DNA of 64,000 nt from positions 14,188 to 78,187 of the forward strand of contig MKWA01000007.1 of assembly GCA_001899285.1 (NCBI GenBank), given 5' to 3'. Each line of letters starts with the position of its first letter. Within the stretch, counting starts at the first letter, position 1. The notes below the pieces were generated by a model that worked only from the letters and a program-made list of their open reading frames with translations, made no database searches and was not told the DNA's origin. Shown piece by piece: positions 1 to 64,000 of the stretch. Source of the DNA: Rhizobiales bacterium 64-17 (lineage in GTDB: Bacteria; Pseudomonadota; Alphaproteobacteria; Rhizobiales; Xanthobacteraceae). A program made the translations under genes and the position numbers.

Positions 1-475
1 CGAAATGCCGGCGGCCGATTTCCGAGAATGTCTCGTAGGTGCCCTGAACGATGCCCTGCGAGCCGATATAGATCCACGAGCCGGCCGTCATCTGGCCGTA
101 CATCATCAGGCCCTTGCGATCGAGCTCGTTGAAGTGCTCCCAGTTCGCCCATTGCGGCACGAGATTGCCGTTGGCGATGATGACGCGCGGCGCGCCCGGA
201 TGCGTCGGGAACACACCGACCGGCTTGCCGGATTGCACCAGCAGCGTTTGATTGTCGTCGAGCCGCTTGAGCGTCGCGACGATCCGCTCGAATGCTTCCC
301 AGTTGCGCGCGGCGCGGCCGATGCCGCCATAGACGACAAGATCCTGCGGCCGCTCGGCCACGTCCGGATCGAGATTGTTCATCAGTAGCCGCAGCGGCGC
401 CTCGGTGCTCCACGACTTGGTGTTGAGGGTGTTGCCGCGCGGCGCGCGAATGATCCGTTCGTTCGATTGCAACAT
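1..475 (-). CDS. hutU: Urocanate hydratase, N-terminal part (cut by window edge)
   Basis: Urocanase converts urocanate to 4-imidazolone-5-propionate in cytosolic histidine breakdown. The first 158 codons translate to a typical HutU N-terminus: [10 protein letters not shown] near residue 32, [11 protein letters not shown] near 49, [18 protein letters not shown], then [18 protein letters not shown] and [10 protein letters not shown]. The start ATG (475-473) has an AGGGGA Shine-Dalgarno just upstream. The remaining roughly 400 residues, including the NAD-contacting core, lie outside the window. It sits 10 bases downstream of the CoA-transferase gene and is the last gene I can see of the minus-strand arm headed by the IclR gene. 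hutH lies on the opposite arm. A thiourocanate hydratase of ergothioneine breakdown is an alternative within the family. Confidence 0.93.
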
Positions 476-485
476 GATCCGTCCC

Positions 486-1685
486 CTAGATGGCTTTGGC
501 CGCGCGCAGGCGGGCGATGGCGGCATCGTCGAGCCCAAGCTCCTCGCGCAGTACGCTGTCGGTGTCTTCGCCTAATGTCGGCGCGCGCATCGGCGTCACC
601 GCGTCGCTGTCGGAGAAGCGGACCGGCTGTGGCGCAAGCCTGATGTCGCCAAGCTTGGCGTTGGTGCCGGGCTGCAGCAGTTGCCGCGCGGCGATGTGCG
701 GACTCGCCAGGAGATCGTCGAGCGACCAGATCGGCGCCGCCGGCACGTCCACTTCCTGCAGCTTCGCCAGCGCTTCCTTTTGCGTCAGCGCTGCGGCCCA
801 GTCGCCGATGATCTTGCGCAGATCGGCTTCGTGAGCATTGCGGTCGGCATTGGTCTTGAAGCGCGGATCGTCGGCCAGTTCCGGTTTGCCGATCGCCTGA
901 TAGATGCGCTTGACGATCGCTTCGGAGAAACCGACCAGCACGACCTCGCCGTCACGGGTGGCGAAACTGTCCACTGGATAGGTTTCCGGATGCCGGTTGC
1001 CGACGCGGCCGACCGGCTTGTCGGTGTAGAGCCGCCGCGACAGATTGGTCAGCAGCATCGAGAAGATCGAATCGAGCATGGCGACTTCGAGCCGCCGGCC
1101 GGTGCCGGTGCGCTCGCGATCATAGAGCGCAGACGCGATACCCCAGGCGGCAAACATGCCGGTGGTGATGTCGGCGACGCTTTCACCCACGGCGGTGGCG
1201 CGTCCGTCGCGCTCACCGGTGACGCTCATCAAGCCGCTCATCGCCTGGATGACGAGATCGAACGCCGGCCAGTCCGCGAACGGCCCTTCCTGGCCGAAGC
1301 CGGAGATCGACGCATAGATCAAGCGCGGATTGGCGGCCTGCAGCGCTTCGTAGCCGAGCCCAAGCCGCTCCGTCACGCCGGGGCGGAAATTCTCGACGAG
1401 GATATCGGCGCGCTTGGCGAGATCGCGGATCAGCGCGATGCCGTCCGGCGACTTCATGTTGACGGTGACGCTGCGCTTGCCGCGATTGAGCATGGCGAAA
1501 TAGGTGCTTTCGCCGTTCACATGCGGGGCGAAGTGGCGGCCTTCCTCGCCGAAGCCTGGCATCTCGATCTTGATCACCTCGGCGCCAAGATCGGCGAGCA
1601 TTGCCGTGCAGAACGGCCCCGACATCACGCGGGTGAGGTCGAGCACCCGGAGGCCCTGAAACAGATGACGGGGAAGCTGCGTCAT
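486..1685 (-). CDS. CaiB/BaiF family (class III) CoA-transferase
   Basis: Class III CoA-transferases move CoA between carboxylic acids without a ping-pong enzyme-CoA thioester of class I type. The 399-residue protein has the usual family length, the N-terminal [20 protein letters not shown] segment, [27 protein letters not shown] and [16 protein letters not shown]. Asp172 in [13 protein letters not shown] fits the position of the catalytic aspartate. Start ATG overlaps the stop of the upstream oxidoreductase by four bases (ATGA), so the two are probably translationally coupled. The substrate cannot be read from the sequence. Presence beside hutU suggests that an organic acid from the pathway is activated as a CoA ester, which is inference. 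Confidence 0.9.
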
Positions 1686-2671
1686 GACGCGCGGTCCTTC
1701 TCACTCACAGTCAACACCACTTTGCCGGAGGTCCGGCGCTGGCCGAGCGCATCGAGCGCTTTCGGCAAATCGTCGAACGCGAATGTGCCGCCGATATGCG
1801 GGCGGATCGCGCCGTCGCGCGCCATCGCCGTCAGCTTGGCGGAGATGCGCGCCAGCATGTCGCCGTCGTGATCGTGATTCCAGTAGACGCCGATGGCGGA
1901 AGCGCGCTTGAGCAGCAGGCGGTTCGCGGGAATTTGCGGAATCTCGCCCGACGCGAATCCGACGATCAGCAGCCGGCCCTGCCAGCCGAGCACGCGCATC
2001 GCGTCCTTGCTGGCGCCGCCGCCGACGGGATCGAGAATGACGTCGACGCCTTTGCCGCCGGTCAGCGTCTTGACGGTCTCGTGCCAGCCGGCGGTGCGGT
2101 AATCGACTGCTTCATGCGCGCCGTGCGCGCGGGCAAGGGCGCATTTGTCCTCGCCGCCGGCGGCCGCGATCACCCGCGCGCCGAGATGCCGCGCAATCTC
2201 GACAGCGGCAAGGCCGACCCCGCCGCTTGCCGCCAGCACCAGCACGGTTTCGCCCGCTTTGACGGTGGTACTTTCGGTCAGCGCCACCATCGAGGTGGTA
2301 TAGACGACCGGCAGCGCGGACGCCTCCGCGCTCGCGATATTGTCCGGAATCTTGATCGCCATGTCGCTGCGCACCAGCGTGTGCGTGGCGAAGCCGCCCC
2401 AGTCGACCTTACTGGCAATACGGTCGCCAGTTTTGAAGCCGCTACGCGCTCCGGCCTCCAGCACCGTGCCGGCGATTTCCTGGCCCGGCACGAACGGGCG
2501 TGGCGGCTTGATCTGGTAGCGGTCGTCGATCATCAGCAGATCGGAGAAGTTGAGCGCTGCGGTCTCCACGCGAACCAGTATCTGGTGCGCCGCGGGCGCA
2601 CCGATCTCGATTTCCGTGAGAGCGAGGTCGCCGGCACCGGGCGATGTCGAAAGCCATGCGCGTGTCTGCAT
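1682..2671 (-). CDS. Quinone oxidoreductase-like MDR family NADPH-dependent oxidoreductase
   Basis: The protein (329 residues from ATG 2671) belongs to the zinc-free quinone oxidoreductase branch of medium-chain dehydrogenases, which reduce quinones, enones or acryloyl-CoA type substrates with NADPH. Visible landmarks are FVPGQEIAGTV near residue 60, no structural-zinc cysteine cluster, the nucleotide-binding AASGGVGLAAVEIA at 147-160 and the HRVIVA-like GRLLIVGFASGEIP segment. An in-frame extension to 2767 exists but runs into the iclR coding end and lacks family similarity, so the internal ATG followed by QTRAWL was chosen. It overlaps the following CoA-transferase gene by four bases. A role in reducing an unsaturated acyl-CoA is possible but unproven. 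Confidence 0.88.
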   Translation of the reverse strand: MQTRAWLSTSPGAGDLALTEIEIGAPAAHQILVRVETAALNFSDLLMIDDRYQIKPPRPFVPGQEIAGTVLEAGARSGFKTGDRIASKVDWGGFATHTLVRSDMAIKIPDNIASAEASALPVVYTTSMVALTESTTVKAGETVLVLAASGGVGLAAVEIARHLGARVIAAAGGEDKCALARAHGAHEAVDYRTAGWHETVKTLTGGKGVDVILDPVGGGASKDAMRVLGWQGRLLIVGFASGEIPQIPANRLLLKRASAIGVYWNHDHDGDMLARISAKLTAMARDGAIRPHIGGTFAFDDLPKALDALGQRRTSGKVVLTVSEKDRAS

Positions 2672-2703
2672 AATGTTGGTGCCCCTGCCTGTTGCCGGTT
2701 GCG

Positions 2704-3516
2704 TCAGGATTCGCCGGCAATGCGCGCGGTCACGCGATGGCCGACGTCGAGAAGGACCGCCACGCACTCCGCTGCTGTCGTCTTGTCGATGCGCTGCGCC
2801 GGCCCCGCGATCGCGATAGAGCCGAGCGGCTGTCCGCGCGGCGTCAGAACCGGAACGGCGATGCCGGTGACGCCCGGATAGGTTTCCTCGTAGGTGACGA
2901 CGTAACCGTCTTCGCGAATCCTGGCGATGTCCTTGCGCAGGCTCGCGGCGCTCAATCGGGTCGCCGGATTGACCGGTGTCAGATCGCCGGTCAGCACCGC
3001 GTGGATGGCGCGCTCGGGAAGAAACGCGAGCACGGCTTTGGCCGTCGCGCCGGAATGCAGCGGATACGTGTTGCCGAGATTCTCGAACAGGCGCAGGCCG
3101 CCCTGGCGGCTCGGAATCTGCGCGAGGCAGACCACGCGCGCCTGCGCTTCGTCATAGCCGGTGAGGATCACGGTCTCGGCGGTGGCCTGCGCGATCTTCT
3201 CCAGGAGGTCGTAACAGAGATCGACCAGATTGAACTGGAGTTGCGCGCGGCGGCCGAGATCGACCGCGGCAAAACCAAGCGTGTAGCGCCCGCGTTGCTC
3301 CAGCAGATAGCCGCGCGCGCACAGGAAACGGACCAGCCGGCCCAGCGTCGAGCGCGACAATCCGGTCTCCCGGACCAATTCTGCCTGGGTCCAGCTCGGG
3401 TGCTCCTCGATGAAAAGATCGAGGATTTGAAAGGTTTTTTTGAGCAGCCCGACGCCGGCCTGGTTGGCCGGGGCGGGATTCTCGTCGGAAAGGGCGTTGA
3501 CAGGGGGCGTGTTCAT
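2704..3516 (-). CDS. IclR family transcriptional regulator
   Basis: The 270-residue protein has an N-terminal winged helix (GLLKKTFQILDLF at 23-35, recognition region AELVRETGLSRSTLGRLVRFL at about 45-65) and a C-terminal IclR effector domain with the typical PLHSGATAKAVLAFLP and GVTGIAVPVLTPRGQPLGSIAIAGP segments. ATG 3516 is preferred to the in-frame start at 3618 because the upstream residues would run through the intergenic operator and look non-coding. It is the first gene of the minus arm and faces the ABC importer operon across 117 bases that hold two nested inverted repeats, so it probably controls both arms and itself. The ligand is unknown; a histidine-pathway intermediate is the likely guess from context. 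Confidence 0.92.
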   Translation of the reverse strand: MNTPPVNALSDENPAPANQAGVGLLKKTFQILDLFIEEHPSWTQAELVRETGLSRSTLGRLVRFLCARGYLLEQRGRYTLGFAAVDLGRRAQLQFNLVDLCYDLLEKIAQATAETVILTGYDEAQARVVCLAQIPSRQGGLRLFENLGNTYPLHSGATAKAVLAFLPERAIHAVLTGDLTPVNPATRLSAASLRKDIARIREDGYVVTYEETYPGVTGIAVPVLTPRGQPLGSIAIAGPAQRIDKTTAAECVAVLLDVGHRVTARIAGES

Positions 3517-3524
3517 TGCTCCTA

Positions 3525-3550
3525 TTGTGGACCATATGCTCACAATATGG
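3525..3550. promoter_or_regulatory. Candidate IclR operator (two nested inverted repeats)
   Basis: TTGTG (3525-3529) is repeated inverted as CACAA (3541-3545) with 11 bases between, and CCATAT (3532-3537) is repeated inverted as ATATGG (3545-3550) with 7 between. The element is AT-rich against its surroundings and lies just upstream of iclR (start 3516) and about 85 bases before the divergent importer gene. Assignment to the IclR protein is by position only. Confidence 0.55.
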
Positions 3551-3633
3551 CAAGGGCCGGAAGAGTCAGACCTGTGAGCATTGCGAAACGTCCCGTTCCC
3601 GATCGGGGGAAAGGGCAACGCGGGAGACGTCGA

Positions 3634-4617
3634 ATGAAGTGGTTACGTTGCAATCAGGTGTTGTTGACCGTCGCGGGAGCTGCCTTCGCGCTTAATACCG
3701 CGCACGCCGCCGACATGAAGCGGGTTGGAATCTCAACCATCGTCGAGGTGCCGCAACTCGTTGAGACCAAGGAAGGCGTGATCCAGGGGCTCGCCGAGAA
3801 AGGCTTCGTCGCCGGCAAAAATCTGACGATCGAATACCAGACGGCGAACGGTAACATGCCGACGCAACAGCAGATCGCCCGGAAATTTGTCGGCGACCGC
3901 GTCGACGTGATCGTTCCCATCACCACGCCAACCTCGCAGGCAATGGTGACGGCAACCAAGGATATCCCGATCGTGTTCGCGACCGTGGCCGACCCGGTGA
4001 AGGCGAAGCTGGTCGCCGGCTTCAAGCCGACCGGCACGAACATCACCGGCGTTTCCGATCAGCCGCCGATCGAGGCCCAGCTCAAGCTGTTCCACGAACT
4101 GGTGCCAAATCTGAAGAAGATCGGCTTCATCTATAATCCGGGTCTCGACAGCTCGCTCGCGACGCTGGAGTGGGTCCGCGCCGCCGCCAAGCCGCTCGGC
4201 GTCGAGGTTGTTGAGGCGCCGTCGCCGACCACCAACGAAGTGATCCCGGCCGCGCGCAAGCTGATCGGCAATGTCCAGGCGATCTACGTGCCGAACGACA
4301 CCACCATCACGGCGGCGCTCGAAACGGTCGTCAAGGTCGGCCAGGAAACCAAGACGCCGGTGTTCACCGGTGAGCCGCGCGGTGTTGAGCGCGGCGCGGT
4401 TGCCACGATCGGCGTCGATTACATCCACGTCGGCAAGCTCGCCGGTCACATGGTCGCGGAAATCCTCAACGGCAAGAAGCCGGGCGACATCGCCCCGGTG
4501 CTGGCTTACGAGTCGATGCCGAAGCCGCTGATCGTCGTCAACAAGCGTGCGGCCGCTGCGGTGGGCGTCACCATCCCGCAGTCCGTGCTCGCGCGCGCGA
4601 CCAAGATCGTCGAGTGA
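3634..4617 (+). CDS. ABC transporter substrate-binding protein, TrpX-like (PF04392 type)
   Basis: Secreted solute receptor of an ABC importer, 327 residues. It starts with a signal peptide (basic MKWLRC, hydrophobic core, cleavage after NTAHA, about residue 25) and continues with MKRVGISTIVEVPQL, the GFVAGKNLTIEYQ segment and the IPIVFATVADPVKAKLV motif typical of this receptor family, which includes TrpX. The ATG at 3634 follows a GGGAG ribosome site; the longer open frame from 2692 is opposite iclR and rejected. It is followed by permease and ATPase genes and then hutH, so a histidine-like or other imidazole amino acid is a plausible ligand. Divergent from iclR. Confidence 0.9.
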   Translation: MKWLRCNQVLLTVAGAAFALNTAHAADMKRVGISTIVEVPQLVETKEGVIQGLAEKGFVAGKNLTIEYQTANGNMPTQQQIARKFVGDRVDVIVPITTPTSQAMVTATKDIPIVFATVADPVKAKLVAGFKPTGTNITGVSDQPPIEAQLKLFHELVPNLKKIGFIYNPGLDSSLATLEWVRAAAKPLGVEVVEAPSPTTNEVIPAARKLIGNVQAIYVPNDTTITAALETVVKVGQETKTPVFTGEPRGVERGAVATIGVDYIHVGKLAGHMVAEILNGKKPGDIAPVLAYESMPKPLIVVNKRAAAAVGVTIPQSVLARATKIVE

Positions 4618-4624
4618 ATTCATC

Positions 4625-4655
4625 TGGTGTGCCGGTGCTACGCATCGGCACACCA
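4625..4655 (+). other. Intercistronic hairpin after the receptor gene
   Basis: TGGTGTGCCG (4625-4634) pairs with CGGCACACCA (4646-4655), and the inner bases extend the stem to a 3-base loop. No T-run follows, so it is more likely an mRNA-stabilising or processing hairpin than a full terminator. It would favour higher levels of the receptor than of the permease and ATPase. Similar hairpins follow both LivK-type receptor genes in this window. Confidence 0.6.
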
Positions 4656-4722
4656 CTTGCATTGATCCGGATTCGATCGGTCCGGCCGTTTTTTCTCACT
4701 CGCGCACAGGTGTCGCTCCGCC

Positions 4723-5625
4723 ATGTCTCTCTATGAGCTGCTCGGAACCGTGGAGGTCGGACTGGTCTTCGGATTGGTGGCGTTCGGCGCGTATCTGAGC
4801 TTCAAGGTTCTCGATTTCCCCGACCTGACGGTCGAAGGCAGCTTCCCGCTCGGCGGCGCCGTCTGCGCGACGCTCATTGCTGCGTTCGGCTGGAATCCGT
4901 GGCTCGCGACATTGGGCGCGGCGGCGGCCGGTTTCGCCGCCGGATGGATCACCGCTTATCTCAATGTGCGGTTCAACATCCTGCACATTCTGGCCGGCAT
5001 CCTCGTCGCGATCGCGCTGTATTCGGTCAATCTGCGCATCATGGACGGCCCCAACAAGCCGCTGCTCAACGCCTCCACGGTGTTCAGTGGTCTCGAAGGG
5101 TGGGGCGTTCCGACTTACATGCTCAGTCCGGCGCTGTTGCTGATCATGGTGATCGTCATCAAGATCGCGCTCGGCCTGTTCCTGCACACCGGCGTGGGCC
5201 TTGGCATGCGCGCCGCCGGCGCCAATCCGGCAATGGCGGAAGCGAACGGCGTCAATGTTGGCCGCATGAAGCTGATGGGCATCGGCCTTGCGAACGCGCT
5301 GACCGGTATGGCTGGCGGATTGTTCGCGCAGATTTTCGGCGCCGCTGACGCCTATATGGGCATTGGCGTCATCATCATCGGTCTGGCTTCGGTGATCGTC
5401 GGCATGTCATTGATGCCGACGCGCACGGTGGCGCAGGCGATCTTTGCCTGTCTCATCGGCGCGCTGCTCTACCGGTTCGCGGTCGCGCTGTCTCTCAACG
5501 CCGATTTCCTCGGGCTGAAAGCATCCGACGTGCAACTCGTGACCGCGATCCTGGTCGTCGTCACGCTCGTGAGCCAGTCGTCGCGGTCCGGTTTCGGTAA
5601 ACTCCTGAAGCGGAAGCCGCGATGA
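4723..5625 (+). CDS. ABC transporter permease, TrpY-like (BPD_transp_2 family)
   Basis: Integral membrane subunit of the importer, 300 residues with about eight to nine hydrophobic segments beginning at VGLVFGLVAFGAYLSFKVL. The family segments FPDLTVEGSFPLGGAV near residue 30, GLGMRAAGANPAMAEANGVNV near 160-180 and GLASVIVGMSLMP are present. It forms the channel with the ATPase encoded next, whose start codon overlaps this stop by four bases. The 105-base gap from the receptor gene contains the hairpin at 4625-4655. Confidence 0.9.
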   Translation: MSLYELLGTVEVGLVFGLVAFGAYLSFKVLDFPDLTVEGSFPLGGAVCATLIAAFGWNPWLATLGAAAAGFAAGWITAYLNVRFNILHILAGILVAIALYSVNLRIMDGPNKPLLNASTVFSGLEGWGVPTYMLSPALLLIMVIVIKIALGLFLHTGVGLGMRAAGANPAMAEANGVNVGRMKLMGIGLANALTGMAGGLFAQIFGAADAYMGIGVIIIGLASVIVGMSLMPTRTVAQAIFACLIGALLYRFAVALSLNADFLGLKASDVQLVTAILVVVTLVSQSSRSGFGKLLKRKPR

Positions 5626-6416
5626 TCGAAGCGAGCAATATCTGCGTCACCTTCAACAAAGGTACGCCTTTGCAGGCGACCGCGTTGCGCGACGTGTCGC
5701 TGTCGGTGCCGGATGGGCAATTCCTGACGGTGATCGGCTCCAATGGCGCCGGCAAATCGACGTCGCTCAATGTCATTGCCGGGTTAGTGCGGCCGGAATC
5801 CGGCAAGGTGATGGTCGCGGGCTCCGATGTCACCGACTGGCCGGTGTATCGGCGCGCGAAGCTGATTTCCCGCGTGTTCCAGGATCCGAAGATGGGAACC
5901 TGCGAGGATCTGACGATCCTCGAGAATTTCGCGCTGGCTTATGGTCGGACCACGCCGCGTGGTTTCTCGTTCGCGATCGACAAGACGCTGCGCGAGCGCG
6001 CGGCGGAGCGGTTGAAGCTGCTTGGCCTCGGCCTCGAGAACCGGCTCAACGACAAGGTTGGTCTTTTGTCCGGCGGTCAGCGGCAGGCGGTGAGCCTGCT
6101 GATGGCGACCAGCGGCGAGACGCGCGTGCTGCTGCTCGACGAGCATACAGCCGCGCTCGACCCGAAGACCGCCGAATTCGTCATGGAGCTGACGCGCACC
6201 ATCGTCGCCGAGCTGAAGCTGACCTCGGTGATGGTGACACACTCGATGGCGCAGGCGCTGCATTACGGCGATCGCACCGTGATGTTCCATCGCGGCAAGA
6301 TCATCTTCGACGTCTCGGGCGAAAAACGCGCCGCGCTGACGGTGCCGGACATGCTGGATCTGTTCAAACGCGATCAGGGAGAGGAACTCTCTGATGACGC
6401 GTTGTTGCTGGGGTGA
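5622..6416 (+). CDS. ABC transporter ATP-binding protein, TrpZ-like
   Basis: ATPase of the importer, 264 residues. Walker A GSNGAGKST at 39-47, signature LSGGQRQAV at 149-157, Walker B VLLLDEHTAALD at 169-180 (the histidine after DE, in place of the common proline, is usual for this subfamily), and an H-loop in VMVTHSM. Overlaps the permease gene by ATGA. The gene ends 15 bases before hutH, so uptake and ammonia-lyase genes share a transcript. Confidence 0.92.
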   Translation: MIEASNICVTFNKGTPLQATALRDVSLSVPDGQFLTVIGSNGAGKSTSLNVIAGLVRPESGKVMVAGSDVTDWPVYRRAKLISRVFQDPKMGTCEDLTILENFALAYGRTTPRGFSFAIDKTLRERAAERLKLLGLGLENRLNDKVGLLSGGQRQAVSLLMATSGETRVLLLDEHTAALDPKTAEFVMELTRTIVAELKLTSVMVTHSMAQALHYGDRTVMFHRGKIIFDVSGEKRAALTVPDMLDLFKRDQGEELSDDALLLG

Positions 6417-6431
6417 TGGGAAGGGCTTTCC

Positions 6432-7994
6432 GTGTCGGACAACAAGAAGACTGCGTCGTCGGCTGAAACGTTGGAAATTCATCCTGGTGCGGTGTCGCTT
6501 GCAGCCTGGCGCCGGATTCTGCGGCAGGGGCCGAAGGTTCGTCTCGCTGCCGGTGCCCGCGAGGCTGTGGTCGCCTGTCATGATGCGGTCAAGCAGTTGA
6601 TCGGCACCGGGCGGCCGATCTATGCGGTCAACACCGGCTTCGGCAAGCTTGCCAGCGTGCGGATCGAGGACGCGGACCTGACCCAGTTGCAGCGCAACCT
6701 GATCCTGTCGCACGCCGCCGGCACCGGCGAGCTTCTCAGCGACGATTTAGTGCGTCTCATCATGGTGATGAAGGCTAGCGCGTTGGGACAGGGTTTCTCC
6801 GGTGTGAGCTGGGCGCTGGTCGAGATGTTGCTCGCGCTGGTCAATGCCGGTGTTTATCCGTGCATTCCCGCCAAGGGTTCGGTCGGGGCCTCGGGCGATC
6901 TCGCACCGTTGTCGCACATGGCCGCGGCGCTGATGGGTGAGGGGACGGTGCGGCACAATGGTCGCGTCATGCCCGCGCAGGAAGGTCTTGCGCTTGCGGG
7001 CCTCAAGCCGATGGCGTTCGGTCCGAAGGAAGGCGTCGCGCTCATCAACGGCACCCAGGTATCGACCGCACTGGCGTTGCACGGCTTGTTTCTGGTCGAG
7101 GACGTGCTGCGCGCGGCGCTCGTCACCGGCGCGCTGTCCGTGGAAGCCTGCCGCGGCAACGACGTGCCGTTCGATGTCCGCATTCAGGCGGTGCGCCGTC
7201 ACAAGGGGCAGCAGGACGTGGCGGCGATCTTCCGCACGCTGCTCGCCGGCAGTCCGATCCGCGAAACCCATCGCGCGACCCTGAAGGTGCAGGATCCGTA
7301 TTGCCTGCGCTGCCAGCCACAGGTGATGGGCGCGTGTCTCGACAATCTGCGGCATGCCGGCTCCGTGCTTGAGACCGAAGCCAACGCTGTGTCCGACAAT
7401 CCGCTGGTGTTCCCGGAGGATCACGACGTGCTGTCCGGCGGCAACTTCCATGCCGAGCCGGTGGCGTTCGCGGCCGATATCATCGCGCTCGTGGTGTGCG
7501 AGATCGGATCAATGTCGGAGCGCCGTCAGGCGATGCTGGTCGATTCGTCGCTGTCCGGATTGCCGGCCTTTCTGATCAAGAATTCCGGCCTCAACTCCGG
7601 TTTCATGATTGCGCAGGTGACGGCGGCCGCGCTGACCAGCGAGAACAAGATGCTGGCGCATCCGGCCTCGGTCGATTCGATCCCGACCTCGGCCAATCAG
7701 GAAGATCATGTGTCGATGGCGTGCCACGGTGCGTACCGGCTCGGGCAGATGGCGGACAATGCCGCGACCATCATCGCGCTGGAGTGGCTCGCGGCAGCGC
7801 AGGGCGTCGACTTCCATCAGCCGTTGACGGCGTCTCCGCCGCTGCACGAAGCGGTGACGCGGCTGCGGCGCGACGTGCCGACTCTCGATCGCGACCGCTA
7901 TTTTGCGACCGATATCGCTGCTGCCAAGCGCCTTGTTCTTGAGGGTACGCTGGCGGACATCAACGTTGCGCCATTGCTGGACGACGCGGCGTAA
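6432..7994 (+). CDS. hutH: Histidine ammonia-lyase
   Basis: Removes ammonia from L-histidine to give trans-urocanate, the substrate of HutU. The 520-residue protein has family length. The Ala-Ser-Gly triad that cyclises to the MIO cofactor is at 153-155 in [12 protein letters not shown]; other landmarks are [10 protein letters not shown] (Tyr64), [42 protein letters not shown] and [10 protein letters not shown]. It starts with GTG at 6432 preceded by AAGGG. Embedded between an importer and redox/aminotransferase genes rather than beside hutU, which lies on the divergent arm. An ergothioneine lyase is a possible alternative function in the same fold. Confidence 0.93.
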
Positions 7995-8020
7995 CGCGCC
8001 CGTAACAGGACGACCCATCC

Positions 8021-8626
8021 ATGTGGATCAGTCACGTTCCCTATGCCGAGGCCGATGGTCGCCTGAAGACATTGTATGACCGGATCAAGGGTCCAGACGA
8101 CAATGTCGACAACATCATGCTGGCCCACAGCCTGCGTCCGCATACGATGGAAGGCCACATGGCCATCTACAAGTATGTGCTGCATCACGCCTCGAATACG
8201 TCGCCGAAGTGGTTTCTCGAGGCGATCGGCGTTTATGTGAGCCTGCTCAATAATTGTCATTACTGCGTCGATCATCACTTCGCGGGCCTGATGCGCCTCG
8301 TTGGCGCAGATCGCGCGAAGCCGATGCGTGCGGCGATCGAGAGCGGTCGGCTTGCTGATGCGTTCAACGCGGACCAGGTCGCGGCGCTGCGCTATGCGCA
8401 GGTGCTCACGCGCGCGCCGCAGGACGCCGCAGCGCTGCGCCAGCATGTGGACGCCATGCGCGTCGCCGGCCTCGATGACGGCCGTATCCTCGAAGTGAAT
8501 CAGGTGACAGCTTACTTCAATTACGCCAACCGAACGGTGCTCGGCCTTGGCGTGACCACGGACGGCGACATCCTCGGTCTTTCTCCCGGCAATTCGGACA
8601 ATCCTGATGACTGGTCCCACCGCTGA
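8021..8626 (+). CDS. AhpD-like peroxidase-related protein
   Basis: A 201-residue member of the carboxymuconolactone decarboxylase/AhpD fold, annotated in related genomes as an uncharacterised peroxidase-related enzyme. The redox centre is visible as NCHYCVDHH with Cys79, Cys82 and His86, the C-x-x-C-x3-H arrangement of AhpD. The C-terminal helix region ends in NYANRTVLGLGV. Its 3' end overlaps the next gene by 20 bases. It may protect against peroxide formed by the downstream FAD oxidase-type enzyme; that is an inference from position. Confidence 0.85.
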   Translation: MWISHVPYAEADGRLKTLYDRIKGPDDNVDNIMLAHSLRPHTMEGHMAIYKYVLHHASNTSPKWFLEAIGVYVSLLNNCHYCVDHHFAGLMRLVGADRAKPMRAAIESGRLADAFNADQVAALRYAQVLTRAPQDAAALRQHVDAMRVAGLDDGRILEVNQVTAYFNYANRTVLGLGVTTDGDILGLSPGNSDNPDDWSHR

Positions 8627-9716
8627 TCGGATCGTGACCCCGCGCATTCAGCGGCTCAAGGTTGTTCCGCCGCAGGTGAAGCCGCCGGATCTCGGTCCGG
8701 AGCGGCCGGTGCGCAGCCTGCATCTCAACGAGTCGCCGTTTGCACCGGCGCCGTCGGTGGTGGCGGCGATGCAGCGCGCCGCCGCCGAATTGAACCGCTA
8801 TCCCGACCACGAGGGGAACGATCTGGTGAGCGCGCTGTCGGCGCGCAGCGGTATTCCAGCGGAGCGCATCGTCATCGGCGCGGGCACCAACGAACTGCTC
8901 TATGCCAGCGCCGACATTGCGCTCGATCCGGGCGACGAGGCGGTCGCGCCCGATCCCGGCTTCCCGACCTATGCCAAGACCATCACCTTGCGCGGTGGCG
9001 CCTATGTCGGCGTGCCGGTTCGCGCCGATGGCGTGGTCGATATTCCGGCGATGTTGAAGGCGGTGACGCCGCGGACGCGGCTTATCTTCGTGGCGACGCC
9101 GCACAATCCGACCGGCGGGATGCTGTCGCAGGCCGACGTGGAATTGCTGATCCGCGACTTGCCGGATCATGTGCTGCTGCACTTCGATGAAGCCTATTAC
9201 GAGTTCGGCCGCCATGCCGGCGCGCCGGAGGCGCTGCCGATCCTGGCGCAACGTCAGGGGCCGTGGATCGCGACGCGCAGCTTCTCCAAGGCTTTTGGTC
9301 TTGCCGGTGTTCGTGTCGGTTATGGTCTCACCAACTCGCGCGAGCTTGCCGACGCCTATCGCAAGATCCGGGTGAATTTCAGCGTCAATGCGGTGGCCCT
9401 GGCGGGTGCTCGCGCAGCGCTCGATGCGACCGACCACATGAACGCGCTGCTCGATCATACCGCGAAAGAGCGGCAACGGCTGGCGCAGGCTCTGGCCGGC
9501 ATCGGATTCGAGCCGCTGCCGAGCGCGGCGAATTTCCTCACGGTGAAGACGCCGAAGTCCGCGCCGGCGATTGCCGAAGCGCTGGCGGCCGAAAACATCT
9601 TCGTGTTGCCGTTTCTGTGGCCTGGCACGCCGGGCGCGTTGCGCATCACCATCGGCTCCAGCGCCGATACCGATGCGGTGGTGGCCGCCATCCCGCGTGT
9701 CCTGAAGGCTCTATGA
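8607..9716 (+). CDS. Histidinol-phosphate aminotransferase-like PLP enzyme (class I/II)
   Basis: PLP-dependent aminotransferase of 369 residues, closest in style to HisC. It has SLHLNESPFAP near 38, GAGTNELL, TPHNPTGG at 164-171, the PLP-contacting DEAYYEF at 194-200 and the Schiff-base lysine Lys228 in RSFSKAFGLAGVRVGYG. No other histidine biosynthesis genes are near, so a catabolic role is more likely, for example transamination of histidine or an aromatic amino acid to the 2-oxo acid. It overlaps both neighbours (20 bases upstream, ATGA downstream), placing it firmly in the importer-hutH transcript. Confidence 0.86.
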   Translation: MTGPTADRIVTPRIQRLKVVPPQVKPPDLGPERPVRSLHLNESPFAPAPSVVAAMQRAAAELNRYPDHEGNDLVSALSARSGIPAERIVIGAGTNELLYASADIALDPGDEAVAPDPGFPTYAKTITLRGGAYVGVPVRADGVVDIPAMLKAVTPRTRLIFVATPHNPTGGMLSQADVELLIRDLPDHVLLHFDEAYYEFGRHAGAPEALPILAQRQGPWIATRSFSKAFGLAGVRVGYGLTNSRELADAYRKIRVNFSVNAVALAGARAALDATDHMNALLDHTAKERQRLAQALAGIGFEPLPSAANFLTVKTPKSAPAIAEALAAENIFVLPFLWPGTPGALRITIGSSADTDAVVAAIPRVLKAL

Positions 9717-11116
9717 GCGACATCGCCGCAATCCTGCGGGAGATCGTCGGTGATGGCGGCGTTCTCTCATCGCGCGAGGACTGTGCGGCTTATGACAACG
9801 ATCTGACGAAATCGCCGGGCGGCGCTGTTGCCTGCGTGGTGCGCCCGCGCAGCACCGCCGAGGTCTCGGCCGTGCTGGCCGCCTGTTCCACGATCGACAA
9901 TGTTGCGGTGATCCCGCGCGGCGGCGGCACCGGGCTTGCCGGTGGGGCCACGCCACCGCTCGGGCGCGTCAATGTCGTGCTGTCGCTGGAGCGCATGCGC
10001 GCGGTTCGGGCAATCGATCCGGTCGGCAATGTCATGACCGTCGAGGCCGGCTGCTCGCTGCACGATGCGCAGGCGGCCGCCGTGGCGGAGGGGCGTTTGC
10101 TCGGTCTCGATCATGGCGGGGCGTCGAGCCAGATCGGCGGCAATCTCGCGACCAATGCCGGCGGCAACAATGTGCTGCGCTATGGCATGGCGCGCGATCA
10201 GGTGCTTGGCCTCGAAGTGGTGCTCGCGGATGGGCAGGTGCTCACGCAACTGTCGCCGTTGCGCAAGAACAATGCAGGCTACGACCTCAAGCAGGTGTTC
10301 CTCGGCTCGGAGGGAACGCTGGGCATCATCACCGCTGCTGCGTTGCGGTTGCGGCCGGCGCCGCGCAAGCGTGTCACCGCCTGCGTCGGCCTGACCTCGC
10401 TCGATGCGGTGCTGACGCTGTTCGCCCGCGCACAAGCGGAACTGGGCGAGTCGATCAGCGCATTCGAGGTGATGTCGCGCGCGGCGCTCGATCTGTGCTT
10501 CGCGCACAGCGGCCAGCGTGCGCCGTTCGACACAGTGACATCGTGGACGGTGTTGCTCGAAGCCGATAGCGCGAGCGAGCACTTCGATCTGTCCGGGGCG
10601 GTCGATACGCTGGTCGCGGAAGCGATGGAAGCCGGGCTCGTGGCCGACGGCACCATCGCCGCCAGCGAGGCACAGCGGCAGGCTTTGTGGGCACTGCGCG
10701 AAGGCATTCCGAGCGCGATGATCGAAACGCCCGGCAGCCTGAAAAGCGATACGGCGGTGCCGATCCCGGCCATCGCCGCCTTCGATGCTGCCGCGCGGCA
10801 CGCCGTCGCGGCGGTGGTGCCGGACTGTGTGCCGGCGCCGTTCGGTCATGTTGGCGACGGTAATATCCATTTCAATGTGTTGCCGCCGCCCGGTATGCCG
10901 GGTGACACATTCTCTCGACAATGGCCGGCGCTTGCCCGCGCGATCGAGGATGTGGCGCTGTCGTTTGGCGGTACCGTCAGCGCCGAGCACGGCATCGGAC
11001 TGGTCAAGCGCGATGCGCTCAGCCGCATGCGTTCCGCGACGGAGCTTGCCGTCATGCGGTCGCTGAAGCAGGCGCTCGATCCGCGCGGTCTGCTGAATCC
11101 CGGAAAAATTCTCTAG
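9713..11116 (+). CDS. FAD-linked 2-hydroxyacid dehydrogenase (GlcD-like)
   Basis: 467-residue flavoprotein of the FAD_binding_4 plus FAD-oxidase_C type (glycolate oxidase subunit GlcD, D-lactate dehydrogenase). The FAD site shows PRGGGTGLAGG at 68-78 and GGNLATNAGGNNVLRYG near 142-158; the C-terminal domain has HVGDGNIHFNV near 379 and the EHGIGLVKRD motif near 424. ATG 9713 overlaps the aminotransferase stop (ATGA). Acting after the aminotransferase it could interconvert a 2-oxo acid such as imidazolepyruvate and its 2-hydroxy acid. No GlcE or GlcF partner is present. Ends 10 bases before the convergent MetE-like gene. Confidence 0.87.
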   Translation: MSDIAAILREIVGDGGVLSSREDCAAYDNDLTKSPGGAVACVVRPRSTAEVSAVLAACSTIDNVAVIPRGGGTGLAGGATPPLGRVNVVLSLERMRAVRAIDPVGNVMTVEAGCSLHDAQAAAVAEGRLLGLDHGGASSQIGGNLATNAGGNNVLRYGMARDQVLGLEVVLADGQVLTQLSPLRKNNAGYDLKQVFLGSEGTLGIITAAALRLRPAPRKRVTACVGLTSLDAVLTLFARAQAELGESISAFEVMSRAALDLCFAHSGQRAPFDTVTSWTVLLEADSASEHFDLSGAVDTLVAEAMEAGLVADGTIAASEAQRQALWALREGIPSAMIETPGSLKSDTAVPIPAIAAFDAAARHAVAAVVPDCVPAPFGHVGDGNIHFNVLPPPGMPGDTFSRQWPALARAIEDVALSFGGTVSAEHGIGLVKRDALSRMRSATELAVMRSLKQALDPRGLLNPGKIL

Positions 11117-11126
11117 CGCGTGACTC

Positions 11127-12245
11127 TCAGCGCCAGATCGTCTCGGCGGCCTTCACCACCAGCGACAGCTTCGCGCGCTCGTCCGCCTCCGTCACCGGAT
11201 TGCCGGCCACGGTCGAAGCGAAGCCGCATTGCGGACTGATGGCGAGATGGTCAAGGCCGATATGGCTCGTCGCTTCACGGGTGCGCGTGGCCAGATCGTC
11301 GAGCTTTTCCAGCGCCGGCGTCTTGCTGCTGATGAGACCGAGCACGACGCCCTTGTCCTTGACGAAGCGCAGCGGCTTGAAGTCGCCGGCGCGCTGTGTG
11401 TCGTATTCCAGCAGGAAGTGATTGACCTTGGTGCGGGTGAAAAACCGCTCGGCGACGGATTCGTAGCCGCCGGCGGCGAGATAGTGGCCCTTGAAGTTGC
11501 CGCGGCACATATGCACGCCGAACGCCACGCCAGCGGGCGCGCCGGCAACCGCGTCGTTCAGGCTGTCGATATAAAGGTCGACGAGATGATCCGGCTTCTG
11601 GCCGGCGTCCTCCACCTTCTTGCGGATCGCCGGATCGCACAGCAGCGCGACGGCAACTTCATCGAGCTGGATATAGCGGCATCCGGCCTTGGCCAGTTCG
11701 GTGATTTCCTCGCGGAAGATGCGGCCGAGATCGGCGAAGAATCCCTCGACGGTTGGATACGCTGCCTTGTCGGCGAAATCCGTACAGCGATAGAAGTGCA
11801 TCGTCGACGGCGAGGGCAGGGTGATTTTCGGCGTCACCTTGGTCACGCTCTTGAGGAAGCTGAACTCGTCGAGCGCCAGCGGCTGCCGGCGGGTCAGCTT
11901 GCTTGCCGCATAAGGCGCGGTGAACTCGACCTCATGGCCGTGGTCGTCGCGGAATTTGAACACCGCCGGTTTGATCACGAAGCCGTCGATCCGTTCCACG
12001 AACCGGCCCCAATAGGAGCCGCGGCGAAACTCGCCGTCGGTGACCACCTGCAGCCCCGCCTCTTCCTGCAATTTGACGACATCGCGGATGCAGCGGTCCT
12101 GAATTTGCGCAAAAACGGTATCGTCGATACGTTTCGCCGCATGATCCTTGAACGCCTGTCGCAGTTCCGCCGGACGCAGCAGACTGCCGACATGGTCGGC
12201 GCGGAACGGTGGCTGACCTTTGGTGTTCATGGCCGTGGCGTTCAT
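11127..12245 (-). CDS. MetE C-terminal-like methyltransferase (cobalamin-independent methionine synthase family)
   Basis: 372-residue stand-alone protein matching only the catalytic half of MetE. Zinc ligands are in place: His245 and Cys247 (GVHMCRGN), Glu280 (LEYDTQ) and Cys340 (ISPQCGFAS); the RADHVGSLLRP start and GCRYIQLDEVA are typical. ATG 12245 is chosen since GGGAGAAGG lies at proper distance upstream; the TTG at 12263 would sit on that site. Proteins of this shorter type are often methyltransferases that use other methyl donors or acceptors (for example short MetE homologues acting with corrinoid or betaine-type donors). It is divergent from tetR and shares its operator, which is odd for a methionine gene. 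Confidence 0.85.
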   Translation of the reverse strand: MNATAMNTKGQPPFRADHVGSLLRPAELRQAFKDHAAKRIDDTVFAQIQDRCIRDVVKLQEEAGLQVVTDGEFRRGSYWGRFVERIDGFVIKPAVFKFRDDHGHEVEFTAPYAASKLTRRQPLALDEFSFLKSVTKVTPKITLPSPSTMHFYRCTDFADKAAYPTVEGFFADLGRIFREEITELAKAGCRYIQLDEVAVALLCDPAIRKKVEDAGQKPDHLVDLYIDSLNDAVAGAPAGVAFGVHMCRGNFKGHYLAAGGYESVAERFFTRTKVNHFLLEYDTQRAGDFKPLRFVKDKGVVLGLISSKTPALEKLDDLATRTREATSHIGLDHLAISPQCGFASTVAGNPVTEADERAKLSLVVKAAETIWR

Positions 12246-12267
12246 GACCTTCTCCCGGCTCAAAATT

Positions 12268-12281
12268 CTATAGGCCTATAG
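12268..12281. promoter_or_regulatory. Perfect palindrome, candidate TetR operator
   Basis: CTATAGGCCTATAG is a perfect 14-base palindrome ending one base before the tetR start codon and 23 bases upstream of the divergent MetE-like start. The 10-base word AATTCTATAG that covers its left half (12264-12273) occurs again, inverted, at 12981-12990 upstream of the acyl-CoA synthetase gene. Position and symmetry fit autoregulation by the adjacent TetR protein. Confidence 0.7.
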
Positions 12282-12971
12282 ATGAAGTCTAAGGCGGCAC
12301 AGGTGGTGACGGCAAGAGGGGGCAAAAAGCCGGGAAAATCCGGTCTGCGCGGTAGGCCGCCGGTCGTGGCGACCAAGCGCTCCACCCATCGCCGCGCCGG
12401 GGAAATCACCGATGCCGCGGCGCAGGTGTTCGCGGAACTCGGCTATCACGGTGCGACGACGCAGAAGATCGCCGATCGGCTGCAGATCCGGCAGGCCAGT
12501 CTTTATTATTATTTTCCCTCGAAAGAGGTGGCGCTTGAGCGCGTCTGTCTGCAGGGCGTCGCCGGCTTTTTCGAGACCGCGCAGGCCATTGCGTCGGGGC
12601 CGGGGCGACCCCCGGAACGGCTGGCGGGGCTGATGCGCGCGCATATTTCGCCGATTCTCGACCGTGGCAATTACGTGCGGGTGTTCCTCACGCAGCGCCA
12701 GTTCCTGCCCAATGCCAGTCGCCGCCGGGTCGGCAAATGGTCGCGGGGCCTCGAGCAGATTTTCGAGACAGTGATCCGGGAGGGCATGCGAAGCGGCGAT
12801 TTCCGCTGCGACCTCGATCCGCGCCTGACTGCGCTGGCCATTCTGGGCATGACCAACGCGGTCGCCTCCTGGTACGGCAAGGAAAATGCGTCGATCGAGC
12901 GCATCGGCGGCGAATTCGCTGCGCTGGTCCTCGATGGGCTGAAAGGCCCAGGCCGGAAGGCGCGCCGCTGA
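12282..12971 (+). CDS. TetR family transcriptional regulator
   Basis: 229-residue regulator with a long basic N-terminal arm (residues 1-38, many Lys/Arg), then the TetR helix-turn-helix: EITDAAAQVFAELGYHGATT, QKIADRLQIRQASLYYYFPSKE at about 60-82. The C-terminal ligand domain continues with FFETAQAIASGPGRPPERL and ends with a basic tail. It lies between the MetE-like gene and the acyl-CoA synthetase and probably represses both; the ligand may be the acyl-CoA made by the synthetase, as for FadR/PsrA-type TetR proteins, which is inference. Confidence 0.9.
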   Translation: MKSKAAQVVTARGGKKPGKSGLRGRPPVVATKRSTHRRAGEITDAAAQVFAELGYHGATTQKIADRLQIRQASLYYYFPSKEVALERVCLQGVAGFFETAQAIASGPGRPPERLAGLMRAHISPILDRGNYVRVFLTQRQFLPNASRRRVGKWSRGLEQIFETVIREGMRSGDFRCDLDPRLTALAILGMTNAVASWYGKENASIERIGGEFAALVLDGLKGPGRKARR

Positions 12972-12980
12972 ATTTGATTG

Positions 12981-12996
12981 AGCTATAGAATTCTGT
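12981..12996. promoter_or_regulatory. Second candidate TetR site upstream of the acyl-CoA synthetase
   Basis: CTATAGAATTCTGTGG is an imperfect palindrome (six of eight pairs) in the 76-base gap between tetR and the acyl-CoA synthetase. Its first ten bases are the exact reverse complement of AATTCTATAG from the main operator at 12264-12273. This suggests that the synthetase-liv operon has its own TetR-controlled promoter. Confidence 0.5.
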
Positions 12997-13047
12997 GGTG
13001 GGATCACGCTAGACTGACCGCGAGGAAACGTTCACGGGCCAGACAAG

Positions 13048-14931
13048 ATGACCGGATCACGGACGGTCACGGCGGATGCTCTGCGCGACACGACGGCGCC
13101 GGCGTTGTTGTGCGCGATGGCGCACCATGAGCCGCGCCGCGTGGCGTTCCGCACCAAGCATCTCGGCCTCTATCGCGAACGCAGCTTTCACGACTACGCG
13201 CTGATGGTCGCAAGCGCCGCGATGGCGTTCGACCGGCTCGGCCTCGCCAGAGGCGAGCGCGTCGCGATCATGGGCGACGCCTGCGAGGAATGGCTGATTT
13301 GCGATCAGGCGGCGCAGGCGCTGGGCGCGATTGTCTACGGAATCTATCCGACCGCGTCGGCGGCCGAGGTCGAATATCAGATGCGCGATGGCGGCGCGGC
13401 GATCTTCATTGCCGAAGATCAGGAATATGTCGACAAGCTGCTGCCGCTGATAGACCGGTTGCCGGACGTGCGCGCGGTGATCGTCATCGACGATTCCGCG
13501 ATGTTCGCGTACGACCATCCGAAATTGATGCGTTACGCCGATCTGCTCGCCGGCATCGATGGCGATCTTGGATGGCTCGAACAGAAGGCCGCGCAGGTCG
13601 CGCCCACCGATCCGGCCTTCATCATCTATACGTCCGGCACCACTGGCGCGCCGAAAGGTGCGCTGGTCAGCCATGGCCGGCACCTGGCGGCGGCGGCGAA
13701 TGTCATCACCCATTACCCGACTTTGGCCGATAAGCCGCATCGTACCGTTGCCTATCTGCCGTTGTGCCATATTCTCGGCCGTGACATCGCGGTGACGTTT
13801 CCGCTGATCTCACAGGTGGTGCCGCACTTTGGCGAGGACGTCGAGGATCTCACCACGACGATCTTCGAGGTGGCGCCGACCGTGCTGTTCACGGTGCCGC
13901 GTTATCTGCAGAAATTCGCGGCGCAGATCCTGGTCGGCATTTCCACCTCGTCGCCGCTCAAGCGCGCGAGCTACGATTTCGCCATGCGGCTGGCGCGCCG
14001 GCATGTGCAGAAACTATGGGATGGCACCGCGACCGGCGCAGAAACGGCAGCTTACTGCGCCTGCCAGGCGGCCGTGTTCAAGCCGATCCTCAACAAGCTC
14101 GGGTTCGATCGGCTCGAACTCGTCATCTCCGGTGGCGCGCCGCTGCCGCCGGAAACCATGGCGCTTTGGCAGATGTACGGTGTCAACGTGTTGCAGATGT
14201 ACGGCCAGACCGAGGAGGCGGGCGGCATCGTCACCGGCCAGCAAGGGACGTTCCCGCGGCCCGGTGATGTCGGCGTCGCGCCGGTGGGCTGGGACGTAAA
14301 GCTCGCGGAGACAGGCGAGGTGCTGGTCCGCAGTGCCGACGTGTTCGACGGTTATTGGCGTAATGACGCCGCGACCGACGAGGTGAAAGGCACGGACGGC
14401 TGGCTGCGCACCGGCGACATCGGCGAATGGAAGGACGGCAAGCTGCGGCTGATCGACCGCGCTCGCGATTTCATCGTCACCTCGGGCGGCAAGACCATCT
14501 CGCCGTCGTTCATCGAGAACATCCTGCGCGCCAGCCCTTATGTGGCCGAAGCGGTGGTGTTCGGCCAGGAACGCAAATATCTCGCGGCGTTGATCGAAAT
14601 CGACCTCGACACGGTGTCGGAGTGGGCGCGCAGCAACGACGTGACCTATACCGGTTTCACCAGCCTCGCCACCCATGCGCGGGTGACGCAACTGATCGCG
14701 CAGGAAATCAACAAGGCCAATGCCGAACTGGCCCGCGTGGAGCAGATCAAGGCGTTCCGCATTCTGCCGAAGGCGCTCGATCCTGAAGAGGAGGGCGAGC
14801 CGGTGACGCCGACGCGCAAGGTCAAGCGCGGGCTGATGTACGAACGATTCAAAACGCTGGTCGAGGACATGTATGACGATCAGGAGGCAGCAATCCTTGC
14901 CAAAGAAGTCGGCGATGCGCTGCGTGCCTGA
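13048..14931 (+). CDS. AMP-dependent acyl-CoA synthetase (long-chain fatty acid-CoA ligase family)
   Basis: Activates a carboxylic acid with ATP and CoA through an acyl-adenylate. The 627-residue protein carries the P-loop-like YTSGTTGAPKG at 194-204, the adenylate motif MYGQTEEAGG near 388-397, GWLRTGDIGEWKDGKL, and the hinge-region LIDRARDFIVTSGGKTISP characteristic of the long FadD/LC-FACS branch. Followed after 34 bases by a complete Liv-type importer, so the imported compound is likely an acid that is trapped as its CoA ester, as in known aromatic-acid Liv systems of Rhodopseudomonas. The substrate itself (fatty, branched or aromatic acid) is not evident. Confidence 0.9.
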   Translation: MTGSRTVTADALRDTTAPALLCAMAHHEPRRVAFRTKHLGLYRERSFHDYALMVASAAMAFDRLGLARGERVAIMGDACEEWLICDQAAQALGAIVYGIYPTASAAEVEYQMRDGGAAIFIAEDQEYVDKLLPLIDRLPDVRAVIVIDDSAMFAYDHPKLMRYADLLAGIDGDLGWLEQKAAQVAPTDPAFIIYTSGTTGAPKGALVSHGRHLAAAANVITHYPTLADKPHRTVAYLPLCHILGRDIAVTFPLISQVVPHFGEDVEDLTTTIFEVAPTVLFTVPRYLQKFAAQILVGISTSSPLKRASYDFAMRLARRHVQKLWDGTATGAETAAYCACQAAVFKPILNKLGFDRLELVISGGAPLPPETMALWQMYGVNVLQMYGQTEEAGGIVTGQQGTFPRPGDVGVAPVGWDVKLAETGEVLVRSADVFDGYWRNDAATDEVKGTDGWLRTGDIGEWKDGKLRLIDRARDFIVTSGGKTISPSFIENILRASPYVAEAVVFGQERKYLAALIEIDLDTVSEWARSNDVTYTGFTSLATHARVTQLIAQEINKANAELARVEQIKAFRILPKALDPEEEGEPVTPTRKVKRGLMYERFKTLVEDMYDDQEAAILAKEVGDALRA

Positions 14932-14965
14932 GCAAAAAGAAATCGGACACTGAAACGGGGAGGCA

Positions 14966-16126
14966 ATGAACATGCGATCTTCGATGATACTGGCGGCAGG
15001 ACTGGCCACCGCTCTCGTGACGCCGGCTTTGGCGCAGGACGCTTATGTGGTCGGCATCACCGCGGCGCTGACCGGGCCACCGGCCAGCACCTATGCGCCG
15101 GCGATCGATGCGTTACGCATCTATATTGACCGGGTGAACAAGGCCGGCGGTGTTAACGGCAAGAAGATCAATCTGGTCATTCAGGACGATTCCGCCGAGC
15201 CGTCCAAGGCGGCGGCGAACGCGAAAAAGCTGCTCACGCAGGACAATGCCGTCCTGATGATCAATGCCAGCCTGTCGTCGACCTATGCGCCTGTCGTCGC
15301 GGAGGCGCGCAATGCCGGCGTGCCGCTGCTGTTCGCCAGCTCCGTCTGTCCGAAGGATGTCTATCCGCCGGCCAAGGAAGGGCAGTTCTGCACCACGGCG
15401 TTTGCCGCGACTTATGACAGCCGTGCGTCGCTCGCCTTCATCAAGGAAACGGCCAAGGAGCCGGTGAAGATCGGCTTCTCGGCCATGGCGATCCCGCTGT
15501 CGCGCGGCGAGATCGACTTCGCTGAAAGTCAGGCCGGCCCGCTTGGCATGACCGCGGTGGACAAGGAGATCATCCCGCCGCCGACGGCCGACTACACGCC
15601 GTTCGCCACCAAGATCAAGGATGCGGGCGCCAACTGGGTGTTCTCCTGGGCGCCGTGGGTGACGCAGGTGCGCACCTTCGAGGCGCTGCGCCGTCTCGGC
15701 TGGACCGGCGACTATGTGACCTGGGCGCATCTCGAAGCCGAGGGCGAACTCAAGCGCATCAAGGACAGCAAGCTCTATGTTGTCGGCGCCAATGCGCTGT
15801 TCGAGGACAATCTGCCAGTGCAGAAGGAGATCGCGGCGGCGGTAAAGGAAGCCGGCGGCAAATATCCGGCCGAGCAGATGACCGAGGGCTGGATCGCCGG
15901 CATGGTGATCGAGGCGGCGATCAAGGGTGCGGGCAAGGATGCCAATGCGGCCAAGATCCAGGCGTCGATGCAGAACCTGAAGGTCGATCTCAAGGGGTTG
16001 CGTGGCGGTCCGATCGAGTGGACTAAGGACAACCACTTCCGCACCAAGCAGTTCTACCGCGTCTATCGCTGGGACGGATCGAAGATCGCGCTGGTCAAGG
16101 ACTGGTTCGCCTACGACGTGAAATAG
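14966..16126 (+). CDS. Liv-type ABC transporter substrate-binding protein
   Basis: 386-residue periplasmic receptor of the branched-chain amino acid/aromatic acid type (peripla_BP_6). Signal peptide MNMRSSMILAAGLATALVTPALAQ-like region (cleavage near residue 23), then VVGITAALTGPPASTYAP, RVNKAGGVNGKKINLVIQDD and the lobe-crossing segments. A GGGGAGG ribosome site precedes the ATG. Lies between the acyl-CoA synthetase and the permeases; the ligand is more likely an organic acid than an amino acid given that neighbour. Confidence 0.9.
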   Translation: MNMRSSMILAAGLATALVTPALAQDAYVVGITAALTGPPASTYAPAIDALRIYIDRVNKAGGVNGKKINLVIQDDSAEPSKAAANAKKLLTQDNAVLMINASLSSTYAPVVAEARNAGVPLLFASSVCPKDVYPPAKEGQFCTTAFAATYDSRASLAFIKETAKEPVKIGFSAMAIPLSRGEIDFAESQAGPLGMTAVDKEIIPPPTADYTPFATKIKDAGANWVFSWAPWVTQVRTFEALRRLGWTGDYVTWAHLEAEGELKRIKDSKLYVVGANALFEDNLPVQKEIAAAVKEAGGKYPAEQMTEGWIAGMVIEAAIKGAGKDANAAKIQASMQNLKVDLKGLRGGPIEWTKDNHFRTKQFYRVYRWDGSKIALVKDWFAYDVK

Positions 16127-16138
16127 CGTCGTTCCATG

Positions 16139-16171
16139 AGCGGGCGTCCGGCGCTATGCCGGCCGCCCGCT
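16139..16171 (+). terminator. GC-rich hairpin after the receptor gene (attenuator-like)
   Basis: AGCGGGCG (16139-16146) pairs with CGCCCGCT (16164-16171), and inside it CCGGC (16148-16152) pairs with GCCGG (16158-16162) around a 5-base loop. Only a short T stretch follows. It lies between the receptor stop and the LivH-type start and probably reduces read-through or protects the receptor mRNA. Confidence 0.6.
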
Positions 16172-16199
16172 GTTTCATCCCGTCCGGATCGCTCACGCC

Positions 16200-17072
16200 G
16201 TGCAACTTGCCGTCAACATTGTCGTCCTCTCGGCGATCTATGCGCTGATCGCCTGCGGCTATGTGCTGATCTATCGCGTCAGCCGGGTGCTGAATCTCGC
16301 CCATGGCGAGTTGATGATGCTCGGCGCTTATCTGCTGCTGACGACGGCGTCGCTGTTCGGCGGCAATCCCTGGATGGCGATCGGCGCGGCGCTGGTTCTA
16401 AGTCTCGTCGTCGGCGTGCTCGTCTATGTGCTGCTGATGCGGAAGATGACCGGCGAGATGGTGCTCGCCGCCGTGCTCACCACGGTGGCCCTCGGCATTC
16501 TGCTACGCGGCGTGATGGTGCTGATCTGGTCGGCGCAGCAGCAATATCCGGGGCAGGCGCTCGGTTTTTCCAACCCGGCATTGGTGCTGCCGGGCGGCGC
16601 GCGCATTTCTCTGATGGCGGCGCTCCTGGTCGGCGTCACCGCCGCGACCTATCTTGGCCTCTTCATCTTTTTGCGGTTCGGCCGCTGGGGCGTGCGCATG
16701 CGCGCGGCCGGTCAGAATCCGCTGCTGGCGGCGCAGCGCGGCATCAATCTGCACGCGATCTACGCGCTGGCTTGGGGGCTCTCGACGTTCACCGGTTCGA
16801 TTGCCGGCATGCTGATGGCGCTCGATTCCGGCCTCACCAGTTCCATGATGATCATCGGGTTGAAGGCGTTTCCGGCGGCGCTGGTCGGCGGTCTCGACAG
16901 TCTGGTCGGTGCGCTGATCGGCGCGGCGATCATCGGCGCCAGTGAGGTGCTGTCGATCCAGTATATCGATCCGCTGCTGTCCGACGTCATCCCATTCCTC
17001 GTCCTGATTGTCATGCTGGTGCTGCGGCCGTGGGGCCTCTTTGGCACGCGCGAGGAGCTCGACCGTGTCTAG
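16200..17072 (+). CDS. Liv-type ABC permease (LivH family)
   Basis: 290-residue membrane subunit with about eight hydrophobic helices. The N-terminus AIYALIACGYVLIYRVSRVLNL and the following AHGELMMLGAYL are diagnostic for LivH proteins, as is GVRMRAAGQNPLLAAQRGI in the coupling-helix region. It begins with GTG at 16200; no ATG lies nearby and the frame upstream contains the hairpin. Overlaps the next permease by eight bases. Confidence 0.9.
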   Translation: MQLAVNIVVLSAIYALIACGYVLIYRVSRVLNLAHGELMMLGAYLLLTTASLFGGNPWMAIGAALVLSLVVGVLVYVLLMRKMTGEMVLAAVLTTVALGILLRGVMVLIWSAQQQYPGQALGFSNPALVLPGGARISLMAALLVGVTAATYLGLFIFLRFGRWGVRMRAAGQNPLLAAQRGINLHAIYALAWGLSTFTGSIAGMLMALDSGLTSSMMIIGLKAFPAALVGGLDSLVGALIGAAIIGASEVLSIQYIDPLLSDVIPFLVLIVMLVLRPWGLFGTREELDRV

Positions 17073-18147
17073 CCGCACGCCGCGCGCCAGCGGCTATTTC
17101 CGCACCGGCTACGCGCAGCAGTTCGCGCTGCTGCAGACGCGGCTGGAAACGCGCAGCCTTGTTCTGTTCGTCATTGCCTTGTTTGCTTTCCCGTTCTTCG
17201 CGAGTGCGTTCTATATCGACCTCGCCAGTCAGGTCTTCCTCGCCGCGATCGGCGCGCTCGCCTTGATGCTGCTGACCGGTTATGCGGGACAAATCTCGCT
17301 CGGTCACGCCGGACTGCTGTGCGCCGGCGCATTCACTACCGGTATTCTCGCGCAGGAACTCCATGCGCCGTTCTGGATCACGGTGCCGGCCGCGACGCTG
17401 GTGGGCGCGCTGCTCGGCGTCGTATTCGGCCTGCCGTCGCTGCGGCTGCGCGGACTTTATCTCGCGGTGTCGACGCTCGCCTTACACTTTGTCGTTGTCT
17501 ATCTCGGCGGCGAATATGAATCGAAGCGCGGCTTCTCCACCGGCATCACGCTGGATGCGCCGACCATCGGCGGATGGACGATCTATGGCGGCAAGGTCTG
17601 GTATTTCATCCTGCTCGCCGGTGCGGCGCTGACGTTGTGGATCTGCCTCAATCTGCTGCGCGGGCGCACCGGCCGGGCCTGGCGCGCCGTGCACGCGCAC
17701 GAGACGGTGGCGGCGGCGCTCGGCATCAACGTCGCCGCGCAGAAGCTGCTCGCCTTCGTCATTTCGTCGGCGCTCACCGCGATGTCCGGTGCGCTGTTTG
17801 CTTATTATCGCGGCTTTGTTTCGGTCGAGGCGTTTTCGCTGTTCCTGTCGATCCAGTATGTGGCGATGATCATCATCGGCGGCATGGGCTCCCTCTTGGG
17901 CGCGATTCTCGGCGCGGCGTTCGTCACGATCTTTCCCTATGCGATCGAAGCGGCGCTGATGCGTCTGCCCGACGCGCAGAGCTACGCCGGCGTGCTGTTC
18001 GCCGTGAATTATGCCGCGTTCGGCGTGGTGATGATCCTGTTCCTGCTGTTCGAGCCGCTCGGCCTCGTCGGCGTCTGGCGCCGGTTGCAGACCTACTTCC
18101 TGCTGTGGCCGTTCAAGCACCGGCCGCTGGAGCGGGGCCGCAAATGA
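17065..18147 (+). CDS. Liv-type ABC permease (LivM family)
   Basis: 360-residue membrane subunit. After an N-terminal soluble stretch it has FLAAIGALALMLLTGYAGQISLGHA, the LivM signature near residues 70-95, then LRGLYLAVSTLALHFV and GRAWRAVHAHETVAAALGINV. GTG 17065 is preferred: it follows GAGGAG at good spacing and overlaps the LivH-type stop, while the ATG at 17008 lies well inside the upstream gene. Partner of the preceding permease. Confidence 0.88.
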   Translation: MSSRTPRASGYFRTGYAQQFALLQTRLETRSLVLFVIALFAFPFFASAFYIDLASQVFLAAIGALALMLLTGYAGQISLGHAGLLCAGAFTTGILAQELHAPFWITVPAATLVGALLGVVFGLPSLRLRGLYLAVSTLALHFVVVYLGGEYESKRGFSTGITLDAPTIGGWTIYGGKVWYFILLAGAALTLWICLNLLRGRTGRAWRAVHAHETVAAALGINVAAQKLLAFVISSALTAMSGALFAYYRGFVSVEAFSLFLSIQYVAMIIIGGMGSLLGAILGAAFVTIFPYAIEAALMRLPDAQSYAGVLFAVNYAAFGVVMILFLLFEPLGLVGVWRRLQTYFLLWPFKHRPLERGRK

Positions 18148-18935
18148 GCGAGGCAAATCTTCTCACGGTCGACAAGCTCGAAGTCGTTTATCACCGCGCG
18201 GTGACGGCGGTTCAGGGCATCAGCCTGAAGGTTGCGCGCGGGCAGATCGTTGCCGTGCTCGGCACCAATGGCGCGGGGAAATCGACCACGCTGCGGGCAA
18301 TCTCCGGATTCCTCGGCATCGACGATGCACGAGTGACAGATGGCACGATTGTTTTCGATGGGCGGCGGATTGAGAACCGGTCGCCGAACGAAATCACACG
18401 GCTCGGCATCGCGCTGGTGCCGGAGCGTGACAAGGTTTTTCCCAATCTGACCGTGGCTGAAAACCTCGCGGCGCCGTTCGCCCGCGGTGGCCCCGGCGAG
18501 GATGCGATCTACGGCATTTTCCCGCGGCTCGCGGATCTGCGCGGCCGCACGGCGGGGCTTCTCTCCGGCGGAGAGCGGCAGATGCTGGCGATCGCCAGCG
18601 CGCTGATGTGTGGCCCGCAACTCCTGCTGGTCGATGAATTGTCGCTCGGCCTCGCGCCGGTGGCGGTCGAGGACCTGATGCAGCGGCTATTACAAATCCG
18701 CAACGATCTCGGCATCACCATCCTGATCGTCGAGCAGAGTGCAGCGGCGGCGCTGCAGATCGCCGAATACGGCTATGTGCTGGAAAACGGACGCGTCGTG
18801 CTCGACGGCGACGCCGAGCGGCTGCGCAACCATGACGACATCCGCGAATTCTATCTCGGGCAGTCGGTCAATCGCGAACGCCGGAGCTATCGCGATGTGA
18901 AGCAATATCGCCGCAGCCGGAGGTGGTATGGCTGA
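18144..18935 (+). CDS. Liv-type ABC ATPase (LivF-like)
   Basis: 263-residue ATPase. Walker A GTNGAGKST near 38-46, a LivF-type NEITRLGIALVPERDKVFPNLTV stretch (split here by the sequence), signature LLSGGERQMLAIA and Walker B LLLVDELSLGLAP, in which the residue after DE is Leu instead of Pro. ATG overlaps the LivM stop (ATGA); the long in-frame extension to 17574 runs antisense to sense in LivM and is rejected. A tyrosine/arginine-rich C-terminal tail (SYRDVKQYRRSRRWYG) is present. In this operon the LivF-like gene precedes the LivG-like gene. Confidence 0.88.
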   Translation: MSEANLLTVDKLEVVYHRAVTAVQGISLKVARGQIVAVLGTNGAGKSTTLRAISGFLGIDDARVTDGTIVFDGRRIENRSPNEITRLGIALVPERDKVFPNLTVAENLAAPFARGGPGEDAIYGIFPRLADLRGRTAGLLSGGERQMLAIASALMCGPQLLLVDELSLGLAPVAVEDLMQRLLQIRNDLGITILIVEQSAAAALQIAEYGYVLENGRVVLDGDAERLRNHDDIREFYLGQSVNRERRSYRDVKQYRRSRRWYG

Positions 18936-19686
18936 ACTATCCGTCGATAATCTGCGGCTGCGGTTCGGCGGTCTGGTCGTGCTCGACGGCGTGTCGCTCG
19001 CGGTCGAGAGGGCCGAACTGCTCGCGCTGATCGGGCCGAACGGCGCCGGCAAGACCAGCGTGTTCAACTGCATCAGCGGGATTTATCGCGGGGAGGGCGC
19101 AGTGCGCCTGCGCGGCGAGGACATCGCTGGCAAGGCGCCGCACCGCATCGCCCGCCTGGGCATTGCCCGCACGTTCCAGCACGGCGAGCTATTCCCACAG
19201 ATGAGCGTGATCGACAATCTGCTGGTCGGCCGTCATGCCCGTATCGGATATGGGCCGCTCGCCGAGATGTTGTTCCTGTCGCGCGTGCGGCGCGACGAGG
19301 TGCGCCAGCGCGAGAAGATCGAGCAGATCATTGAATTGACGGAGCTGGAGCGCTATCGTAACGCGCCGGTCGGCGGCCTGCCGTTCGGCATCCAGAAAAT
19401 CGTTGGCTTCGCACGGGCGCTGGCGCTGGATTCATCGGTATTGTTGCTGGATGAGCCGTCCGCCGGTCTGAACCGTGAGGAGCGTGAAGACCTGGCGCGC
19501 TTCATCCTGCGCATCAAGCACGATCTCGGCGTGGCGATGATCTGGATTGAGCACGACATGCAGATGGTGGCCGACCTCGCCGATCGCATTCATGTCCTCA
19601 ATTATGGAAAGACCATCGCCGAAGGCGCGCCATCGGCGGTGTTGAACGACCCTCAGGTGATCGAGGCTTACGTCGGCCGCGGTTGA
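18928..19686 (+). CDS. Liv-type ABC ATPase (LivG-like)
   Basis: 252-residue ATPase with Walker A IGPNGAGKTS near 36-45, LivG-typical GIARTFQHGELFPQMSVIDNLLVG, a divergent signature (VGGLPFGIQKIVGFARAL instead of LSGGQ) near 150, Walker B VLLLDEPSAGLN and MIWIEHDM. The altered signature is seen in several LivG-like proteins of this type. It overlaps the preceding gene by eight bases and its last 19 bases overlap the convergent CoxL-like gene. Last gene of the acyl-CoA synthetase-liv operon. Confidence 0.88.
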   Translation: MAELSVDNLRLRFGGLVVLDGVSLAVERAELLALIGPNGAGKTSVFNCISGIYRGEGAVRLRGEDIAGKAPHRIARLGIARTFQHGELFPQMSVIDNLLVGRHARIGYGPLAEMLFLSRVRRDEVRQREKIEQIIELTELERYRNAPVGGLPFGIQKIVGFARALALDSSVLLLDEPSAGLNREEREDLARFILRIKHDLGVAMIWIEHDMQMVADLADRIHVLNYGKTIAEGAPSAVLNDPQVIEAYVGRG

Positions 19687-22031
19687 TCGCCGGCCAATGC
19701 CAGCCGGTCGAGCACATGCTCCGGCGTGAACGGTTGTTCGGTCACCGTGGCGCCGAGCGGCACAAGCGCATCGTTGACCGCGGTCCAGATCGCGGCAGCC
19801 GCGCCGACGGTACCGGCTTCGCCGACGCCGCGTGCGCCGAGTGTGGTCATCGCGGTTGGCGTTTCCACATGGGCGATGCGGATATCTGGCATTTCGCCCG
19901 CCATCGGCACGAGATAGTCGGCAAGGCTTCCGTTCTCGAGCTGGCCATCGGCGCCGTAAATACATTGTTCGTAGAGTGCCGCGCCGATCCCTTGCACGAC
20001 ACCGCCACGAATCTGTTCGTCCACCAGCATCGGATTGATGACGCGGCCGCAGTCATCGACTACCCAGAAATCGAGCACACGGATCGTGCCGAGTTCGGGG
20101 TCGACCTCCACATGCGCAGCCTGGATACCGTTGGCGGCGATATAGGGTGTGTTGCGCGGGGCGAAGCTCTCGACCACTTCCAGATCGGGAATATCGTCGA
20201 GCGGGATGAGGTGCGACCGGAAGCCGACGGTGGTGGCAATATCCGCCAGACTCATTTGCGCAAGCCCGGCGGCGTTGCATACCACGCCGCCCTGAAGCTG
20301 CAGCGAGGCCGGGTCGGCCTGCAGCAGCGAGCCGGCGATGGTCAGGACATTGCTCTTGAGCCGACGCGCGGCACGTAATGTCGCTTCGCCGCCGAGCGCC
20401 ACCCCGCGTGATGCCCAAGCGCCGCCGCCGAGCGGCGTCACTTGCGTGTCGCCGGTGACGATCTCGATCGTGTCCGGCGCGACGCCCAGTTCCTGCGCGA
20501 GAATTTGCAGCAATCCGGTGCGCGTACCCTGGCCCTGATCGGTAACGCTGGTGGCGCAGCGCACCCGGCCATCGGCCTCGACCGTCAGGCGGCAGGCTTC
20601 CTGCGCCGAAACGCGGACGTTCTGCGGACCGTAAAGCTGCGGTCCCACGCCGGTCTGCTCAATGAATGCGGCGAAGCCGATGCCGCGATAGCATTTCTCT
20701 TTGCGTAGCTCCGTTTGCCGGCGGCGCAGGCCGTCATAGTTCATCAACGCCAGCAGGCGGTCGTGACACCGCCGCAGCGAGAGTTGCGATAGCACAATGC
20801 CGGCGGCGGAGCGCGCCGGTTTGTCGTCGGCATCGGTATAGTTGCGGCGGCGGAAGTCGGCCGGATCGAGGCCGATTTTGCGCGCGGCGAGGTCGAGCAA
20901 CTGCTCGGTGACGGTGCAGGCCAGCGGCTGGCCGACTGCGCGCAGAATGCCGCTCGGCACCTTGTTCTGGAAATAGCCACGAACCCGGCCGCGATAATGC
21001 GCGAGCTGATAGGGTGCCGCGATCATGTGCACGGCCTGCAATCCTTCGCCGGCGCTGCCACGCGGGTGTGACGCATAGGCTCCGAATCCGGACAGCACGG
21101 CAACATCCATGGCGAGCAGCTTGCCATCCGTGTCGACGGCCAGCCGCCCGCGCACCCGTGCCTCGCGGGCATGATTATCGCTGACGAAGGATTCCAGCCG
21201 GTCAGCGCAGAACTTCACCGGCCGCCCAAGCAGCACGGCAATGGCGGCGACCGCCATCTCGTCGGGATAGGCGCAGAGCTTCATCCCGAACGCGCCGCCC
21301 ACGTCCGGCGCGACGACGCGCACCGCCGAGAGCGGCAGGCCGAGTTGCGCGGAAAACACCTCGCGCATCTGGTGTGGCGCCTGATGAGAATGCTGTACCA
21401 CCAGCTCCCGCACGCGCGGATCGAAGCTGGCGAGGATGGTGCGCGGCTCCAGTGTCACGCCGGTCTGCCGCGAGAATGTGAAATCATGCTCGACGACGGC
21501 GGCTGCGTCGCGAAATGCGGCATCGGGGTCGCCGGTGCTGATGCCATGATCGAGACCGAGATTGTTCGGCATGCCGGATTTCACCGGCGGCGCATCCTCC
21601 GCGGCGGCGCTGTCCAGGTCGGCTATGGCAGGCAGTTCGGTCCAGTCGATTTCCACCCGTTCGCAGGCGTCTTCGGCCTGGGCGCGTGTTTTGGCGACGA
21701 TGGCGACAACAGCTTCGCCCTGCCAGCAGGCTTCGTCGCGGGCAAGCGGGATTTGCTCCGGTGAGAGATGCGTCGGCAGCAGGGCGAGTCGTGTCTCCCA
21801 GGGCTTGCAGACGGCTGAGAGATCGTCGGCGGTGATGACCGCGATGACGCCAGGCGCTACCCGTGCGGCATCGCAATTCATCCTGTCGATGCGCGCATGC
21901 GGATAGGGGCTGCGCACGAAAGCGATATGGCCGACGTCGCCCGCGTCAATGTCGTCAGTGTAGCGGCCTTTGCCGGCCACCAGACGGGCCGCCTCGCGGC
22001 GGGGGACATTGCGCGGGTCGCCGGAATTCAC
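19668..22031 (-). CDS. Molybdenum hydroxylase large subunit (xanthine dehydrogenase/CoxL family)
   Basis: 787-residue molybdopterin-cytosine-dinucleotide binding subunit. The N-terminus VAGKGRYTDDID, DVGGAFGMK near 230 and the C-terminal catalytic glutamate in GARGVGEAGTVGAAAA near 735 are present. The active-site loop reads ILRAVGQP near 365, neither AYRCSFR of true CO dehydrogenase nor the AYRGAGR of form II, so CO oxidation is unlikely; hydroxylation of a heteroaromatic or aldehyde is expected. It forms an L-M-S enzyme with the next two genes and overlaps the small-subunit gene by four bases. Confidence 0.9.
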   Translation of the reverse strand: MNSGDPRNVPRREAARLVAGKGRYTDDIDAGDVGHIAFVRSPYPHARIDRMNCDAARVAPGVIAVITADDLSAVCKPWETRLALLPTHLSPEQIPLARDEACWQGEAVVAIVAKTRAQAEDACERVEIDWTELPAIADLDSAAAEDAPPVKSGMPNNLGLDHGISTGDPDAAFRDAAAVVEHDFTFSRQTGVTLEPRTILASFDPRVRELVVQHSHQAPHQMREVFSAQLGLPLSAVRVVAPDVGGAFGMKLCAYPDEMAVAAIAVLLGRPVKFCADRLESFVSDNHAREARVRGRLAVDTDGKLLAMDVAVLSGFGAYASHPRGSAGEGLQAVHMIAAPYQLAHYRGRVRGYFQNKVPSGILRAVGQPLACTVTEQLLDLAARKIGLDPADFRRRNYTDADDKPARSAAGIVLSQLSLRRCHDRLLALMNYDGLRRRQTELRKEKCYRGIGFAAFIEQTGVGPQLYGPQNVRVSAQEACRLTVEADGRVRCATSVTDQGQGTRTGLLQILAQELGVAPDTIEIVTGDTQVTPLGGGAWASRGVALGGEATLRAARRLKSNVLTIAGSLLQADPASLQLQGGVVCNAAGLAQMSLADIATTVGFRSHLIPLDDIPDLEVVESFAPRNTPYIAANGIQAAHVEVDPELGTIRVLDFWVVDDCGRVINPMLVDEQIRGGVVQGIGAALYEQCIYGADGQLENGSLADYLVPMAGEMPDIRIAHVETPTAMTTLGARGVGEAGTVGAAAAIWTAVNDALVPLGATVTEQPFTPEHVLDRLALAGDQPRPT

Positions 22032-22510
22032 GATGCGGCCTCGGCACGGCGGGTGGCGATCGCCTCAATGGCGTCGACAATGGCGTGATAGCCGGTGCAG
22101 CGGCAGTAGTTGCCGGAGAGCGCGTCACGGATTTCCGCGCGGTTGGGTTGCGTGCGCGACAGCAATTCTGTCGCGGTCATGAGGATACCCGGCGTGCAGT
22201 AACCGCACTGCAGTGCGTTCCGGGCGACGAATTCCTGCTGCAGATCGGCGATGATGCCGGAGGCAGTCAAGCCCTCCACGGTCTCGATCACTGCGCCGTC
22301 GGCCTGCACGGCGAGCATCAGGCAACTGCGGGCCGAGCGGCCGTCGAGCATCACATTGCAGGCGCCGCACACGCCGTGCTCGCAGCCGATATGGGTGCCA
22401 GTCAGCCTCAGGTGTTGACGCAGGAAATCGGCAAGATGCGTACGTGCGTCGACCTTGGCCGATATGACCGTGCCATTCAACGTTAGAGTGATGGAATGAC
22501 GCTCAGACAT
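22028..22510 (-). CDS. Molybdenum hydroxylase small [2Fe-2S] subunit (CoxS family)
   Basis: 160-residue iron-sulphur subunit carrying two [2Fe-2S] clusters that pass electrons from molybdenum to FAD. Plant-type ferredoxin cysteines are in GCEHGVCGACNVMLDG and SCL (about 40-65), the second cluster in YCTPGILMT and GNYCRCTGYHAIVDAI (about 100-150). Length and motif spacing are normal. It overlaps both neighbours (ATGA and eight bases). Confidence 0.94.
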   Translation of the reverse strand: MSERHSITLTLNGTVISAKVDARTHLADFLRQHLRLTGTHIGCEHGVCGACNVMLDGRSARSCLMLAVQADGAVIETVEGLTASGIIADLQQEFVARNALQCGYCTPGILMTATELLSRTQPNRAEIRDALSGNYCRCTGYHAIVDAIEAIATRRAEAAS

Positions 22511-23384
22511 CTGATGATCGGATACGGGCCCGCCCGAGCATGTCGCGCAACGTGCGCTGCAGCAGCACGGCCGCTTGTTTGCGTTTGGTTTCGCCGCGAC
22601 CCTGCTGGTTATCCATCGGCTCCATGTCGGCGGTCATGGCGCGGGCGGCGTCTGCGAGGGTTGTGTCGGTGCAATCCGCAGCAAGGATAATATCCCGCGC
22701 GCCTGGACTGAGGAGCGGAGCCGGTTCGGAGCCGAAAAACACCACGGACAGATCGTCGAGCGCGCCCACTATGTGCCGCGCGCGAACCGCGACGCCGACC
22801 GTGGCGAAGTCACCGTGGCGTCGGCTGAGTTCGGCAAAGCCGAATATTTGGTTTTTTCGGGCCACAGGGAACAGGATTTCGGTGATCATCTCGTCGTCGT
22901 CGCGCGCTGTCTGATACAGCCCCTGAAAGAAAGCGCGGGCGGACACGGTGCGCGTCGCGCCGCGCTTGTTGAGGACAATTCGCGCATCGAGCGCCACGGC
23001 GACCGCGGGCATCTCCGCGGAGGGGTCGGCGAGGGCGAGGCTGCCGCAGGTGGTGCCGCGGTTGCGAACCGCCATATGCGCGACGTGCGGCATCGCCAGC
23101 GCGATCAGTGGGATGCGCGCCGCCATTAGCGATGATTCCGCAACCTCGGCGTGACGCACCAGTGCGCCGACGCGGATCGCCTCGCCACGATCGGCGATGC
23201 CGCGCAATGACGCGATCCGGTTGATGTCGACCAGCATACCGGGCGACGACAGCCGCATGTTGAGCGTCGGCATCAGGCTCTGTCCGCCGGCCAGTACCTG
23301 CGCCTCGCCGGCATGGTCGGCGAGCAGGGCCAGCGCCCCGTCGAGATCGTCGGGCCGGCGATAGGTGAAAATCGGCGCCTTCAT
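22503..23384 (-). CDS. Molybdenum hydroxylase FAD-binding medium subunit (CoxM family)
   Basis: 293-residue flavin subunit. FAD-binding segments AGGQSLMPTLNMRL near 32-45 and RNRGTTCGSLALADPSAEM near 107-125 are clear, and the start FTYRRPDDLDGALALL is family-typical. The gene lies 27 bases after the TRAP large permease gene, so the hydroxylase and the TRAP importer are one transcript with order M-S-L. The imported compound is probably its substrate. Confidence 0.92.
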   Translation of the reverse strand: MKAPIFTYRRPDDLDGALALLADHAGEAQVLAGGQSLMPTLNMRLSSPGMLVDINRIASLRGIADRGEAIRVGALVRHAEVAESSLMAARIPLIALAMPHVAHMAVRNRGTTCGSLALADPSAEMPAVAVALDARIVLNKRGATRTVSARAFFQGLYQTARDDDEMITEILFPVARKNQIFGFAELSRRHGDFATVGVAVRARHIVGALDDLSVVFFGSEPAPLLSPGARDIILAADCTDTTLADAARAMTADMEPMDNQQGRGETKRKQAAVLLQRTLRDMLGRARIRSSDV

Positions 23385-23411
23385 CGCGGCATGCCTCGGA
23401 TTGTCACGCCG

Positions 23412-24719
23412 TCAGTTTGTCACGAAAGCGGTGACGATGCTCGGAAAGATGAAGATCAGCGCCATCATCAGCATCGTCAGCCAGACATAGGGAATGGCGG
23501 CGCGGTAGATCATGCCGACCGTAATGCCGGGCGGTGCAACCCCCTTGAGCACGAACAGCAACAGGCCGAACGGTGGCGTCAGCAGGCCGATTTGCATGCA
23601 CAGCAGATAGAGGATACCGAACCAGACCAGATCGACGCCCATGCTGCGCAACAGCGGCATGTAGAACGGCAGCGTGATCATCATGATGCTGGTCTGGTCG
23701 ATGAAGAAACCGAGGATCAGCAGGATCGCCAGCATCCCGATCAGCACGGCGGTCGGAGGCAGGCCCGAACTTTCGATCACCGCGACGAGGCCGGCGGTCG
23801 CGCCGGAGAAGCTCAGAAGCTGTGCGAAGGTGGTGGCGCCGACGATGATGAACAGCAGCGAGCCGGAAATCGAGATCGTCCCCATCAGGGACTTCCACAG
23901 ATTTTCGCGGGTCAGGCTGCCGTAGCAGCCAGCAAGGATCACGGTCGCAAGCGCGCCGAGTGCGCTCGATTCGGTCGGCGTCGCCCACCCGCTGGTCATG
24001 CTGACGACGACGATGGCGAATACGCCGATCAGCGGCACCACGGTGATGATCAGATTGACCCACGGATGTCTCTTCGGCGCATTCTCGTCCTCATAGACCG
24101 GCGCGAGCGCCGGGTTGAGCCAGCAGCGCAGCACCACGTAGCCGATGAACAAGGCCGACAGGATCAGGCCGGGGACGATACCGCCGACCAGCAGGCCGGA
24201 GATCGAAATGCCGGCGAGACTGCCAAGCAACACCGCAAGCCCCGAGGGTGGAATCAGGATGTCGACGCCGCCGATCGCCAGGATCGGCCCCATCGCGGTT
24301 TTCGGCTCGTAGTTCCGCTTGAGCATCTGCGGCAGCAGGAGCGAACCGAGCATCGCCGTGGTGGCGATGGTTGAGCCGGAAATCGCCGAGAAGATGGTGC
24401 CGGCCACCAGCGCGACGACCGCGAGACGGCCCGGTACGCGACGGATCACTGCATCGACCGCGTCCACCGATTTCATGGCGAGGCCGGTATGGAACAGCAC
24501 CTCGCCCATGAGCACGAACAGTGGGATCGGCACCAGCGAGAATTGCGCCACCGATAACTGTTCGTTGCGAACCATCTGTTCGAGGCCGGCCCATCCGCCG
24601 AAGATGAGATAGGAGCCGACGATATTGATGATGAAAAAGACGAAGGCGACCGGCAGCGCAGTCAACAGCAGGCCGACCTTCGAGGCGAACATAACCGAGA
24701 GGATGGAAGCCCAGCTCAC
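23412..24719 (-). CDS. TRAP transporter large permease (DctM family)
   Basis: 435-residue polytopic membrane protein with roughly twelve hydrophobic segments, the ion-coupled translocation subunit of a TRAP importer. Family landmarks are FVLMGEVLFHTGLA near 70, the AISGSTIATTAMLGSLLLP region near 115-135, the IPPSGLAVLLGSLAGIS loop and a second half with ILGFFIDQTSIMMITLPFYMP (segment quoted in parts). Overlaps the small permease gene by ATGA. Confidence 0.92.
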   Translation of the reverse strand: MSWASILSVMFASKVGLLLTALPVAFVFFIINIVGSYLIFGGWAGLEQMVRNEQLSVAQFSLVPIPLFVLMGEVLFHTGLAMKSVDAVDAVIRRVPGRLAVVALVAGTIFSAISGSTIATTAMLGSLLLPQMLKRNYEPKTAMGPILAIGGVDILIPPSGLAVLLGSLAGISISGLLVGGIVPGLILSALFIGYVVLRCWLNPALAPVYEDENAPKRHPWVNLIITVVPLIGVFAIVVVSMTSGWATPTESSALGALATVILAGCYGSLTRENLWKSLMGTISISGSLLFIIVGATTFAQLLSFSGATAGLVAVIESSGLPPTAVLIGMLAILLILGFFIDQTSIMMITLPFYMPLLRSMGVDLVWFGILYLLCMQIGLLTPPFGLLLFVLKGVAPPGITVGMIYRAAIPYVWLTMLMMALIFIFPSIVTAFVTN

Positions 24720-25258
24720 GGCATTTCCTCCGGCCGGATGCCCGGCACATGCTCGCTCGGCTCATGCGAAACCGGATGTGTGCTGTTCCACAGTGTCACG
24801 AACAATTCGAGGGCCTGCAGCATCATGGCGAGCGAGGTCAGCGGGATGATCCAGTCCAGCCACCATTGCGGGAAGATCAGATCCTTGAAGATCAGCGTAC
24901 CGTTGCGCGCATTGTCGAGCATGATCGCCGTGCCGACGACGCCGGTGATGATCGAGATCAGCATGATCACGGCCAGCACGCCGAGTTCGACCCGGCGTGC
25001 CGTTTCCGGTGTCGTGCGCGACATGGCGATATCGACGCGGATATGCTCGTTGGTCCGCAGCAGATAGGGCGCGACGAAGAAGGTGGAGATGAACAGCCCG
25101 TATTCCGTCAGCTCGATCGAGCCGACGATCGACGGGAACGAAAACATCCGCAGGATCACCTCGGCGCTGATGCCTAGCGTCATCGCGGCAATCACCGCGA
25201 CGGCCAGCACGCTGAGAATCCGCACCAGCCAACCGTTGAGCCAGAAGATGATCTGCAT
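24716..25258 (-). CDS. TRAP transporter small permease (DctQ family)
   Basis: 180-residue membrane protein with four predicted helices, the small subunit of the TRAP importer. VAVIAAMTLGISAEVILRMF near the N-terminus and the central RTNEHIRVDIAMSR loop are typical of DctQ. Between receptor and large permease genes in the usual P-Q-M order. Confidence 0.88.
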   Translation of the reverse strand: MQIIFWLNGWLVRILSVLAVAVIAAMTLGISAEVILRMFSFPSIVGSIELTEYGLFISTFFVAPYLLRTNEHIRVDIAMSRTTPETARRVELGVLAVIMLISIITGVVGTAIMLDNARNGTLIFKDLIFPQWWLDWIIPLTSLAMMLQALELFVTLWNSTHPVSHEPSEHVPGIRPEEMP

Positions 25259-25294
25259 GCTGCGGATGTCTCGCGCCTGCTGTTTTCGGCTGAT

Positions 25295-26287
25295 TTACTT
25301 GGTGAGCATGCTCTTGAGCTTGTCGATATTGGCCGGGCTCAGTTTCTTCAGGTCATCCCAGTAGACATCGACCGCGACCTTCTTGAATTCGGGACCGAAG
25401 TTCACGCTCTTGATGCCGGCCTTGGCCTGCATGTCGAGCGTCTCCTTGGTCTTGTCGGCGGTGTATTGCTCGTTGGCTTTCTCGAACCAGACAACAGCGT
25501 CGTCGAGCACCTTGCGCTGCGCCGCGGAGAGCGAGTCGTACTTGCTCTTGTTCATGAGGATATTGACGATCACGTTGTAGAAGCCGGGATCGACGCGGAC
25601 CTTGGTGAGCTTTTGCCAGCCGAAGTCGTCGATGCCCCACAGCGGCCAGCCGTAGCCCTGCACCGTGCCGCGCTCCAGCGCGGTGTAGACTTCCGGCGCG
25701 GCAATGTTCGCGCTGGTGATGCCGTAGTGCTTGAACAGCGCGTTATAGTTCGGCTGGCCCCGGAATCGCTGCCCCCGCAGATCGTCAATCTTCGCGACCG
25801 GCATGTCCTTGGTCACGTAGAGATGGAACGGCACGCCCACGCCGTAAGTCGTGAGATAGAACGCGCCAAATCGCTCGGCCGCGAGCTTGCTGAGATAGTC
25901 GTAAGCACCGGATTTGCGCTGCTCAGCCACTGACAGGTCGGAAAGGATTTGCGCGTCGCCCTCGACCATCAGACTTTTGTAATAGGCCGGCGGGATCGAG
26001 GCGATGTCGAGCACGCCGGTCTTCAAAGCTTGGGCTTGGCCATCGGCCGGCACCGCTTCGGGGCCGCCGACGATGCGGATCTGCAACGTGCCCTTGCCGG
26101 TTTCGTTGACGTGATCAACGAAGCGCTTGAACGGAACGCCATAAGTGGTGGAGGGCGGCACGAACACCGCCGCCTTCAGAGTCACTTCCTGCGCCGTCGC
26201 GGCGAGGCCGGACACCAGCAGCGCGCCGATTGCGGCAGCGGCTGTGAGCCGAAGGGACTGGAGGGGGATCCGACGCGAAGCCAGCAT
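25295..26287 (-). CDS. TRAP transporter substrate-binding protein (DctP family)
   Basis: 330-residue periplasmic receptor. Signal peptide with SRR, a hydrophobic core and cleavage after about residue 33 (ATA-QE). The mature part has VFVPPSTTYGVPFKRFVDHV, GAFYLTTYGVG, and the conserved TRAP arginine region LRGQRFRGQPNYNALFKHYG. ATG 26287 is chosen because AAGGAG sits eight bases upstream; the TTG at 26293 is too close to it. First gene of the TRAP-hydroxylase operon, facing a 427-base regulatory region. Confidence 0.9.
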   Translation of the reverse strand: MLASRRIPLQSLRLTAAAAIGALLVSGLAATAQEVTLKAAVFVPPSTTYGVPFKRFVDHVNETGKGTLQIRIVGGPEAVPADGQAQALKTGVLDIASIPPAYYKSLMVEGDAQILSDLSVAEQRKSGAYDYLSKLAAERFGAFYLTTYGVGVPFHLYVTKDMPVAKIDDLRGQRFRGQPNYNALFKHYGITSANIAAPEVYTALERGTVQGYGWPLWGIDDFGWQKLTKVRVDPGFYNVIVNILMNKSKYDSLSAAQRKVLDDAVVWFEKANEQYTADKTKETLDMQAKAGIKSVNFGPEFKKVAVDVYWDDLKKLSPANIDKLKSMLTK

Positions 26288-26714
26288 AATCAAATCTCCT
26301 TCGGTTTAGAAAAAATACAGGCTCGCTACCATCTTATTAGTCTAAAATACCGTCAAGATACTTCGTGCGCCAAAAGCGAATTTAATTTCGGCAAATATTT
26401 GCGGCGCTGCAACAAAATGCTGCACATGCGCCCGCACCGGCGATAATGGAAGCGCGCGTATTTTGCTGCTGCAGCATCGTTGTCAAAAACAACTGCTGTA
26501 TCGTTGTTTTTCGCTTCATCAGGGCGAATTTCGCCGGGCGAAGTCATTGTCGCGAGAGGGAAATTGCCGAATGGACCGGCACGGCGCAGCCCGTCGTTCG
26601 ATTTTATTTGTTCAAAACCGAAGAAGATTATATCGTGCGGATACTGTTATCGTCTTTCGATCGCTGTTTCCCGTTCCCAGTATTGGGTCATTGCCAGCCA
26701 CAACGGAGACCGTC
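26288..26714. other. Long low-GC divergent intergenic region
   Basis: 427 bases between the TRAP receptor gene and the VOC gene, clearly richer in A and T than the rest of the window and without a convincing gene. It should hold both divergent promoters. It contains the hairpin described at 26472-26498, a GGCGAA/TTCGCC inverted repeat with one base between (26523-26535), and a TTAGTCTAA palindrome near 26337-26345. Short open frames across it have no family features. Confidence 0.6.
26472..26498. promoter_or_regulatory. AT-rich inverted repeat, candidate operator or leader hairpin
   Basis: CAGCA (26472-26476) and GTTGT (26479-26483) pair with ACAAC (26489-26493) and TGCTG (26494-26498) around a CAAAA loop, ten pairs with one two-base bulge. 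It lies about 185 bases upstream of the TRAP receptor start and 217 upstream of the VOC start. It may be the target of the TetR protein encoded at 30158 or a leader structure. Confidence 0.45.
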
Positions 26715-27113
26715 ATGGGCAAGATCAGGCATATCGCCATCCAGGTACCCGATCTCGAAAAGGCCGCGGCCTTCTATGAGAACGTATTCGATCTTCAGCG
26801 CGTCAGTGCCACCGAGAGCCCGATCGGCAATGCCGTGTCGCTGTCCGACGGTGTCGTCAATCTGACCTTGCTGCATTTCCCCGAAGGTACCAAGGGCGGC
26901 AAGGGCGGCCCCGATTGGGCCGGGCTGCATCATATCGGTTTCCTCGTCGAGGACGAGGACAAGATCGCCGACAAGATCAAGCAGAATGGCGGCGAATTCT
27001 TCATGCAGTTGCCGAAGTATCCCGGCGTGGATGCCGAGAAGAAATACAAGGACGTCAACGGCGTCGTGTTCGATGTCTCGCCGCACGACTGGCGTCAGAC
27101 GAAAGAAGGATGA
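26715..27113 (+). CDS. VOC superfamily protein (glyoxalase/dioxygenase/epimerase fold)
   Basis: 132-residue vicinal-oxygen-chelate protein with two beta-alpha-beta-beta-beta modules: RHIAIQVPDLEKAAAFYENVF at the N-terminus (parted: metal His6) and HHIGFLVEDEDKIADKI near 75-90. The third usual metal position reads VVFDVSP near 122-128, with Asp instead of Glu. Short VOC proteins of this kind include methylmalonyl-CoA epimerases, glyoxalases and ring-cleavage dioxygenases; I cannot choose. ATG preceded by GGAG; longer upstream frames are intergenic. First gene of the Rieske operon, coupled to the next gene by ATGA. Confidence 0.85.
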   Translation: MGKIRHIAIQVPDLEKAAAFYENVFDLQRVSATESPIGNAVSLSDGVVNLTLLHFPEGTKGGKGGPDWAGLHHIGFLVEDEDKIADKIKQNGGEFFMQLPKYPGVDAEKKYKDVNGVVFDVSPHDWRQTKEG

Positions 27114-28279
27114 TGCGCATCACCGTCGTCAGGGAGCGCACGGTGCAACTCGCGGCCGCCACTCGCAATGCCAGCATCGGATTTGGTGCGATGACGGCGA
27201 GCGCGCTTTGCATCGAGACTGACGGCATGCGTAACGGCCGACCGCTGATTGGCCTTGCCTTCGATTCCATCGGACGCTACGGCCACGGCGGATTGTTGCG
27301 GGAGCGTTTCATTCCGCGGCTGCTGGCGGCCGATCCGTCGCGCTATGACGACGGTAACGGCGGCATCGACCCGCACCGCGCCTGGGACGTGGTGATGACC
27401 GACGAAAAAGCCGGCGGTCATGGTGAGCGCTGCGGAGCGGTCGGCCTGATCGATGCCGCGTTATGGGATCTGGTGGCGAAACATCGGGATGAGCCGCTGT
27501 GGCGTACGCTCGCGCGCCATGACGATGACGATGTATCGGCGTCGGCCAGGATCTCGCTCTATGCCAGCGGTGGACACTATCGCGATGCCGACGATGTTCC
27601 GGCACTGTGCGACGATGTGAGACGCGCGATCGGCAAGGGCCACCGCCGTTTCAAGATCAAGATCGGCGGTGCCTCGCTCAAGGACGACATGGTGCGCATC
27701 GATGCCGTACTCGCGCTTCTGTCGTCGGGAATGACGCTCGCGGTCGACGGCAACGGCATGTTCAGCCGCGACCAGACCGTGGATTATCTCGACGCGCTCA
27801 AGGACCGGCCGCTGGCCTGGATTGAGGAGCCGGTGCATCCGCTCGATTTCGATCTGCATCGCGAGATCGCAGCGTTGTCGCCGTTGCCGCTGGCGACCGG
27901 CGAGAATCTGTTCTCGCGCGACGATGCCCGTAACCTGTTGCGCCATGGTGGTCTGCGCGCGGACCGCGACCTGCTGCAGTTCGACATTTCGCTGAGTTAC
28001 GGCATCGTCGAATATCGCCGCATCCTCGATGAAATGCGCGCGCAGGGCTGGGATCGTGCGCGTTGCGCGCCGCATGCCGGGCATCTGTTCGCGGTGCACG
28101 GCGTCGCCGGTCTGGGTCTCGGCCTCGCCGAAGTGGCGATGGACGATACGAGCCTGTTCGGCCGGATTACGGCGGGTCTGCCGTTGCACGACGGCATGGC
28201 GACCCTGCCGGATGCGCCGGGCACGGGATTTGAGATTTGCCCTGCTTATGCGGACATTTTTGGCGAGCTTCTGAACTGA
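27110..28279 (+). CDS. Enolase superfamily dehydratase, D-tartrate dehydratase-like
   Basis: 389-residue mandelate-racemase-subgroup enzyme. It has GRYGHGGLLRERF, the KxK base motif in FKIKIGG near 180, metal ligands in DGNG near 212, IEEP near 238 and GENLFS near 263, then LLQFDISLSYGIVEY and the general base His in CAPHAGHLF near 320. These segments follow the pattern I recall for Bradyrhizobium D-tartrate dehydratase, so dehydration of tartrate or a related 2-hydroxy acid is likely. The first ATG (27110) gives an ATGA overlap with the VOC gene; ATG 27113 is the alternative. Next to a Rieske dioxygenase, an unusual partner. Confidence 0.85.
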   Translation: MMRITVVRERTVQLAAATRNASIGFGAMTASALCIETDGMRNGRPLIGLAFDSIGRYGHGGLLRERFIPRLLAADPSRYDDGNGGIDPHRAWDVVMTDEKAGGHGERCGAVGLIDAALWDLVAKHRDEPLWRTLARHDDDDVSASARISLYASGGHYRDADDVPALCDDVRRAIGKGHRRFKIKIGGASLKDDMVRIDAVLALLSSGMTLAVDGNGMFSRDQTVDYLDALKDRPLAWIEEPVHPLDFDLHREIAALSPLPLATGENLFSRDDARNLLRHGGLRADRDLLQFDISLSYGIVEYRRILDEMRAQGWDRARCAPHAGHLFAVHGVAGLGLGLAEVAMDDTSLFGRITAGLPLHDGMATLPDAPGTGFEICPAYADIFGELLN

Positions 28280-28319
28280 TCTGTGGATGCGCGCGAGAGA
28301 GCGCGGAAGTGAGGCGACC

Positions 28320-29663
28320 ATGATGAACGGCAAGGATAAAGCAACGGTCACAGCACCCACAGCGGAGGATATTCGCGCCCTGGTGCAGCCCAACCGCGTG
28401 CACCGCCGTGCTTACGCCGATCCGGCCGTTTTCGAACTGGAGATGGAGCGGATTTTCAGCCGTCTCTGGATCTATGTGGCGCACGAAAGCCAGCTCAAGA
28501 AGTCCGGCGATTTTGTCCGCACGCGGCTAGCCCATCATGAAGTGCTGGTAACCCGCAGTGATGATGGCCGCATCAACGTGCTGCGCAATCGCTGTCCGCA
28601 TCGCGGCGCGCGACTGTGCATGTCCGAGCGCGGCACCAGCCGCCTGTTCAGTTGTCCGTACCACGCCTGGGTGTTTCGCCCGGACGGTTCGCTGTCGTCG
28701 GTGCCGCATCGCAAGAGCTATCCGGCCGAATTCGATCTCAATGACCCGCTCAATCAGATGCAGCGGTTCGAGCAGATCGCCGTCTATCGCGGCTTCGTGT
28801 TCGCGACACTCAATCCGAATCCCGAGCCGCTAACGACGCATCTCGGCGAAATGACCGATGTGATTGACAATCTGGTCGATCGCGCGCCCGACGGCGAGAT
28901 CGAGATGGCGGATTCCAGCTTCTCCATGGAGTATCGCGGCAACTGGAAGCTGCATATGGAGAACGCCAACGACATTTTCCATCCGAGCTTCGTGCACTCC
29001 TCGTCGGTCATGCCGGCGCGCCGCGCCCCCGCCAATGCCTCGATCCTCGATCAGGATCAGACGCGGGAAATGCTGATGGCCAACGGCTTCGGCTACGAGG
29101 AATGGGAGGGCATCCAGCTCAACGGCCTCGCCGCCGGCCACACCTATATGACGAACTTCTACAACAAGGGCGTGCTGTCGAACCAGCAGACCGATCCGGT
29201 GATCGCGCGTTATCGCGCGGCGCTGGCGGCTCGGCTCGGCGAGGACAAGGCCAACGCCGTTCTCGGCATGAACCGCTTCAACAACATCATCTACCCGAAC
29301 CTGATCATTAACGCGCAATATCAGCAGATGCGCGTGGTGACGCCGCTCGGCGTCGATCGCTCGCTGGTGCGCATCTTCTGCTTCCGGCTCAAGGGCGCGC
29401 CCGACGAGATGTTCCATCGGTCGATCCGCTTCCTCACCACGCTGGGCTCGCCAGCATCGATGATCCTCTCCGATGACGTCGAGATGCTGGAGCGTTGTCA
29501 GCAGGGGCTGGAACGCGACGATGGTCCGTGGGTCGATTTCTCGCGCGGCCTCGGTGGTGATCGTGCGGAAGCGGCCGGCGCGGTGTCCGGCCTCGCCAGT
29601 GAGATGCCGATGCGGGTGCAGTTCCAGGCCTGGGTCAACTATCTCACGGCCGAGGCGGCATGA
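28320..29663 (+). CDS. Rieske ring-hydroxylating dioxygenase, alpha subunit
   Basis: 447-residue catalytic subunit. Rieske ligands Cys92, His94 (NRCPHRGARL), Cys112 and His115 (SCPYHAWVF). The mononuclear iron site is in NANDIFHPSFVHSSS near 210-225, with the D-x2-H-x4-H pattern. Start ATG 28320 follows GAGG. The alpha/beta pair would need a reductase and ferredoxin that are not in this window. It follows the tartrate-dehydratase-like gene in one transcript. The substrate is unknown; ring-hydroxylating enzymes of this size act on aromatic acids such as benzoate or salicylate derivatives. Confidence 0.9.
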   Translation: MMNGKDKATVTAPTAEDIRALVQPNRVHRRAYADPAVFELEMERIFSRLWIYVAHESQLKKSGDFVRTRLAHHEVLVTRSDDGRINVLRNRCPHRGARLCMSERGTSRLFSCPYHAWVFRPDGSLSSVPHRKSYPAEFDLNDPLNQMQRFEQIAVYRGFVFATLNPNPEPLTTHLGEMTDVIDNLVDRAPDGEIEMADSSFSMEYRGNWKLHMENANDIFHPSFVHSSSVMPARRAPANASILDQDQTREMLMANGFGYEEWEGIQLNGLAAGHTYMTNFYNKGVLSNQQTDPVIARYRAALAARLGEDKANAVLGMNRFNNIIYPNLIINAQYQQMRVVTPLGVDRSLVRIFCFRLKGAPDEMFHRSIRFLTTLGSPASMILSDDVEMLERCQQGLERDDGPWVDFSRGLGGDRAEAAGAVSGLASEMPMRVQFQAWVNYLTAEAA

Positions 29664-30142
29664 TGCTCGACTATCAGACCCAGCGCCGGATCGAGTCGTT
29701 TTTGCACGACGAGGCGAAGCTGCTCGACGGCGGCGACTTCGAGGGATGGCTGAAACTCTACGAGCCGCAGGGCATCTACTGGATGCCAAGTCAGCCTGGC
29801 CAGACCGATCCGCTCAACGTCGCGTCGATCGTCTACGAGGATCACGGCATCCTGTCGATCCGGGTACAGCGGCTGCTGGAGGAGCGGGCGCTGGTGCTGA
29901 CGCCGATGCCGCGCACCACCCATCTGGTCAGCAACATCGAAGCGCAGTCCGGGGAGGACGGCGATTATACGGTCCAGGCTGCATTCGTGTGCATCGAGCA
30001 TCAGGCCGACAAACAGAGGATTTACTCCGGCCGCCACACCTATCATCTTGCTCTCGCCGACGATTCGTTCCGGATCAGGCTGAAGCGGGTCGATCTGGTG
30101 AATTGCGACGGAACGCACGTGCCGATGGCGATCCCGCTCTAA
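29660..30142 (+). CDS. Ring-hydroxylating dioxygenase, beta subunit
   Basis: 160-residue small subunit of the NTF2-like fold that supports the alpha-subunit trimer. Visible features are RIESFLHDEAKLLDGGDFEGWLKLY (first helix, quoted in part), GIYWMPSQ, and EDHGILSIRVQRLLE, all typical. ATG overlaps the alpha stop by ATGA. Confidence 0.9.
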   Translation: MMLDYQTQRRIESFLHDEAKLLDGGDFEGWLKLYEPQGIYWMPSQPGQTDPLNVASIVYEDHGILSIRVQRLLEERALVLTPMPRTTHLVSNIEAQSGEDGDYTVQAAFVCIEHQADKQRIYSGRHTYHLALADDSFRIRLKRVDLVNCDGTHVPMAIPL

Positions 30143-30157
30143 CAGTCCGGTTCTCTC

Positions 30158-30736
30158 GTGGTTCAGGTCAAAAAGAAATTCGTCCAGCAGGCGATCCTCG
30201 ACAGCGCCCACGACCTGTTTTCGCAGAAGGGCTATCACGACACGACCTTGCAGGAGATCGCCGATCTCGCCGGCGTCGGAGTCAGCAGCCTCTATTCTTA
30301 TTTCCCCTCGAAGCTGCACCTGCTCTATGCGGTGGAAGAGCCCTGGTACAAGGAATCCTTCACCCGGCTGGAGCAGCGCGTCGCCAGGCTGAAAACGCCG
30401 CGCGATAAATTGCGGGCGATCCTGCTCGGCGTCTGGCGCGATATTCCGATGGAAAATATCGGCATGGCCAACAGTCTGATCGAGGCGCTGGCGTCCGCCG
30501 ATCCCAAGCAGAAAAAGCCGGCGCAACTGCTGCAATGGGCCGAAGAACGGCTGATGATCATGCTGCGCGAGGCGCTGCCCGGCAAAAGCGGTGACGATGC
30601 CTACGCAGTTCTGTCGAACCTGTTCCTGATGGCCTATGACGGCTTCGTCATCAACCGACGGCTCAACGATCTGCGCGACATCGAGCGGATGTCGGACACG
30701 CTGTGCGATATCCTGCTCCGCGCCGAAAAAGCTTGA
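30158..30736 (+). CDS. TetR family transcriptional regulator
   Basis: 192-residue regulator with FVQQAILDSAHDLFSQKGYH and EIADLAGVGVSSLYSYFPSK (HTH about 25-50), then the effector domain. Starts with GTG at 30158, 15 bases after the beta-subunit stop, with no strong ribosome site, so it is probably read at low level with the dioxygenase operon. Likely controls this operon, possibly at the inverted repeats in 26288-26714. Its 3' end faces the convergent isochorismatase-like gene 12 bases away. Confidence 0.88.
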   Translation: MVQVKKKFVQQAILDSAHDLFSQKGYHDTTLQEIADLAGVGVSSLYSYFPSKLHLLYAVEEPWYKESFTRLEQRVARLKTPRDKLRAILLGVWRDIPMENIGMANSLIEALASADPKQKKPAQLLQWAEERLMIMLREALPGKSGDDAYAVLSNLFLMAYDGFVINRRLNDLRDIERMSDTLCDILLRAEKA

Positions 30737-30748
30737 GCCTGTATCGGC

Positions 30749-31348
30749 TCAGCTGTTGAAGGCGGCAATCGCGTCAGCGACGGTGACGATCTTTGCCACC
30801 GGCCGCAATCCGTCGATTGCCGCGCGGTGCAATTCCTCGGTGAAGGCGGCGCAGCCATCCTCGATCACCGTGCAATGGAATTCCCGCACATGCGCGTCGC
30901 GCACCGATGACGCCACGCCACCATTGGTGACGATGCCGGTGAAATAGAGATCCTCGATGCCGCATTTGCGCAGCACCCATTCCAGTCGCGAGGCGTGGAA
31001 GGCGGAGTAGGCGATCTTCTCGACCGCGGTATCGATCGGCGTGAGTTCGTCGATCACCTGCTGGCCCCACGAGCCGGGCATGAAATCGCCTTCCGCCAAA
31101 AACGGCCGCAGCGCCTTGAGATGCGGCGAGATGATCGGCTCGCCGCCGCGGCCGGGAACCAGCGTGAATAACGTAGCGACGATCAGCACGCCGTTGTCGC
31201 GCGCGGTGGCCACCAGCGGCGCGAGCCGCGCGGGGAGCGCGGCGATCGCCGGCGCGCTTTGCCCGGCACGGCCGTAGGCGCCGTTCGGATGCAGGAAATC
31301 GTTTTGCAGATCGCCAAGGATCAATGCGGTGCGGGCTTTGTCGGTCAT
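30749..31348 (-). CDS. Isochorismatase-like hydrolase lacking the catalytic cysteine
   Basis: 199-residue alpha/beta protein of the cysteine hydrolase family (isochorismatase, nicotinamidase, maleamate amidase, ureidoacrylate hydrolase). The Asp13 (GDLQNDF) and Lys111 (EKIAYSAF) of the triad are present, but the segment GIVTNGGVASSVRDA has Gly144 where amidases carry the nucleophilic Cys. True isochorismatases also lack that cysteine, so an ether or hydrolase reaction of that kind, or loss of activity, is possible. Last gene of the nine-gene GntR operon; ATGA overlap with hyuA. The long upstream in-frame extension lies inside hyuA and is rejected. Confidence 0.85.
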   Translation of the reverse strand: MTDKARTALILGDLQNDFLHPNGAYGRAGQSAPAIAALPARLAPLVATARDNGVLIVATLFTLVPGRGGEPIISPHLKALRPFLAEGDFMPGSWGQQVIDELTPIDTAVEKIAYSAFHASRLEWVLRKCGIEDLYFTGIVTNGGVASSVRDAHVREFHCTVIEDGCAAFTEELHRAAIDGLRPVAKIVTVADAIAAFNS

Positions 31349-33393
31349 GGGCGCTCCACGATCAGATTGCCGAGATCGTCCAGCCGCCCGGTGAAGCCGG
31401 GCTCGATCACGGTGGTGGCGTCCGGCTGTTCGAGGATCGCCGGGCCTTCGATCACGCTTCCGGCCGGAAGATCGAGCCGGGACCAGATTTGGGTCTCGCG
31501 CACACCGCCGTCGAACCACACCGGGCGGGACGGCCGCCGCGCGGCTTCGAGCGATGCGGCCGCCGGTGGCGCGAAGATCGAGAAATCGAACGACGGTCTG
31601 CGCCCGATGGCCGCCACGCGCATCGCCGCGATCCGCACCGGCAGACCTGTCAGCAGCCGGCTGAACGACGCGCGATAGGAGGTCTCGAACGCGGCCCGGA
31701 TCGCCTCGCGCGTGACATCGCCTGAAGCCGGCAGCGCGACCGGTGCGCGAACGGTGTGTGTCTGGCCGAGATAGTGGACGTCGAATTCGTGCACCACGTC
31801 GACGCGTTCGACCGGAATGCCGGAGGTTTCGACGACGCTAGCGGCTTCCGATGCGGCGTCGCGCATGCGTGTGGTCAACGCTGCCGTATCGAGCGTATCG
31901 AGCATCAGGTTCAATGTTTGCACGCTATCGTGGCGGACATCGGCGAGCACGCAGCCGATCGCGGAGGTGTTGCCGGGGAAGCGTGGCACCAGCGCGCATT
32001 TCAGCCCGACCTGCCGGATCAGTGCGCAGACATGCAGTGCGCCGCCGCCGCCGAACGGCATGGCGATGAACTTCGCCGGATCGTGGCCGCGTTCGATGGA
32101 GACGAGCCGGATCGCGCCGGCCATCCGCGCCTCCGCCACCTGCAGGATCGCAGCGGCGGCCGCTTCGGCGTCGATCCCAAGCGGCGTGCCGACATGTGTC
32201 ACAATCGCCGCGCGTGCGGCGGCGACATCGAGCGATTTCAGTTCGCCGCCGATCGGCCGCGTCGCATTGATGCGGCCGAGCACGACCTGCGCGTCGGTCA
32301 AGGTCGGGCGCGTGTTGCCCTGGCCGTAGCAGACCGGGCCGGGGACTGAGCCCGCGCTTTCAGGCCCGACCTGCAGCAGACCGCTGCGGTCCACCGAAGC
32401 GATCGAGCCGCCGCCGGCGCCGATGGTGGTGATCTCGATCATCGGCGTGCGGATCACCATGCCGAAATCGATGGTGGTCTGCGCCGCCACCGACGCCGTG
32501 CCGTTAACGATCACGGAGACGTCGAACGACGTGCCGCCGAGATCGCAGGTGATGACATTGTCGAAGCCGGCGGATCGCGCAATCGCCATGCCGGCGACGA
32601 CGCCGGCGGCCGGCCCGGACAGCGCGGTGCGGATCGGCAGCCGCCGCGCGGTGTCAGTCGACATGATGCCGCCGTTCGACTGCACGATCTGCAACTGGCC
32701 GGGGAAATTCTGGGCAACCAGCGTGCCTTCGAGCTTGCCGAGATAGGACGCGACGACCGGCTGCAGATAGGCGTTCAGCGCCGCCGTCGAGGTGCGTTCG
32801 AATTCGCGGATCTCCGACAGCACCGCGTGCGAGGCCGTGACGAAATCATTGGGCCAGACGCTGCGGACGGCGTCGAGCGCGCGCTTCTCGTTTTCCGCAT
32901 TGGCGTAGGCGTTGATGAACACGACCGCGACGCTCTGTGCGCCCCTCGCGAGCAACTGCTGCGCGGCGGCTTTCACCTCGGCCGGATCGACGGCGACGCG
33001 GATACTGCCGTCGGCGAGCGTCCGCTCGTTCACCTCGAGCCGCAAATCGCGCTCCGCGACCGGCACGAAATCGCCCCACAATCCCCAGGTCTGGCGCCGG
33101 TCACGTCGGCGCATCTCCAGCGCATCGCGGAAGCCCTTGGTGGTGATGACACCGACCTTCGGCCCGCGCCGCTCCAGCAGTGTATTCGTGCCGACGGTGG
33201 TGCCGTGCACGATCGAGCCGATGGCGGCGATGCCACCGAGCGCGTTCAGCCCGTTGAGGAAGCCGCGCGATTCATCGCCGCGTTGCGACGGCACTTTGGC
33301 GGTGCGGAAGCCACGCGCTGCCGCGTCGAACATGAAGAGGTCGGTGAAGGTGCCGCCGACATCGACGCCGACGATGGAGGTGGGCCTGCTCAT
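31345..33393 (-). CDS. hyuA: Hydantoinase/oxoprolinase family protein, subunit A
   Basis: 682-residue ATP-binding subunit of the hydantoinase A/5-oxoprolinase/acetone carboxylase family. Actin-like ATPase signatures are GVDVGGTFTDLFMFD at 9-23, HGTTVGTNTLLERRG near 64-78 and CDLGGTSFDVSVIVNG near 285-300, with GAGGGSIASVD. It works with HyuB encoded upstream; the pair uses ATP to open lactams or hydantoins or to carboxylate substrates. Overlaps both neighbours by four bases (ATGA). Confidence 0.92.
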   Translation of the reverse strand: MSRPTSIVGVDVGGTFTDLFMFDAAARGFRTAKVPSQRGDESRGFLNGLNALGGIAAIGSIVHGTTVGTNTLLERRGPKVGVITTKGFRDALEMRRRDRRQTWGLWGDFVPVAERDLRLEVNERTLADGSIRVAVDPAEVKAAAQQLLARGAQSVAVVFINAYANAENEKRALDAVRSVWPNDFVTASHAVLSEIREFERTSTAALNAYLQPVVASYLGKLEGTLVAQNFPGQLQIVQSNGGIMSTDTARRLPIRTALSGPAAGVVAGMAIARSAGFDNVITCDLGGTSFDVSVIVNGTASVAAQTTIDFGMVIRTPMIEITTIGAGGGSIASVDRSGLLQVGPESAGSVPGPVCYGQGNTRPTLTDAQVVLGRINATRPIGGELKSLDVAAARAAIVTHVGTPLGIDAEAAAAAILQVAEARMAGAIRLVSIERGHDPAKFIAMPFGGGGALHVCALIRQVGLKCALVPRFPGNTSAIGCVLADVRHDSVQTLNLMLDTLDTAALTTRMRDAASEAASVVETSGIPVERVDVVHEFDVHYLGQTHTVRAPVALPASGDVTREAIRAAFETSYRASFSRLLTGLPVRIAAMRVAAIGRRPSFDFSIFAPPAAASLEAARRPSRPVWFDGGVRETQIWSRLDLPAGSVIEGPAILEQPDATTVIEPGFTGRLDDLGNLIVERP

Positions 33394-35171
33394 GTGCGGT
33401 GCTCCTTGCGGAGCACGGCTGTTGCAGCGTCATCCACCGTTCCGTCGTTCCTGATCGATACCTTGTAGTCGCGCGCTGCGGCCACCGGAGAGACATACCC
33501 GAGCCGTACGTCGCGGGCGACGCGTTGCGGATCGCGCGCCGCCGGATCGCCGAAGCCGCCACCGCCCGGCGTTTCCAGCCGCGCCTTCTGGCCGCGCTTG
33601 AGACGAATATCGGTGGCCTTCGAAATGAGCGGCGGTGTTTTCTCACCCGCGTCTGTTTCATAGATAAAGCGGTTGAGCGCCGCCGGTCCGCCGCCGTTGA
33701 CACCGAATGGCGGATATTTGCCGCGCTCGCCGAGGATGAACACCTCCGCGCCGCTGTCGGCCAGCGCTTCGACTTCATAGATCGCGCCAAGCCCGCCGCG
33801 ATGCTGGCCGGGGCCTGCGGAATCGGGCCGCAGCGCCCATTGCGTGAACATCACCGGATAAAGCGATTCAAGAATTTCCACCGGCGGGATCGTTGCGGTC
33901 GAGATCGGGTTGTTGCCATGGTTGAGGCCATCGCCTTCCGGATTGCCGCCAAGGCCGCCGCCGAAGAAACAGAACATCACCCAGCGGCGGCCGTGCTCGC
34001 GCCAGCCGGCGAGCGACAGCGCGTTGATGGTGGCGAATGGGCTGCCGTTGGCGCGCTCTGGCGCGGCTTGCGCGAACGCACCGAAAATCACGTCGATGAC
34101 GCGAAGGATGGTTTCGGTGTAACCGCCGACCGGCTTCGGCGCCGACGCGCCGAGCAGGGTGGTGTCCGGCACCACGAAGTCGATCGGCGCGAGGCATCCG
34201 GCATTGGCCGGCACTTCGGTGAACAGATGCTTCAGCGCCACATAGCAGCAGGCGATGGTGGTGGCACGGGAGATGTTGAGTGGCCCTTCGCACGGCGCAG
34301 CTGAACGCGAGAAGTCGAGCGCCATCCGGTCGCCGGCGATGGTGAGATCGAGCGCGATCGGCAGCGGCGTGTCGGTGACGCCGTCATTGTCGAGGAAATC
34401 GTCGTAGCGGTAATGGCCATCCGGCAGCGCGGCGATATTGGCGCGCATCAGCGTCTCGGCGCGTGCGCTCAACGCCGCGAAGGCGGAGAGCACCGTGTCG
34501 TCGCCATATTCGTCGAGCAGGGCGTTGAGCCGCTGTTCGCCAAGATCGAGCGCGTTGAGCTGACCGTTGAGGTCGCCCCAATTGGACTGCGGCACGCGCG
34601 TATTGGCCGCGAGGATATCGACCACGTCCTGTTGCAGTACGCCGGCACGCACCAGCTTCACCGGCGGAATGCGGAAACCTTCCTGGAAGCTCTCTGTCGC
34701 CTTGGCGTTGAAGTTGCCCGGCACGTTGCCGCCCACATCGAGCCAGTGGCCGACCGAGGCGAGCCAGGCGAATACGCGGCCGCCGCGCATCAGCGGCCGG
34801 ATCAACCGGAAGTCGTTGAGATGCGTGCCACCGTCATAGGGATCGTTGAACAGGAACGTGTCGCCGGCGTCCAAACCGCCGTCGCGCGCTACTTTGTCGA
34901 TCACGGCCTTCACCGCGAAGGCCATGGCGCCGACGAAGATCGGCAGGCCGGACGTGCCCTGCACCAGCGTCGCGCCGGTCTCGGCATGATAGAGGCCGTG
35001 GCAGGCGTCGTGCGCCTCGGCGATGATCGGATTGAACGCGGAGCGGAACAGCGTCGCGTCCATCTCGTCGGCGATCTGGACGAGGCGGCCGTTGAGCACG
35101 GCAAGGGTTACGGGATCGAGCGTCACGGGATCAAGGGTGATGGGGTCGAGCGTGGTCACGGACTGCTTCAC
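33390..35171 (-). CDS. hyuB: Hydantoinase/oxoprolinase family protein, subunit B
   Basis: 593-residue HyuB. It has FNDPYDGGTHLNDFRLI near 108-124, with the H117-x-x-D120 pair typical of the metal site, SVGHWLDVGGNVPGNFNAKA, NNPISTATIPPVEILE and the C-terminal LETPGGGGFGDPAARDP. The N-terminus contains three copies of a LDPxT unit coded by a 15-base tandem repeat (35110-35154). The start is supported by ATGA overlap with the lyase gene. No zinc-ribbon C-terminal extension, unlike the second HyuB at 58931. Confidence 0.92.
   Translation of the reverse strand: MKQSVTTLDPITLDPVTLDPVTLAVLNGRLVQIADEMDATLFRSAFNPIIAEAHDACHGLYHAETGATLVQGTSGLPIFVGAMAFAVKAVIDKVARDGGLDAGDTFLFNDPYDGGTHLNDFRLIRPLMRGGRVFAWLASVGHWLDVGGNVPGNFNAKATESFQEGFRIPPVKLVRAGVLQQDVVDILAANTRVPQSNWGDLNGQLNALDLGEQRLNALLDEYGDDTVLSAFAALSARAETLMRANIAALPDGHYRYDDFLDNDGVTDTPLPIALDLTIAGDRMALDFSRSAAPCEGPLNISRATTIACCYVALKHLFTEVPANAGCLAPIDFVVPDTTLLGASAPKPVGGYTETILRVIDVIFGAFAQAAPERANGSPFATINALSLAGWREHGRRWVMFCFFGGGLGGNPEGDGLNHGNNPISTATIPPVEILESLYPVMFTQWALRPDSAGPGQHRGGLGAIYEVEALADSGAEVFILGERGKYPPFGVNGGGPAALNRFIYETDAGEKTPPLISKATDIRLKRGQKARLETPGGGGFGDPAARDPQRVARDVRLGYVSPVAAARDYKVSIRNDGTVDDAATAVLRKEHRT
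35110..35154. repeat. 15-base tandem repeat, three copies, in the hyuB start region
   Basis: Three consecutive 15-base units beginning ACGGGATCGAGCGTC, ACGGGATCAAGGGTG and ATGGGGTCGAGCGTG on the plus strand. In the hyuB frame they encode the repeated LDPxT pentapeptide near residues 8-22. Copy number could vary between strains without changing frame. Confidence 0.8.
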
Positions 35172-36046
35172 CCCTTTTGGGTCGGATCGTAGCTCTGGCC
35201 GAGCGCGACCATGTCCGGCGTGCCGAGCAGAGCGTTGAGGCCATCGAAATCCAGCATGCGGTCGCGGAACGGCTCGGTCGTGCCGTTCTTCGCCAGCGAG
35301 CCGTAATAGTCGGTCGCCATCTTTCCAAGCGCGCGGGCGATGCCGCCGGGGAAGATCACCAGCGAGAAGCCGATGGCTTCAAGCTCGGACGCGGCGAGTG
35401 GCGGCGTCTTGCCGCCTTCCACCATATTGGCGAGCAGCGGCGTCTTGCTGCCGAGCGCCTTGGCGATGCGTGCGAGATCGTCGCGCTGCTTCGGCGCCTC
35501 GACGAACAGCACATCGGCGCCGGCCTCGCGATAACGTTCCGCACGCTCCAGCGCGCGATCGACGCCTTCGACGGCGACGGCGTCGGTACGGCCGATGATC
35601 AGCGTGTAGCGGGAGTGCCGCGCATCGACCGCGGCGCGGATCTTGCCGCACATCTCGTCGGCGGGGATCAGCACCTTGCCGTCGAGATGGCCGCAGCGTT
35701 TCGGAAAATCCTGATCCTCGAGCTGGATTGCCGATGCGCCGGCGCGCTCGAACAGCCGCACCGTACGCATGACGTTGAGCGCGTTGCCGTAGCCGGTGTC
35801 GGCATCGACAATGATATGGCTTTTGATCCGGTCGCGGATTAGGGCCAGCGTTTCCGCGACTTCGCTCATGCCGACGAGACCGATGTCGGGTCGGCCGAGG
35901 CGGGTATAGGCGATGCCGGCGCCGGTGAGATAGACGCAGCCGAAGCCCACGGCCTCCGCCACATGCGCGGTGAAGGCGTCATAGACGCCGGGCGCGACGG
36001 TGATGGGCTTGCGCGCGAGGCGTTCTCGCAGGGTTTTGTCGGTCAT
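35168..36046 (-). CDS. Isocitrate lyase/PEP mutase superfamily lyase (methylisocitrate/dimethylmalate lyase-like)
   Basis: 292-residue TIM-barrel enzyme. Metal-binding VDADTGYGNALNV at 80-92, the mobile-loop KRCGH at 116-120 with catalytic Cys118, as in methylisocitrate lyase and 2,3-dimethylmalate lyase, then GRTDAVAVEG near 154 and LANMVEGGKTPPL. The Cys-containing loop argues for C-C lyase activity on a 2-hydroxy dicarboxylate or tricarboxylate, not P-C bond mutase. Lies between livF-like and hyuB genes in the GntR operon, opposite a LeuCD-type hydratase on the divergent arm; the pair could act in sequence. Confidence 0.88.
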   Translation of the reverse strand: MTDKTLRERLARKPITVAPGVYDAFTAHVAEAVGFGCVYLTGAGIAYTRLGRPDIGLVGMSEVAETLALIRDRIKSHIIVDADTGYGNALNVMRTVRLFERAGASAIQLEDQDFPKRCGHLDGKVLIPADEMCGKIRAAVDARHSRYTLIIGRTDAVAVEGVDRALERAERYREAGADVLFVEAPKQRDDLARIAKALGSKTPLLANMVEGGKTPPLAASELEAIGFSLVIFPGGIARALGKMATDYYGSLAKNGTTEPFRDRMLDFDGLNALLGTPDMVALGQSYDPTQKG

Positions 36047-36047
36047 C

Positions 36048-36773
36048 TCACATTCCCAGATAGGTTCGCTTGAGATCGGGATTGTCGCGCAGCGTGGCGA
36101 CGTCGCCTTGCAGCACGAACTGGCCGTTGTCGAGCACGTAGGCGCGTTGCGCCACGTCGAGGCTCTGCACCACGTTCTGCTCCACCAGCAGGATGGCGAT
36201 GCCTTCCGCGTTGATGGTCTGGATCAGCGCGAACAATTCTTCCACCAGCAGCGGCGACAGGCCGAGCGACGGTTCGTCGAGGATCAGCAGTTGCGGGTCG
36301 GCCATCAGCCCGCGGCCAATGGCCAGCATCTGCTGCTCGCCGCCGGAGAGCGTACCAGCGCGCTGGTTCTGCCGTTCGGATAGGCGCGGGAAAATCGAGA
36401 ACACGCGGGCGAGTGTGTCGCGGCTACGGCCGCCGCCGCGCCGATAAGCGCCAAGGTCGAGGTTTTCCCGCACCGACAGGTTTGGGAATACGCGACGGCC
36501 TTCCGGTACATGGATCAGCCCGCGGGCGACAATGCGGGCTGGACTGTCGCGCTCGATCGCTGTGCCGGCAAAGCGGATGCTGCCGCTCCAAGCGCGGTTG
36601 ATGCCGGACAGCGTGCGGTTGAGTGTGGATTTTCCGGCGCCGTTGGAGCCGAGTACGGCGATAATCTCGCCACGGTGGATGGTGAGATCGACGCCACGCA
36701 ACACTTCGGTGATGCCGTAGCCGGAGCGCAGGTTTTCGACGGCAAGGATCGGATCAGGCACAGGCTCAACCAT
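36048..36773 (-). CDS. livF: Liv-type ABC ATPase (LivF)
   Basis: 241-residue ATPase: Walker A GSNGAGKST near 38, LIHVPEGRRVFPNLSV (LivF-typical), signature LSGGEQQMLAIGRGL, Walker B LLILDEPSLGLSP and VEQNV. ATG 36773 is chosen since the longer frame enters livG by more than 60 bases; the chosen start overlaps the livG stop by eight bases. Part of a second complete Liv importer. Confidence 0.9.
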   Translation of the reverse strand: MVEPVPDPILAVENLRSGYGITEVLRGVDLTIHRGEIIAVLGSNGAGKSTLNRTLSGINRAWSGSIRFAGTAIERDSPARIVARGLIHVPEGRRVFPNLSVRENLDLGAYRRGGGRSRDTLARVFSIFPRLSERQNQRAGTLSGGEQQMLAIGRGLMADPQLLILDEPSLGLSPLLVEELFALIQTINAEGIAILLVEQNVVQSLDVAQRAYVLDNGQFVLQGDVATLRDNPDLKRTYLGM

Positions 36774-37527
36774 AGGCTGCTCCCGCTTGCAGCATCCGCT
36801 GCGCCGCACCGCGGCCGAGATAGGCCTCGACAACATGCGGATTGCCGGCGATCTCGCTCGGCGTGCCGCCGGCGATGATCCTGCCTTCGGACAGCACGAG
36901 GACGTGCTGCGCGAGGTTCATCACGGCGTGCATGATGTGCTCGATCATGATCACGGTGATGCCCTGATCGACCAGACCACGGATGACCGGCACCATGTCG
37001 CGCACTTCCGACGGATTAAGACCGGCGAGCACCTCGTCGAGCAACAGCAGACGCGGTTTGAGCGCCAGTGCGCGGGCGAGTTCAAGCCGTTTGCGGCCGG
37101 CGACTGTGAGACCGGCGGCGGGCTTGTCGAGCTGGTCGGCGAGGCCGACGCGGGCAGCGATCTCGTCGGCGGCGGCCAGCGCATCGGCGCGGCGCGGTTG
37201 CGACAGATGTGCGCCCACCGCGATGTTCTCGCGCACGGTGAGCCCGGCGAACGGCTGCACGATCTGAAAGGTGCGGGCGATGCCGCGTTGCGCGAGGCGA
37301 TGTGGCGGCACGCCGACGATATTCTCGCCCTCGAACAGAACGCGCCCGGAGGTCGGCGGCTGGAAGCCAGAGATGATCGAGAACAGCGTGGTCTTGCCGG
37401 CTCCGTTGGGCCCGATCAGGGCGGTGATGCGTCCGGCCTGCGCGTCGAAGCTCGCGCCGTCGACGGCGAGCAGCCCGCCAAAGCGCTTGCTGATCGTCTC
37501 CACGCGCAGCATCACGGGATCAGACAT
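36766..37527 (-). CDS. livG: Liv-type ABC ATPase (LivG)
   Basis: 253-residue ATPase: Walker A IGPNGAGKTTLFSIISG near 36-52, GIARTFQIVQPFAGLTVRENI, and Walker B LLLLDEVLAGLNPSE, with Val replacing the usual Pro after DE, as is frequent in LivG. The signature is AGLTVAGRKRLELARAL, again the degenerate LivG form. Overlaps livM and livF by eight bases each. Confidence 0.9.
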   Translation of the reverse strand: MSDPVMLRVETISKRFGGLLAVDGASFDAQAGRITALIGPNGAGKTTLFSIISGFQPPTSGRVLFEGENIVGVPPHRLAQRGIARTFQIVQPFAGLTVRENIAVGAHLSQPRRADALAAADEIAARVGLADQLDKPAAGLTVAGRKRLELARALALKPRLLLLDEVLAGLNPSEVRDMVPVIRGLVDQGITVIMIEHIMHAVMNLAQHVLVLSEGRIIAGGTPSEIAGNPHVVEAYLGRGAAQRMLQAGAAYG

Positions 37528-38518
37528 GATGCCCCGCCGTGGGTTGTTCCGGTTTTGCCTCCGGTTTGCGCCGGACGATACGGGCGCGCAGGTCGGCGAC
37601 CACGCCGGCGATGCCGCGCGGCGCCAGCGCGATCACCAGCACCAGCACGCCGCCATAGATCATCAGATCGAGACCCGGCGCATCGCCGGTGACGAGCTTT
37701 GCCGCTTCGCCCAGCACCTTGACGACCAGCGCGCCGAGCAGCGGTCCGAATACGGTGCCGACGCCGCCGATGATCGGCGCCAGCAGTGCTTCGATGGAGA
37801 TCCACGGGCCGTAGGCGATGCCGGCGTCGATGAACAGGAAATACTGTACATAGAAGCCGCCGGCCGCGGCGACGATGGCGGCGGAGATAACCATCGCCCC
37901 GAGTTTCACCGCGATGACATTGACGCCGAGCGCCTTCGCCGCTTCCTCGTTCTCGCGCACGGCGACGAGATAGGCGCCGAACCGGCTGTTCTCGATCGCG
38001 CGCACGATCAGCAGCGAGACGGTGACGAGCGCAAGGATGATCCAGTAGAACGGCACGCGGCTCTGGAACTGAAACGCTTCCGGCCGCAGATCGAGTTTCA
38101 CCAGCAGGCCGACACCGGCACCGGTGATCGGCGTGACGCTGGCGAGGATGCGCAGAACCTCGGCGAAGGCGAGCGTCACCAGCGCGAAATAGGAGCCGCG
38201 CAGGCCGGAGCGGAAGCTCAAGCCACCGATGATCGCGCCGGCCAGCGCGCCCGCGCCGATGCCGGCGGCGAATGCGATCCAGGCATTGACGCCGTAACGC
38301 AGTTGCAGGATCGCCGAGACATAAGCGCCGGTGCCGAAGAAGGCGGCATGGCCGAATGAATACTGCCCGCCGTAGCCGCCGAGCACGTTCCAGCCCTGGC
38401 CGGCGAGCGCGATGATCAGCGCGGTGACGAGGAAGTTCAGCGTCACATTGGATACGCCGAATAGCGGCACCGCGGCGAGCAGCGCGGCCACGACGAGGAT
38501 GGTGCCGACGCCCTTCAC
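37520..38518 (-). CDS. livM: Liv-type ABC permease (LivM)
   Basis: 332-residue membrane subunit with the LivM motif NVLGGYGGQYSFGHAAFFGTGAY near 45-67 (quoted in part), GSYFALVTLAFAEVLRI and YLVAVRENEEAAKALGVNV. It begins with GTG at 38518 and overlaps the livH stop by GTGA. The C-terminus is basic and proline-rich after ADLRARIVRRKPEAKPEQP. Confidence 0.9.
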   Translation of the reverse strand: MKGVGTILVVAALLAAVPLFGVSNVTLNFLVTALIIALAGQGWNVLGGYGGQYSFGHAAFFGTGAYVSAILQLRYGVNAWIAFAAGIGAGALAGAIIGGLSFRSGLRGSYFALVTLAFAEVLRILASVTPITGAGVGLLVKLDLRPEAFQFQSRVPFYWIILALVTVSLLIVRAIENSRFGAYLVAVRENEEAAKALGVNVIAVKLGAMVISAAIVAAAGGFYVQYFLFIDAGIAYGPWISIEALLAPIIGGVGTVFGPLLGALVVKVLGEAAKLVTGDAPGLDLMIYGGVLVLVIALAPRGIAGVVADLRARIVRRKPEAKPEQPTAGHHV

Positions 38519-39387
38519 GTCGCCTCTCCGAATAGGCCATGCGGGCGCAGCAGCAACACCAGAATGAAGATCGTGAAGATCCCGATCTGCCCGAGCGATT
38601 CACCGAGGAAGAAGCCGCACAGGCTTTCGACAACACCGATCAGCAAGCCGCCGAGCAGCGCGCCGACGAGCGAGCCCATGCCGCCGAGGACGACGATGGT
38701 GAAGGCGACCAGCACGAAGGCGTTGCCAGCGCCGGGATTGACGTAATAGGTCGGCAGCAGCAGGCAGGCGGCGACAGCGAGGCAGGCGGTACCAAGGCCG
38801 AACGTCACCGCATAAATATGTGCGACGTCGATGCCGGCGAGCTGGGCGCCGAGTTTTTCCTTCGCCACGGCGCGGATCGCGCGCCCCGTGCTGGTGTAGC
38901 GCATGATCGCCCACAGGATCAGCGTCGTCACCGCGACCGCGCCGAGTGCCGCCAGCCGCGGCAGCGCGACGACGGCGGGACCGATCTCGAACACCTCGAA
39001 CGCATAGGGCAGGTTGATGGTCCGCGTGTCGGCGCGGAACACATAAAGAAGTGCGTTCTCGATCAGCACCGCGAGACCGAGCGTGACCAGCAGAATGTTG
39101 CGGTCCTCGCCGCGTGCGGCCGGTCCGATCACCAGCCGTTGCAGCAGATAGCCGAGGCCGAAGAACAGCGGCGCGAGCAGGAAAGCGGCGAGATACGGGT
39201 CGATGCCGAAGGTCTGGTAGGCGATCAGCGCCGCGAACAACGCGACAGTCAGCAGCGCCCCGTGCGCGAAGTTGATGATGTGCAGCACGCCATAGATCAG
39301 CGTCAGGCCGAGCGCGACCAGCGCATAGATCGCGCCGGTCATCAGCCCGTTGAGGACGGCGGTAAAGAGAATGGCCGGCGACAGCAT
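38515..39387 (-). CDS. livH: Liv-type ABC permease (LivH)
   Basis: 290-residue membrane subunit. GLMTGAIYALVALGLTLIYG then VLHIINFAHGALLTV is diagnostic for LivH. ATG 39387 is preferred to TTG 39393. The 49-base gap after livK carries a hairpin. Forms the channel with LivM. Confidence 0.9.
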   Translation of the reverse strand: MLSPAILFTAVLNGLMTGAIYALVALGLTLIYGVLHIINFAHGALLTVALFAALIAYQTFGIDPYLAAFLLAPLFFGLGYLLQRLVIGPAARGEDRNILLVTLGLAVLIENALLYVFRADTRTINLPYAFEVFEIGPAVVALPRLAALGAVAVTTLILWAIMRYTSTGRAIRAVAKEKLGAQLAGIDVAHIYAVTFGLGTACLAVAACLLLPTYYVNPGAGNAFVLVAFTIVVLGGMGSLVGALLGGLLIGVVESLCGFFLGESLGQIGIFTIFILVLLLRPHGLFGEAT

Positions 39388-39404
39388 ACGCAAACTCGAA
39401 AGGG

Positions 39405-39427
39405 CGGGCGGCCGATCGGGCCGCCCG
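39405..39427 (-). other. GC-rich intercistronic hairpin between livK and livH
   Basis: CGGGCGGCC (39405-39413) pairs with GGCCGCCCG (39419-39427) around five bases. No T-run follows on the transcribed (minus) strand. It probably stabilises the livK message or attenuates reading into the permease genes, as proposed for the other two receptor genes in this window. Confidence 0.65.
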
Positions 39428-39436
39428 TGAGAGAGA

Positions 39437-40654
39437 TCAGGCGCGCGGCATCGGGAACACCGCTTTCGCCGAAGCGAACGCAGCCGGCAGGATCACCTCG
39501 ATGTCCTTCTTGAGCACCTGGGTGTTGACCGGCGCGGCGCCCTGGTTCTGGCCATTGACGAATTTGGTCGGGCCATAAGGCATGACGTGGCCGCTGAAGG
39601 TCGAGCTTTCCAGCGCGCCGATGATCTTGGCGCGGTCGGTACTCGCCGCCCGTTCGATGGCATCGGCCAGCAGCAGCACGCAGGAATAGTTCATATAGAC
39701 TTCGTAAGTGTAGAACTGCCCCTTGGCTTCCACCTGCTTCTTCAGTTCCTGCGCCTTCGGGTTTTTCGGATCGAACCAGTGGTTGCAGTCCATGATGTAT
39801 TCGGCGGCGTCCGGGAATTCCTTGACGAACTTGTACGACGAGGCCGCGCCGCCGAGCACCGAATAGATGCCCTTCGGGCGAATGCGCTGCTGCTGCATGG
39901 TGCGGGCCAGCAGCACATATTCATTGTAGTAGTTCGCCGGGATGACGATATCCGGGTTCTGTGCCTTGATCTTCAGCGCGACGTTGTTGAAGTCGCGGGT
40001 CGGCGTCGGATGCGCGATGGTTTCGAGAATCTGGAAGCCGCGTTCGGGCAGCTGCGCGTTGAGGAGCTTGGCGAGGCCGGCGCCGAACGCGGAATCCTCG
40101 TGGACGATCATCACGGTCTTCGCCGGCTTGCCGGCGGCCTCGTTGATCGCGACGAGGTTGTCGAGCGCGGTTTTGGCGATGACGCCGAAACCGGGGCCGA
40201 AGCGGAAGGTGTTCTTCAGCCCGCGGGTGACGATGCTGTCGACCACGCCGACATCGACCACATAGGGAAGGTCGTAGCGTGCCGCGGTCTGGCTCGCCGA
40301 GAGGCAGATCGACGAGGCGTAGCCGCCAACGATGGCGCTGACACCGGCGCTGTTCATCTTCTCGACTTCGGCGTTGCCGCCTTCCGGTGTCGATTGCGCG
40401 TCGCCGAGGATTGCTTCGATTTTAGCGCCGCCCAGCGCCTTGATCCCGCCGGCGGCGTTGATGGCGTCGACTGCCATCTGCGCGCCGAGCCGGCCCTGTT
40501 GGCCGGAATAGGACAGCGCGCCCGACACCGGGTGCAGGATGCCGACCTTCACCGGCGCGCCTTGCGCGCGCAGCACCGACGGGGCGGCGATGACAGCCGC
40601 GCCGAGCGCGGTCGATTGCAGGAATGTGCGACGATTGAGCCTGTTCAGCGACAT
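39437..40654 (-). CDS. livK: Liv-type ABC transporter substrate-binding protein (LivK family)
   Basis: 405-residue periplasmic receptor with a twin-arginine-like signal (NRRTFLQSTALGAAVIAAP, cleavage near residue 31 after LRAQ), then VKVGILHPVSGALSYSG, AINAAGGIKALGG and the VGGYASSICLSASQTAARYDLP segment (given in parts) of peripla_BP_6. The twin-arginine signal is common in this receptor family of rhizobia. Second gene of the GntR operon, 36 bases after the regulator. Confidence 0.9.
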   Translation of the reverse strand: MSLNRLNRRTFLQSTALGAAVIAAPSVLRAQGAPVKVGILHPVSGALSYSGQQGRLGAQMAVDAINAAGGIKALGGAKIEAILGDAQSTPEGGNAEVEKMNSAGVSAIVGGYASSICLSASQTAARYDLPYVVDVGVVDSIVTRGLKNTFRFGPGFGVIAKTALDNLVAINEAAGKPAKTVMIVHEDSAFGAGLAKLLNAQLPERGFQILETIAHPTPTRDFNNVALKIKAQNPDIVIPANYYNEYVLLARTMQQQRIRPKGIYSVLGGAASSYKFVKEFPDAAEYIMDCNHWFDPKNPKAQELKKQVEAKGQFYTYEVYMNYSCVLLLADAIERAASTDRAKIIGALESSTFSGHVMPYGPTKFVNGQNQGAAPVNTQVLKKDIEVILPAAFASAKAVFPMPRA

Positions 40655-40690
40655 GAGCGTTTCTCCCCTCTGTTCACGATCGTTTGCTAT

Positions 40691-41539
40691 TCAGCGTGAT
40701 GTTGTGTGGCGCGGCTTCTGCGTCCGCGAACTCTTATTGCTTGAAGCCTTTTTGCCGGGCGTCTTGCTCCGCGCGCGCTTGGCCACCGGCGTCCAGCGCC
40801 GTGCGCCGCTGGAGCCGGCGCGCTCCATCTCCATTTCGAAGGTGTAGCGGTCGGGCCGGTAGAGCGCGTGCAGATGCTCGACCCCACGTCCGTCTTTATC
40901 AAAGACGATGCGGGTCAATTCGATCAGCGGCGATCCGGTGCGCACGTCGAGCGCGTGCGCGATCTCGGGCGTGGCCAGCGCCGCGCCGAGGCGCTGTGTG
41001 GCGCGCTCGATCCGCACGCCGGAGCGCTCCAGCAGGGTCAGCAACGGGCCGCTCGCCAGTTCGGTTCTGGAATAGGTCTTGCCGATATGTTCCGGCACAT
41101 GGGTCGTCAGATAGGAGAAGGCGACGCCCTTGAACTGTCGCACGCGCACGGAGCGTTGCAGTTTTTCTTCCGGCGGCAGGCCGAGCGCGGTGCCGACCGG
41201 TCCGGCCGACGGCACATAATCGAATGCCAGCAGCTTGATCGTCGTGCGCTTGCCCATCTCCGCGCGGGTCGCCAGCGCACCGGTGATGTCGGCGGTGAGC
41301 GGCCCGGATTCCGGCTTGTAGATGACGCGGGTGCCGCTGGCGCGCCGGCGCTCGATCAGCCGCTCGCGCGCCAGTTCCTCCAGCGCGCGGCGCACCGTGA
41401 CGCGCGACACGCGATGAAAGCGCGCGAGGTCGTTCTCGGTCGGCAGGCGGGTGCCGTGCGCGAAACTGTTGCTGAGAATGCGGTCGCGCAGGATCAGATA
41501 GATCCGCCGCGCTTTCGCTTCGCCCAGTTGCTCCGCCAC
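40691..41539 (-). CDS. GntR family regulator, HutC/UTRA type, with basic C-terminal tail
   Basis: 282-residue regulator. GntR winged helix: IYLILRDRILSNSFAHGTRLPTENDLA region and SRVTVRRALEELARERLIERRR at about 43-66. The UTRA ligand domain follows, with the sugar/amino acid-type ...LIELTRIVFDKDGRGVEHLHALYRPDRY end (in parts). The last roughly 40 residues are an unusual Lys/Arg/Ser/Thr tail (KRARSKTPGKKASSNKSS and so on). GTG start at 41539 has GGGAGA seven bases upstream. First gene of the liv-lyase-hyu operon and divergent from the leuC-like gene, so it likely controls both arms. Confidence 0.9.
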   Translation of the reverse strand: MAEQLGEAKARRIYLILRDRILSNSFAHGTRLPTENDLARFHRVSRVTVRRALEELARERLIERRRASGTRVIYKPESGPLTADITGALATRAEMGKRTTIKLLAFDYVPSAGPVGTALGLPPEEKLQRSVRVRQFKGVAFSYLTTHVPEHIGKTYSRTELASGPLLTLLERSGVRIERATQRLGAALATPEIAHALDVRTGSPLIELTRIVFDKDGRGVEHLHALYRPDRYTFEMEMERAGSSGARRWTPVAKRARSKTPGKKASSNKSSRTQKPRHTTSR

Positions 41540-41579
41540 GACGCGTCTCCCAAGGCCGGGTTGTCTGTCCGGGTTGCGT

Positions 41580-41631
41580 GTTGACGTCTCCCGTTATTAG
41601 TATCATTTATCATACCAAGTTCGGCGTCAAC
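41580..41631. promoter_or_regulatory. Divergent promoter region with candidate GntR operator
   Basis: The 124-base gap between gntR and the leuC-like gene is AT-rich in its centre. GTAT (41600-41603) and ATAC (41612-41615) form an inverted repeat around eight bases, the form expected for a HutC-type GntR site, and TATCAT occurs twice in direct order seven bases apart inside it. Around it GTTGACG (41580-41586) and CGTCAAC (41625-41631) form a wide seven-base inverted repeat. Confidence 0.5.
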
Positions 41632-41651
41632 TGCCGGGAACCCGGCCCGGT

Positions 41652-41681
41652 TTTCGATGTGACATGGCTTTCGATGTGACA
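41652..41681. repeat. 13-base direct repeat across the leuC-like start
   Basis: TTTCGATGTGACA is present at 41652-41664 and again at 41669-41681, so that the start codon lies at the end of the first copy. The two copies are 17 bases apart in register. It may reflect a small duplication that built the present start. Confidence 0.7.
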
Positions 41682-43088
41682 AGCGGCCTGACTTTGTTCG
41701 ACAAGCTGTGGAGCGCGCACGAGATCGTGCGCCGCGACGATGGCGAGGCGCTGCTGTTCGTCGACCGCCACTATGTGCATGAAGGCTCGTTTCACGCGTT
41801 CGACCAGATCGCGCGGCGCGGCGCCGCGGTGGCGCATCCGGAACTGACCTTCGGCGTCGCCGACCATTATGTGCCGACGCGCGGCTCGCGCGCGACCATC
41901 GCCAATCCCGAGATCGCGCGGATGGTACGGCAGCTCGACGACAACACCGCGAAGCACGGCATCCGCCTGTTCGGATTGAGCGATCCACGGCAGGGCATCG
42001 TCCATGTGGTCGGTCCGGAGCAGGGGCTGACGCTTCCCGGCCTGCTGATCGTCTGCGGCGACAGTCATACATCGACCCATGGCGCACTCGGGGCCTATGC
42101 ATTCGGCATCGGTGCGTCGGAAGTGGCGCATGTGTTGGCGACGCAGACCATCTGGCAGCGCAAGCCGAAGCGGATGCGCGTCACCGTCGACGGCAAGCTC
42201 GGCTCCGGCATTGCCGCCAAGGACATGGCGCTGGCGATCATTGCCCGGATCGGAGCGGACGGCGCGACGGGTCACGCCATCGAATACGCCGGTTCGGCCG
42301 TGCGCGGCCTGAGCATCGAGGGCCGCCTGACGCTGTGCAATCTGTCGATCGAGGCCGGCGCGCGCCTCGGCCTCGTCGCGCCGGATGAGACGACATTTGC
42401 CTATCTCAAGGGCCGTCCGTTCGCGCCAGTCGGTGAGGCGTTCGCGCGTGCGGTCGAAGATTGGTCCGCGCTGCGCAGCGACGATGATGCCAGCTTCGAT
42501 GCGGAGGTTTCGCTCGCGGCCGCCGACATTGCGCCGATCGTGACCTGGGGCACGAGTCCGGAGGATGCGCTGCCGATCGATGGCCGCGTTCCCGATCCGG
42601 CGCGCGAACCGAACGAGGCGCGGGCACAATATTTGCGCGAGGCGCTCGATTACATGGGCATCGCGCCCGGCGCACGGCTCACCGACATTGCGGTGGACCG
42701 GGTGTTCATCGGCTCCTGCACCAATTCGCGGATCGAGGATTTGCGCGCCGCCGCGGCGGTGCTCGCCGGCCGCACCAGCAAGGTGGCGGGGCTCGTCTCC
42801 GCCGGTTCGTCGCTGGTGAAGCAGCAGGCCGAACAGGAAGGGCTCGACGCCATTTTCCGCGACGCGGGGCTGGAGTGGGCGGAGTCCGGTTGCTCCATGT
42901 GCGTCGGCATCAATGGCGATCTGGTCGCGTCCGGCGAGCGTTGCGCCTCGACGACCAACCGCAATTTCCGCGGCCGGCAGGGGCCGGGCGCGCGCACGCA
43001 TCTGATGTCGCCGGCGATGGTGGCGGCCGCCGCCGTCACCGGCCATCTCGCCGATGTGCGTCCGCTGCTGGCGGGGCGCAAGCCATGA
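41664..43088 (+). CDS. LeuC-like aconitase-family hydratase, large subunit
   Basis: 474-residue homologue of the 3-isopropylmalate dehydratase large subunit. The [4Fe-4S] ligands are Cys352 (GSCTNSRIEDL), Cys410 and Cys413 (GCSMCVGIN); DSHTSTHGALGAYAFGIG near 133-150 and DHYVPTR are also typical. Because it is in a catabolic GntR-controlled cluster, with a receptor gene between it and the small subunit and no leuA/leuB, I do not call it leuC. Aconitase-family LeuCD pairs also act as maleate hydratase, citraconase and dimethylmaleate hydratase. No clear ribosome site precedes the ATG; a 13-base direct repeat spans the start. Confidence 0.9.
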   Translation: MAFDVTSGLTLFDKLWSAHEIVRRDDGEALLFVDRHYVHEGSFHAFDQIARRGAAVAHPELTFGVADHYVPTRGSRATIANPEIARMVRQLDDNTAKHGIRLFGLSDPRQGIVHVVGPEQGLTLPGLLIVCGDSHTSTHGALGAYAFGIGASEVAHVLATQTIWQRKPKRMRVTVDGKLGSGIAAKDMALAIIARIGADGATGHAIEYAGSAVRGLSIEGRLTLCNLSIEAGARLGLVAPDETTFAYLKGRPFAPVGEAFARAVEDWSALRSDDDASFDAEVSLAAADIAPIVTWGTSPEDALPIDGRVPDPAREPNEARAQYLREALDYMGIAPGARLTDIAVDRVFIGSCTNSRIEDLRAAAAVLAGRTSKVAGLVSAGSSLVKQQAEQEGLDAIFRDAGLEWAESGCSMCVGINGDLVASGERCASTTNRNFRGRQGPGARTHLMSPAMVAAAAVTGHLADVRPLLAGRKP

Positions 43089-43110
43089 CCACGATCGAGG
43101 AGAGCAGGCA

Positions 43111-44076
43111 ATGATGTTTCCCAGCCGCATCCTGATGCTGGCCGCGATCCTGCTGCTGGCACCGCAGGCGGTTCGCGCCGATGACTATCCCGCGCGCCCG
43201 GTGAAGCTCCTGGTCGGCGCGCCGCCCGGCGGCACCACCGACACGATCGCGCGGGCCATCGCCACGCCGATGGCGGCGGCGCTGAAGCAGAGCGTGATCG
43301 TCGAAAACAGACCCGGCGCCGGCGGCAATCTCGCCGCTGATACGGTCGCGAAAGCGGCGCCTGACGGCTACACCCTGCTGGTGAGCTTCAGCAGCCACAC
43401 CATCAATGCCTCGCTTTATCCGAAGCTGCCGTTCGATCCGGCGGCGGATTTCACTGCGATCACCAAGGTCGCGACGGTGCCGAGCCTGCTGGTCGGCAAT
43501 CCGAAAGTCCCCGCGCAAGACCTCAAGGCGCTGATCGATCTGGCCAAGGCCCAGCCGGACAAGTTGACCATCGGCCTCGGCGGCATCGGTTCGTCGCTGC
43601 ATCTCGCCGGCGAGAAGTTCAAGCTGATGACCGGCGTGCGCATGCTCAATGTGCCGTACAAGGGGACGGCACCGGCGCTGACCGATGTGCTCGGCGGGCA
43701 ACTCGATCTCATGTTCATCAGTCTGGTGACGGGCGCCGAGCATGTGCGCGCCGGCACATTACGTGCCTATGGCGTGACCAGCGCGCAGCGGCTTCCGGCA
43801 TTCCCGGATGTGCCGGCGATCGGCGAGGCCGTCCCCGGCTTTGAATCGACTGCATGGTTCGGCGTGTTCGGGCCGGCGAAGCTGCCGCCCGCGATCACTG
43901 AAAAGCTGAACGCCGTCATCGTCGGCGCGCTGGCCGATCCGGATTTGCGCGCGCGCCTGCAAACCGAAGGCGCGACGCCGGTGGGCGACACGCCGGCCGC
44001 GTTCGCCGCTTTCGTCCGGGAGGACATCGCGCGCTGGGCGCCGATCGTGAAGGCGTCGGGTGCGACGGTGAATTGA
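43111..44076 (+). CDS. Bug/TctC family periplasmic solute receptor
   Basis: 321-residue receptor of the tripartite tricarboxylate transporter family. Signal peptide to about residue 22 (LLLAPQAVRA-DD), then YPARPVKLLVGAPPGGTTDTIAR, VENRPGAGGNLAADTVAKAAPDGYTLLV and VPYKGTAPALTDVLGG, all diagnostic (quoted in parts). GAGGAGAG precedes ATG 43111. No TctA or TctB membrane gene is in the window, as with most Bug proteins. Lies between the two subunits of the hydratase, so its ligand is probably a dicarboxylate or its precursor. Confidence 0.92.
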   Translation: MMFPSRILMLAAILLLAPQAVRADDYPARPVKLLVGAPPGGTTDTIARAIATPMAAALKQSVIVENRPGAGGNLAADTVAKAAPDGYTLLVSFSSHTINASLYPKLPFDPAADFTAITKVATVPSLLVGNPKVPAQDLKALIDLAKAQPDKLTIGLGGIGSSLHLAGEKFKLMTGVRMLNVPYKGTAPALTDVLGGQLDLMFISLVTGAEHVRAGTLRAYGVTSAQRLPAFPDVPAIGEAVPGFESTAWFGVFGPAKLPPAITEKLNAVIVGALADPDLRARLQTEGATPVGDTPAAFAAFVREDIARWAPIVKASGATVN

Positions 44077-44124
44077 TGTCACAAGAAATCGGCGCGGATG
44101 GAGAATTGATGGCAGAGACGTATC

Positions 44125-44745
44125 ATGGATAAGTTCGTCCGGCTGACGGCCGCGGCCTGCCCGATCGACATCATCAATCTGAACACCGACCAGTTGTTGC
44201 CGGCGCGGTTCCTGAAGCGGCCGCGCGCCGAGGGGATCGGCGATGCGCTGCTGCGCGACCTGCGGTTCGATTCTGCGGGCCATGAAGTCGCGGATTTCCC
44301 GCTCAATCGTCCGGCGTGGCGCGATGCGAAGATCATCGTCGGCGCGCGCAATTTCGGCTGCGGTTCGTCGCGCGAGGCGGCGGTCTATGCGCTGGTCGAT
44401 TACGGTATTCGCTGCGTCATCGCGCCGTCGTTCGGCGACATCTTTTCCGGCAACGCCGTGCAGAACGGGCTGCTGACGGCCATCGTCACCGACGCCGAAG
44501 CGGCGGACATCTCCGCGATGCTGGCGCACGCGCCGGACCTGCCGCTGACCGTCGATCTCGAAACCCAGACCATCCTCTGCGGCAACCACACTTATGCGTT
44601 CATCGTCGATCCGGTGCGTCGTGCCAAGCTGATCAATGGTCTGGATGACATCGGTCTGACCGAAACCTATCGCGACAGGATCGCGACATTCGCCGCCGAG
44701 GATCGCATTCGCCGTCCGTGGGCCATCCCCGGAGGGGTGCCATGA
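44125..44745 (+). CDS. LeuD-like aconitase-family hydratase, small subunit
   Basis: 206-residue swivel domain partner of the LeuC-like protein. IDIINLNTDQLLPARFLKR (the N-terminal NTD.I.P motif), ARNFGCGSSREAAVYAL near 78-94 and the FGDIFSGNAVQNGLL segment match isopropylmalate dehydratase small subunits. Its separation from the large-subunit gene by a receptor gene is unusual. ATGA overlap with the next gene, the FAD monooxygenase. Confidence 0.9.
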   Translation: MDKFVRLTAAACPIDIINLNTDQLLPARFLKRPRAEGIGDALLRDLRFDSAGHEVADFPLNRPAWRDAKIIVGARNFGCGSSREAAVYALVDYGIRCVIAPSFGDIFSGNAVQNGLLTAIVTDAEAADISAMLAHAPDLPLTVDLETQTILCGNHTYAFIVDPVRRAKLINGLDDIGLTETYRDRIATFAAEDRIRRPWAIPGGVP

Positions 44746-45941
44746 GCAAGGCTTCGCCTCATGTCGTCATCGTCGGTGCCGGTCCGGTGGGGCTGACGGC
44801 GGCGCTGCTGCTCGGACACAAGGGCATCAAGGTCACGGTGTTCGAGGCCGGCGACGATATTTCGCATGAGCTGCGTGCCTCGACGTTCCATCCACCGACG
44901 CTCGACATGATGTCGCCGTTCGGTATCACCGCGCAGATGCTGGCGGCGGGGCTGACATGCCCGACCTGGCAGATCCGGATGCACCCCTCCGGCGATCGCG
45001 CGGTGTTCGACCTGTCGGTGCTGCGGGACGACACCGATTATCCGTATCGCCTGCAATGCGAGCAATCGAAATATTGCGAGTTCGTCCTGGCGGCGGTGCA
45101 GGCTCTGCCGAATGTCATGGTGGCGTTTTCGTCGCCGGTCACTGGCGTCACCCAGACGACGGACGCGGCGACCGTTCATGTTGCTGCGGAAGACGGCGAG
45201 CGTGACGTGACGGCGGATTACGTCATCGGTTGCGACGGCGCGCACAGCGTGGTGCGCAAGTCGCTCGGCATCGAACTCTCCGGCGACATTTATCCGGAGA
45301 CGACGATTCTGGCGACCACGCATTTCCCGTTCCATGAACGGCTCGAAGGCCTGTCCAACGTTTCCTATTGCTGGAAGCCGGGCGGCACCTTCAGTCTGTT
45401 GCGCCTGCCGGATGTCTGGCGCGTCAGTCTCTATCCGCGTCAGGGACAGACGGTGGAACAGGCGCTCGAGCCCGAGATGCAGCAGGAACTGTTGCACGAA
45501 ATCGTGCCGGATACGGGCCGCATCGACGTGTTGCAGACACGGCCCTATCGTATCCATCGTCGGCTCGCGTCGTCTTACGGGCACGGCCGGGTGTATCTCG
45601 CCGGCGATGCGGCGCATCTCAACAGCCCGTCCGGCGGCATGGGCATGAACGGCGGCATCCACGACGCCTTCAACCTGTGCGAGAAACTCGTCGCGGTGAT
45701 CGAAGGCGCGGACGCCGCGCTGCTGCAACGTTATGAGCGGCAGCGCCGGCCGATCGCGGAAGAGGAGATCATCGCGCAGGCGCACCGCAACCGCACGCGG
45801 ATGCTGGAACGCGACGACGGCAAGCGCCAAGCTATGCTCGACGATCTCAAGCGAACCACCGACGATCCGGTGAAACTTAAGACCTACTTGCTCAAGTCAT
45901 CGATGTTCGAGGGGCTGCGCCGCGCGGCCGCCGTGACATAA
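44742..45941 (+). CDS. FAD-dependent aromatic monooxygenase (PHBH/UbiH family)
   Basis: 399-residue single-component flavin hydroxylase. FAD motifs: VVIVGAGPVGLTAALLLG at the N-terminus (GxGxxG), DG motif GCDGAHSVVRKSLG near 165, and GD motif YLAGDAAHLNSPSGGMGMN near 285. The family hydroxylates phenols and hydroxylated heterocycles such as 6-hydroxynicotinate with NAD(P)H and oxygen. ATG 44742 overlaps the LeuD-like stop. In this context it would prepare an aromatic or heteroaromatic ring for cleavage to the dicarboxylate handled by the hydratase, which is inference. Confidence 0.9.
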   Translation: MSKASPHVVIVGAGPVGLTAALLLGHKGIKVTVFEAGDDISHELRASTFHPPTLDMMSPFGITAQMLAAGLTCPTWQIRMHPSGDRAVFDLSVLRDDTDYPYRLQCEQSKYCEFVLAAVQALPNVMVAFSSPVTGVTQTTDAATVHVAAEDGERDVTADYVIGCDGAHSVVRKSLGIELSGDIYPETTILATTHFPFHERLEGLSNVSYCWKPGGTFSLLRLPDVWRVSLYPRQGQTVEQALEPEMQQELLHEIVPDTGRIDVLQTRPYRIHRRLASSYGHGRVYLAGDAAHLNSPSGGMGMNGGIHDAFNLCEKLVAVIEGADAALLQRYERQRRPIAEEEIIAQAHRNRTRMLERDDGKRQAMLDDLKRTTDDPVKLKTYLLKSSMFEGLRRAAAVT

Positions 45942-45973
45942 TCCTCTCCCGTCGCAACGAAACGGAGCTTTCC

Positions 45974-46960
45974 ATGCATCCCAATCGCCGTTCCTTCACC
46001 CGTTTCGTTGTCGCGGCTGTTTTCGCCGCAACGGCATCCGTGGCGCATGCGGCGGATGATTTTCCGACGCGGCCGATCACCATCATCGTGCCGTTCCCGC
46101 CGGGCGGCAGTTCCGACATCGTCATGCGCGTGATCGCGCAGAAGGCGGCGGAAAAGCTCGGCCAGTCGATCATCATCGAGAACCGGCCCGGTGGCGCCGG
46201 CAATGTCGCCGCGGTGGCGATCAAGCACGCGTCGCCGGATGGCTATCTCATGATGATGGGCCATGCCGGTACGCACGCCATCAACGCCACGCTCTACACC
46301 AATCTGCCGTTCGATCCGGTCAAGGATTTTACGCCGGTCGCGCCGCTGACCTCGTTCAGCAATATTCTGATGGTGCCGAAGAACAGCCCGGCGAAGACCA
46401 TGGCCGACCTGGCCGCCTTGGCGAAATCGAAGCCGGAGGGTCTGAGCTACGGCTCGCAAGGCGTCGGCACCAGTGGCCATCTGCTCGGCGTGCTGTTCGC
46501 CAAGGAGGCAGGCATCAAGCTCCTGCATGTGCCGTATCGCGGCATCGCGCCGGCGGTGACCGACGCAGTCGCCGGCCGTGTCGATTTCCTGTTCTCGTCC
46601 TACATTTCCGCCGCCGGCCATGTGCAGTCCGGCGATTTGCGCATGCTGGCGAATGCCGGCGAGAAGCGTCATCCGCGCATCCCCGATGTGCCAACCACGG
46701 CGGAAGCGGGTTTCCCCAATGTGCAAATGACGCAATGGTTTGGTCTGTTCGCGCCGGCCGGGCTGCCGCAGCCCATTTTGAAGAAGCTCAACGACGCCTT
46801 CGTCGCTGCGATGCAGACCGATGACGTGAAGCAAAAGATCGTACCGCAGGTGTCGGAACTGATCCCCGGCCCGCCGGAGGCGCTGGCGGCACTGGTGAAG
46901 CGCGACCTCGTGCGTCTCGGTCAGGTGGTGCGCGAGTCGGGCGCCAAGGTCTCGCAGTAA
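45974..46960 (+). CDS. Bug/TctC family periplasmic solute receptor
   Basis: 328-residue second receptor. Signal peptide with HPNRRSFTRF, hydrophobic core and cleavage after AHA near residue 27; then FPTRPITIIVPFPPGGSSDIV, IENRPGGAGNVAAVAIKHA and VPYRGIAPAVTDAVAGRVD (in parts). Only about a typical paralogue level of likeness to the first receptor, so not a recent duplicate. Likely feeds the same catabolic route. Confidence 0.92.
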   Translation: MHPNRRSFTRFVVAAVFAATASVAHAADDFPTRPITIIVPFPPGGSSDIVMRVIAQKAAEKLGQSIIIENRPGGAGNVAAVAIKHASPDGYLMMMGHAGTHAINATLYTNLPFDPVKDFTPVAPLTSFSNILMVPKNSPAKTMADLAALAKSKPEGLSYGSQGVGTSGHLLGVLFAKEAGIKLLHVPYRGIAPAVTDAVAGRVDFLFSSYISAAGHVQSGDLRMLANAGEKRHPRIPDVPTTAEAGFPNVQMTQWFGLFAPAGLPQPILKKLNDAFVAAMQTDDVKQKIVPQVSELIPGPPEALAALVKRDLVRLGQVVRESGAKVSQ

Positions 46961-46976
46961 AGGCATCGCGGGAGCC

Positions 46977-47735
46977 ATGTCGCTCGAATACGCATCGCGC
47001 GGTCTGGTCGGCATGCTGACGCCGCAGGCCAATACGACGGTGGAGCCGGAGTTCAACCTGCTCTGGCCGTCCGGCGTGGCGATGATCAATGCGAGGCTTC
47101 TGAGCGACAAGCCGACCATCGCCGCGCGACTGGTCGATTATTTCGCGCATTACGGTTCGGCGCTCGATCAGTTCGCCAATGCGCCGATCCGTGTGGCCGG
47201 CGCGGCCTGCACCGGTGCGTCCTATCTCGCCGGGCGCGAGCGTGAGGCGGCGCTGCTGGCGGAGGTGTCGGCACGACGCGGCTATCCGTTCATCACCGCG
47301 GCGGTGGCGGTGGTTGATGCACTCAACGTCATGCAGGCGCGGCGCATCGCGCTGGTCTCGCCTTATCCTGACGATCTGAACGCCGCGAGCATCGCCTATT
47401 GGCAGAGCCACGGCTTTGCCGTCGATCGGGTCGCGCGTGCGTTCAACACGGCCGCGGCGTTTCATCCGATCTACAGTCTCGAAGGCGAGGCGGCGGCGCA
47501 GGCGTTGCGTGAGCTGGAGAATGCGCCGGTCGACGCCATCGTCATGCTCGGCACCGGCATGCCGACCCTGCGTCCGTTGCGCGACGTGCGCGGCTGGCGC
47601 GGCGCGCCCGCGATGTCGTGCAATCTCTGTCTGGCGTGGCGGATGGTGGAGGTACTGGACGGCGCGACCCCGCGTGCCGAGACCTTGCGCCGCTGGATCG
47701 CCGGTGAGCCGTGGGCGGCTCGGCTCGACGGCTAG
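46977..47735 (+). CDS. Maleate isomerase/arylmalonate decarboxylase family protein
   Basis: 252-residue Asp/Glu-racemase-fold enzyme. GMLTPQANTTVEPEFNLL near 12-29 is typical of maleate isomerases, and the two catalytic cysteines are Cys78 (AACTGASYL) and Cys214 or Cys217 (AMSCNLCLAW). Converts maleate (or a substituted maleate) to fumarate-type product, or decarboxylates a malonate. Starts 16 bases after the receptor stop, closing the plus-strand arm; 13 bases separate it from the convergent sdaA. Confidence 0.87.
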   Translation: MSLEYASRGLVGMLTPQANTTVEPEFNLLWPSGVAMINARLLSDKPTIAARLVDYFAHYGSALDQFANAPIRVAGAACTGASYLAGREREAALLAEVSARRGYPFITAAVAVVDALNVMQARRIALVSPYPDDLNAASIAYWQSHGFAVDRVARAFNTAAAFHPIYSLEGEAAAQALRELENAPVDAIVMLGTGMPTLRPLRDVRGWRGAPAMSCNLCLAWRMVEVLDGATPRAETLRRWIAGEPWAARLDG

Positions 47736-47748
47736 TTAAACCGCGCGG

Positions 47749-49181
<1,433 letters not shown>

Positions 49182-49185
<4 letters not shown>

Positions 49186-52088
49186 TTCGCTGCCTGCAGC
49201 ATCGGCGCGTCCGCGACAGTGTCGCTGTAGCTCTCGAGCGGCGGGCACGAGCAGATCAGGTTGCGATCGCCATGGACGCCGTCGATACGGTTCACCGGGC
49301 TCCAGTATTTGTCCGCTGCCACCACATGACCCGGCAGGCACGCCACCTCGCGCGAGTAGCCGTGCGACCAGGAAGCCTCGACCAGATCGGCGAGCGTGTG
49401 CGGCGCGTTGCGCAGCGGGTTGTCGTCGCGCGAATAGGTGCCGCTCTCGATGCTGCGGATCTCGTCGCGGATCGCGATCATCGCATCGCAGAAGCGGTCG
49501 ATCTCCGCGAGCGATTCGGATTCGGTCGGTTCGATCATCAGCGTCCCGGCCACCGGGAAGCTCATGGTCGGCGCATGGAAGCCGTAGTCGATTAGCCGCT
49601 TGGCGACATCGTCGACGGTGACGCCACTTGTCTCCTTGAAGCCGCGGATATCGATGATGCACTCATGTGCGACGCGTCCGTTCTCGCCACGGAACAGCAG
49701 CGGATAATGGCCCTGCAGCCGCTGCGCGATGTAGTTGGCGTTGAGGATTGCGATCTTGGTGGCGTCGGTCAGGCCCTTGCCGCCCATCATCAGGATATAG
49801 GCCCAGGCGATGGTGAGGATCGACGCCGAGCCGAATGGCGCGGCCGACACCGGGCCTGCGGGTGTGCTGCCGTCATGCACGCGCGGATCGCCCGGCAGGA
49901 ACGGCGCCAGATGCTTCTTCACGCCGATCGGTCCCATGCCGGGGCCGCCGCCGCCATGCGGAATGCAGAACGTCTTGTGCAGGTTGAAGTGGCTGACATC
50001 GGCACCGCAATCGCCGGGCCGTGCCAGCCCAACCAGTGCGTTGAGATTGGCGCCGTCGAGATAGACCTGTCCGCCATGGGCGTGGATGATCTCGCAGATA
50101 TTGGTGATCGCGGTTTCGAACACACCGTGGGTCGAGGGATAGGTGATCATCAGCGCGGCGAGACGGTCACCGCTCTGCGCCGCCTTGCGCTCCAGATCGG
50201 CGACATCGACATTGCCGGCACTGTCGCAGGCGACGGTGACGACGGTCATTCCGACCATCTGCGCCGAGGCGGGATTGGTGCCGTGCGCCGAGGTGGGAAT
50301 GAGGCAGATGGTACGTTGCGCGTCGCCGCGGCTGCGGTGATAGGCGCGGATCGCGAGCAAGCCCGCATACTCGCCCTGCGCGCCGGAATTCGGCTGCAGC
50401 GACACCGCGTCATAACCGGAGACGGCGACGAGTTTCGCTTTCAGATCGTCGAACAGTTCGGCATAGCCCTGCGCCTGATCGTCCGGCGCGAACGGATGCA
50501 TCTGCGCGAAGCCGGCCCAGGTGAGCGGCATCATCTCCGCTGTGGCGTTGAGCTTCATGGTGCAGGAGCCGAGCGGGATCATGGTGCGGTCGAGCGCCAG
50601 ATCGCGGTCCGATAGCCGGCGCAGATAGCGCAGCATCTCGGTCTCCGACCGGTATTTGTGGAACACCGGATGCGCCATGAACGCGGAGGTGCGGTGCAGC
50701 GCCTGCGGCAGCGCCGGCTGCGTGTCCTTGGCGAGTGCGTCGTAGCGCGGCATCGCGGCCTTGCTGCCGGGCGCTGCGCCGAAGGCTTCCCAGATGCGGG
50801 CGACGATCTCCGGCGTCGTCGTCTCGTCGCAACTGATGCCGAGGGCATCGGAGTCGCGGCGCAGATTGAGCCCGGCGGCGACGGCGCGGGCGAGCACCGC
50901 GTCCTGACCCGCCGGCACGCGGACGGTGACGGTGTCGAAGAATTGCGTCTGCGTCAGCGGCCAGCCGAGCGCCACGAGGCCCTTGGCCAGTACAGCCGTG
51001 TGGGTCGCGACGCGGCGCGCGATGTGCCGCAGCCCTTCGGGGCCATGATAGACGCCGTACATCGAGGCGATGATCGCCAGCAGCGCCTGCGCGGTGCAGA
51101 TGTTCGAGGTCGCCTTGTCACGGCGGATATGCTGCTCGCGCGTCTGCAGCGCGAGGCGATAGGCGAGGCGGCCGCGCTTGTCGATGGTCGCGCCGACGAG
51201 GCGCCCCGGCAGGCTGCGCTGATGCTGCGTTTTCGTGGCGATATAGGCGGCATGCGGGCCGCCGTAACCCATCGGCACGCCGAACCGCTGCATCGAGCCG
51301 ATGGCGATATCGGCGCCGAGTTCGCCGGGCGGTGTCAGCAAGGTCAGCGCCAGCGGATCGGCGGCCATCACCGCGACGGCGCCCTTGTCCTTGAGAGCGG
51401 CGATGATCTTCCGATCGTCGCGCAGCGCGCCGGTCGTGCCGGGATATTGCAGCAGCGCGCCGAACACGGCCGCCGGATCGAGGTCGCGCGCCGGATCGCC
51501 GACCGTGACCGTCCAGCCGAGCGGCTCGGCGCGCGTGCGCACCACGGCGATGGTCTGCGGATGGCATTCGTGATCGACGAAGAACGTCGCCGGCTTGCCG
51601 GCCGCGATACGATGCGCCATCGCCATCGCTTCCGCCGCCGCGGTCGCTTCGTCCAGCAACGAGGCATTGGCGATCGGCAGGCCGGTGAGGTCGATCACCA
51701 TGGTCTGGAAGTTCAGCAGCGCCTCGAGCCGGCCCTGGCTGATCTCCGGCTGGTATGGCGTATAGGACGTGTACCAGGCCGGGTTCTCCAGCACGTTACG
51801 CTGGATCACCGGCGGCAGCAGCGTGTCGTAGTAACCTTGGCCGATCAGCGACACCATGGTGCGGTTGCGCGATGCGACCTGCTGCATCTTGTCGAGCAGT
51901 TGCGCTTCCGACAGCGCCGCGCCGAGCGCGAGCGGTTCGTGCCGGCGGATATTCGCCGGCATCGCCTGATCGATCAGCACATCGACCGACGGCACGCCGA
52001 CGATCCGCGTCATCCGGGCGATATCGTCAGCCGAGGGGCCGATGTGGCGGTCCTGGAAGGTGACTTCGGGGCGCGAAGCGTTGGTCAT
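49182..52088 (-). CDS. gcvP: Glycine dehydrogenase (decarboxylating), P-protein
   Basis: PLP enzyme of the glycine cleavage system that decarboxylates glycine and passes aminomethyl to the lipoyl group of GcvH. The single-chain type, 968 residues, with [16 protein letters not shown] at the N-terminus, [14 protein letters not shown], and the PLP lysine in [19 protein letters not shown] near 715-735. ATG 52088 (MTNASRP) is chosen; ATG 52100 four codons upstream lacks any ribosome site. 46 bases after gcvH. Confidence 0.93.
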
Positions 52089-52134
52089 GGTGCGATCCAT
52101 CGATGCTGCTGTGCGTTCGTTTCTTTTTGCGGTC

Positions 52135-52497
52135 TCAGCCGAGCGTGGCCTTGTAGGCGGCTTCGTCCATCAGCGCCTCGAGTTCGGACGGCTGCGTGAC
52201 GGTCATCTTGAACAGCCAGCCTTTCGATTCCGGGTCGGAGTTCACCAGCGTCGGATCGGCGACAACCGCCTCGTTGACCTCGGTCACGGTGCCGGTGATC
52301 GGCGCGTAGACCTCGGACGCGGCCTTCACGGATTCCACCACGGCGGCGACGGCGCCGGGCTCGACCGATTTATTGAGCGACGCCAGTTCGACGAACACCA
52401 GATCGCCGAGCTGTTCCTGCGCGTGCTGCGTGATGCCGACCGTCGCGGTGTTGCCCTCGACGCGGAGCCATTCGTGATCCTTGGTGAATTTGAGCAT
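52135..52497 (-). CDS. gcvH: Glycine cleavage system H-protein
   Basis: 120-residue lipoyl carrier protein. The lipoylated Lys58 is in [35 protein letters not shown] and [12 protein letters not shown] are typical. Length and start are normal. Carries the aminomethyl group from GcvP to GcvT. Lies 18 bases after gcvT. Confidence 0.96.
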
Positions 52498-52515
52498 CCG
52501 GAAAAATCCTTGTGG

Positions 52516-53685
52516 TTAGCGTTTGTAACGATGAGGAACGAAAATCGGGTCGACCACCTGCATCGGCAGGCGCTTGCCACGCACGTCGGCATGCACGGTG
52601 GTGCCGGGTGCGGCGGCGTTGCGGTCGACATAGCCCATGGCCACCGGCCAATCGGCGGTCGGGCCGAAGCCGCCGGAGGTGACGGTGCCGATGACGACTT
52701 GCGAGTCCGGGCTGCTGTAAATCACGGCGCCGCCGCGCACGGGATTGCGTGCCTCCGCCTTGAGGCCGACGCGCACGCGCGGTGCGCCGCTGTCGAATTG
52801 TTTTTGAATGATGGCGGCGCCGGGATAACCGCCGGCGCGCGCGCCGCCGGTGCGGCGCACCTTTTGGATCGCCCAGGTCAGTGCGGCTTCCACCGGCGTC
52901 GTTTGCTCGTCGATATCGGAGCCGTAGAGGCACAGCCCGGCTTCCAGCCGCAGGCTGTCGCGCGCGCCGAGGCCGGCGAGCATGACGTCGGAATTTTCCA
53001 GGAGCTTGCGGACGAAGCTCTCGACCTTGTCGACCGGAACGCTGATCTCGAAACCGTCCTCGCCAGTATAGCCCGAGCGCGCGGCGACGCAGGCGATGCC
53101 GGCGATGGTCAGCGCGCGGATATCCATGAACTTCATCGCGTCGGCATCGCTGCCGAGCGCGGTCAGCACCGCCTCCGCTTTCGGTCCTTGCAGCGCGACC
53201 AGCGCCAAGTCGTCGCGCAGCGTGACGGTGGCGACATCGGACAGCGCGGCGGTGAGCAGCGCCGTGTCGTTATCCTTGCAGCCGGCGTTGACCACCAGCA
53301 GCAGATGATCGCCGCGATGGCTGATCATCAGGTCGTCGAGGATGCCGCCCTTGGCGTTGGTGAAGAAGGCATAACGCTGCCGGCCCGGCGCGATGCCCTG
53401 CACATCGACCGGCACCAGCCGTTCCAGCGCGGCCGCCACTGCCTTCACGTCGCCGTTCTTCGGCGTGACGATCACCTGGCCCATATGCGAGACGTCGAAC
53501 AGGCCGGTGGCCGCGCGCGTATGCAGGTGCTCCTTGAGCACGCCGGCCTTGTACTGGATCGGCATGTCGTAGCCGGCGAACGGCGCCATGCGTGCGCCGT
53601 GCTCCAGATGCAAAGCATGGAGCGGCGTACGTTTCAGTGCCGCGGCAGGCGCGGTCGTCGATTCAACAGGATTGGTCGCGGGCAA
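52516..53685 (-). CDS. gcvT: Aminomethyltransferase, glycine cleavage T-protein
   Basis: 389-residue tetrahydrofolate-dependent T-protein, which transfers the methylene group to THF and frees ammonia. LKRTPLHALHLEHGARMAPF, FDVSHMGQV, VVNAGCKDND, RSGYTGEDGFEISVP and LCLYGSDI are diagnostic. It uses the rare start TTG at 53685: a perfect GGAGGT (53691-53696) lies five bases upstream and no ATG is nearby before LKRTP. First gene of gcvTHP-sdaA, 40 bases after the riboswitch. Confidence 0.94.
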   Translation of the reverse strand: MPATNPVESTTAPAAALKRTPLHALHLEHGARMAPFAGYDMPIQYKAGVLKEHLHTRAATGLFDVSHMGQVIVTPKNGDVKAVAAALERLVPVDVQGIAPGRQRYAFFTNAKGGILDDLMISHRGDHLLLVVNAGCKDNDTALLTAALSDVATVTLRDDLALVALQGPKAEAVLTALGSDADAMKFMDIRALTIAGIACVAARSGYTGEDGFEISVPVDKVESFVRKLLENSDVMLAGLGARDSLRLEAGLCLYGSDIDEQTTPVEAALTWAIQKVRRTGGARAGGYPGAAIIQKQFDSGAPRVRVGLKAEARNPVRGGAVIYSSPDSQVVIGTVTSGGFGPTADWPVAMGYVDRNAAAPGTTVHADVRGKRLPMQVVDPIFVPHRYKR

Positions 53686-53726
53686 AGGGCACCTCCGATC
53701 AGCGACATTGCTGAAGTCAGGTGCCC

Positions 53727-53879
53727 CATCTGTCTCTTTGCCTGAGAGTGTTATCCCTACGGCGGACGCTCGCGTGCGTCACTTTCCAGATTGTATTCCG
53801 TCGCGGGTCCTTTTGCCTGAGAGTTTCCGGGGCGGTTGCTCCTTCGGCGCCGTCGCGTGTCGCGACGATCTCTTCCCTG
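53727..53879 (-). promoter_or_regulatory. Tandem glycine riboswitch (two aptamers)
   Basis: On the minus strand two glycine aptamers lie in tandem ahead of gcvT. Aptamer I (53877-53806) runs from GGGAAGAG through GCGCCGAAGGAGCAACC to ACTCTCAGGCAAAAGGACC. Aptamer II (53790-53729) runs from TCTGGAAAGTG through CCGCCGTAGGGATAA to CACTCTCAGGCAAAGAGAC. The CTCTCAGGCAAA box is exact in both. The short linker and two units are classic. It turns on the operon when glycine is high. The box ends about 45 bases before the start codon, with no terminator stem that I can see, so control of translation or a short-range terminator is likely. Confidence 0.95.
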
Positions 53880-53995
53880 CGATGGTCAGCTCGGTGTTGT
53901 GTGCTCTCGTGTTGGCAAGACCGTAACGCGCGCGAAACTAGCTTGGGTTTCGCCGATCCGCAAGCGCGAACCGGCCGAACGGCATATCGAAAGCG
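53880..53995. promoter_or_regulatory. Promoter region of the gcv operon
   Basis: 116 bases between the riboswitch and the end of the TPP-decarboxylase beta gene. I see no gene here; the minus-strand gcv promoter must lie in this stretch. I cannot assign a -35/-10 pair with confidence. Confidence 0.4.
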
Positions 53996-54565
53996 TTAAG
54001 CATCGAGACTTTGCATGAACAAAGCCCGTTGTTCCGCCTGCGCCAGTGGTCCCGGCGCTTCGGACGGCGATTTGTCGCGCGCCACATGTACGGCGACGAA
54101 ACCAAGGCTTTTGCCATCGAAGAGCTGGTCGAGCGCCTTGCGCGTTTCGTCCTCGGTGCGCGCCTCGATCACCGTCTTGAAACCGGCGCCGCGGGCGATG
54201 GTTGCGAACGACAACGTTTCTGCGCCGCCGAGAATTTGTCCGCCGGACGAGGCATAGGAGCCGTTCTGGAACAGGACGATGCGCAGATTCGCCGGCGCCA
54301 CCGCGGCGATGGTGGCAAGCACCTGCAAATTCATCAGCAGGTCGCCGTCGCCGGCGAGGAATACGACGCGGCGGTCGGGTCGCGCCAGCGCAAGCCCGAG
54401 TGCGACCGACGCCCACAGCCCCATCGGGTCCGAGGCGAAATAGGTCGGACCGACGGGGCCGACCTGTTTGTAAGCGGCTTCGACCGAACCGAGGCCGCAC
54501 ACGACAATGTCTTTCGGCGTGAGCTTTTGCTTGATCAGGCCGGCGCAGGTGATGCGATCCATCAT
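53996..54565 (-). CDS. Thiamine-diphosphate decarboxylase, beta subunit (ComE-like)
   Basis: 189-residue C-terminal TPP domain as a separate subunit, as in sulfopyruvate decarboxylase ComE and the C-half of phosphonopyruvate decarboxylase. TPP/Mg motif begins at GDGDLLMNLQVL (72-83) and ends at the metal ligand Asn101 in FQNGSYASSGGQ. ATG 54565 overlaps the alpha stop by TGATG; ATG 54562 is nearly as good for spacing from GGGAGGG. The substrate is a 2-oxo acid with an anionic 3-substituent in known members. Confidence 0.86.
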   Translation of the reverse strand: MMDRITCAGLIKQKLTPKDIVVCGLGSVEAAYKQVGPVGPTYFASDPMGLWASVALGLALARPDRRVVFLAGDGDLLMNLQVLATIAAVAPANLRIVLFQNGSYASSGGQILGGAETLSFATIARGAGFKTVIEARTEDETRKALDQLFDGKSLGFVAVHVARDKSPSEAPGPLAQAEQRALFMQSLDA

Positions 54566-55083
54566 CAACCCTCCCGTTTTGCCACGAGGGCATTTCGCCG
54601 CAGCAGCAGCGTCAGCGGCAGCCGGCTGAGAAAGGCCTGCCGCGCGCCCTGTTCGACCAAGTGCAAGTGTTCCGGTCCGTCGATGACGTAATGCGGGAGG
54701 CCGGCGGCCTTGAGCACCGGCTCGGTCAGTCGGCCCTTGTACATCTGGTAGTAGTAGCCGTCGTCGAATGCACCGCGTTGCGCGGCGATCACCAGAAACG
54801 GAATCTGATGATGAAACGCCATGCCGCCGAGCGCGTTGATCGCCAGCAGTACGCCGGCGTTCTGGCAGATCAGCGCGGCCTTGCGTCCGCCGAGAAATGC
54901 GCCGGCGCAAATGCCGACGCCGTCATCCTCGCGCGCGAGTTTCACATGCGTGATCGCGGGATCGGCGTCGCATTGCTCGATCAGATCGCCAAGCCATTGA
55001 TCGGGAAGGCTGGCGACGAGATCGATTCCGGCGCGTTTCAATCCGGCAATGATCAGATGGGCCGGCGTTTCGCCTTGCGGCAT
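54565..55083 (-). CDS. Thiamine-diphosphate decarboxylase, alpha subunit (ComD-like)
   Basis: 172-residue N-terminal TPP domain, the partner of the beta subunit. The cofactor-activating Glu52 is in LAREDDGVGICAGAFLGG, and LVASLPDQWLGDLIEQ and QNAGVLLAINALGGMAFHHQIPF fit ComD (parts). ATG 55083 is chosen because GAGGAGAG sits upstream at a normal distance; the extension to 55188 lies over the candidate regulator sites. It is divergent from the 55286 operon and the pair may decarboxylate the 2-oxo acid made by the 2-hydroxyacid dehydrogenase at 57061, which is inference. Confidence 0.86.
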   Translation of the reverse strand: MPQGETPAHLIIAGLKRAGIDLVASLPDQWLGDLIEQCDADPAITHVKLAREDDGVGICAGAFLGGRKAALICQNAGVLLAINALGGMAFHHQIPFLVIAAQRGAFDDGYYYQMYKGRLTEPVLKAAGLPHYVIDGPEHLHLVEQGARQAFLSRLPLTLLLRRNALVAKREG

Positions 55084-55135
55084 CCGGACTCTCCTCGCTT
55101 GTTGCTGCGCAATAACGGCAAGAGATGTGAAACAG

Positions 55136-55152
55136 AACCGGTCGGACCACTC
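55136..55152. promoter_or_regulatory. FadR-type candidate operator, site 1
   Basis: AACCGGTCGGACCACTC has the GGTC-N-GACC core and matches 14 of 17 bases of the Escherichia coli FadR consensus as I recall it (AACTGGTCNGACCAGTT). It is 53 bases upstream of the ComD-like start and 107 bases (centre to centre) from site 2. Confidence 0.55.
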
Positions 55153-55242
55153 TGGAATCGAGCTTATCAGCTTTATGCGGCCTGTCATCGGATCATTTGC
55201 AAGAGTCCCGTTGACGGGATTTTTCCTGCATGACAGGATCGC

Positions 55243-55259
55243 AACTGGTTAGACCAGTT
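55243..55259. promoter_or_regulatory. FadR-type candidate operator, site 2 (near-perfect palindrome)
   Basis: AACTGGTTAGACCAGTT matches 16 of 17 bases of the recalled FadR consensus; with flanking bases it forms an eight-base inverted repeat CAACTGGT / ACCAGTTG around TAG (55242-55260). It lies 26 bases before the start of the asparaginase-like gene. A FadR/FCD-type regulator is encoded in that operon (58116), so autoregulation is likely. Confidence 0.7.
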
Positions 55260-55285
55260 GATCCGACACGACTCTTCAGGGTGCC

Positions 55286-56983
55286 ATGATGTCGAGACCG
55301 CGCATCGCGCATTTTTCCGGTCCTAACGCGACAATCCAGAACAGCCCGCCGCTCGTCACCAGCAACAAGGCGCGCGCGAAATATGGTTTGCCGCCCAGGA
55401 ACAACGCCGACGGCTCGCCGCAGCGGTTTGACGTGCTGCGCGCGCAGCGCATCGCCGCGCCGGTGACGGTGTATGTCGAGCAGTTCAGCGCGCATCCGAT
55501 GGAGAAGGACGCGTCCGATCTCTATTCCGCTCCGGACGGCTATGTCGACAAGAGCGGGAAATTCCACAAGCAGCGCCAAAACCCCGACGACAAGCCGGTG
55601 TTCGAGGTGCAGCTCACGCCAGAGGACGGCGTGTTTCCGCTGCCGTATATGGCGCGGCAGGCCGATGGCCGGCCGTGGGAAGAAGAATGTGCCGATCCGC
55701 TCGCGCCGGTCGAGCGCGCGCGTCAGGCGTTCTATCCGGACGGCTCGCGGCCGTTCGAGGAGATCGACCGTCTCGGTGTCGACGAGAAGGGTCTCGGCAA
55801 CCTGATCTCGTCGCGCGCGGACATTGACTTCTATCGCGTTGTGCCGCCGGCCGGCTACACCAAGGGCCTGCCGGCCGCCGAGCGCAAGGACGTCGGCGAG
55901 GGCGATATCGCGCCGGAAACGCGCGGTTACGACTTCTTCCCGTACAAGCCGTATCACATCGGCGCGGTGCCGCCGCGTCCGGCGCTCGCGCGCATCGTCA
56001 ATACGGTGCAGCGCGTGCTCGACAGCGGAAAGTATATCGGCGCGGTGTGGACGCAGGGCTCGCCGCGCATCGAGGAAACGATCTACTGGTTCAATCTGCT
56101 GCTCGATACCACGCTGCCGATCGCCGGCAATGCGGCGCAGCGGCCGCACGGTCAGATCAGCAATGACGGACCCAAGAACATCGTCGACTCGGTCGATTAC
56201 ATCGAATCCCGCATCTGGGACGACGGCAGCGGCAAGAACCGCGCCGGCATGGTGCTGATCCAGGAGCAGCAGATTTTCGCGGCGCGCGATGTGCAGAAGG
56301 CCGACGCGCGGCCGGGCGGCTATGTCGCCACCGGCGGACACGGCGGCATCATCGGCTCGGCCGGTCATGACGGCAATCCGGTGCTGACTTATCTGCCGGT
56401 GGCGAAGCACACCTATCTGTCTGACGTGAACGTCTCGCGCATGCCGGCCAAGGTACCGGGCGTGCAGAAGGTGGGCGGCGCGCTGAAACAGGTCGAGGTG
56501 GGGATCAAGAGCAGTGACAAAGAGTTGCTGGAATCGGCGATTCCGAAGGTCACCATCGTCAAGGACGGTAGCTACACCGCCGACGATTTCGCCGAAGACC
56601 CGGCGCGCGAGGTCGATCTGATCGCGCAGATCGAGGACAATCTCACCCACAATCCGCTCGCCGGTTTCGTTGTCGAGGGCCTGTCGCCTTACGGCATGAT
56701 GACCTCCACGGCGCGCAACAAGATGATGCTCAAGGCGGTGCATTGCGGCATGCCGGTGGTGCGCGTTGGCCGCGGCAACAACGAAGGCTTCACGCCGGTG
56801 CGCGACCGCTTCATCGGCGGCCGAAATCTCACCTCAACCAAGGCGCGTCTGCTGCTGATGGCCTGCCTGATGAAGTTCGGCGCGCTGCCGCCGGCGGCCA
56901 ATCCCGACAAGCCGACCGAGGCCGAGCTGAACGCGATCCGCAAGAAACTCGCCGACTATCAAAAAGTCTTCGACACGCACTAG
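55286..56983 (+). CDS. Asparaginase-fold protein with altered active site
   Basis: 565-residue protein, much longer than type I/II asparaginases (about 330). Residues 250-345 resemble the asparaginase core: WTQGSPRIEETIYWF (258-265 aligns with the T-D-T-x-E-E-T motif), GNAAQRPHGQISNDGP, and FAARDVQKAD (333-338) with the conserved lysine. The catalytic Thr-Asp of the TDT motif is replaced by Ser-Pro, so ordinary asparaginase action is doubtful. The first about 230 residues have no family I recognise. First gene of a five-gene plus-strand operon; it may be an amidase or a binding protein. The annotation as hydrolase is provisional. Confidence 0.75.
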   Translation: MMSRPRIAHFSGPNATIQNSPPLVTSNKARAKYGLPPRNNADGSPQRFDVLRAQRIAAPVTVYVEQFSAHPMEKDASDLYSAPDGYVDKSGKFHKQRQNPDDKPVFEVQLTPEDGVFPLPYMARQADGRPWEEECADPLAPVERARQAFYPDGSRPFEEIDRLGVDEKGLGNLISSRADIDFYRVVPPAGYTKGLPAAERKDVGEGDIAPETRGYDFFPYKPYHIGAVPPRPALARIVNTVQRVLDSGKYIGAVWTQGSPRIEETIYWFNLLLDTTLPIAGNAAQRPHGQISNDGPKNIVDSVDYIESRIWDDGSGKNRAGMVLIQEQQIFAARDVQKADARPGGYVATGGHGGIIGSAGHDGNPVLTYLPVAKHTYLSDVNVSRMPAKVPGVQKVGGALKQVEVGIKSSDKELLESAIPKVTIVKDGSYTADDFAEDPAREVDLIAQIEDNLTHNPLAGFVVEGLSPYGMMTSTARNKMMLKAVHCGMPVVRVGRGNNEGFTPVRDRFIGGRNLTSTKARLLLMACLMKFGALPPAANPDKPTEAELNAIRKKLADYQKVFDTH

Positions 56984-57030
56984 GGCGTGATCTGGAAAAG
57001 TGGGCACCGGTTTTCCGAAAAGAGCACGCC
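56984..57030. repeat. Rhizobial-type palindromic dispersed repeat
   Basis: GGCGTG (56984-56989) and CACGCC (57025-57030) form the outer arms, with GATCTGGAAAAGTGG and CACCGGTTTTCCGAAAAGAG between, in which GGAAAA and TTTTCC pair. This matches a short intergenic repeat seen in many copies in Hyphomicrobiales genomes from what I recall. It occupies the gap between the asparaginase-like and dehydrogenase genes. Confidence 0.7.
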
Positions 57031-57060
57031 AAAAGAAATCTGAGTAAACGGGACGCGGCG

Positions 57061-58080
57061 ATGGGCCACAAGACACTGTTCCTGACGAATCGCGGCGAGG
57101 TGCATCAGGGCGTGGCGCTCGAAGCGGCGCCGCGCGAGCTTGATGTCATCATGCGTCGCGCGCCGAGCAAGGACGAGGTGCTGGCGCTGCTGCCGGACGT
57201 CGAGTTTCTCATCAGCGAGCGGACCGGCGTGATCGATGCCGATCTCATCGCGGCGGCTAAGAAGCTGCGGCTGATCCAGCGGCTCGGCTCGCAGACCTGG
57301 GACATCGATCTCGCGGCGGCGAAGAAAGCGGGCATTCCGGTCTCGGCGATGCCGGTGCGCACTTGCGTGCTGGTGGCCGAGCACATGCTGTTGCAGATGC
57401 TTGGCCTCGGCAAACATCTCCGCGAACTGGTCGACATCACCGACAAGGCCGGCGACTGGGGCATGCCGCCGAAGCGCTGCAACGAGAACTATTTCGCCTT
57501 CAACTGGTCGAAGCGCGCACGGGTCGACGGTCTCTATCAGAGCACGGTCGGCATTCTCGGCTTCGGCGAGATCGGCACGGAGCTGGCGCGCCGGCTCAAG
57601 GGGTTCGGCTGCGAGGTGCTGTATGCCAAGCGTCGGCCGCTGCCGCGCACGGTGGAGGAAGACCTCGGCCTCACCCATGTCTCGCGCGAGGAACTGGCGC
57701 GGCGCAGTGATTATATCGGCTGCCTGCTGCCGAACCTGCCGGAGAACAACCAGACCATCGGCCGCGAATTCTTTGCGCAGATGAAGCGCGGCGCTTATTT
57801 CGCCCATTGCGGTGCGCCGGGCGTCGTCGTCGAGGACGACATGCTGCGCGCGCTGGCCGACGGCCAGCTCGGCGGCGGCGCGATCGATTGCTACACCTAC
57901 GAGCCGCTGCGCCCCGACGATCCCATGGTGCCGGTGGCGCGGGTGCCGGCCAACAATCTGATCCTCACGCCGCATGTGGCGGCCGGCACGGTCGCTGTCA
58001 GCCGCGAGGAGCGGATCCCGGATTTTGCGAATATCGTGCGGATGCTGAAAGGCGAGGCCATCAGCCATCGTCTGGTCTGA
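57061..58080 (+). CDS. D-isomer-specific 2-hydroxyacid dehydrogenase
   Basis: 339-residue NAD(P)H-dependent enzyme that interconverts a 2-hydroxy acid and its 2-oxo acid. The Rossmann motif is GILGFGEIGTELARRL near 163-178; ARR in AKRRPLP is the site for phosphate or adenine recognition; the catalytic histidine is in LTPHVAAGT near 303 and a glutamate in CYTYEPL. ATG 57061 is preferred since the preceding frame covers the dispersed repeat. It could feed the TPP decarboxylase encoded on the divergent arm. In the same operon as the GntR and hydantoinase-type genes. Confidence 0.88.
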   Translation: MGHKTLFLTNRGEVHQGVALEAAPRELDVIMRRAPSKDEVLALLPDVEFLISERTGVIDADLIAAAKKLRLIQRLGSQTWDIDLAAAKKAGIPVSAMPVRTCVLVAEHMLLQMLGLGKHLRELVDITDKAGDWGMPPKRCNENYFAFNWSKRARVDGLYQSTVGILGFGEIGTELARRLKGFGCEVLYAKRRPLPRTVEEDLGLTHVSREELARRSDYIGCLLPNLPENNQTIGREFFAQMKRGAYFAHCGAPGVVVEDDMLRALADGQLGGGAIDCYTYEPLRPDDPMVPVARVPANNLILTPHVAAGTVAVSREERIPDFANIVRMLKGEAISHRLV

Positions 58081-58115
58081 CGTGTAGTCCGCTGACGGCG
58101 GGCAAGGATAACGGA

Positions 58116-58934
58116 ATGGTCGCGACGGCACGAAAGAAGCGGCGGGCGTCCGAGCCGCAGGATTATCCGGCAGCGGCCGCCGGTACGCTGCGGCGCGACA
58201 ATGCGGTCGCGCATATCCGCAAGCTGATCGTCAGCATGAAGCTCGGCGTCGGCGACCGGCTGCCGGGCGAGCGCCAGCTCGCCGCCAAGTTCAATCTCAG
58301 CCGCGGCACCGTGCGCGAGGCGTTGCAGTTCCTGGCCGCGCTCAACCTGGTGGAAATCCGCCACGGTGGCGGCTGCTTCCTGCGTGCCTCGTCCGGCGAG
58401 AACAAGGAAGTGCGCGCCGAGTGGCGTGACTGGGTGGCGCGGCATCGCGGCCGCGTGCTCGAGACGCTGGAGGTCCGCCTCGGCTGCGAGACGTTCGCGG
58501 CGCGGCTGGCGGCGCGCCGCGCCGGGCCGAACGATCTGGAGAAATTGGTCGAGGCGTTGCGGGTGATGAAGGCAGCGGCCGAGGCGCGCGATGTGCCGGC
58601 CTTCGTGCAAAGCGACGTGGATTTTCACGGCGCGCTGCTGCTCGCGACCGGCAACAAGGCGCTGCAGGATCTGGTCGGCGCGCTCGGCAAGGAACTGATT
58701 CCGGAACGCGCGGCGACGCTCGATATCGTCGGCCGCCTGCCGCGCAGCTTTGCCGAACATACGGCGATCTATGACGCGATCCGGCAGGGCGACTCGCGCG
58801 CCGCCGAACTCGCCATGCACCGCCATCTCGAAGGCGTGCGCCGCGACGTGTTCGAGCATCTGCTCGGCGATGCCGCCATCGATCCGAAATCGCACGTATC
58901 CGACGAACCGCCTTCCGTTGCGGAGCAATCATGA
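58116..58934 (+). CDS. GntR family regulator, FadR/FCD type
   Basis: 272-residue regulator. Basic N-terminus (ARKKRRAS), winged helix at about 27-90 with MKLGVGDRLPGERQLAAKFN and LSRGTVREALQFLAALN, then an all-helical FCD ligand domain (about 110-260) ending in HRHLEGVRRDVFEHL. Metal-binding histidines of FCD proteins fit DVDFHGAL and EHTAIYDAI and MHRHLEG. AAGGA precedes ATG 58116. Likely binds the FadR-type palindromes at 55136 and 55243. Overlaps the hydantoinase-type gene by ATGA. Confidence 0.92.
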   Translation: MVATARKKRRASEPQDYPAAAAGTLRRDNAVAHIRKLIVSMKLGVGDRLPGERQLAAKFNLSRGTVREALQFLAALNLVEIRHGGGCFLRASSGENKEVRAEWRDWVARHRGRVLETLEVRLGCETFAARLAARRAGPNDLEKLVEALRVMKAAAEARDVPAFVQSDVDFHGALLLATGNKALQDLVGALGKELIPERAATLDIVGRLPRSFAEHTAIYDAIRQGDSRAAELAMHRHLEGVRRDVFEHLLGDAAIDPKSHVSDEPPSVAEQS

Positions 58935-61171
58935 ACAAGATCGTCAAGAATCCCGTTCCGGCCTCGATCGCCGACTACGGCCTGCGGCTCGATCCAAAGA
59001 CTTTCGAGATCCTGCGGCACCGGCTCTGGTACATCAACGACGAGGGTGCGCGTACCATCAGCCGCCTGTCGGGTTCGCCGGTGGCGACCGAGGTGTTCGA
59101 CATGAACACCGGCCTGATGACCACCGAAGGCGATCTCGTCTATATCGACACCTTCATTTGCGCGCAGGCGACGACGCTGACGCCGTTCGTGAAGACGCTA
59201 ATCGCCGAATATTCCGACAATCCGGGCATCGGCGTGAACGACACCTTCCTCACCAACGATCCGTATGTCTCGGTGGCGCACCAAACCTGCGTGATGGTCG
59301 CCGGCCCGGTGCACTGGAAGGGCAAGCTTGCCGGCTGGACCGGCGCGTCGTTGCACGTCATCGACGTCGGTGGCTCCACCGCCGGCCAGGCGCAGATCAA
59401 TGCCGACAGCATCTTCGCCGAACAGCCGCTGATCTCGCCGGTGAAGCTGGTTGAGAACGGCAAGTTCCGCCGCGACATCGAGCGCGTCTATCTGCGCAAT
59501 TCGCGGCTGCCGCATCTGCTCGCGCTCGATCTGCGCGCCAAGGTCGCGGCCTCGCAGGTGGTGCGCAACCGTCTGGTCGAAACCTTCAACGAATTCGGTT
59601 TCGATACCGTGCAGGCGGCGATGGCCGACGTGATCGACTATACTGAAAAGCGCATCCGCGCGCGCCTGCGCGAACTGCCGGACGGCGTGTGGAAGCATCG
59701 CGGCTATATCGAGTGGGGCGACCGCATCTTCCGTTGCTGCCTGACGATGACGAAGAAGGGCGAGAACCTCGTCTTCGACTTCAGCGAGACCGACGATCAG
59801 GCGCCCGCGATCATCAACTGCACCATCCATGGTTTGATCGGCGCGGTGCTCGCCTCGATCATGGTCTATCTGTGCTGGGACATTCCGTGGTCGCCGGCCG
59901 GTGTCCGCCGCGTCATCGAGGTGAAGTCGCGCAAGGGCAGCGTGTTCGACGCCGCCTGGCCGGCGGGTGTGTCGAAGTCGACCACCACGGCGATCTGGGA
60001 GGCGCGCAATCTCGCCTCGATCACCATCGCCAAGATGCTCGGCGCGTCGGCGGGTCATCGCGACCGCGCCATGGCCGGCTGGCAGGGCGTCAAGGCGCTG
60101 GAGGAATTGTTCGGCCGCGACGAGTCGGGCGAGCCGTTCGGCGGGCCGCTGCTCGACGGCATGGCCGGCGGCACCGGCGCGCTGTGCTGCGCCGACGGCA
60201 TCGACACCGGCGGTCACACCAGTTCGGTACGCGCTACCATCGCCAATGTCGAAAGCTACGAATTCCGTTATCCGATCATGTATCTCTACCGCCGCCAGAC
60301 ACGCGACTCCGGCGGGCCGGGCATGTTCCGCGGCGGCGCCGGCGTCAGCATGATGTATGTGCCGAACGGCGTCGACGAGATCCCGACCAAGGTGCTGCAT
60401 ACCTTCGGCGTCGAGCAGCCGGAATCGCCCGGCATGTTCGGTGGCCATCCGTCCTGCACCAACCAGTTCGCGATCATGCGCGACAGCGACGTGCTGAAGC
60501 GTTTCGCGTCCGGCGAGATGCCGGGTGAGATCGAGGAACTGAACGGCGATCTCGAAGTCTATCCGGGCTACAAGGCCACCTCGATGACGCGCAGCGACGT
60601 CTATCGCACCGCCTCGCAGGGCGGCGGCGGTTACGGCGATCCGATCGACCGCGATCCGCATCGCGTCGCCGACGACGTCACCAATGGTCTCGTCTCGCGG
60701 GAATGGGCGCGCCGCTCCTATGGCGTGATCCTCGACGACACCGGCGCGGTCGATCAGGCCGAGACGACGCGTGCGCGCGACACCATCCGCGCCGAGCGCC
60801 GCCGTGCGTCCGGCGCCAAGGAGCCGGCCAACGTCAAGCCATGGAAGCCGGCGACGACGGATACGATGCGGGTCTCGGAATCGGTCTATGCCGAGCGCGC
60901 CTCCGGCAAGCTGCAGCTGCGCTGCCGCTGCGGTTGCGTGCTCGGCCCGGCCGACAAGTCGCCGAAGATGTATGCGGCGATGGCGAAGCTGCCGGTGCAG
61001 ACCATCGGCCCCGAGGTCAATCCGCACGAGATCAACGGCGCGCGCTTCGAGCTGCGCGAGTTCTACTGCCCGTCCTGCATGACGCGGCTGGAGGTAGAGA
61101 TCGCGCGGCCCGACGATCCGGTGCTTGATGATTCCTGCGTGTCCGCCGACTGGCTGGCAAAACAGGCGTGA
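58931..61171 (+). CDS. HyuB/acetone carboxylase-type subunit fused to a gamma-like zinc domain
   Basis: 746-residue protein. Residues 1-about 640 are a HyuB domain: ILRHRLWYINDEGARTISRLSG, TNDPYVSVAHQTCV at 109-121 (H117-x-x-C120 where the first HyuB has H-x-x-D), FEFRYPIMYLYRR-like region and TASQGGGGYGDPIDRDP. Residues about 655-735 add CRCGCVLGP (Cys665, 667, 669) and REFYCPSCMTRLEVEIARPDDP (Cys713, 716; quoted in parts), which resembles the acetone carboxylase gamma subunit, normally a separate small zinc protein. Works with the HyuA-like product of the next gene, 48 bases on. Expected activity: ATP-dependent carboxylation or ring opening. Confidence 0.85.
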   Translation: MNKIVKNPVPASIADYGLRLDPKTFEILRHRLWYINDEGARTISRLSGSPVATEVFDMNTGLMTTEGDLVYIDTFICAQATTLTPFVKTLIAEYSDNPGIGVNDTFLTNDPYVSVAHQTCVMVAGPVHWKGKLAGWTGASLHVIDVGGSTAGQAQINADSIFAEQPLISPVKLVENGKFRRDIERVYLRNSRLPHLLALDLRAKVAASQVVRNRLVETFNEFGFDTVQAAMADVIDYTEKRIRARLRELPDGVWKHRGYIEWGDRIFRCCLTMTKKGENLVFDFSETDDQAPAIINCTIHGLIGAVLASIMVYLCWDIPWSPAGVRRVIEVKSRKGSVFDAAWPAGVSKSTTTAIWEARNLASITIAKMLGASAGHRDRAMAGWQGVKALEELFGRDESGEPFGGPLLDGMAGGTGALCCADGIDTGGHTSSVRATIANVESYEFRYPIMYLYRRQTRDSGGPGMFRGGAGVSMMYVPNGVDEIPTKVLHTFGVEQPESPGMFGGHPSCTNQFAIMRDSDVLKRFASGEMPGEIEELNGDLEVYPGYKATSMTRSDVYRTASQGGGGYGDPIDRDPHRVADDVTNGLVSREWARRSYGVILDDTGAVDQAETTRARDTIRAERRRASGAKEPANVKPWKPATTDTMRVSESVYAERASGKLQLRCRCGCVLGPADKSPKMYAAMAKLPVQTIGPEVNPHEINGARFELREFYCPSCMTRLEVEIARPDDPVLDDSCVSADWLAKQA

Positions 61172-61219
61172 GCGGCAAATGGATAACAGGCTGATACGGC
61201 AAGGCAGGAAAGGTCGTCG

Positions 61220-63481
61220 ATGAGCTACATTATCGCGGTCGACAGCGGTGGCACCTTCGCAGACTGCGTCGCATTCGATGGCAACGGAACGGTGACGCGC
61301 GCCAAGGCGCCGTCCACGCCGCCGAATTTCGATCAAGGCGTGCTCGATTCCGTCACCGAGGTGGCGAAGCGCATCGGCCGCCCGCTCAAGGACGTGCTCG
61401 GCGAAACCATCCTGTTCGCGCACGGCACCACGGTCGCGACCAATGTGCTGATCACCCGCACGGGGGCCAAGACCGCGCTGGTCACGACCAAGGGCCACGA
61501 GGACGTGATGCTGATCGGCCGCACCGCGCAGAAGGTCGCCGGCCTGACCGAGACCGAAATCATCAACGTGGCGCGGTTGAGCAAGGCCGTTCCGCTGGTG
61601 CCGCGTCCGCGCATTCATGGCGTCGACGAGCGTGTCGATCGTGGCGGCCGCGTTGTCGTGCCGCTCGATCTCGAACGCGCCAAGCCGATCCTGCAGAAGC
61701 TCAAGGACGAGGGTGTCGAGTCGGTGGCGATCAGCTTCCTCTGGTCGTTCCTCAACACGGCGCACGAGAAGGCCGTCAAGGAATGGATCGAGCGGGAAAT
61801 CCCCGGCATGATCGTCTCGGCGTCGCATGAACTGGCGCCGCTGATCCGCGAATACGAGCGCACCGCGACCACGGTGATGAACGCCTATCTCACGCCGGCG
61901 GTGGCGCGCTATCTCAATATGATGCGGCAGAAGCTGATCGACTCCGGGTTGAAAGGCCCGGTGGCTGTGATGCACTCGTCCGGTGGCTTGAGTTCGGTCG
62001 AGGAGGCGAGCAGTCGTGGTGCGGCGTTGCTGGTGTCCGGTCCCGCGGGCGGCGCGCTCGGCGCGCAGTCGCTCGGCGACAAGCTCGGGATCGACAAAAT
62101 CCTCACGGCGGACGTGGGCGGCACCAGCTTCGACGTCGGCATCCTGATCGACGGCAAGCCGGGCTACTCCGACGGCCCGATCATCGACAAATATCCGCTC
62201 GCTCTGCCGGTGATCGACGTGACGTCGATCGGCGCCGGCGGCGGCAGCATCGGCTGGGTGGAGCCGGAGACGGGCGTGCTGCGCGTCGGCCCGCAGAGCG
62301 CGGGCGCGCGGCCGGGTCCGGCCTGTTACGAGAACGGCGGCAGCGAACCGACCGTGACCGACGCCAATCTCGTGCTCGGCCGGCTCAATCCCGACTTCTT
62401 CCTCGGCGGCCGCATGCGGCTTTACCCGGAGAAGGCGCGCCACGCGATCAAGACGCGGGTTGCCGATCCGCTCGGCATGACGGTGGAGGACGCTGCTGCG
62501 GCGATGATCGAGATCGTCGACGCGCAGATGTCCGACATCATCCGCAAGGTCACGGTCGAGCGCGGCCAGGATCCGGAACACTTCTCCATCTTCTCGTATG
62601 GTGGCGCCGGCGGCCTGCATTGCGACGCCTATTCGTCGGTGCTCGGCTGCCCGGAAGTGGTGGTGCCGTCGGTCGCGTCGGTGTTCTCGGCCTATGGCAT
62701 TGCCGGCAGCGACGCCAAGCGCGTCATGGAAATGTCGGACCCGATGCGCTTCCCGTTCGATCTGGCGCGCATCCGCGACCACTTCAAGACGCTGGAATCC
62801 AGCATCGTCACGCAGATGAAGGAGCAGCGCCTGCCGATCGGCAAGGTGCATCTCACCCGCTACGTGCATCTCTTGTTCAAGGGGCAGGTACACACGGTGC
62901 GCGTGCCGGTGACGGATTTCGATCTGAAGGCGCCGGATCGCGGCCAGGGCATTGTCTGGCGGTTCGTCGATCTCTACGAACTGCGTTACGGCAAGGGCAC
63001 CGCCTACACCGAAGCCGGCGTCGAGGCGGTGGCGATGTCGGTGGAGGCGATTGCCGATCTGCCGAAGCCGAAGCTCGCCGAGGCGCGCATGGGCAGCGCC
63101 AATGCGGCTGGCGCGATCAAGGAACGGCGCAAGGTCTATCTGCACGAGCGCAAGGCGTTCGTGCCGATCCCGATCTATGCCGGTGACAAGCTGCGTCCGG
63201 GTCATCGCTTCAAGGGCCCGGCCATCGTCGAGGGCGAGGACATGACGGTGCTGGTGCGCACCGGCCATGATCTGTGGATCGACCGCTACCAGAACCTGCG
63301 CATTGACATGCGGCAGGGCCAGAAAGCGAAATCGTCTGCGAAGCCCGAGGCGGCGAAGGCATCGAAGAAGAAAGTCGTAAAGAGGTCGGTCAAGAAAACG
63401 ACCAAGAAAACGACCAAGAAAGCTGTCAAGAAAACGGCGAAAAAGCCCGCCAAGAAAGCAGCCCGGAAAGGATCGCGCTAG
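61220..63481 (+). CDS. HyuA/acetone carboxylase-type subunit with a lysine-rich C-terminal tail
   Basis: 753-residue ATP-binding subunit. IIAVDSGGTFADCVAFDG at the N-terminus, FAHGTTVATNVLITRTG, TADVGGTSFDVGILIDG near 295-310, and GAGGGSIGWV are HyuA motifs. The catalytic part ends near residue 700; the last 52 residues (702-753) contain 21 Lys, 3 Arg and 1 acidic residue in a K-K-T/A/P pattern, like a histone H1 tail. It carries no stop-adjacent frame slip that I can see: the frame leads cleanly into TAG and the next gene starts at the following base. GAAAGG precedes the ATG. Confidence 0.87.
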   Translation: MSYIIAVDSGGTFADCVAFDGNGTVTRAKAPSTPPNFDQGVLDSVTEVAKRIGRPLKDVLGETILFAHGTTVATNVLITRTGAKTALVTTKGHEDVMLIGRTAQKVAGLTETEIINVARLSKAVPLVPRPRIHGVDERVDRGGRVVVPLDLERAKPILQKLKDEGVESVAISFLWSFLNTAHEKAVKEWIEREIPGMIVSASHELAPLIREYERTATTVMNAYLTPAVARYLNMMRQKLIDSGLKGPVAVMHSSGGLSSVEEASSRGAALLVSGPAGGALGAQSLGDKLGIDKILTADVGGTSFDVGILIDGKPGYSDGPIIDKYPLALPVIDVTSIGAGGGSIGWVEPETGVLRVGPQSAGARPGPACYENGGSEPTVTDANLVLGRLNPDFFLGGRMRLYPEKARHAIKTRVADPLGMTVEDAAAAMIEIVDAQMSDIIRKVTVERGQDPEHFSIFSYGGAGGLHCDAYSSVLGCPEVVVPSVASVFSAYGIAGSDAKRVMEMSDPMRFPFDLARIRDHFKTLESSIVTQMKEQRLPIGKVHLTRYVHLLFKGQVHTVRVPVTDFDLKAPDRGQGIVWRFVDLYELRYGKGTAYTEAGVEAVAMSVEAIADLPKPKLAEARMGSANAAGAIKERRKVYLHERKAFVPIPIYAGDKLRPGHRFKGPAIVEGEDMTVLVRTGHDLWIDRYQNLRIDMRQGQKAKSSAKPEAAKASKKKVVKRSVKKTTKKTTKKAVKKTAKKPAKKAARKGSR

Positions 63482-64000
63482 ATGGCATCGCAACCCCTCC
63501 TGTTGCGCGGCGGCCGCGTGTTGCGGACCGGTGGCGCGCGTCCGGAGCGGATCGATGTGGCGATCGGTGCTGACGGGCGGATCGAACGCCTCGGTCCAAA
63601 CCTTCAGGCATCGGCCGGCGCCAAGGTCTTCGATCTCGGCGACAAGCTGGTCTCGCCGGGCCTCGTCGATTGCCATCAGCATCTCGACAAGACCCGCACA
63701 CTGCGCGACGTGCCGAACCCGGCGGGAACGCTGCTCGGCGCGGTGGCAGCGTTCAATGATTATGCGGCGCGGATCACGCCGGAGAGCTTGCGCAAGCGCG
63801 CCGACCGCACGGTGTCCGCGTGCCTCGCGCGCGGCACCGTCGCCATTCGCACCCACGCCAATGTCGATCCGGTGCTGCGCGGTCGCGCGGTGGACATGCT
63901 GGTCGATCTTCGCGAACGCTGGCGTGACCGGATGCGCATCCAGGTGGTGGCCTTTGTCACCGCGGGTGCTACGCGTCTTGGCGATACCGCGAAAGAATGG
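63482..64000 (+). CDS. Amidohydrolase, cytosine deaminase-like (cut by window edge)
   Basis: First 173 codons of a metal-dependent amidohydrolase. The metal motif CHQHLDK (His65, His67, with DK following as in cytosine deaminase) follows KLVSPGLVDC, and IRTHANVDPVLRGRAVDMLVDLR continues the barrel (parts). The ATG begins at the base after the HyuA-like stop, so translational coupling is probable. It may open or deaminate a ring nitrogen compound in the same pathway as the hydantoinase-type pair. The 3' end is outside the window. Confidence 0.85.
   Translation, partial: MASQPLLLRGGRVLRTGGARPERIDVAIGADGRIERLGPNLQASAGAKVFDLGDKLVSPGLVDCHQHLDKTRTLRDVPNPAGTLLGAVAAFNDYAARITPESLRKRADRTVSACLARGTVAIRTHANVDPVLRGRAVDMLVDLRERWRDRMRIQVVAFVTAGATRLGDTAKEW

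Follow-up and report, generated by a model that had tools for sequence, protein, structure and literature searches.

Which compound could be degraded by a gene cluster that combines a LeuCD-like pair, an ICL-type lyase, an ATP-dependent hydantoinase/oxoprolinase, an FAD monooxygenase and a maleate-isomerase-like protein? The cluster lies in a stretch of 64,000 nucleotides, here called the window, from Rhizobiales bacterium 64-17 (GCA_001899285.1, contig MKWA01000007.1, positions 14,188 to 78,187 of the forward strand). A first-pass annotation of this DNA had claimed 16 genes at 30749-47735, and all genes named were located there with support for their families. The two divergent arms it described are present; the minus arm has ten genes instead of the nine reported, since gntR (40691-41539) is also encoded on the minus strand.

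Layout, control region and conservation

Five genes of the minus arm encode a transporter with LivF- and LivG-type ABC ATPases (36048-36836 and 36766-37527), LivM- and LivH-type permeases (37520-38518 and 38515-39393) and a LivK-type substrate-binding protein (Peripla_BP_6; 39437-40654). Two Bug/TctC receptors are encoded on the plus strand (43054-44076 and 45974-46960), the first of them between leuC and leuD, an arrangement found only in the window and in locus L032 among the loci compared.

The product of gntR is a HutC-type regulator with GntR and UTRA domains. The symmetrical AT-rich site noted earlier between the two arms was located at 41597-41618 (assigned to neither strand), where a conserved operator-like pseudo-palindrome has the core GTAT-N8-ATAC at 41600-41615. 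Of 16 gaps between divergent leuC and gntR genes, 15 contain this core, and base shuffling of each gap reproduced it in 0-3 of 200 cases; only loci with both genes above thresholds entered the count, seven loci with both genes were excluded (six not divergent, one with a gap of 500), and one of the 15 positive loci, L032, nearly duplicates the window. Beside the cluster, gntR is absent in four of the nine full loci (the window and eight other genomes). A GntR-controlled catabolic locus is predicted as one part of reading the whole cluster as a pathway for nitrogen-containing rings, which we consider evenly balanced between right and wrong.

The enzyme set and the Liv transporter, with both arms in one stretch, were found in eight other genomes of the same family. 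The full set is thus conserved, and the linkage of the arms, whose consistent separation elsewhere the annotation had named as the counter-evidence, is not due to chance. Linkage held; unity did not, since the monooxygenase and the isomerase-like gene behave like a front end that can be swapped for another. The wider back end, composed of LeuCD, GntR, LivKHMGF, the ICL-type lyase, HyuBA and the isochorismatase-like protein, also occurs without these two genes.

Altogether 111 loci were compared, 85 of which comprise the window and loci found by way of the isomerase-like gene. Another 20 were chosen from back-end matches without an adjoining isomerase-like orthologue (such matches were sampled, not all fetched), and six loci are plasmid stretches, reached via back-end proteins in five cases and via the isomerase-like protein in one. 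Ten duplicates (L033, L035-L040, L057, L071, L072) were dropped before counting. The lyase, HyuB or the isochorismatase-like gene is present in the fetched stretch, often a short one, in only 38 of the 85 loci, so that some front ends have no back end in their vicinity.

Proposed hydration and cleavage

The LeuC-like large subunit of the aconitase family (41664-43088; LeuC model, Aconitase domain) and the LeuD-like small subunit (44125-44745; LeuD model, Aconitase_C) are encoded on the plus strand. Both pass the NCBIfam leucine cut-offs (638 bits against 560 for LeuC, 173 against 116 for LeuD), as expected if the cluster were made up of housekeeping paralogues, from leucine biosynthesis and the methylcitrate cycle, that adjoin by chance. 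The pair is however not the sole leucine enzyme of the organism, which the annotation had named as a result that would contradict it: a second LeuC and LeuD, separate from the window pair, are encoded on contig C24 of the same genome, where LeuC is 54% identical to the window protein. GSSREH is a family mark of LeuD, and the other LeuD has GSSREHA; all 11 cluster LeuD proteins carry GSSREAA in its place. Leucine biosynthesis was thus rejected as the role of the window pair, and an AcnA-type gene (930-aa frame) elsewhere in the genome also argues against the housekeeping explanation.

The lyase of the ICL/PEPM superfamily (35168-36046, minus strand) has a KRCGH loop, each of the five positions of K(K/R)CGH being conserved in at least 95% of 29 aligned relatives, and an NMVEGG motif. 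Compared over its whole length it is nearest to, or level with, 2-methylisocitrate lyase, and a PrpD-family gene lies next to it in some relatives' copies; both points favor housekeeping paralogues, and the first also counts against the nitrogen-ring reading. Against such paralogues stand a score of 275.9 bits with the curated PrpB model (cut-off 354.4), for which the methylcitrate cycle was rejected as a role, and the recurrence of the set in one order with a common operator-like site. Chance adjacency is therefore very improbable.

In the methylcitrate cycle (PrpD, aconitase, PrpB) a dehydratase/hydratase is likewise combined with an ICL-superfamily lyase. Besides its low PrpB score, the cluster lyase differs in having EGG, as in the petal death protein 1zlp, where the solved 2-methylisocitrate lyases compared carry EFG; furthermore, no citrate synthase was found among the annotated cluster genes. 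Cleavage of an alkylmalate is predicted for the lyase, the EGG motif being the sole mark shared with 1zlp. The logic of hydration followed by lyase cleavage, proposed in the annotation, is supported at the level of gene content, a LeuC of either type being present in 48 of 53 loci carrying the lyase. The lyase gene adjoins HyuB in 29 of 32 family genomes including that of the window (counted by hand in genomes with HyuB at 67% or more).

Predicted ring opening and release of nitrogen

HyuA, subunit A of an ATP-dependent hydantoinase/oxoprolinase (31345-33393), matches PF01968 (280 bits), PF05378 and PF19278, and the B subunit HyuB (33390-35171) matches PF02538 with 563 bits; both are encoded on the minus strand. 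Caprolactamase CapAB and hydantoinase-type HyuAB belong to the same two-subunit family, but the cluster proteins remain well below the CapA and CapB cut-offs (489.5 and 301.3 bits, each against 1000) and are set among LeuCD and the lyase.

The isochorismatase-fold hydrolase (30749-31348, minus strand; PF00857, 132 bits) probably starts at 31348 rather than 31519. In all 51 orthologues, including the window protein (GIVTNGGVAS), Gly replaces the nucleophile Cys of TN-x-C-V, and in an alignment with RutB the RutB Cys stands opposite this Gly. An ordinary cysteine amidase (RutB or biuret hydrolase type) was rejected on this ground, and the earlier view of an ordinary isochorismatase-fold amidase finds no support. 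Asp13 and Lys111 are invariant. In isochorismatase sensu stricto, the action on a vinyl ether is Asp-based and Cys is dispensable. With Asp and Lys kept, we infer a general-acid hydrolase that acts on the ring-opened product, most likely an enamine from which ammonia is released. HyuAB would open the lactam or imide ring at the expense of ATP, and HyuAB and this hydrolase together would correspond to the enamidase, which is a single protein.

HyuA, HyuB and the isochorismatase-like protein are all present in 37 of 39 loci carrying HyuB; HyuB is missing from the fetched stretch in 14 of 51 loci carrying the isochorismatase-like gene. Of five Pigmentiphaga-type genomes, three have a HyuB of 62-64% elsewhere and two have only paralogues of 37-39%, and in one Ottowia genome the HyuB relatives reach only 34-35%. 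Three genomes of one genus have the lyase, the monooxygenase, the isomerase-like gene and another LeuC type and lack orthologues of both HyuB and the isochorismatase-like protein, showing that this ring-opening step is not universal. In four loci a cyclic amidohydrolase is present and HyuA, HyuB and the isochorismatase-like gene are all missing; searching these genomes for HyuB at 1e-120 found nothing, and for the isochorismatase-like protein at 1e-20 a single match, of 36%. A nitrogen-containing ring as the starting compound, suggested in the annotation, thus finds support in the HyuAB genes or, in these four loci, in the amidohydrolase.

The same genes would also suit a route that starts from an alkylsuccinimide or alkylmaleimide. 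HyuAB, or the amidohydrolase working as an imidase, would open the ring, and the amide of the resulting half-amide would be hydrolyzed by the isochorismatase-like protein through an unusual mechanism without Cys, followed by LeuCD and the lyase. For the replacement amidohydrolase, the highest scores came from models of allantoinase, hydantoinase and dihydroorotase, which published abstracts group with imidase; for the protein of L129 the nearest NCBIfam models are allantoinase and D-hydantoinase, below cut-off. Against this route, Gly replaces the amidase Cys in all 51 isochorismatase-like proteins, which makes ordinary half-amide hydrolysis unlikely.

Front ends and the proposed route

The second front end of the back end is a fumarate-reductase-like flavoprotein, and both front ends occur together in none of 63 loci. 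The best matches of the flavoprotein are flavocytochrome c models, alongside those for tricarballylate dehydrogenase (below cut-offs), in agreement with the part it would have in imide degradation, where it would dehydrogenate alkylsuccinate or alkylsuccinimide and so reach the maleate level. An old-yellow-enzyme-type gene added in one Neorhizobium plasmid copy points the same way, but nothing close to the flavoprotein is encoded in the window genome (best match 31%). Taken together, we regard imide degradation as possible but doubtful.

The front end of the window consists of the FAD monooxygenase (44718-45941, plus strand; PF01494, FAD_binding_3), whose nearest solved relatives are PnpA and HspB, and of the maleate-isomerase/arylmalonate-decarboxylase (AMDase)-fold protein (46977-47735, plus strand; Cys78 and Gly192). 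A literature search linking HspB with PnpA found no paper. The folds were borne out by structure prediction and a fold search, which did not reveal substrates. The isomerase-like protein matches PF17645 (Amdase) with 53 bits, and among known structures its predicted fold comes nearest to that of maleate isomerase (Foldseek top match 2xec). Of 79 such proteins, 72 retain the first Cys, all have Gly at the second position, and seven have neither Cys. Two enzymes of the cluster, this one and the isochorismatase-like protein, are thus without a key residue of the families that name them.

A working cis/trans isomerase for a substituted maleate together with a maleamate-type amidase, as in nicotinate degradation, would explain the isomerase-like and isochorismatase-like genes differently. 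We take FMO, isochorismatase-fold and maleate-isomerase-fold proteins to be also the types of NicC, NicF and NicE, and counted this in favor of such a pathway, as we did the predicted fold and the kept first Cys. One solved maleate isomerase, altered at its second Cys, retains a covalent succinylcysteine according to its entry title, so that one Cys can attack the double bond. The cis/trans isomerase assumed in the annotation was nevertheless rejected as an ordinary two-Cys maleate isomerase for the Gly in 79 of 79 proteins; the seven proteins with neither Cys and the missing isochorismatase Cys also count against the pathway, and neither a ring-cleaving dioxygenase nor a deformylase was seen among the annotated cluster genes. 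We consider it improbable.

An ordinary AMDase was rejected as well: its Cys188/Gly74 arrangement is mirrored, and the curated model is not reached (58.4 bits, cut-off 225). Counterparts of AMDase Thr75 and Tyr126 are kept, Cys stands at AMDase position 74 (maleate isomerase 76), Gly replaces AMDase Cys188 (maleate isomerase Cys194), and the counterparts of Ser76 and Gly189 are Gly and Thr. The protein therefore usually keeps only the Cys of the opposite face, like engineered AMDases. Engineered variants that combine Cys74 with either Gly or Ser at position 188 give the (S)-product, and the plain G74C/C188S mutant is 20,000-fold less active than the wild type (both from passages of PMC12576825); Cys74 is absent from all 58 new natural candidates described in PMC4996985. 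Natural enzymes with the Cys arrangement that has until now been engineered into AMDase could be drawn from the isomerase-like family.

For the cluster as a whole, we find a route from an N-heterocycle about equally easy to accept and to doubt. Here, an N-heteroaromatic would become an unsaturated lactam or imide through the front end, and ATP-dependent ring opening and deamination would give a substituted maleate. The LeuCD-like enzyme would hydrate it to an alkylmalate, from which the Cys-loop lyase would produce a 2-oxoacid (glyoxylate or pyruvate) and a carboxylic acid or semialdehyde. On paper, 2-pyridone-4-carboxylate (giving glyoxylate and succinate semialdehyde) would fit as a substrate, as would an alkylmaleimide. 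To our knowledge, LeuCD, the lyase and the missing Cys are not jointly explained by any of the routes for isonicotinate (via citrazinate), pyridoxine, picolinate, urate or hydantoin, and these were rejected.

In the nicotinate fermentation of Eubacterium barkeri, the dimethylmaleate hydratase DmdAB, of LeuCD type, is followed by 2,3-dimethylmalate lyase of the ICL superfamily, and the proposed route is alike in hydrating a substituted maleate and cleaving the product. The middle enzymes of that fermentation (hydroxymethylglutarate, methyleneglutarate and methylitaconate steps) have no counterpart among the annotated cluster genes; enamidase, methyleneglutarate mutase and dehydrogenase genes were not found among the annotated cluster ORFs, the amidohydrolase replacing HyuAB in four relatives only. 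Both routes share hydrolytic lactam opening and deamination, the enamidase reaction (passages of PMC9304392 and PMC7356986), assigned here to HyuAB and the Cys-less isochorismatase-fold protein behind a monooxygenase front end. The Aspergillus nidulans route (HxnM cyclic imidase, HxnN amidase) is alike in FMO hydroxylation, hydrolytic C-N opening and subsequent nitrogen release; it differs in its fungal enzymes and in ending at hydroxyglutarate, with no hydratase-lyase pair described in the relevant part of the source (PMC9304392).

The annotation knew of no described pathway with this set, and our search for papers naming at least five of six, or four of five, of the families, with most subscription journals outside its scope, found none. 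A search on isonicotinate and citrazinate gave nothing usable for the cluster, and the term maleate hydratase was absent from the matches listed by a search combining it with LeuC. Only tentatively, and as rather unlikely in its entirety, we propose an undescribed aerobic N-heterocycle pathway via substituted maleates in Alphaproteobacteria and some Burkholderiales. It would have swappable front ends, a two-protein enamidase replaceable by a single amidohydrolase, and a mirror-image AMDase-like enzyme whose sole catalytic Cys occupies the face known otherwise from reports on engineered enzymes. Front-end swap, amidohydrolase replacement and missing catalytic residues allow precise tests of the natural role of HyuAB-type hydrolases. 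The cluster is hosted by soil, root (rhizosphere) and marine bacteria, in which, if the proposal is true, such genes would form one unrecognized N-heterocycle catabolic system; in relatives they are annotated as leucine biosynthesis, isocitrate lyase family, cysteine hydrolase and racemase.

Conservation and regulation of the cluster

The cluster at 30749-47735 belongs to a genome whose 26 contigs total 4.63 Mb; it is real, conserved and catabolic, and it has two exchangeable front ends. It combines known folds in a new way, and no description of it was found in the literature searched. The minus arm (-) encodes, in coordinate order, an isochorismatase-like protein, HyuA, HyuB, an ICL-type lyase, LivF, LivG, LivM, LivH, LivK and GntR, with gntR as the first gene of the arm. 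The plus arm (+) encodes a LeuC-like protein, the receptor Bug 1, a LeuD-like protein, an FAD monooxygenase, Bug 2 and a maleate-isomerase-like protein. Since several neighbouring genes overlap by a few bases, an organisation in operons is likely.

The isomerase-like protein was searched against 198 genomes of the same family, 15 of which, including that of the window, contain a match of at least 49%; the next match reaches only 32%. The first-pass annotation had joined both arms into one cluster, and this linkage is confirmed by eight of the 14 other matching genomes, which hold both arms in one stretch. The locus of G194 is interrupted by a contig end. Three genomes (G008, G052, G078) keep the lyase, Bug, monooxygenase and isomerase-like genes with another LeuC type and without HyuAB, and two (G070, G079) have the monooxygenase pair at one site of the genome and the back end at another. 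The eight full loci beyond the window differ little from it: gntR is absent at its place in four of them (4/9 with the window), and Bug 1 lies between leuC and leuD in none of the eight. The monooxygenase match of G149 is split into two pieces in different frames (L006:2995-4213), and in G055 another LeuC/LeuD-like pair (L019:1982-3977; 55% and 40% identical) comes immediately past the isochorismatase-like gene.

The leuC-gntR gap contains TTAGTATCATTTATCATACCAA (41597-41618). Its core GTAT-N8-ATAC is present in 15 of 16 divergent leuC-gntR gaps, often in the form TTGGTAT...CATACAA, and in 0-3 per 200 base-shuffled gaps. A different element, CTAACATTGGTC or a near form followed by TATATTATCC or similar, was seen upstream of leuC in the leuC-livK gap of at least five loci without gntR at that place (L006, L007, L013, L015, L128).

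Beyond the family, species genomes were scanned for relatives of the isomerase-like protein, and 212 stretches encode one. The 80 matches listed include Rhodospirillales, Roseomonas, Pigmentiphaga, Polaromonas, Ottowia and others, the nearest named record among them being a Pseudolabrys MAG (L032, 94% identical in this protein). Gene-family clustering of 85 loci placed the isomerase-like family in 79 and the monooxygenase family in 57. In two Roseomonas-type loci the isomerase-like gene is adjoined by a fused nitrile hydratase-type gene of one family (L052:10768-11847; L055:10768-11835).

Back end and exchangeable front ends

The 198 genomes were also searched with the isochorismatase-like, lyase, monooxygenase and HyuB proteins, showing that the back end is more widespread than the isomerase-like gene. 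HyuB matches of at least 67% occur in 32 genomes (the window genome and a few partial matches included), and the lyase gene adjoins in 29 of them by hand count. We fetched 20 loci from back-end matches, picked for lacking the isomerase-like gene, and added six plasmid stretches (Azospirillum, Neorhizobium, Tistrella, Sulfitobacter, Roseomonas); an unannotated Cupriavidus stretch was left out of the counts.

The lyase, HyuB or the isochorismatase-like protein is encoded in 63 of the 111 loci. Isomerase-like protein and monooxygenase occur together in 32 of the 63, the isomerase-like gene without monooxygenase in six, a flavoprotein of the flavocytochrome c / fumarate reductase group as alternative front end in 16, and neither front end in nine. 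No locus of the 63 has both, a separation partly favoured by the choice of the 20 loci; that none of the 38 loci among the 63 with the isomerase-like gene carries the flavoprotein is not a product of selection. No close flavoprotein copy was found in the window genome (best match 31%). Speaking against a tight unit, all three back-end genes are missing from the fetched, often short, stretch in 47 of the 85 loci comprising the window and those reached via the isomerase-like gene. On a Roseomonas plasmid (L138) about 180 kb separate the back end from the isomerase-like gene and an FAD-dependent oxidoreductase, which have two cysteine hydrolases, a citrate-lyase-type aldolase and several Bug genes around them. 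L115 (G056) and L119 (G012) have CoA-transferase, CitE-type lyase and metallo-hydrolase family genes adjoining HyuBA-isochorismatase-Liv, and the stretches examined show no LeuCD.

Residue changes in the cluster enzymes

Judged from the sequences, residue changes contradict two automatic gene names. The first-pass annotation had read the LeuCD-like pair as catabolic, and it is not the sole pair of the genome: another LeuC (54% identical) and LeuD (41.5%) lie on contig C24, and an AcnA-type gene is also present. Cluster LeuD has GSSREAA in 11/11 sequences and the other LeuD GSSREHA, a stretch which we take to be at the active site.

The lyase has the KRCGH loop and a PrpB score under the PrpB cut-off. 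It carries VEGG, against IEGG in petal death protein, a lyase of alkylmalates, and TEFG in the solved 2-methylisocitrate lyases compared; entry 4iqd, its top profile match, also has TEFG. Because this motif resembles that of petal death protein, a substituted malate without a third carboxylate is favoured as substrate; against the motif argument, whole-length similarity to 2-methylisocitrate lyase is equal or higher.

In the isochorismatase-like protein (30749-31348), Gly occupies the position of the RutB Cys. TNGGVA or a near form is found in all 51 orthologues (at least 45%, window included; L086, passed over by the automatic pattern, was counted by inspection), and TN-x-C is kept in distant paralogues of two loci (L083, L138). 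Asp13 and Lys111 do not vary in either aligned set (13 and 8 sequences), and the predicted fold, with a pLDDT of 81, matches that of cysteine hydrolases as well as that of true isochorismatases. Because true isochorismatases function without Cys, we propose a general-acid hydrolase, here of an enamine.

Foldseek groups the model of the isomerase-like protein (46977-47735; pLDDT 88) with maleate isomerases and arylmalonate decarboxylases (AMDases). The earlier reading as a maleate cis/trans isomerase is not supported for the ordinary two-Cys kind: of 79 proteins, 72 have Cys and 7 have Thr at the first Cys position, and all 79 have Gly at the second. A true AMDase was rejected as well, the protein lacking the Gly74, Cys188, Ser76 and Gly189 set out in PMC4996985; its curated AMDase score is far under the cut-off. 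That paper states the natural AMDase substrate as unknown and reports that Cys74 is absent from all 58 new natural candidates, which had been selected for their similarity to the Bordetella enzyme. The opposite enantiomer is formed by engineered AMDases that combine Cys74 with Gly or Ser at 188, the plain G74C/C188S double mutant having 20,000-fold lower activity than wild type (PMC12576825). Besides a TetR regulator, the left flank of the cluster (26915-30736) encodes an enolase-superfamily (MR_MLE_C) protein and the alpha and beta subunits of a Rieske ring-hydroxylating dioxygenase; AMDase genes are likewise frequently adjoined by MR/MLE genes (PMC4996985).

A proposed route

We give the pathway logic for the predicted N-ring catabolism about an even chance, and the order of its steps is one we infer. 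HyuAB-type enzymes open lactams or hydantoins at the expense of ATP. A lactam opened beside a ring double bond gives an enamine, whose hydrolysis releases ammonia and an aldehyde. A 2-pyridone-4-carboxylate would then yield a maleate bearing CH2CHO, and hydration and cleavage would lead to glyoxylate and succinate semialdehyde. The enamidase of Eubacterium barkeri combines lactam opening and enamine hydrolysis in one enzyme (PMC9304392, PMC7356986), whereas in the cluster HyuAB and the isochorismatase-like protein would share this reaction. Such an equivalence fits four relatives (L128-L131), which lack HyuA, HyuB and the isochorismatase-like gene and have a single cyclic amidohydrolase gene after the lyase gene; an imidase fits equally well. 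In these genomes HyuB found no match at 1e-120, and the isochorismatase-like protein a sole match, of 36%, at 1e-20.

Molybdenum-hydroxylase large subunits, encoded close to the isomerase-like gene in a few loci, point only weakly to N-ring hydroxylation, because the best NCBIfam models of the subunits are glyceraldehyde and CO dehydrogenase, under cut-off. Of the 85 clustered loci, 12 contain a member of an aldehyde dehydrogenase family. At 47749-52100, an L-serine ammonia-lyase gene, its frame with a long upstream extension, adjoins the glycine dehydrogenase gene gcvP; both would suit glyoxylate disposal, but among the 85 loci the window shares their families only with L032.
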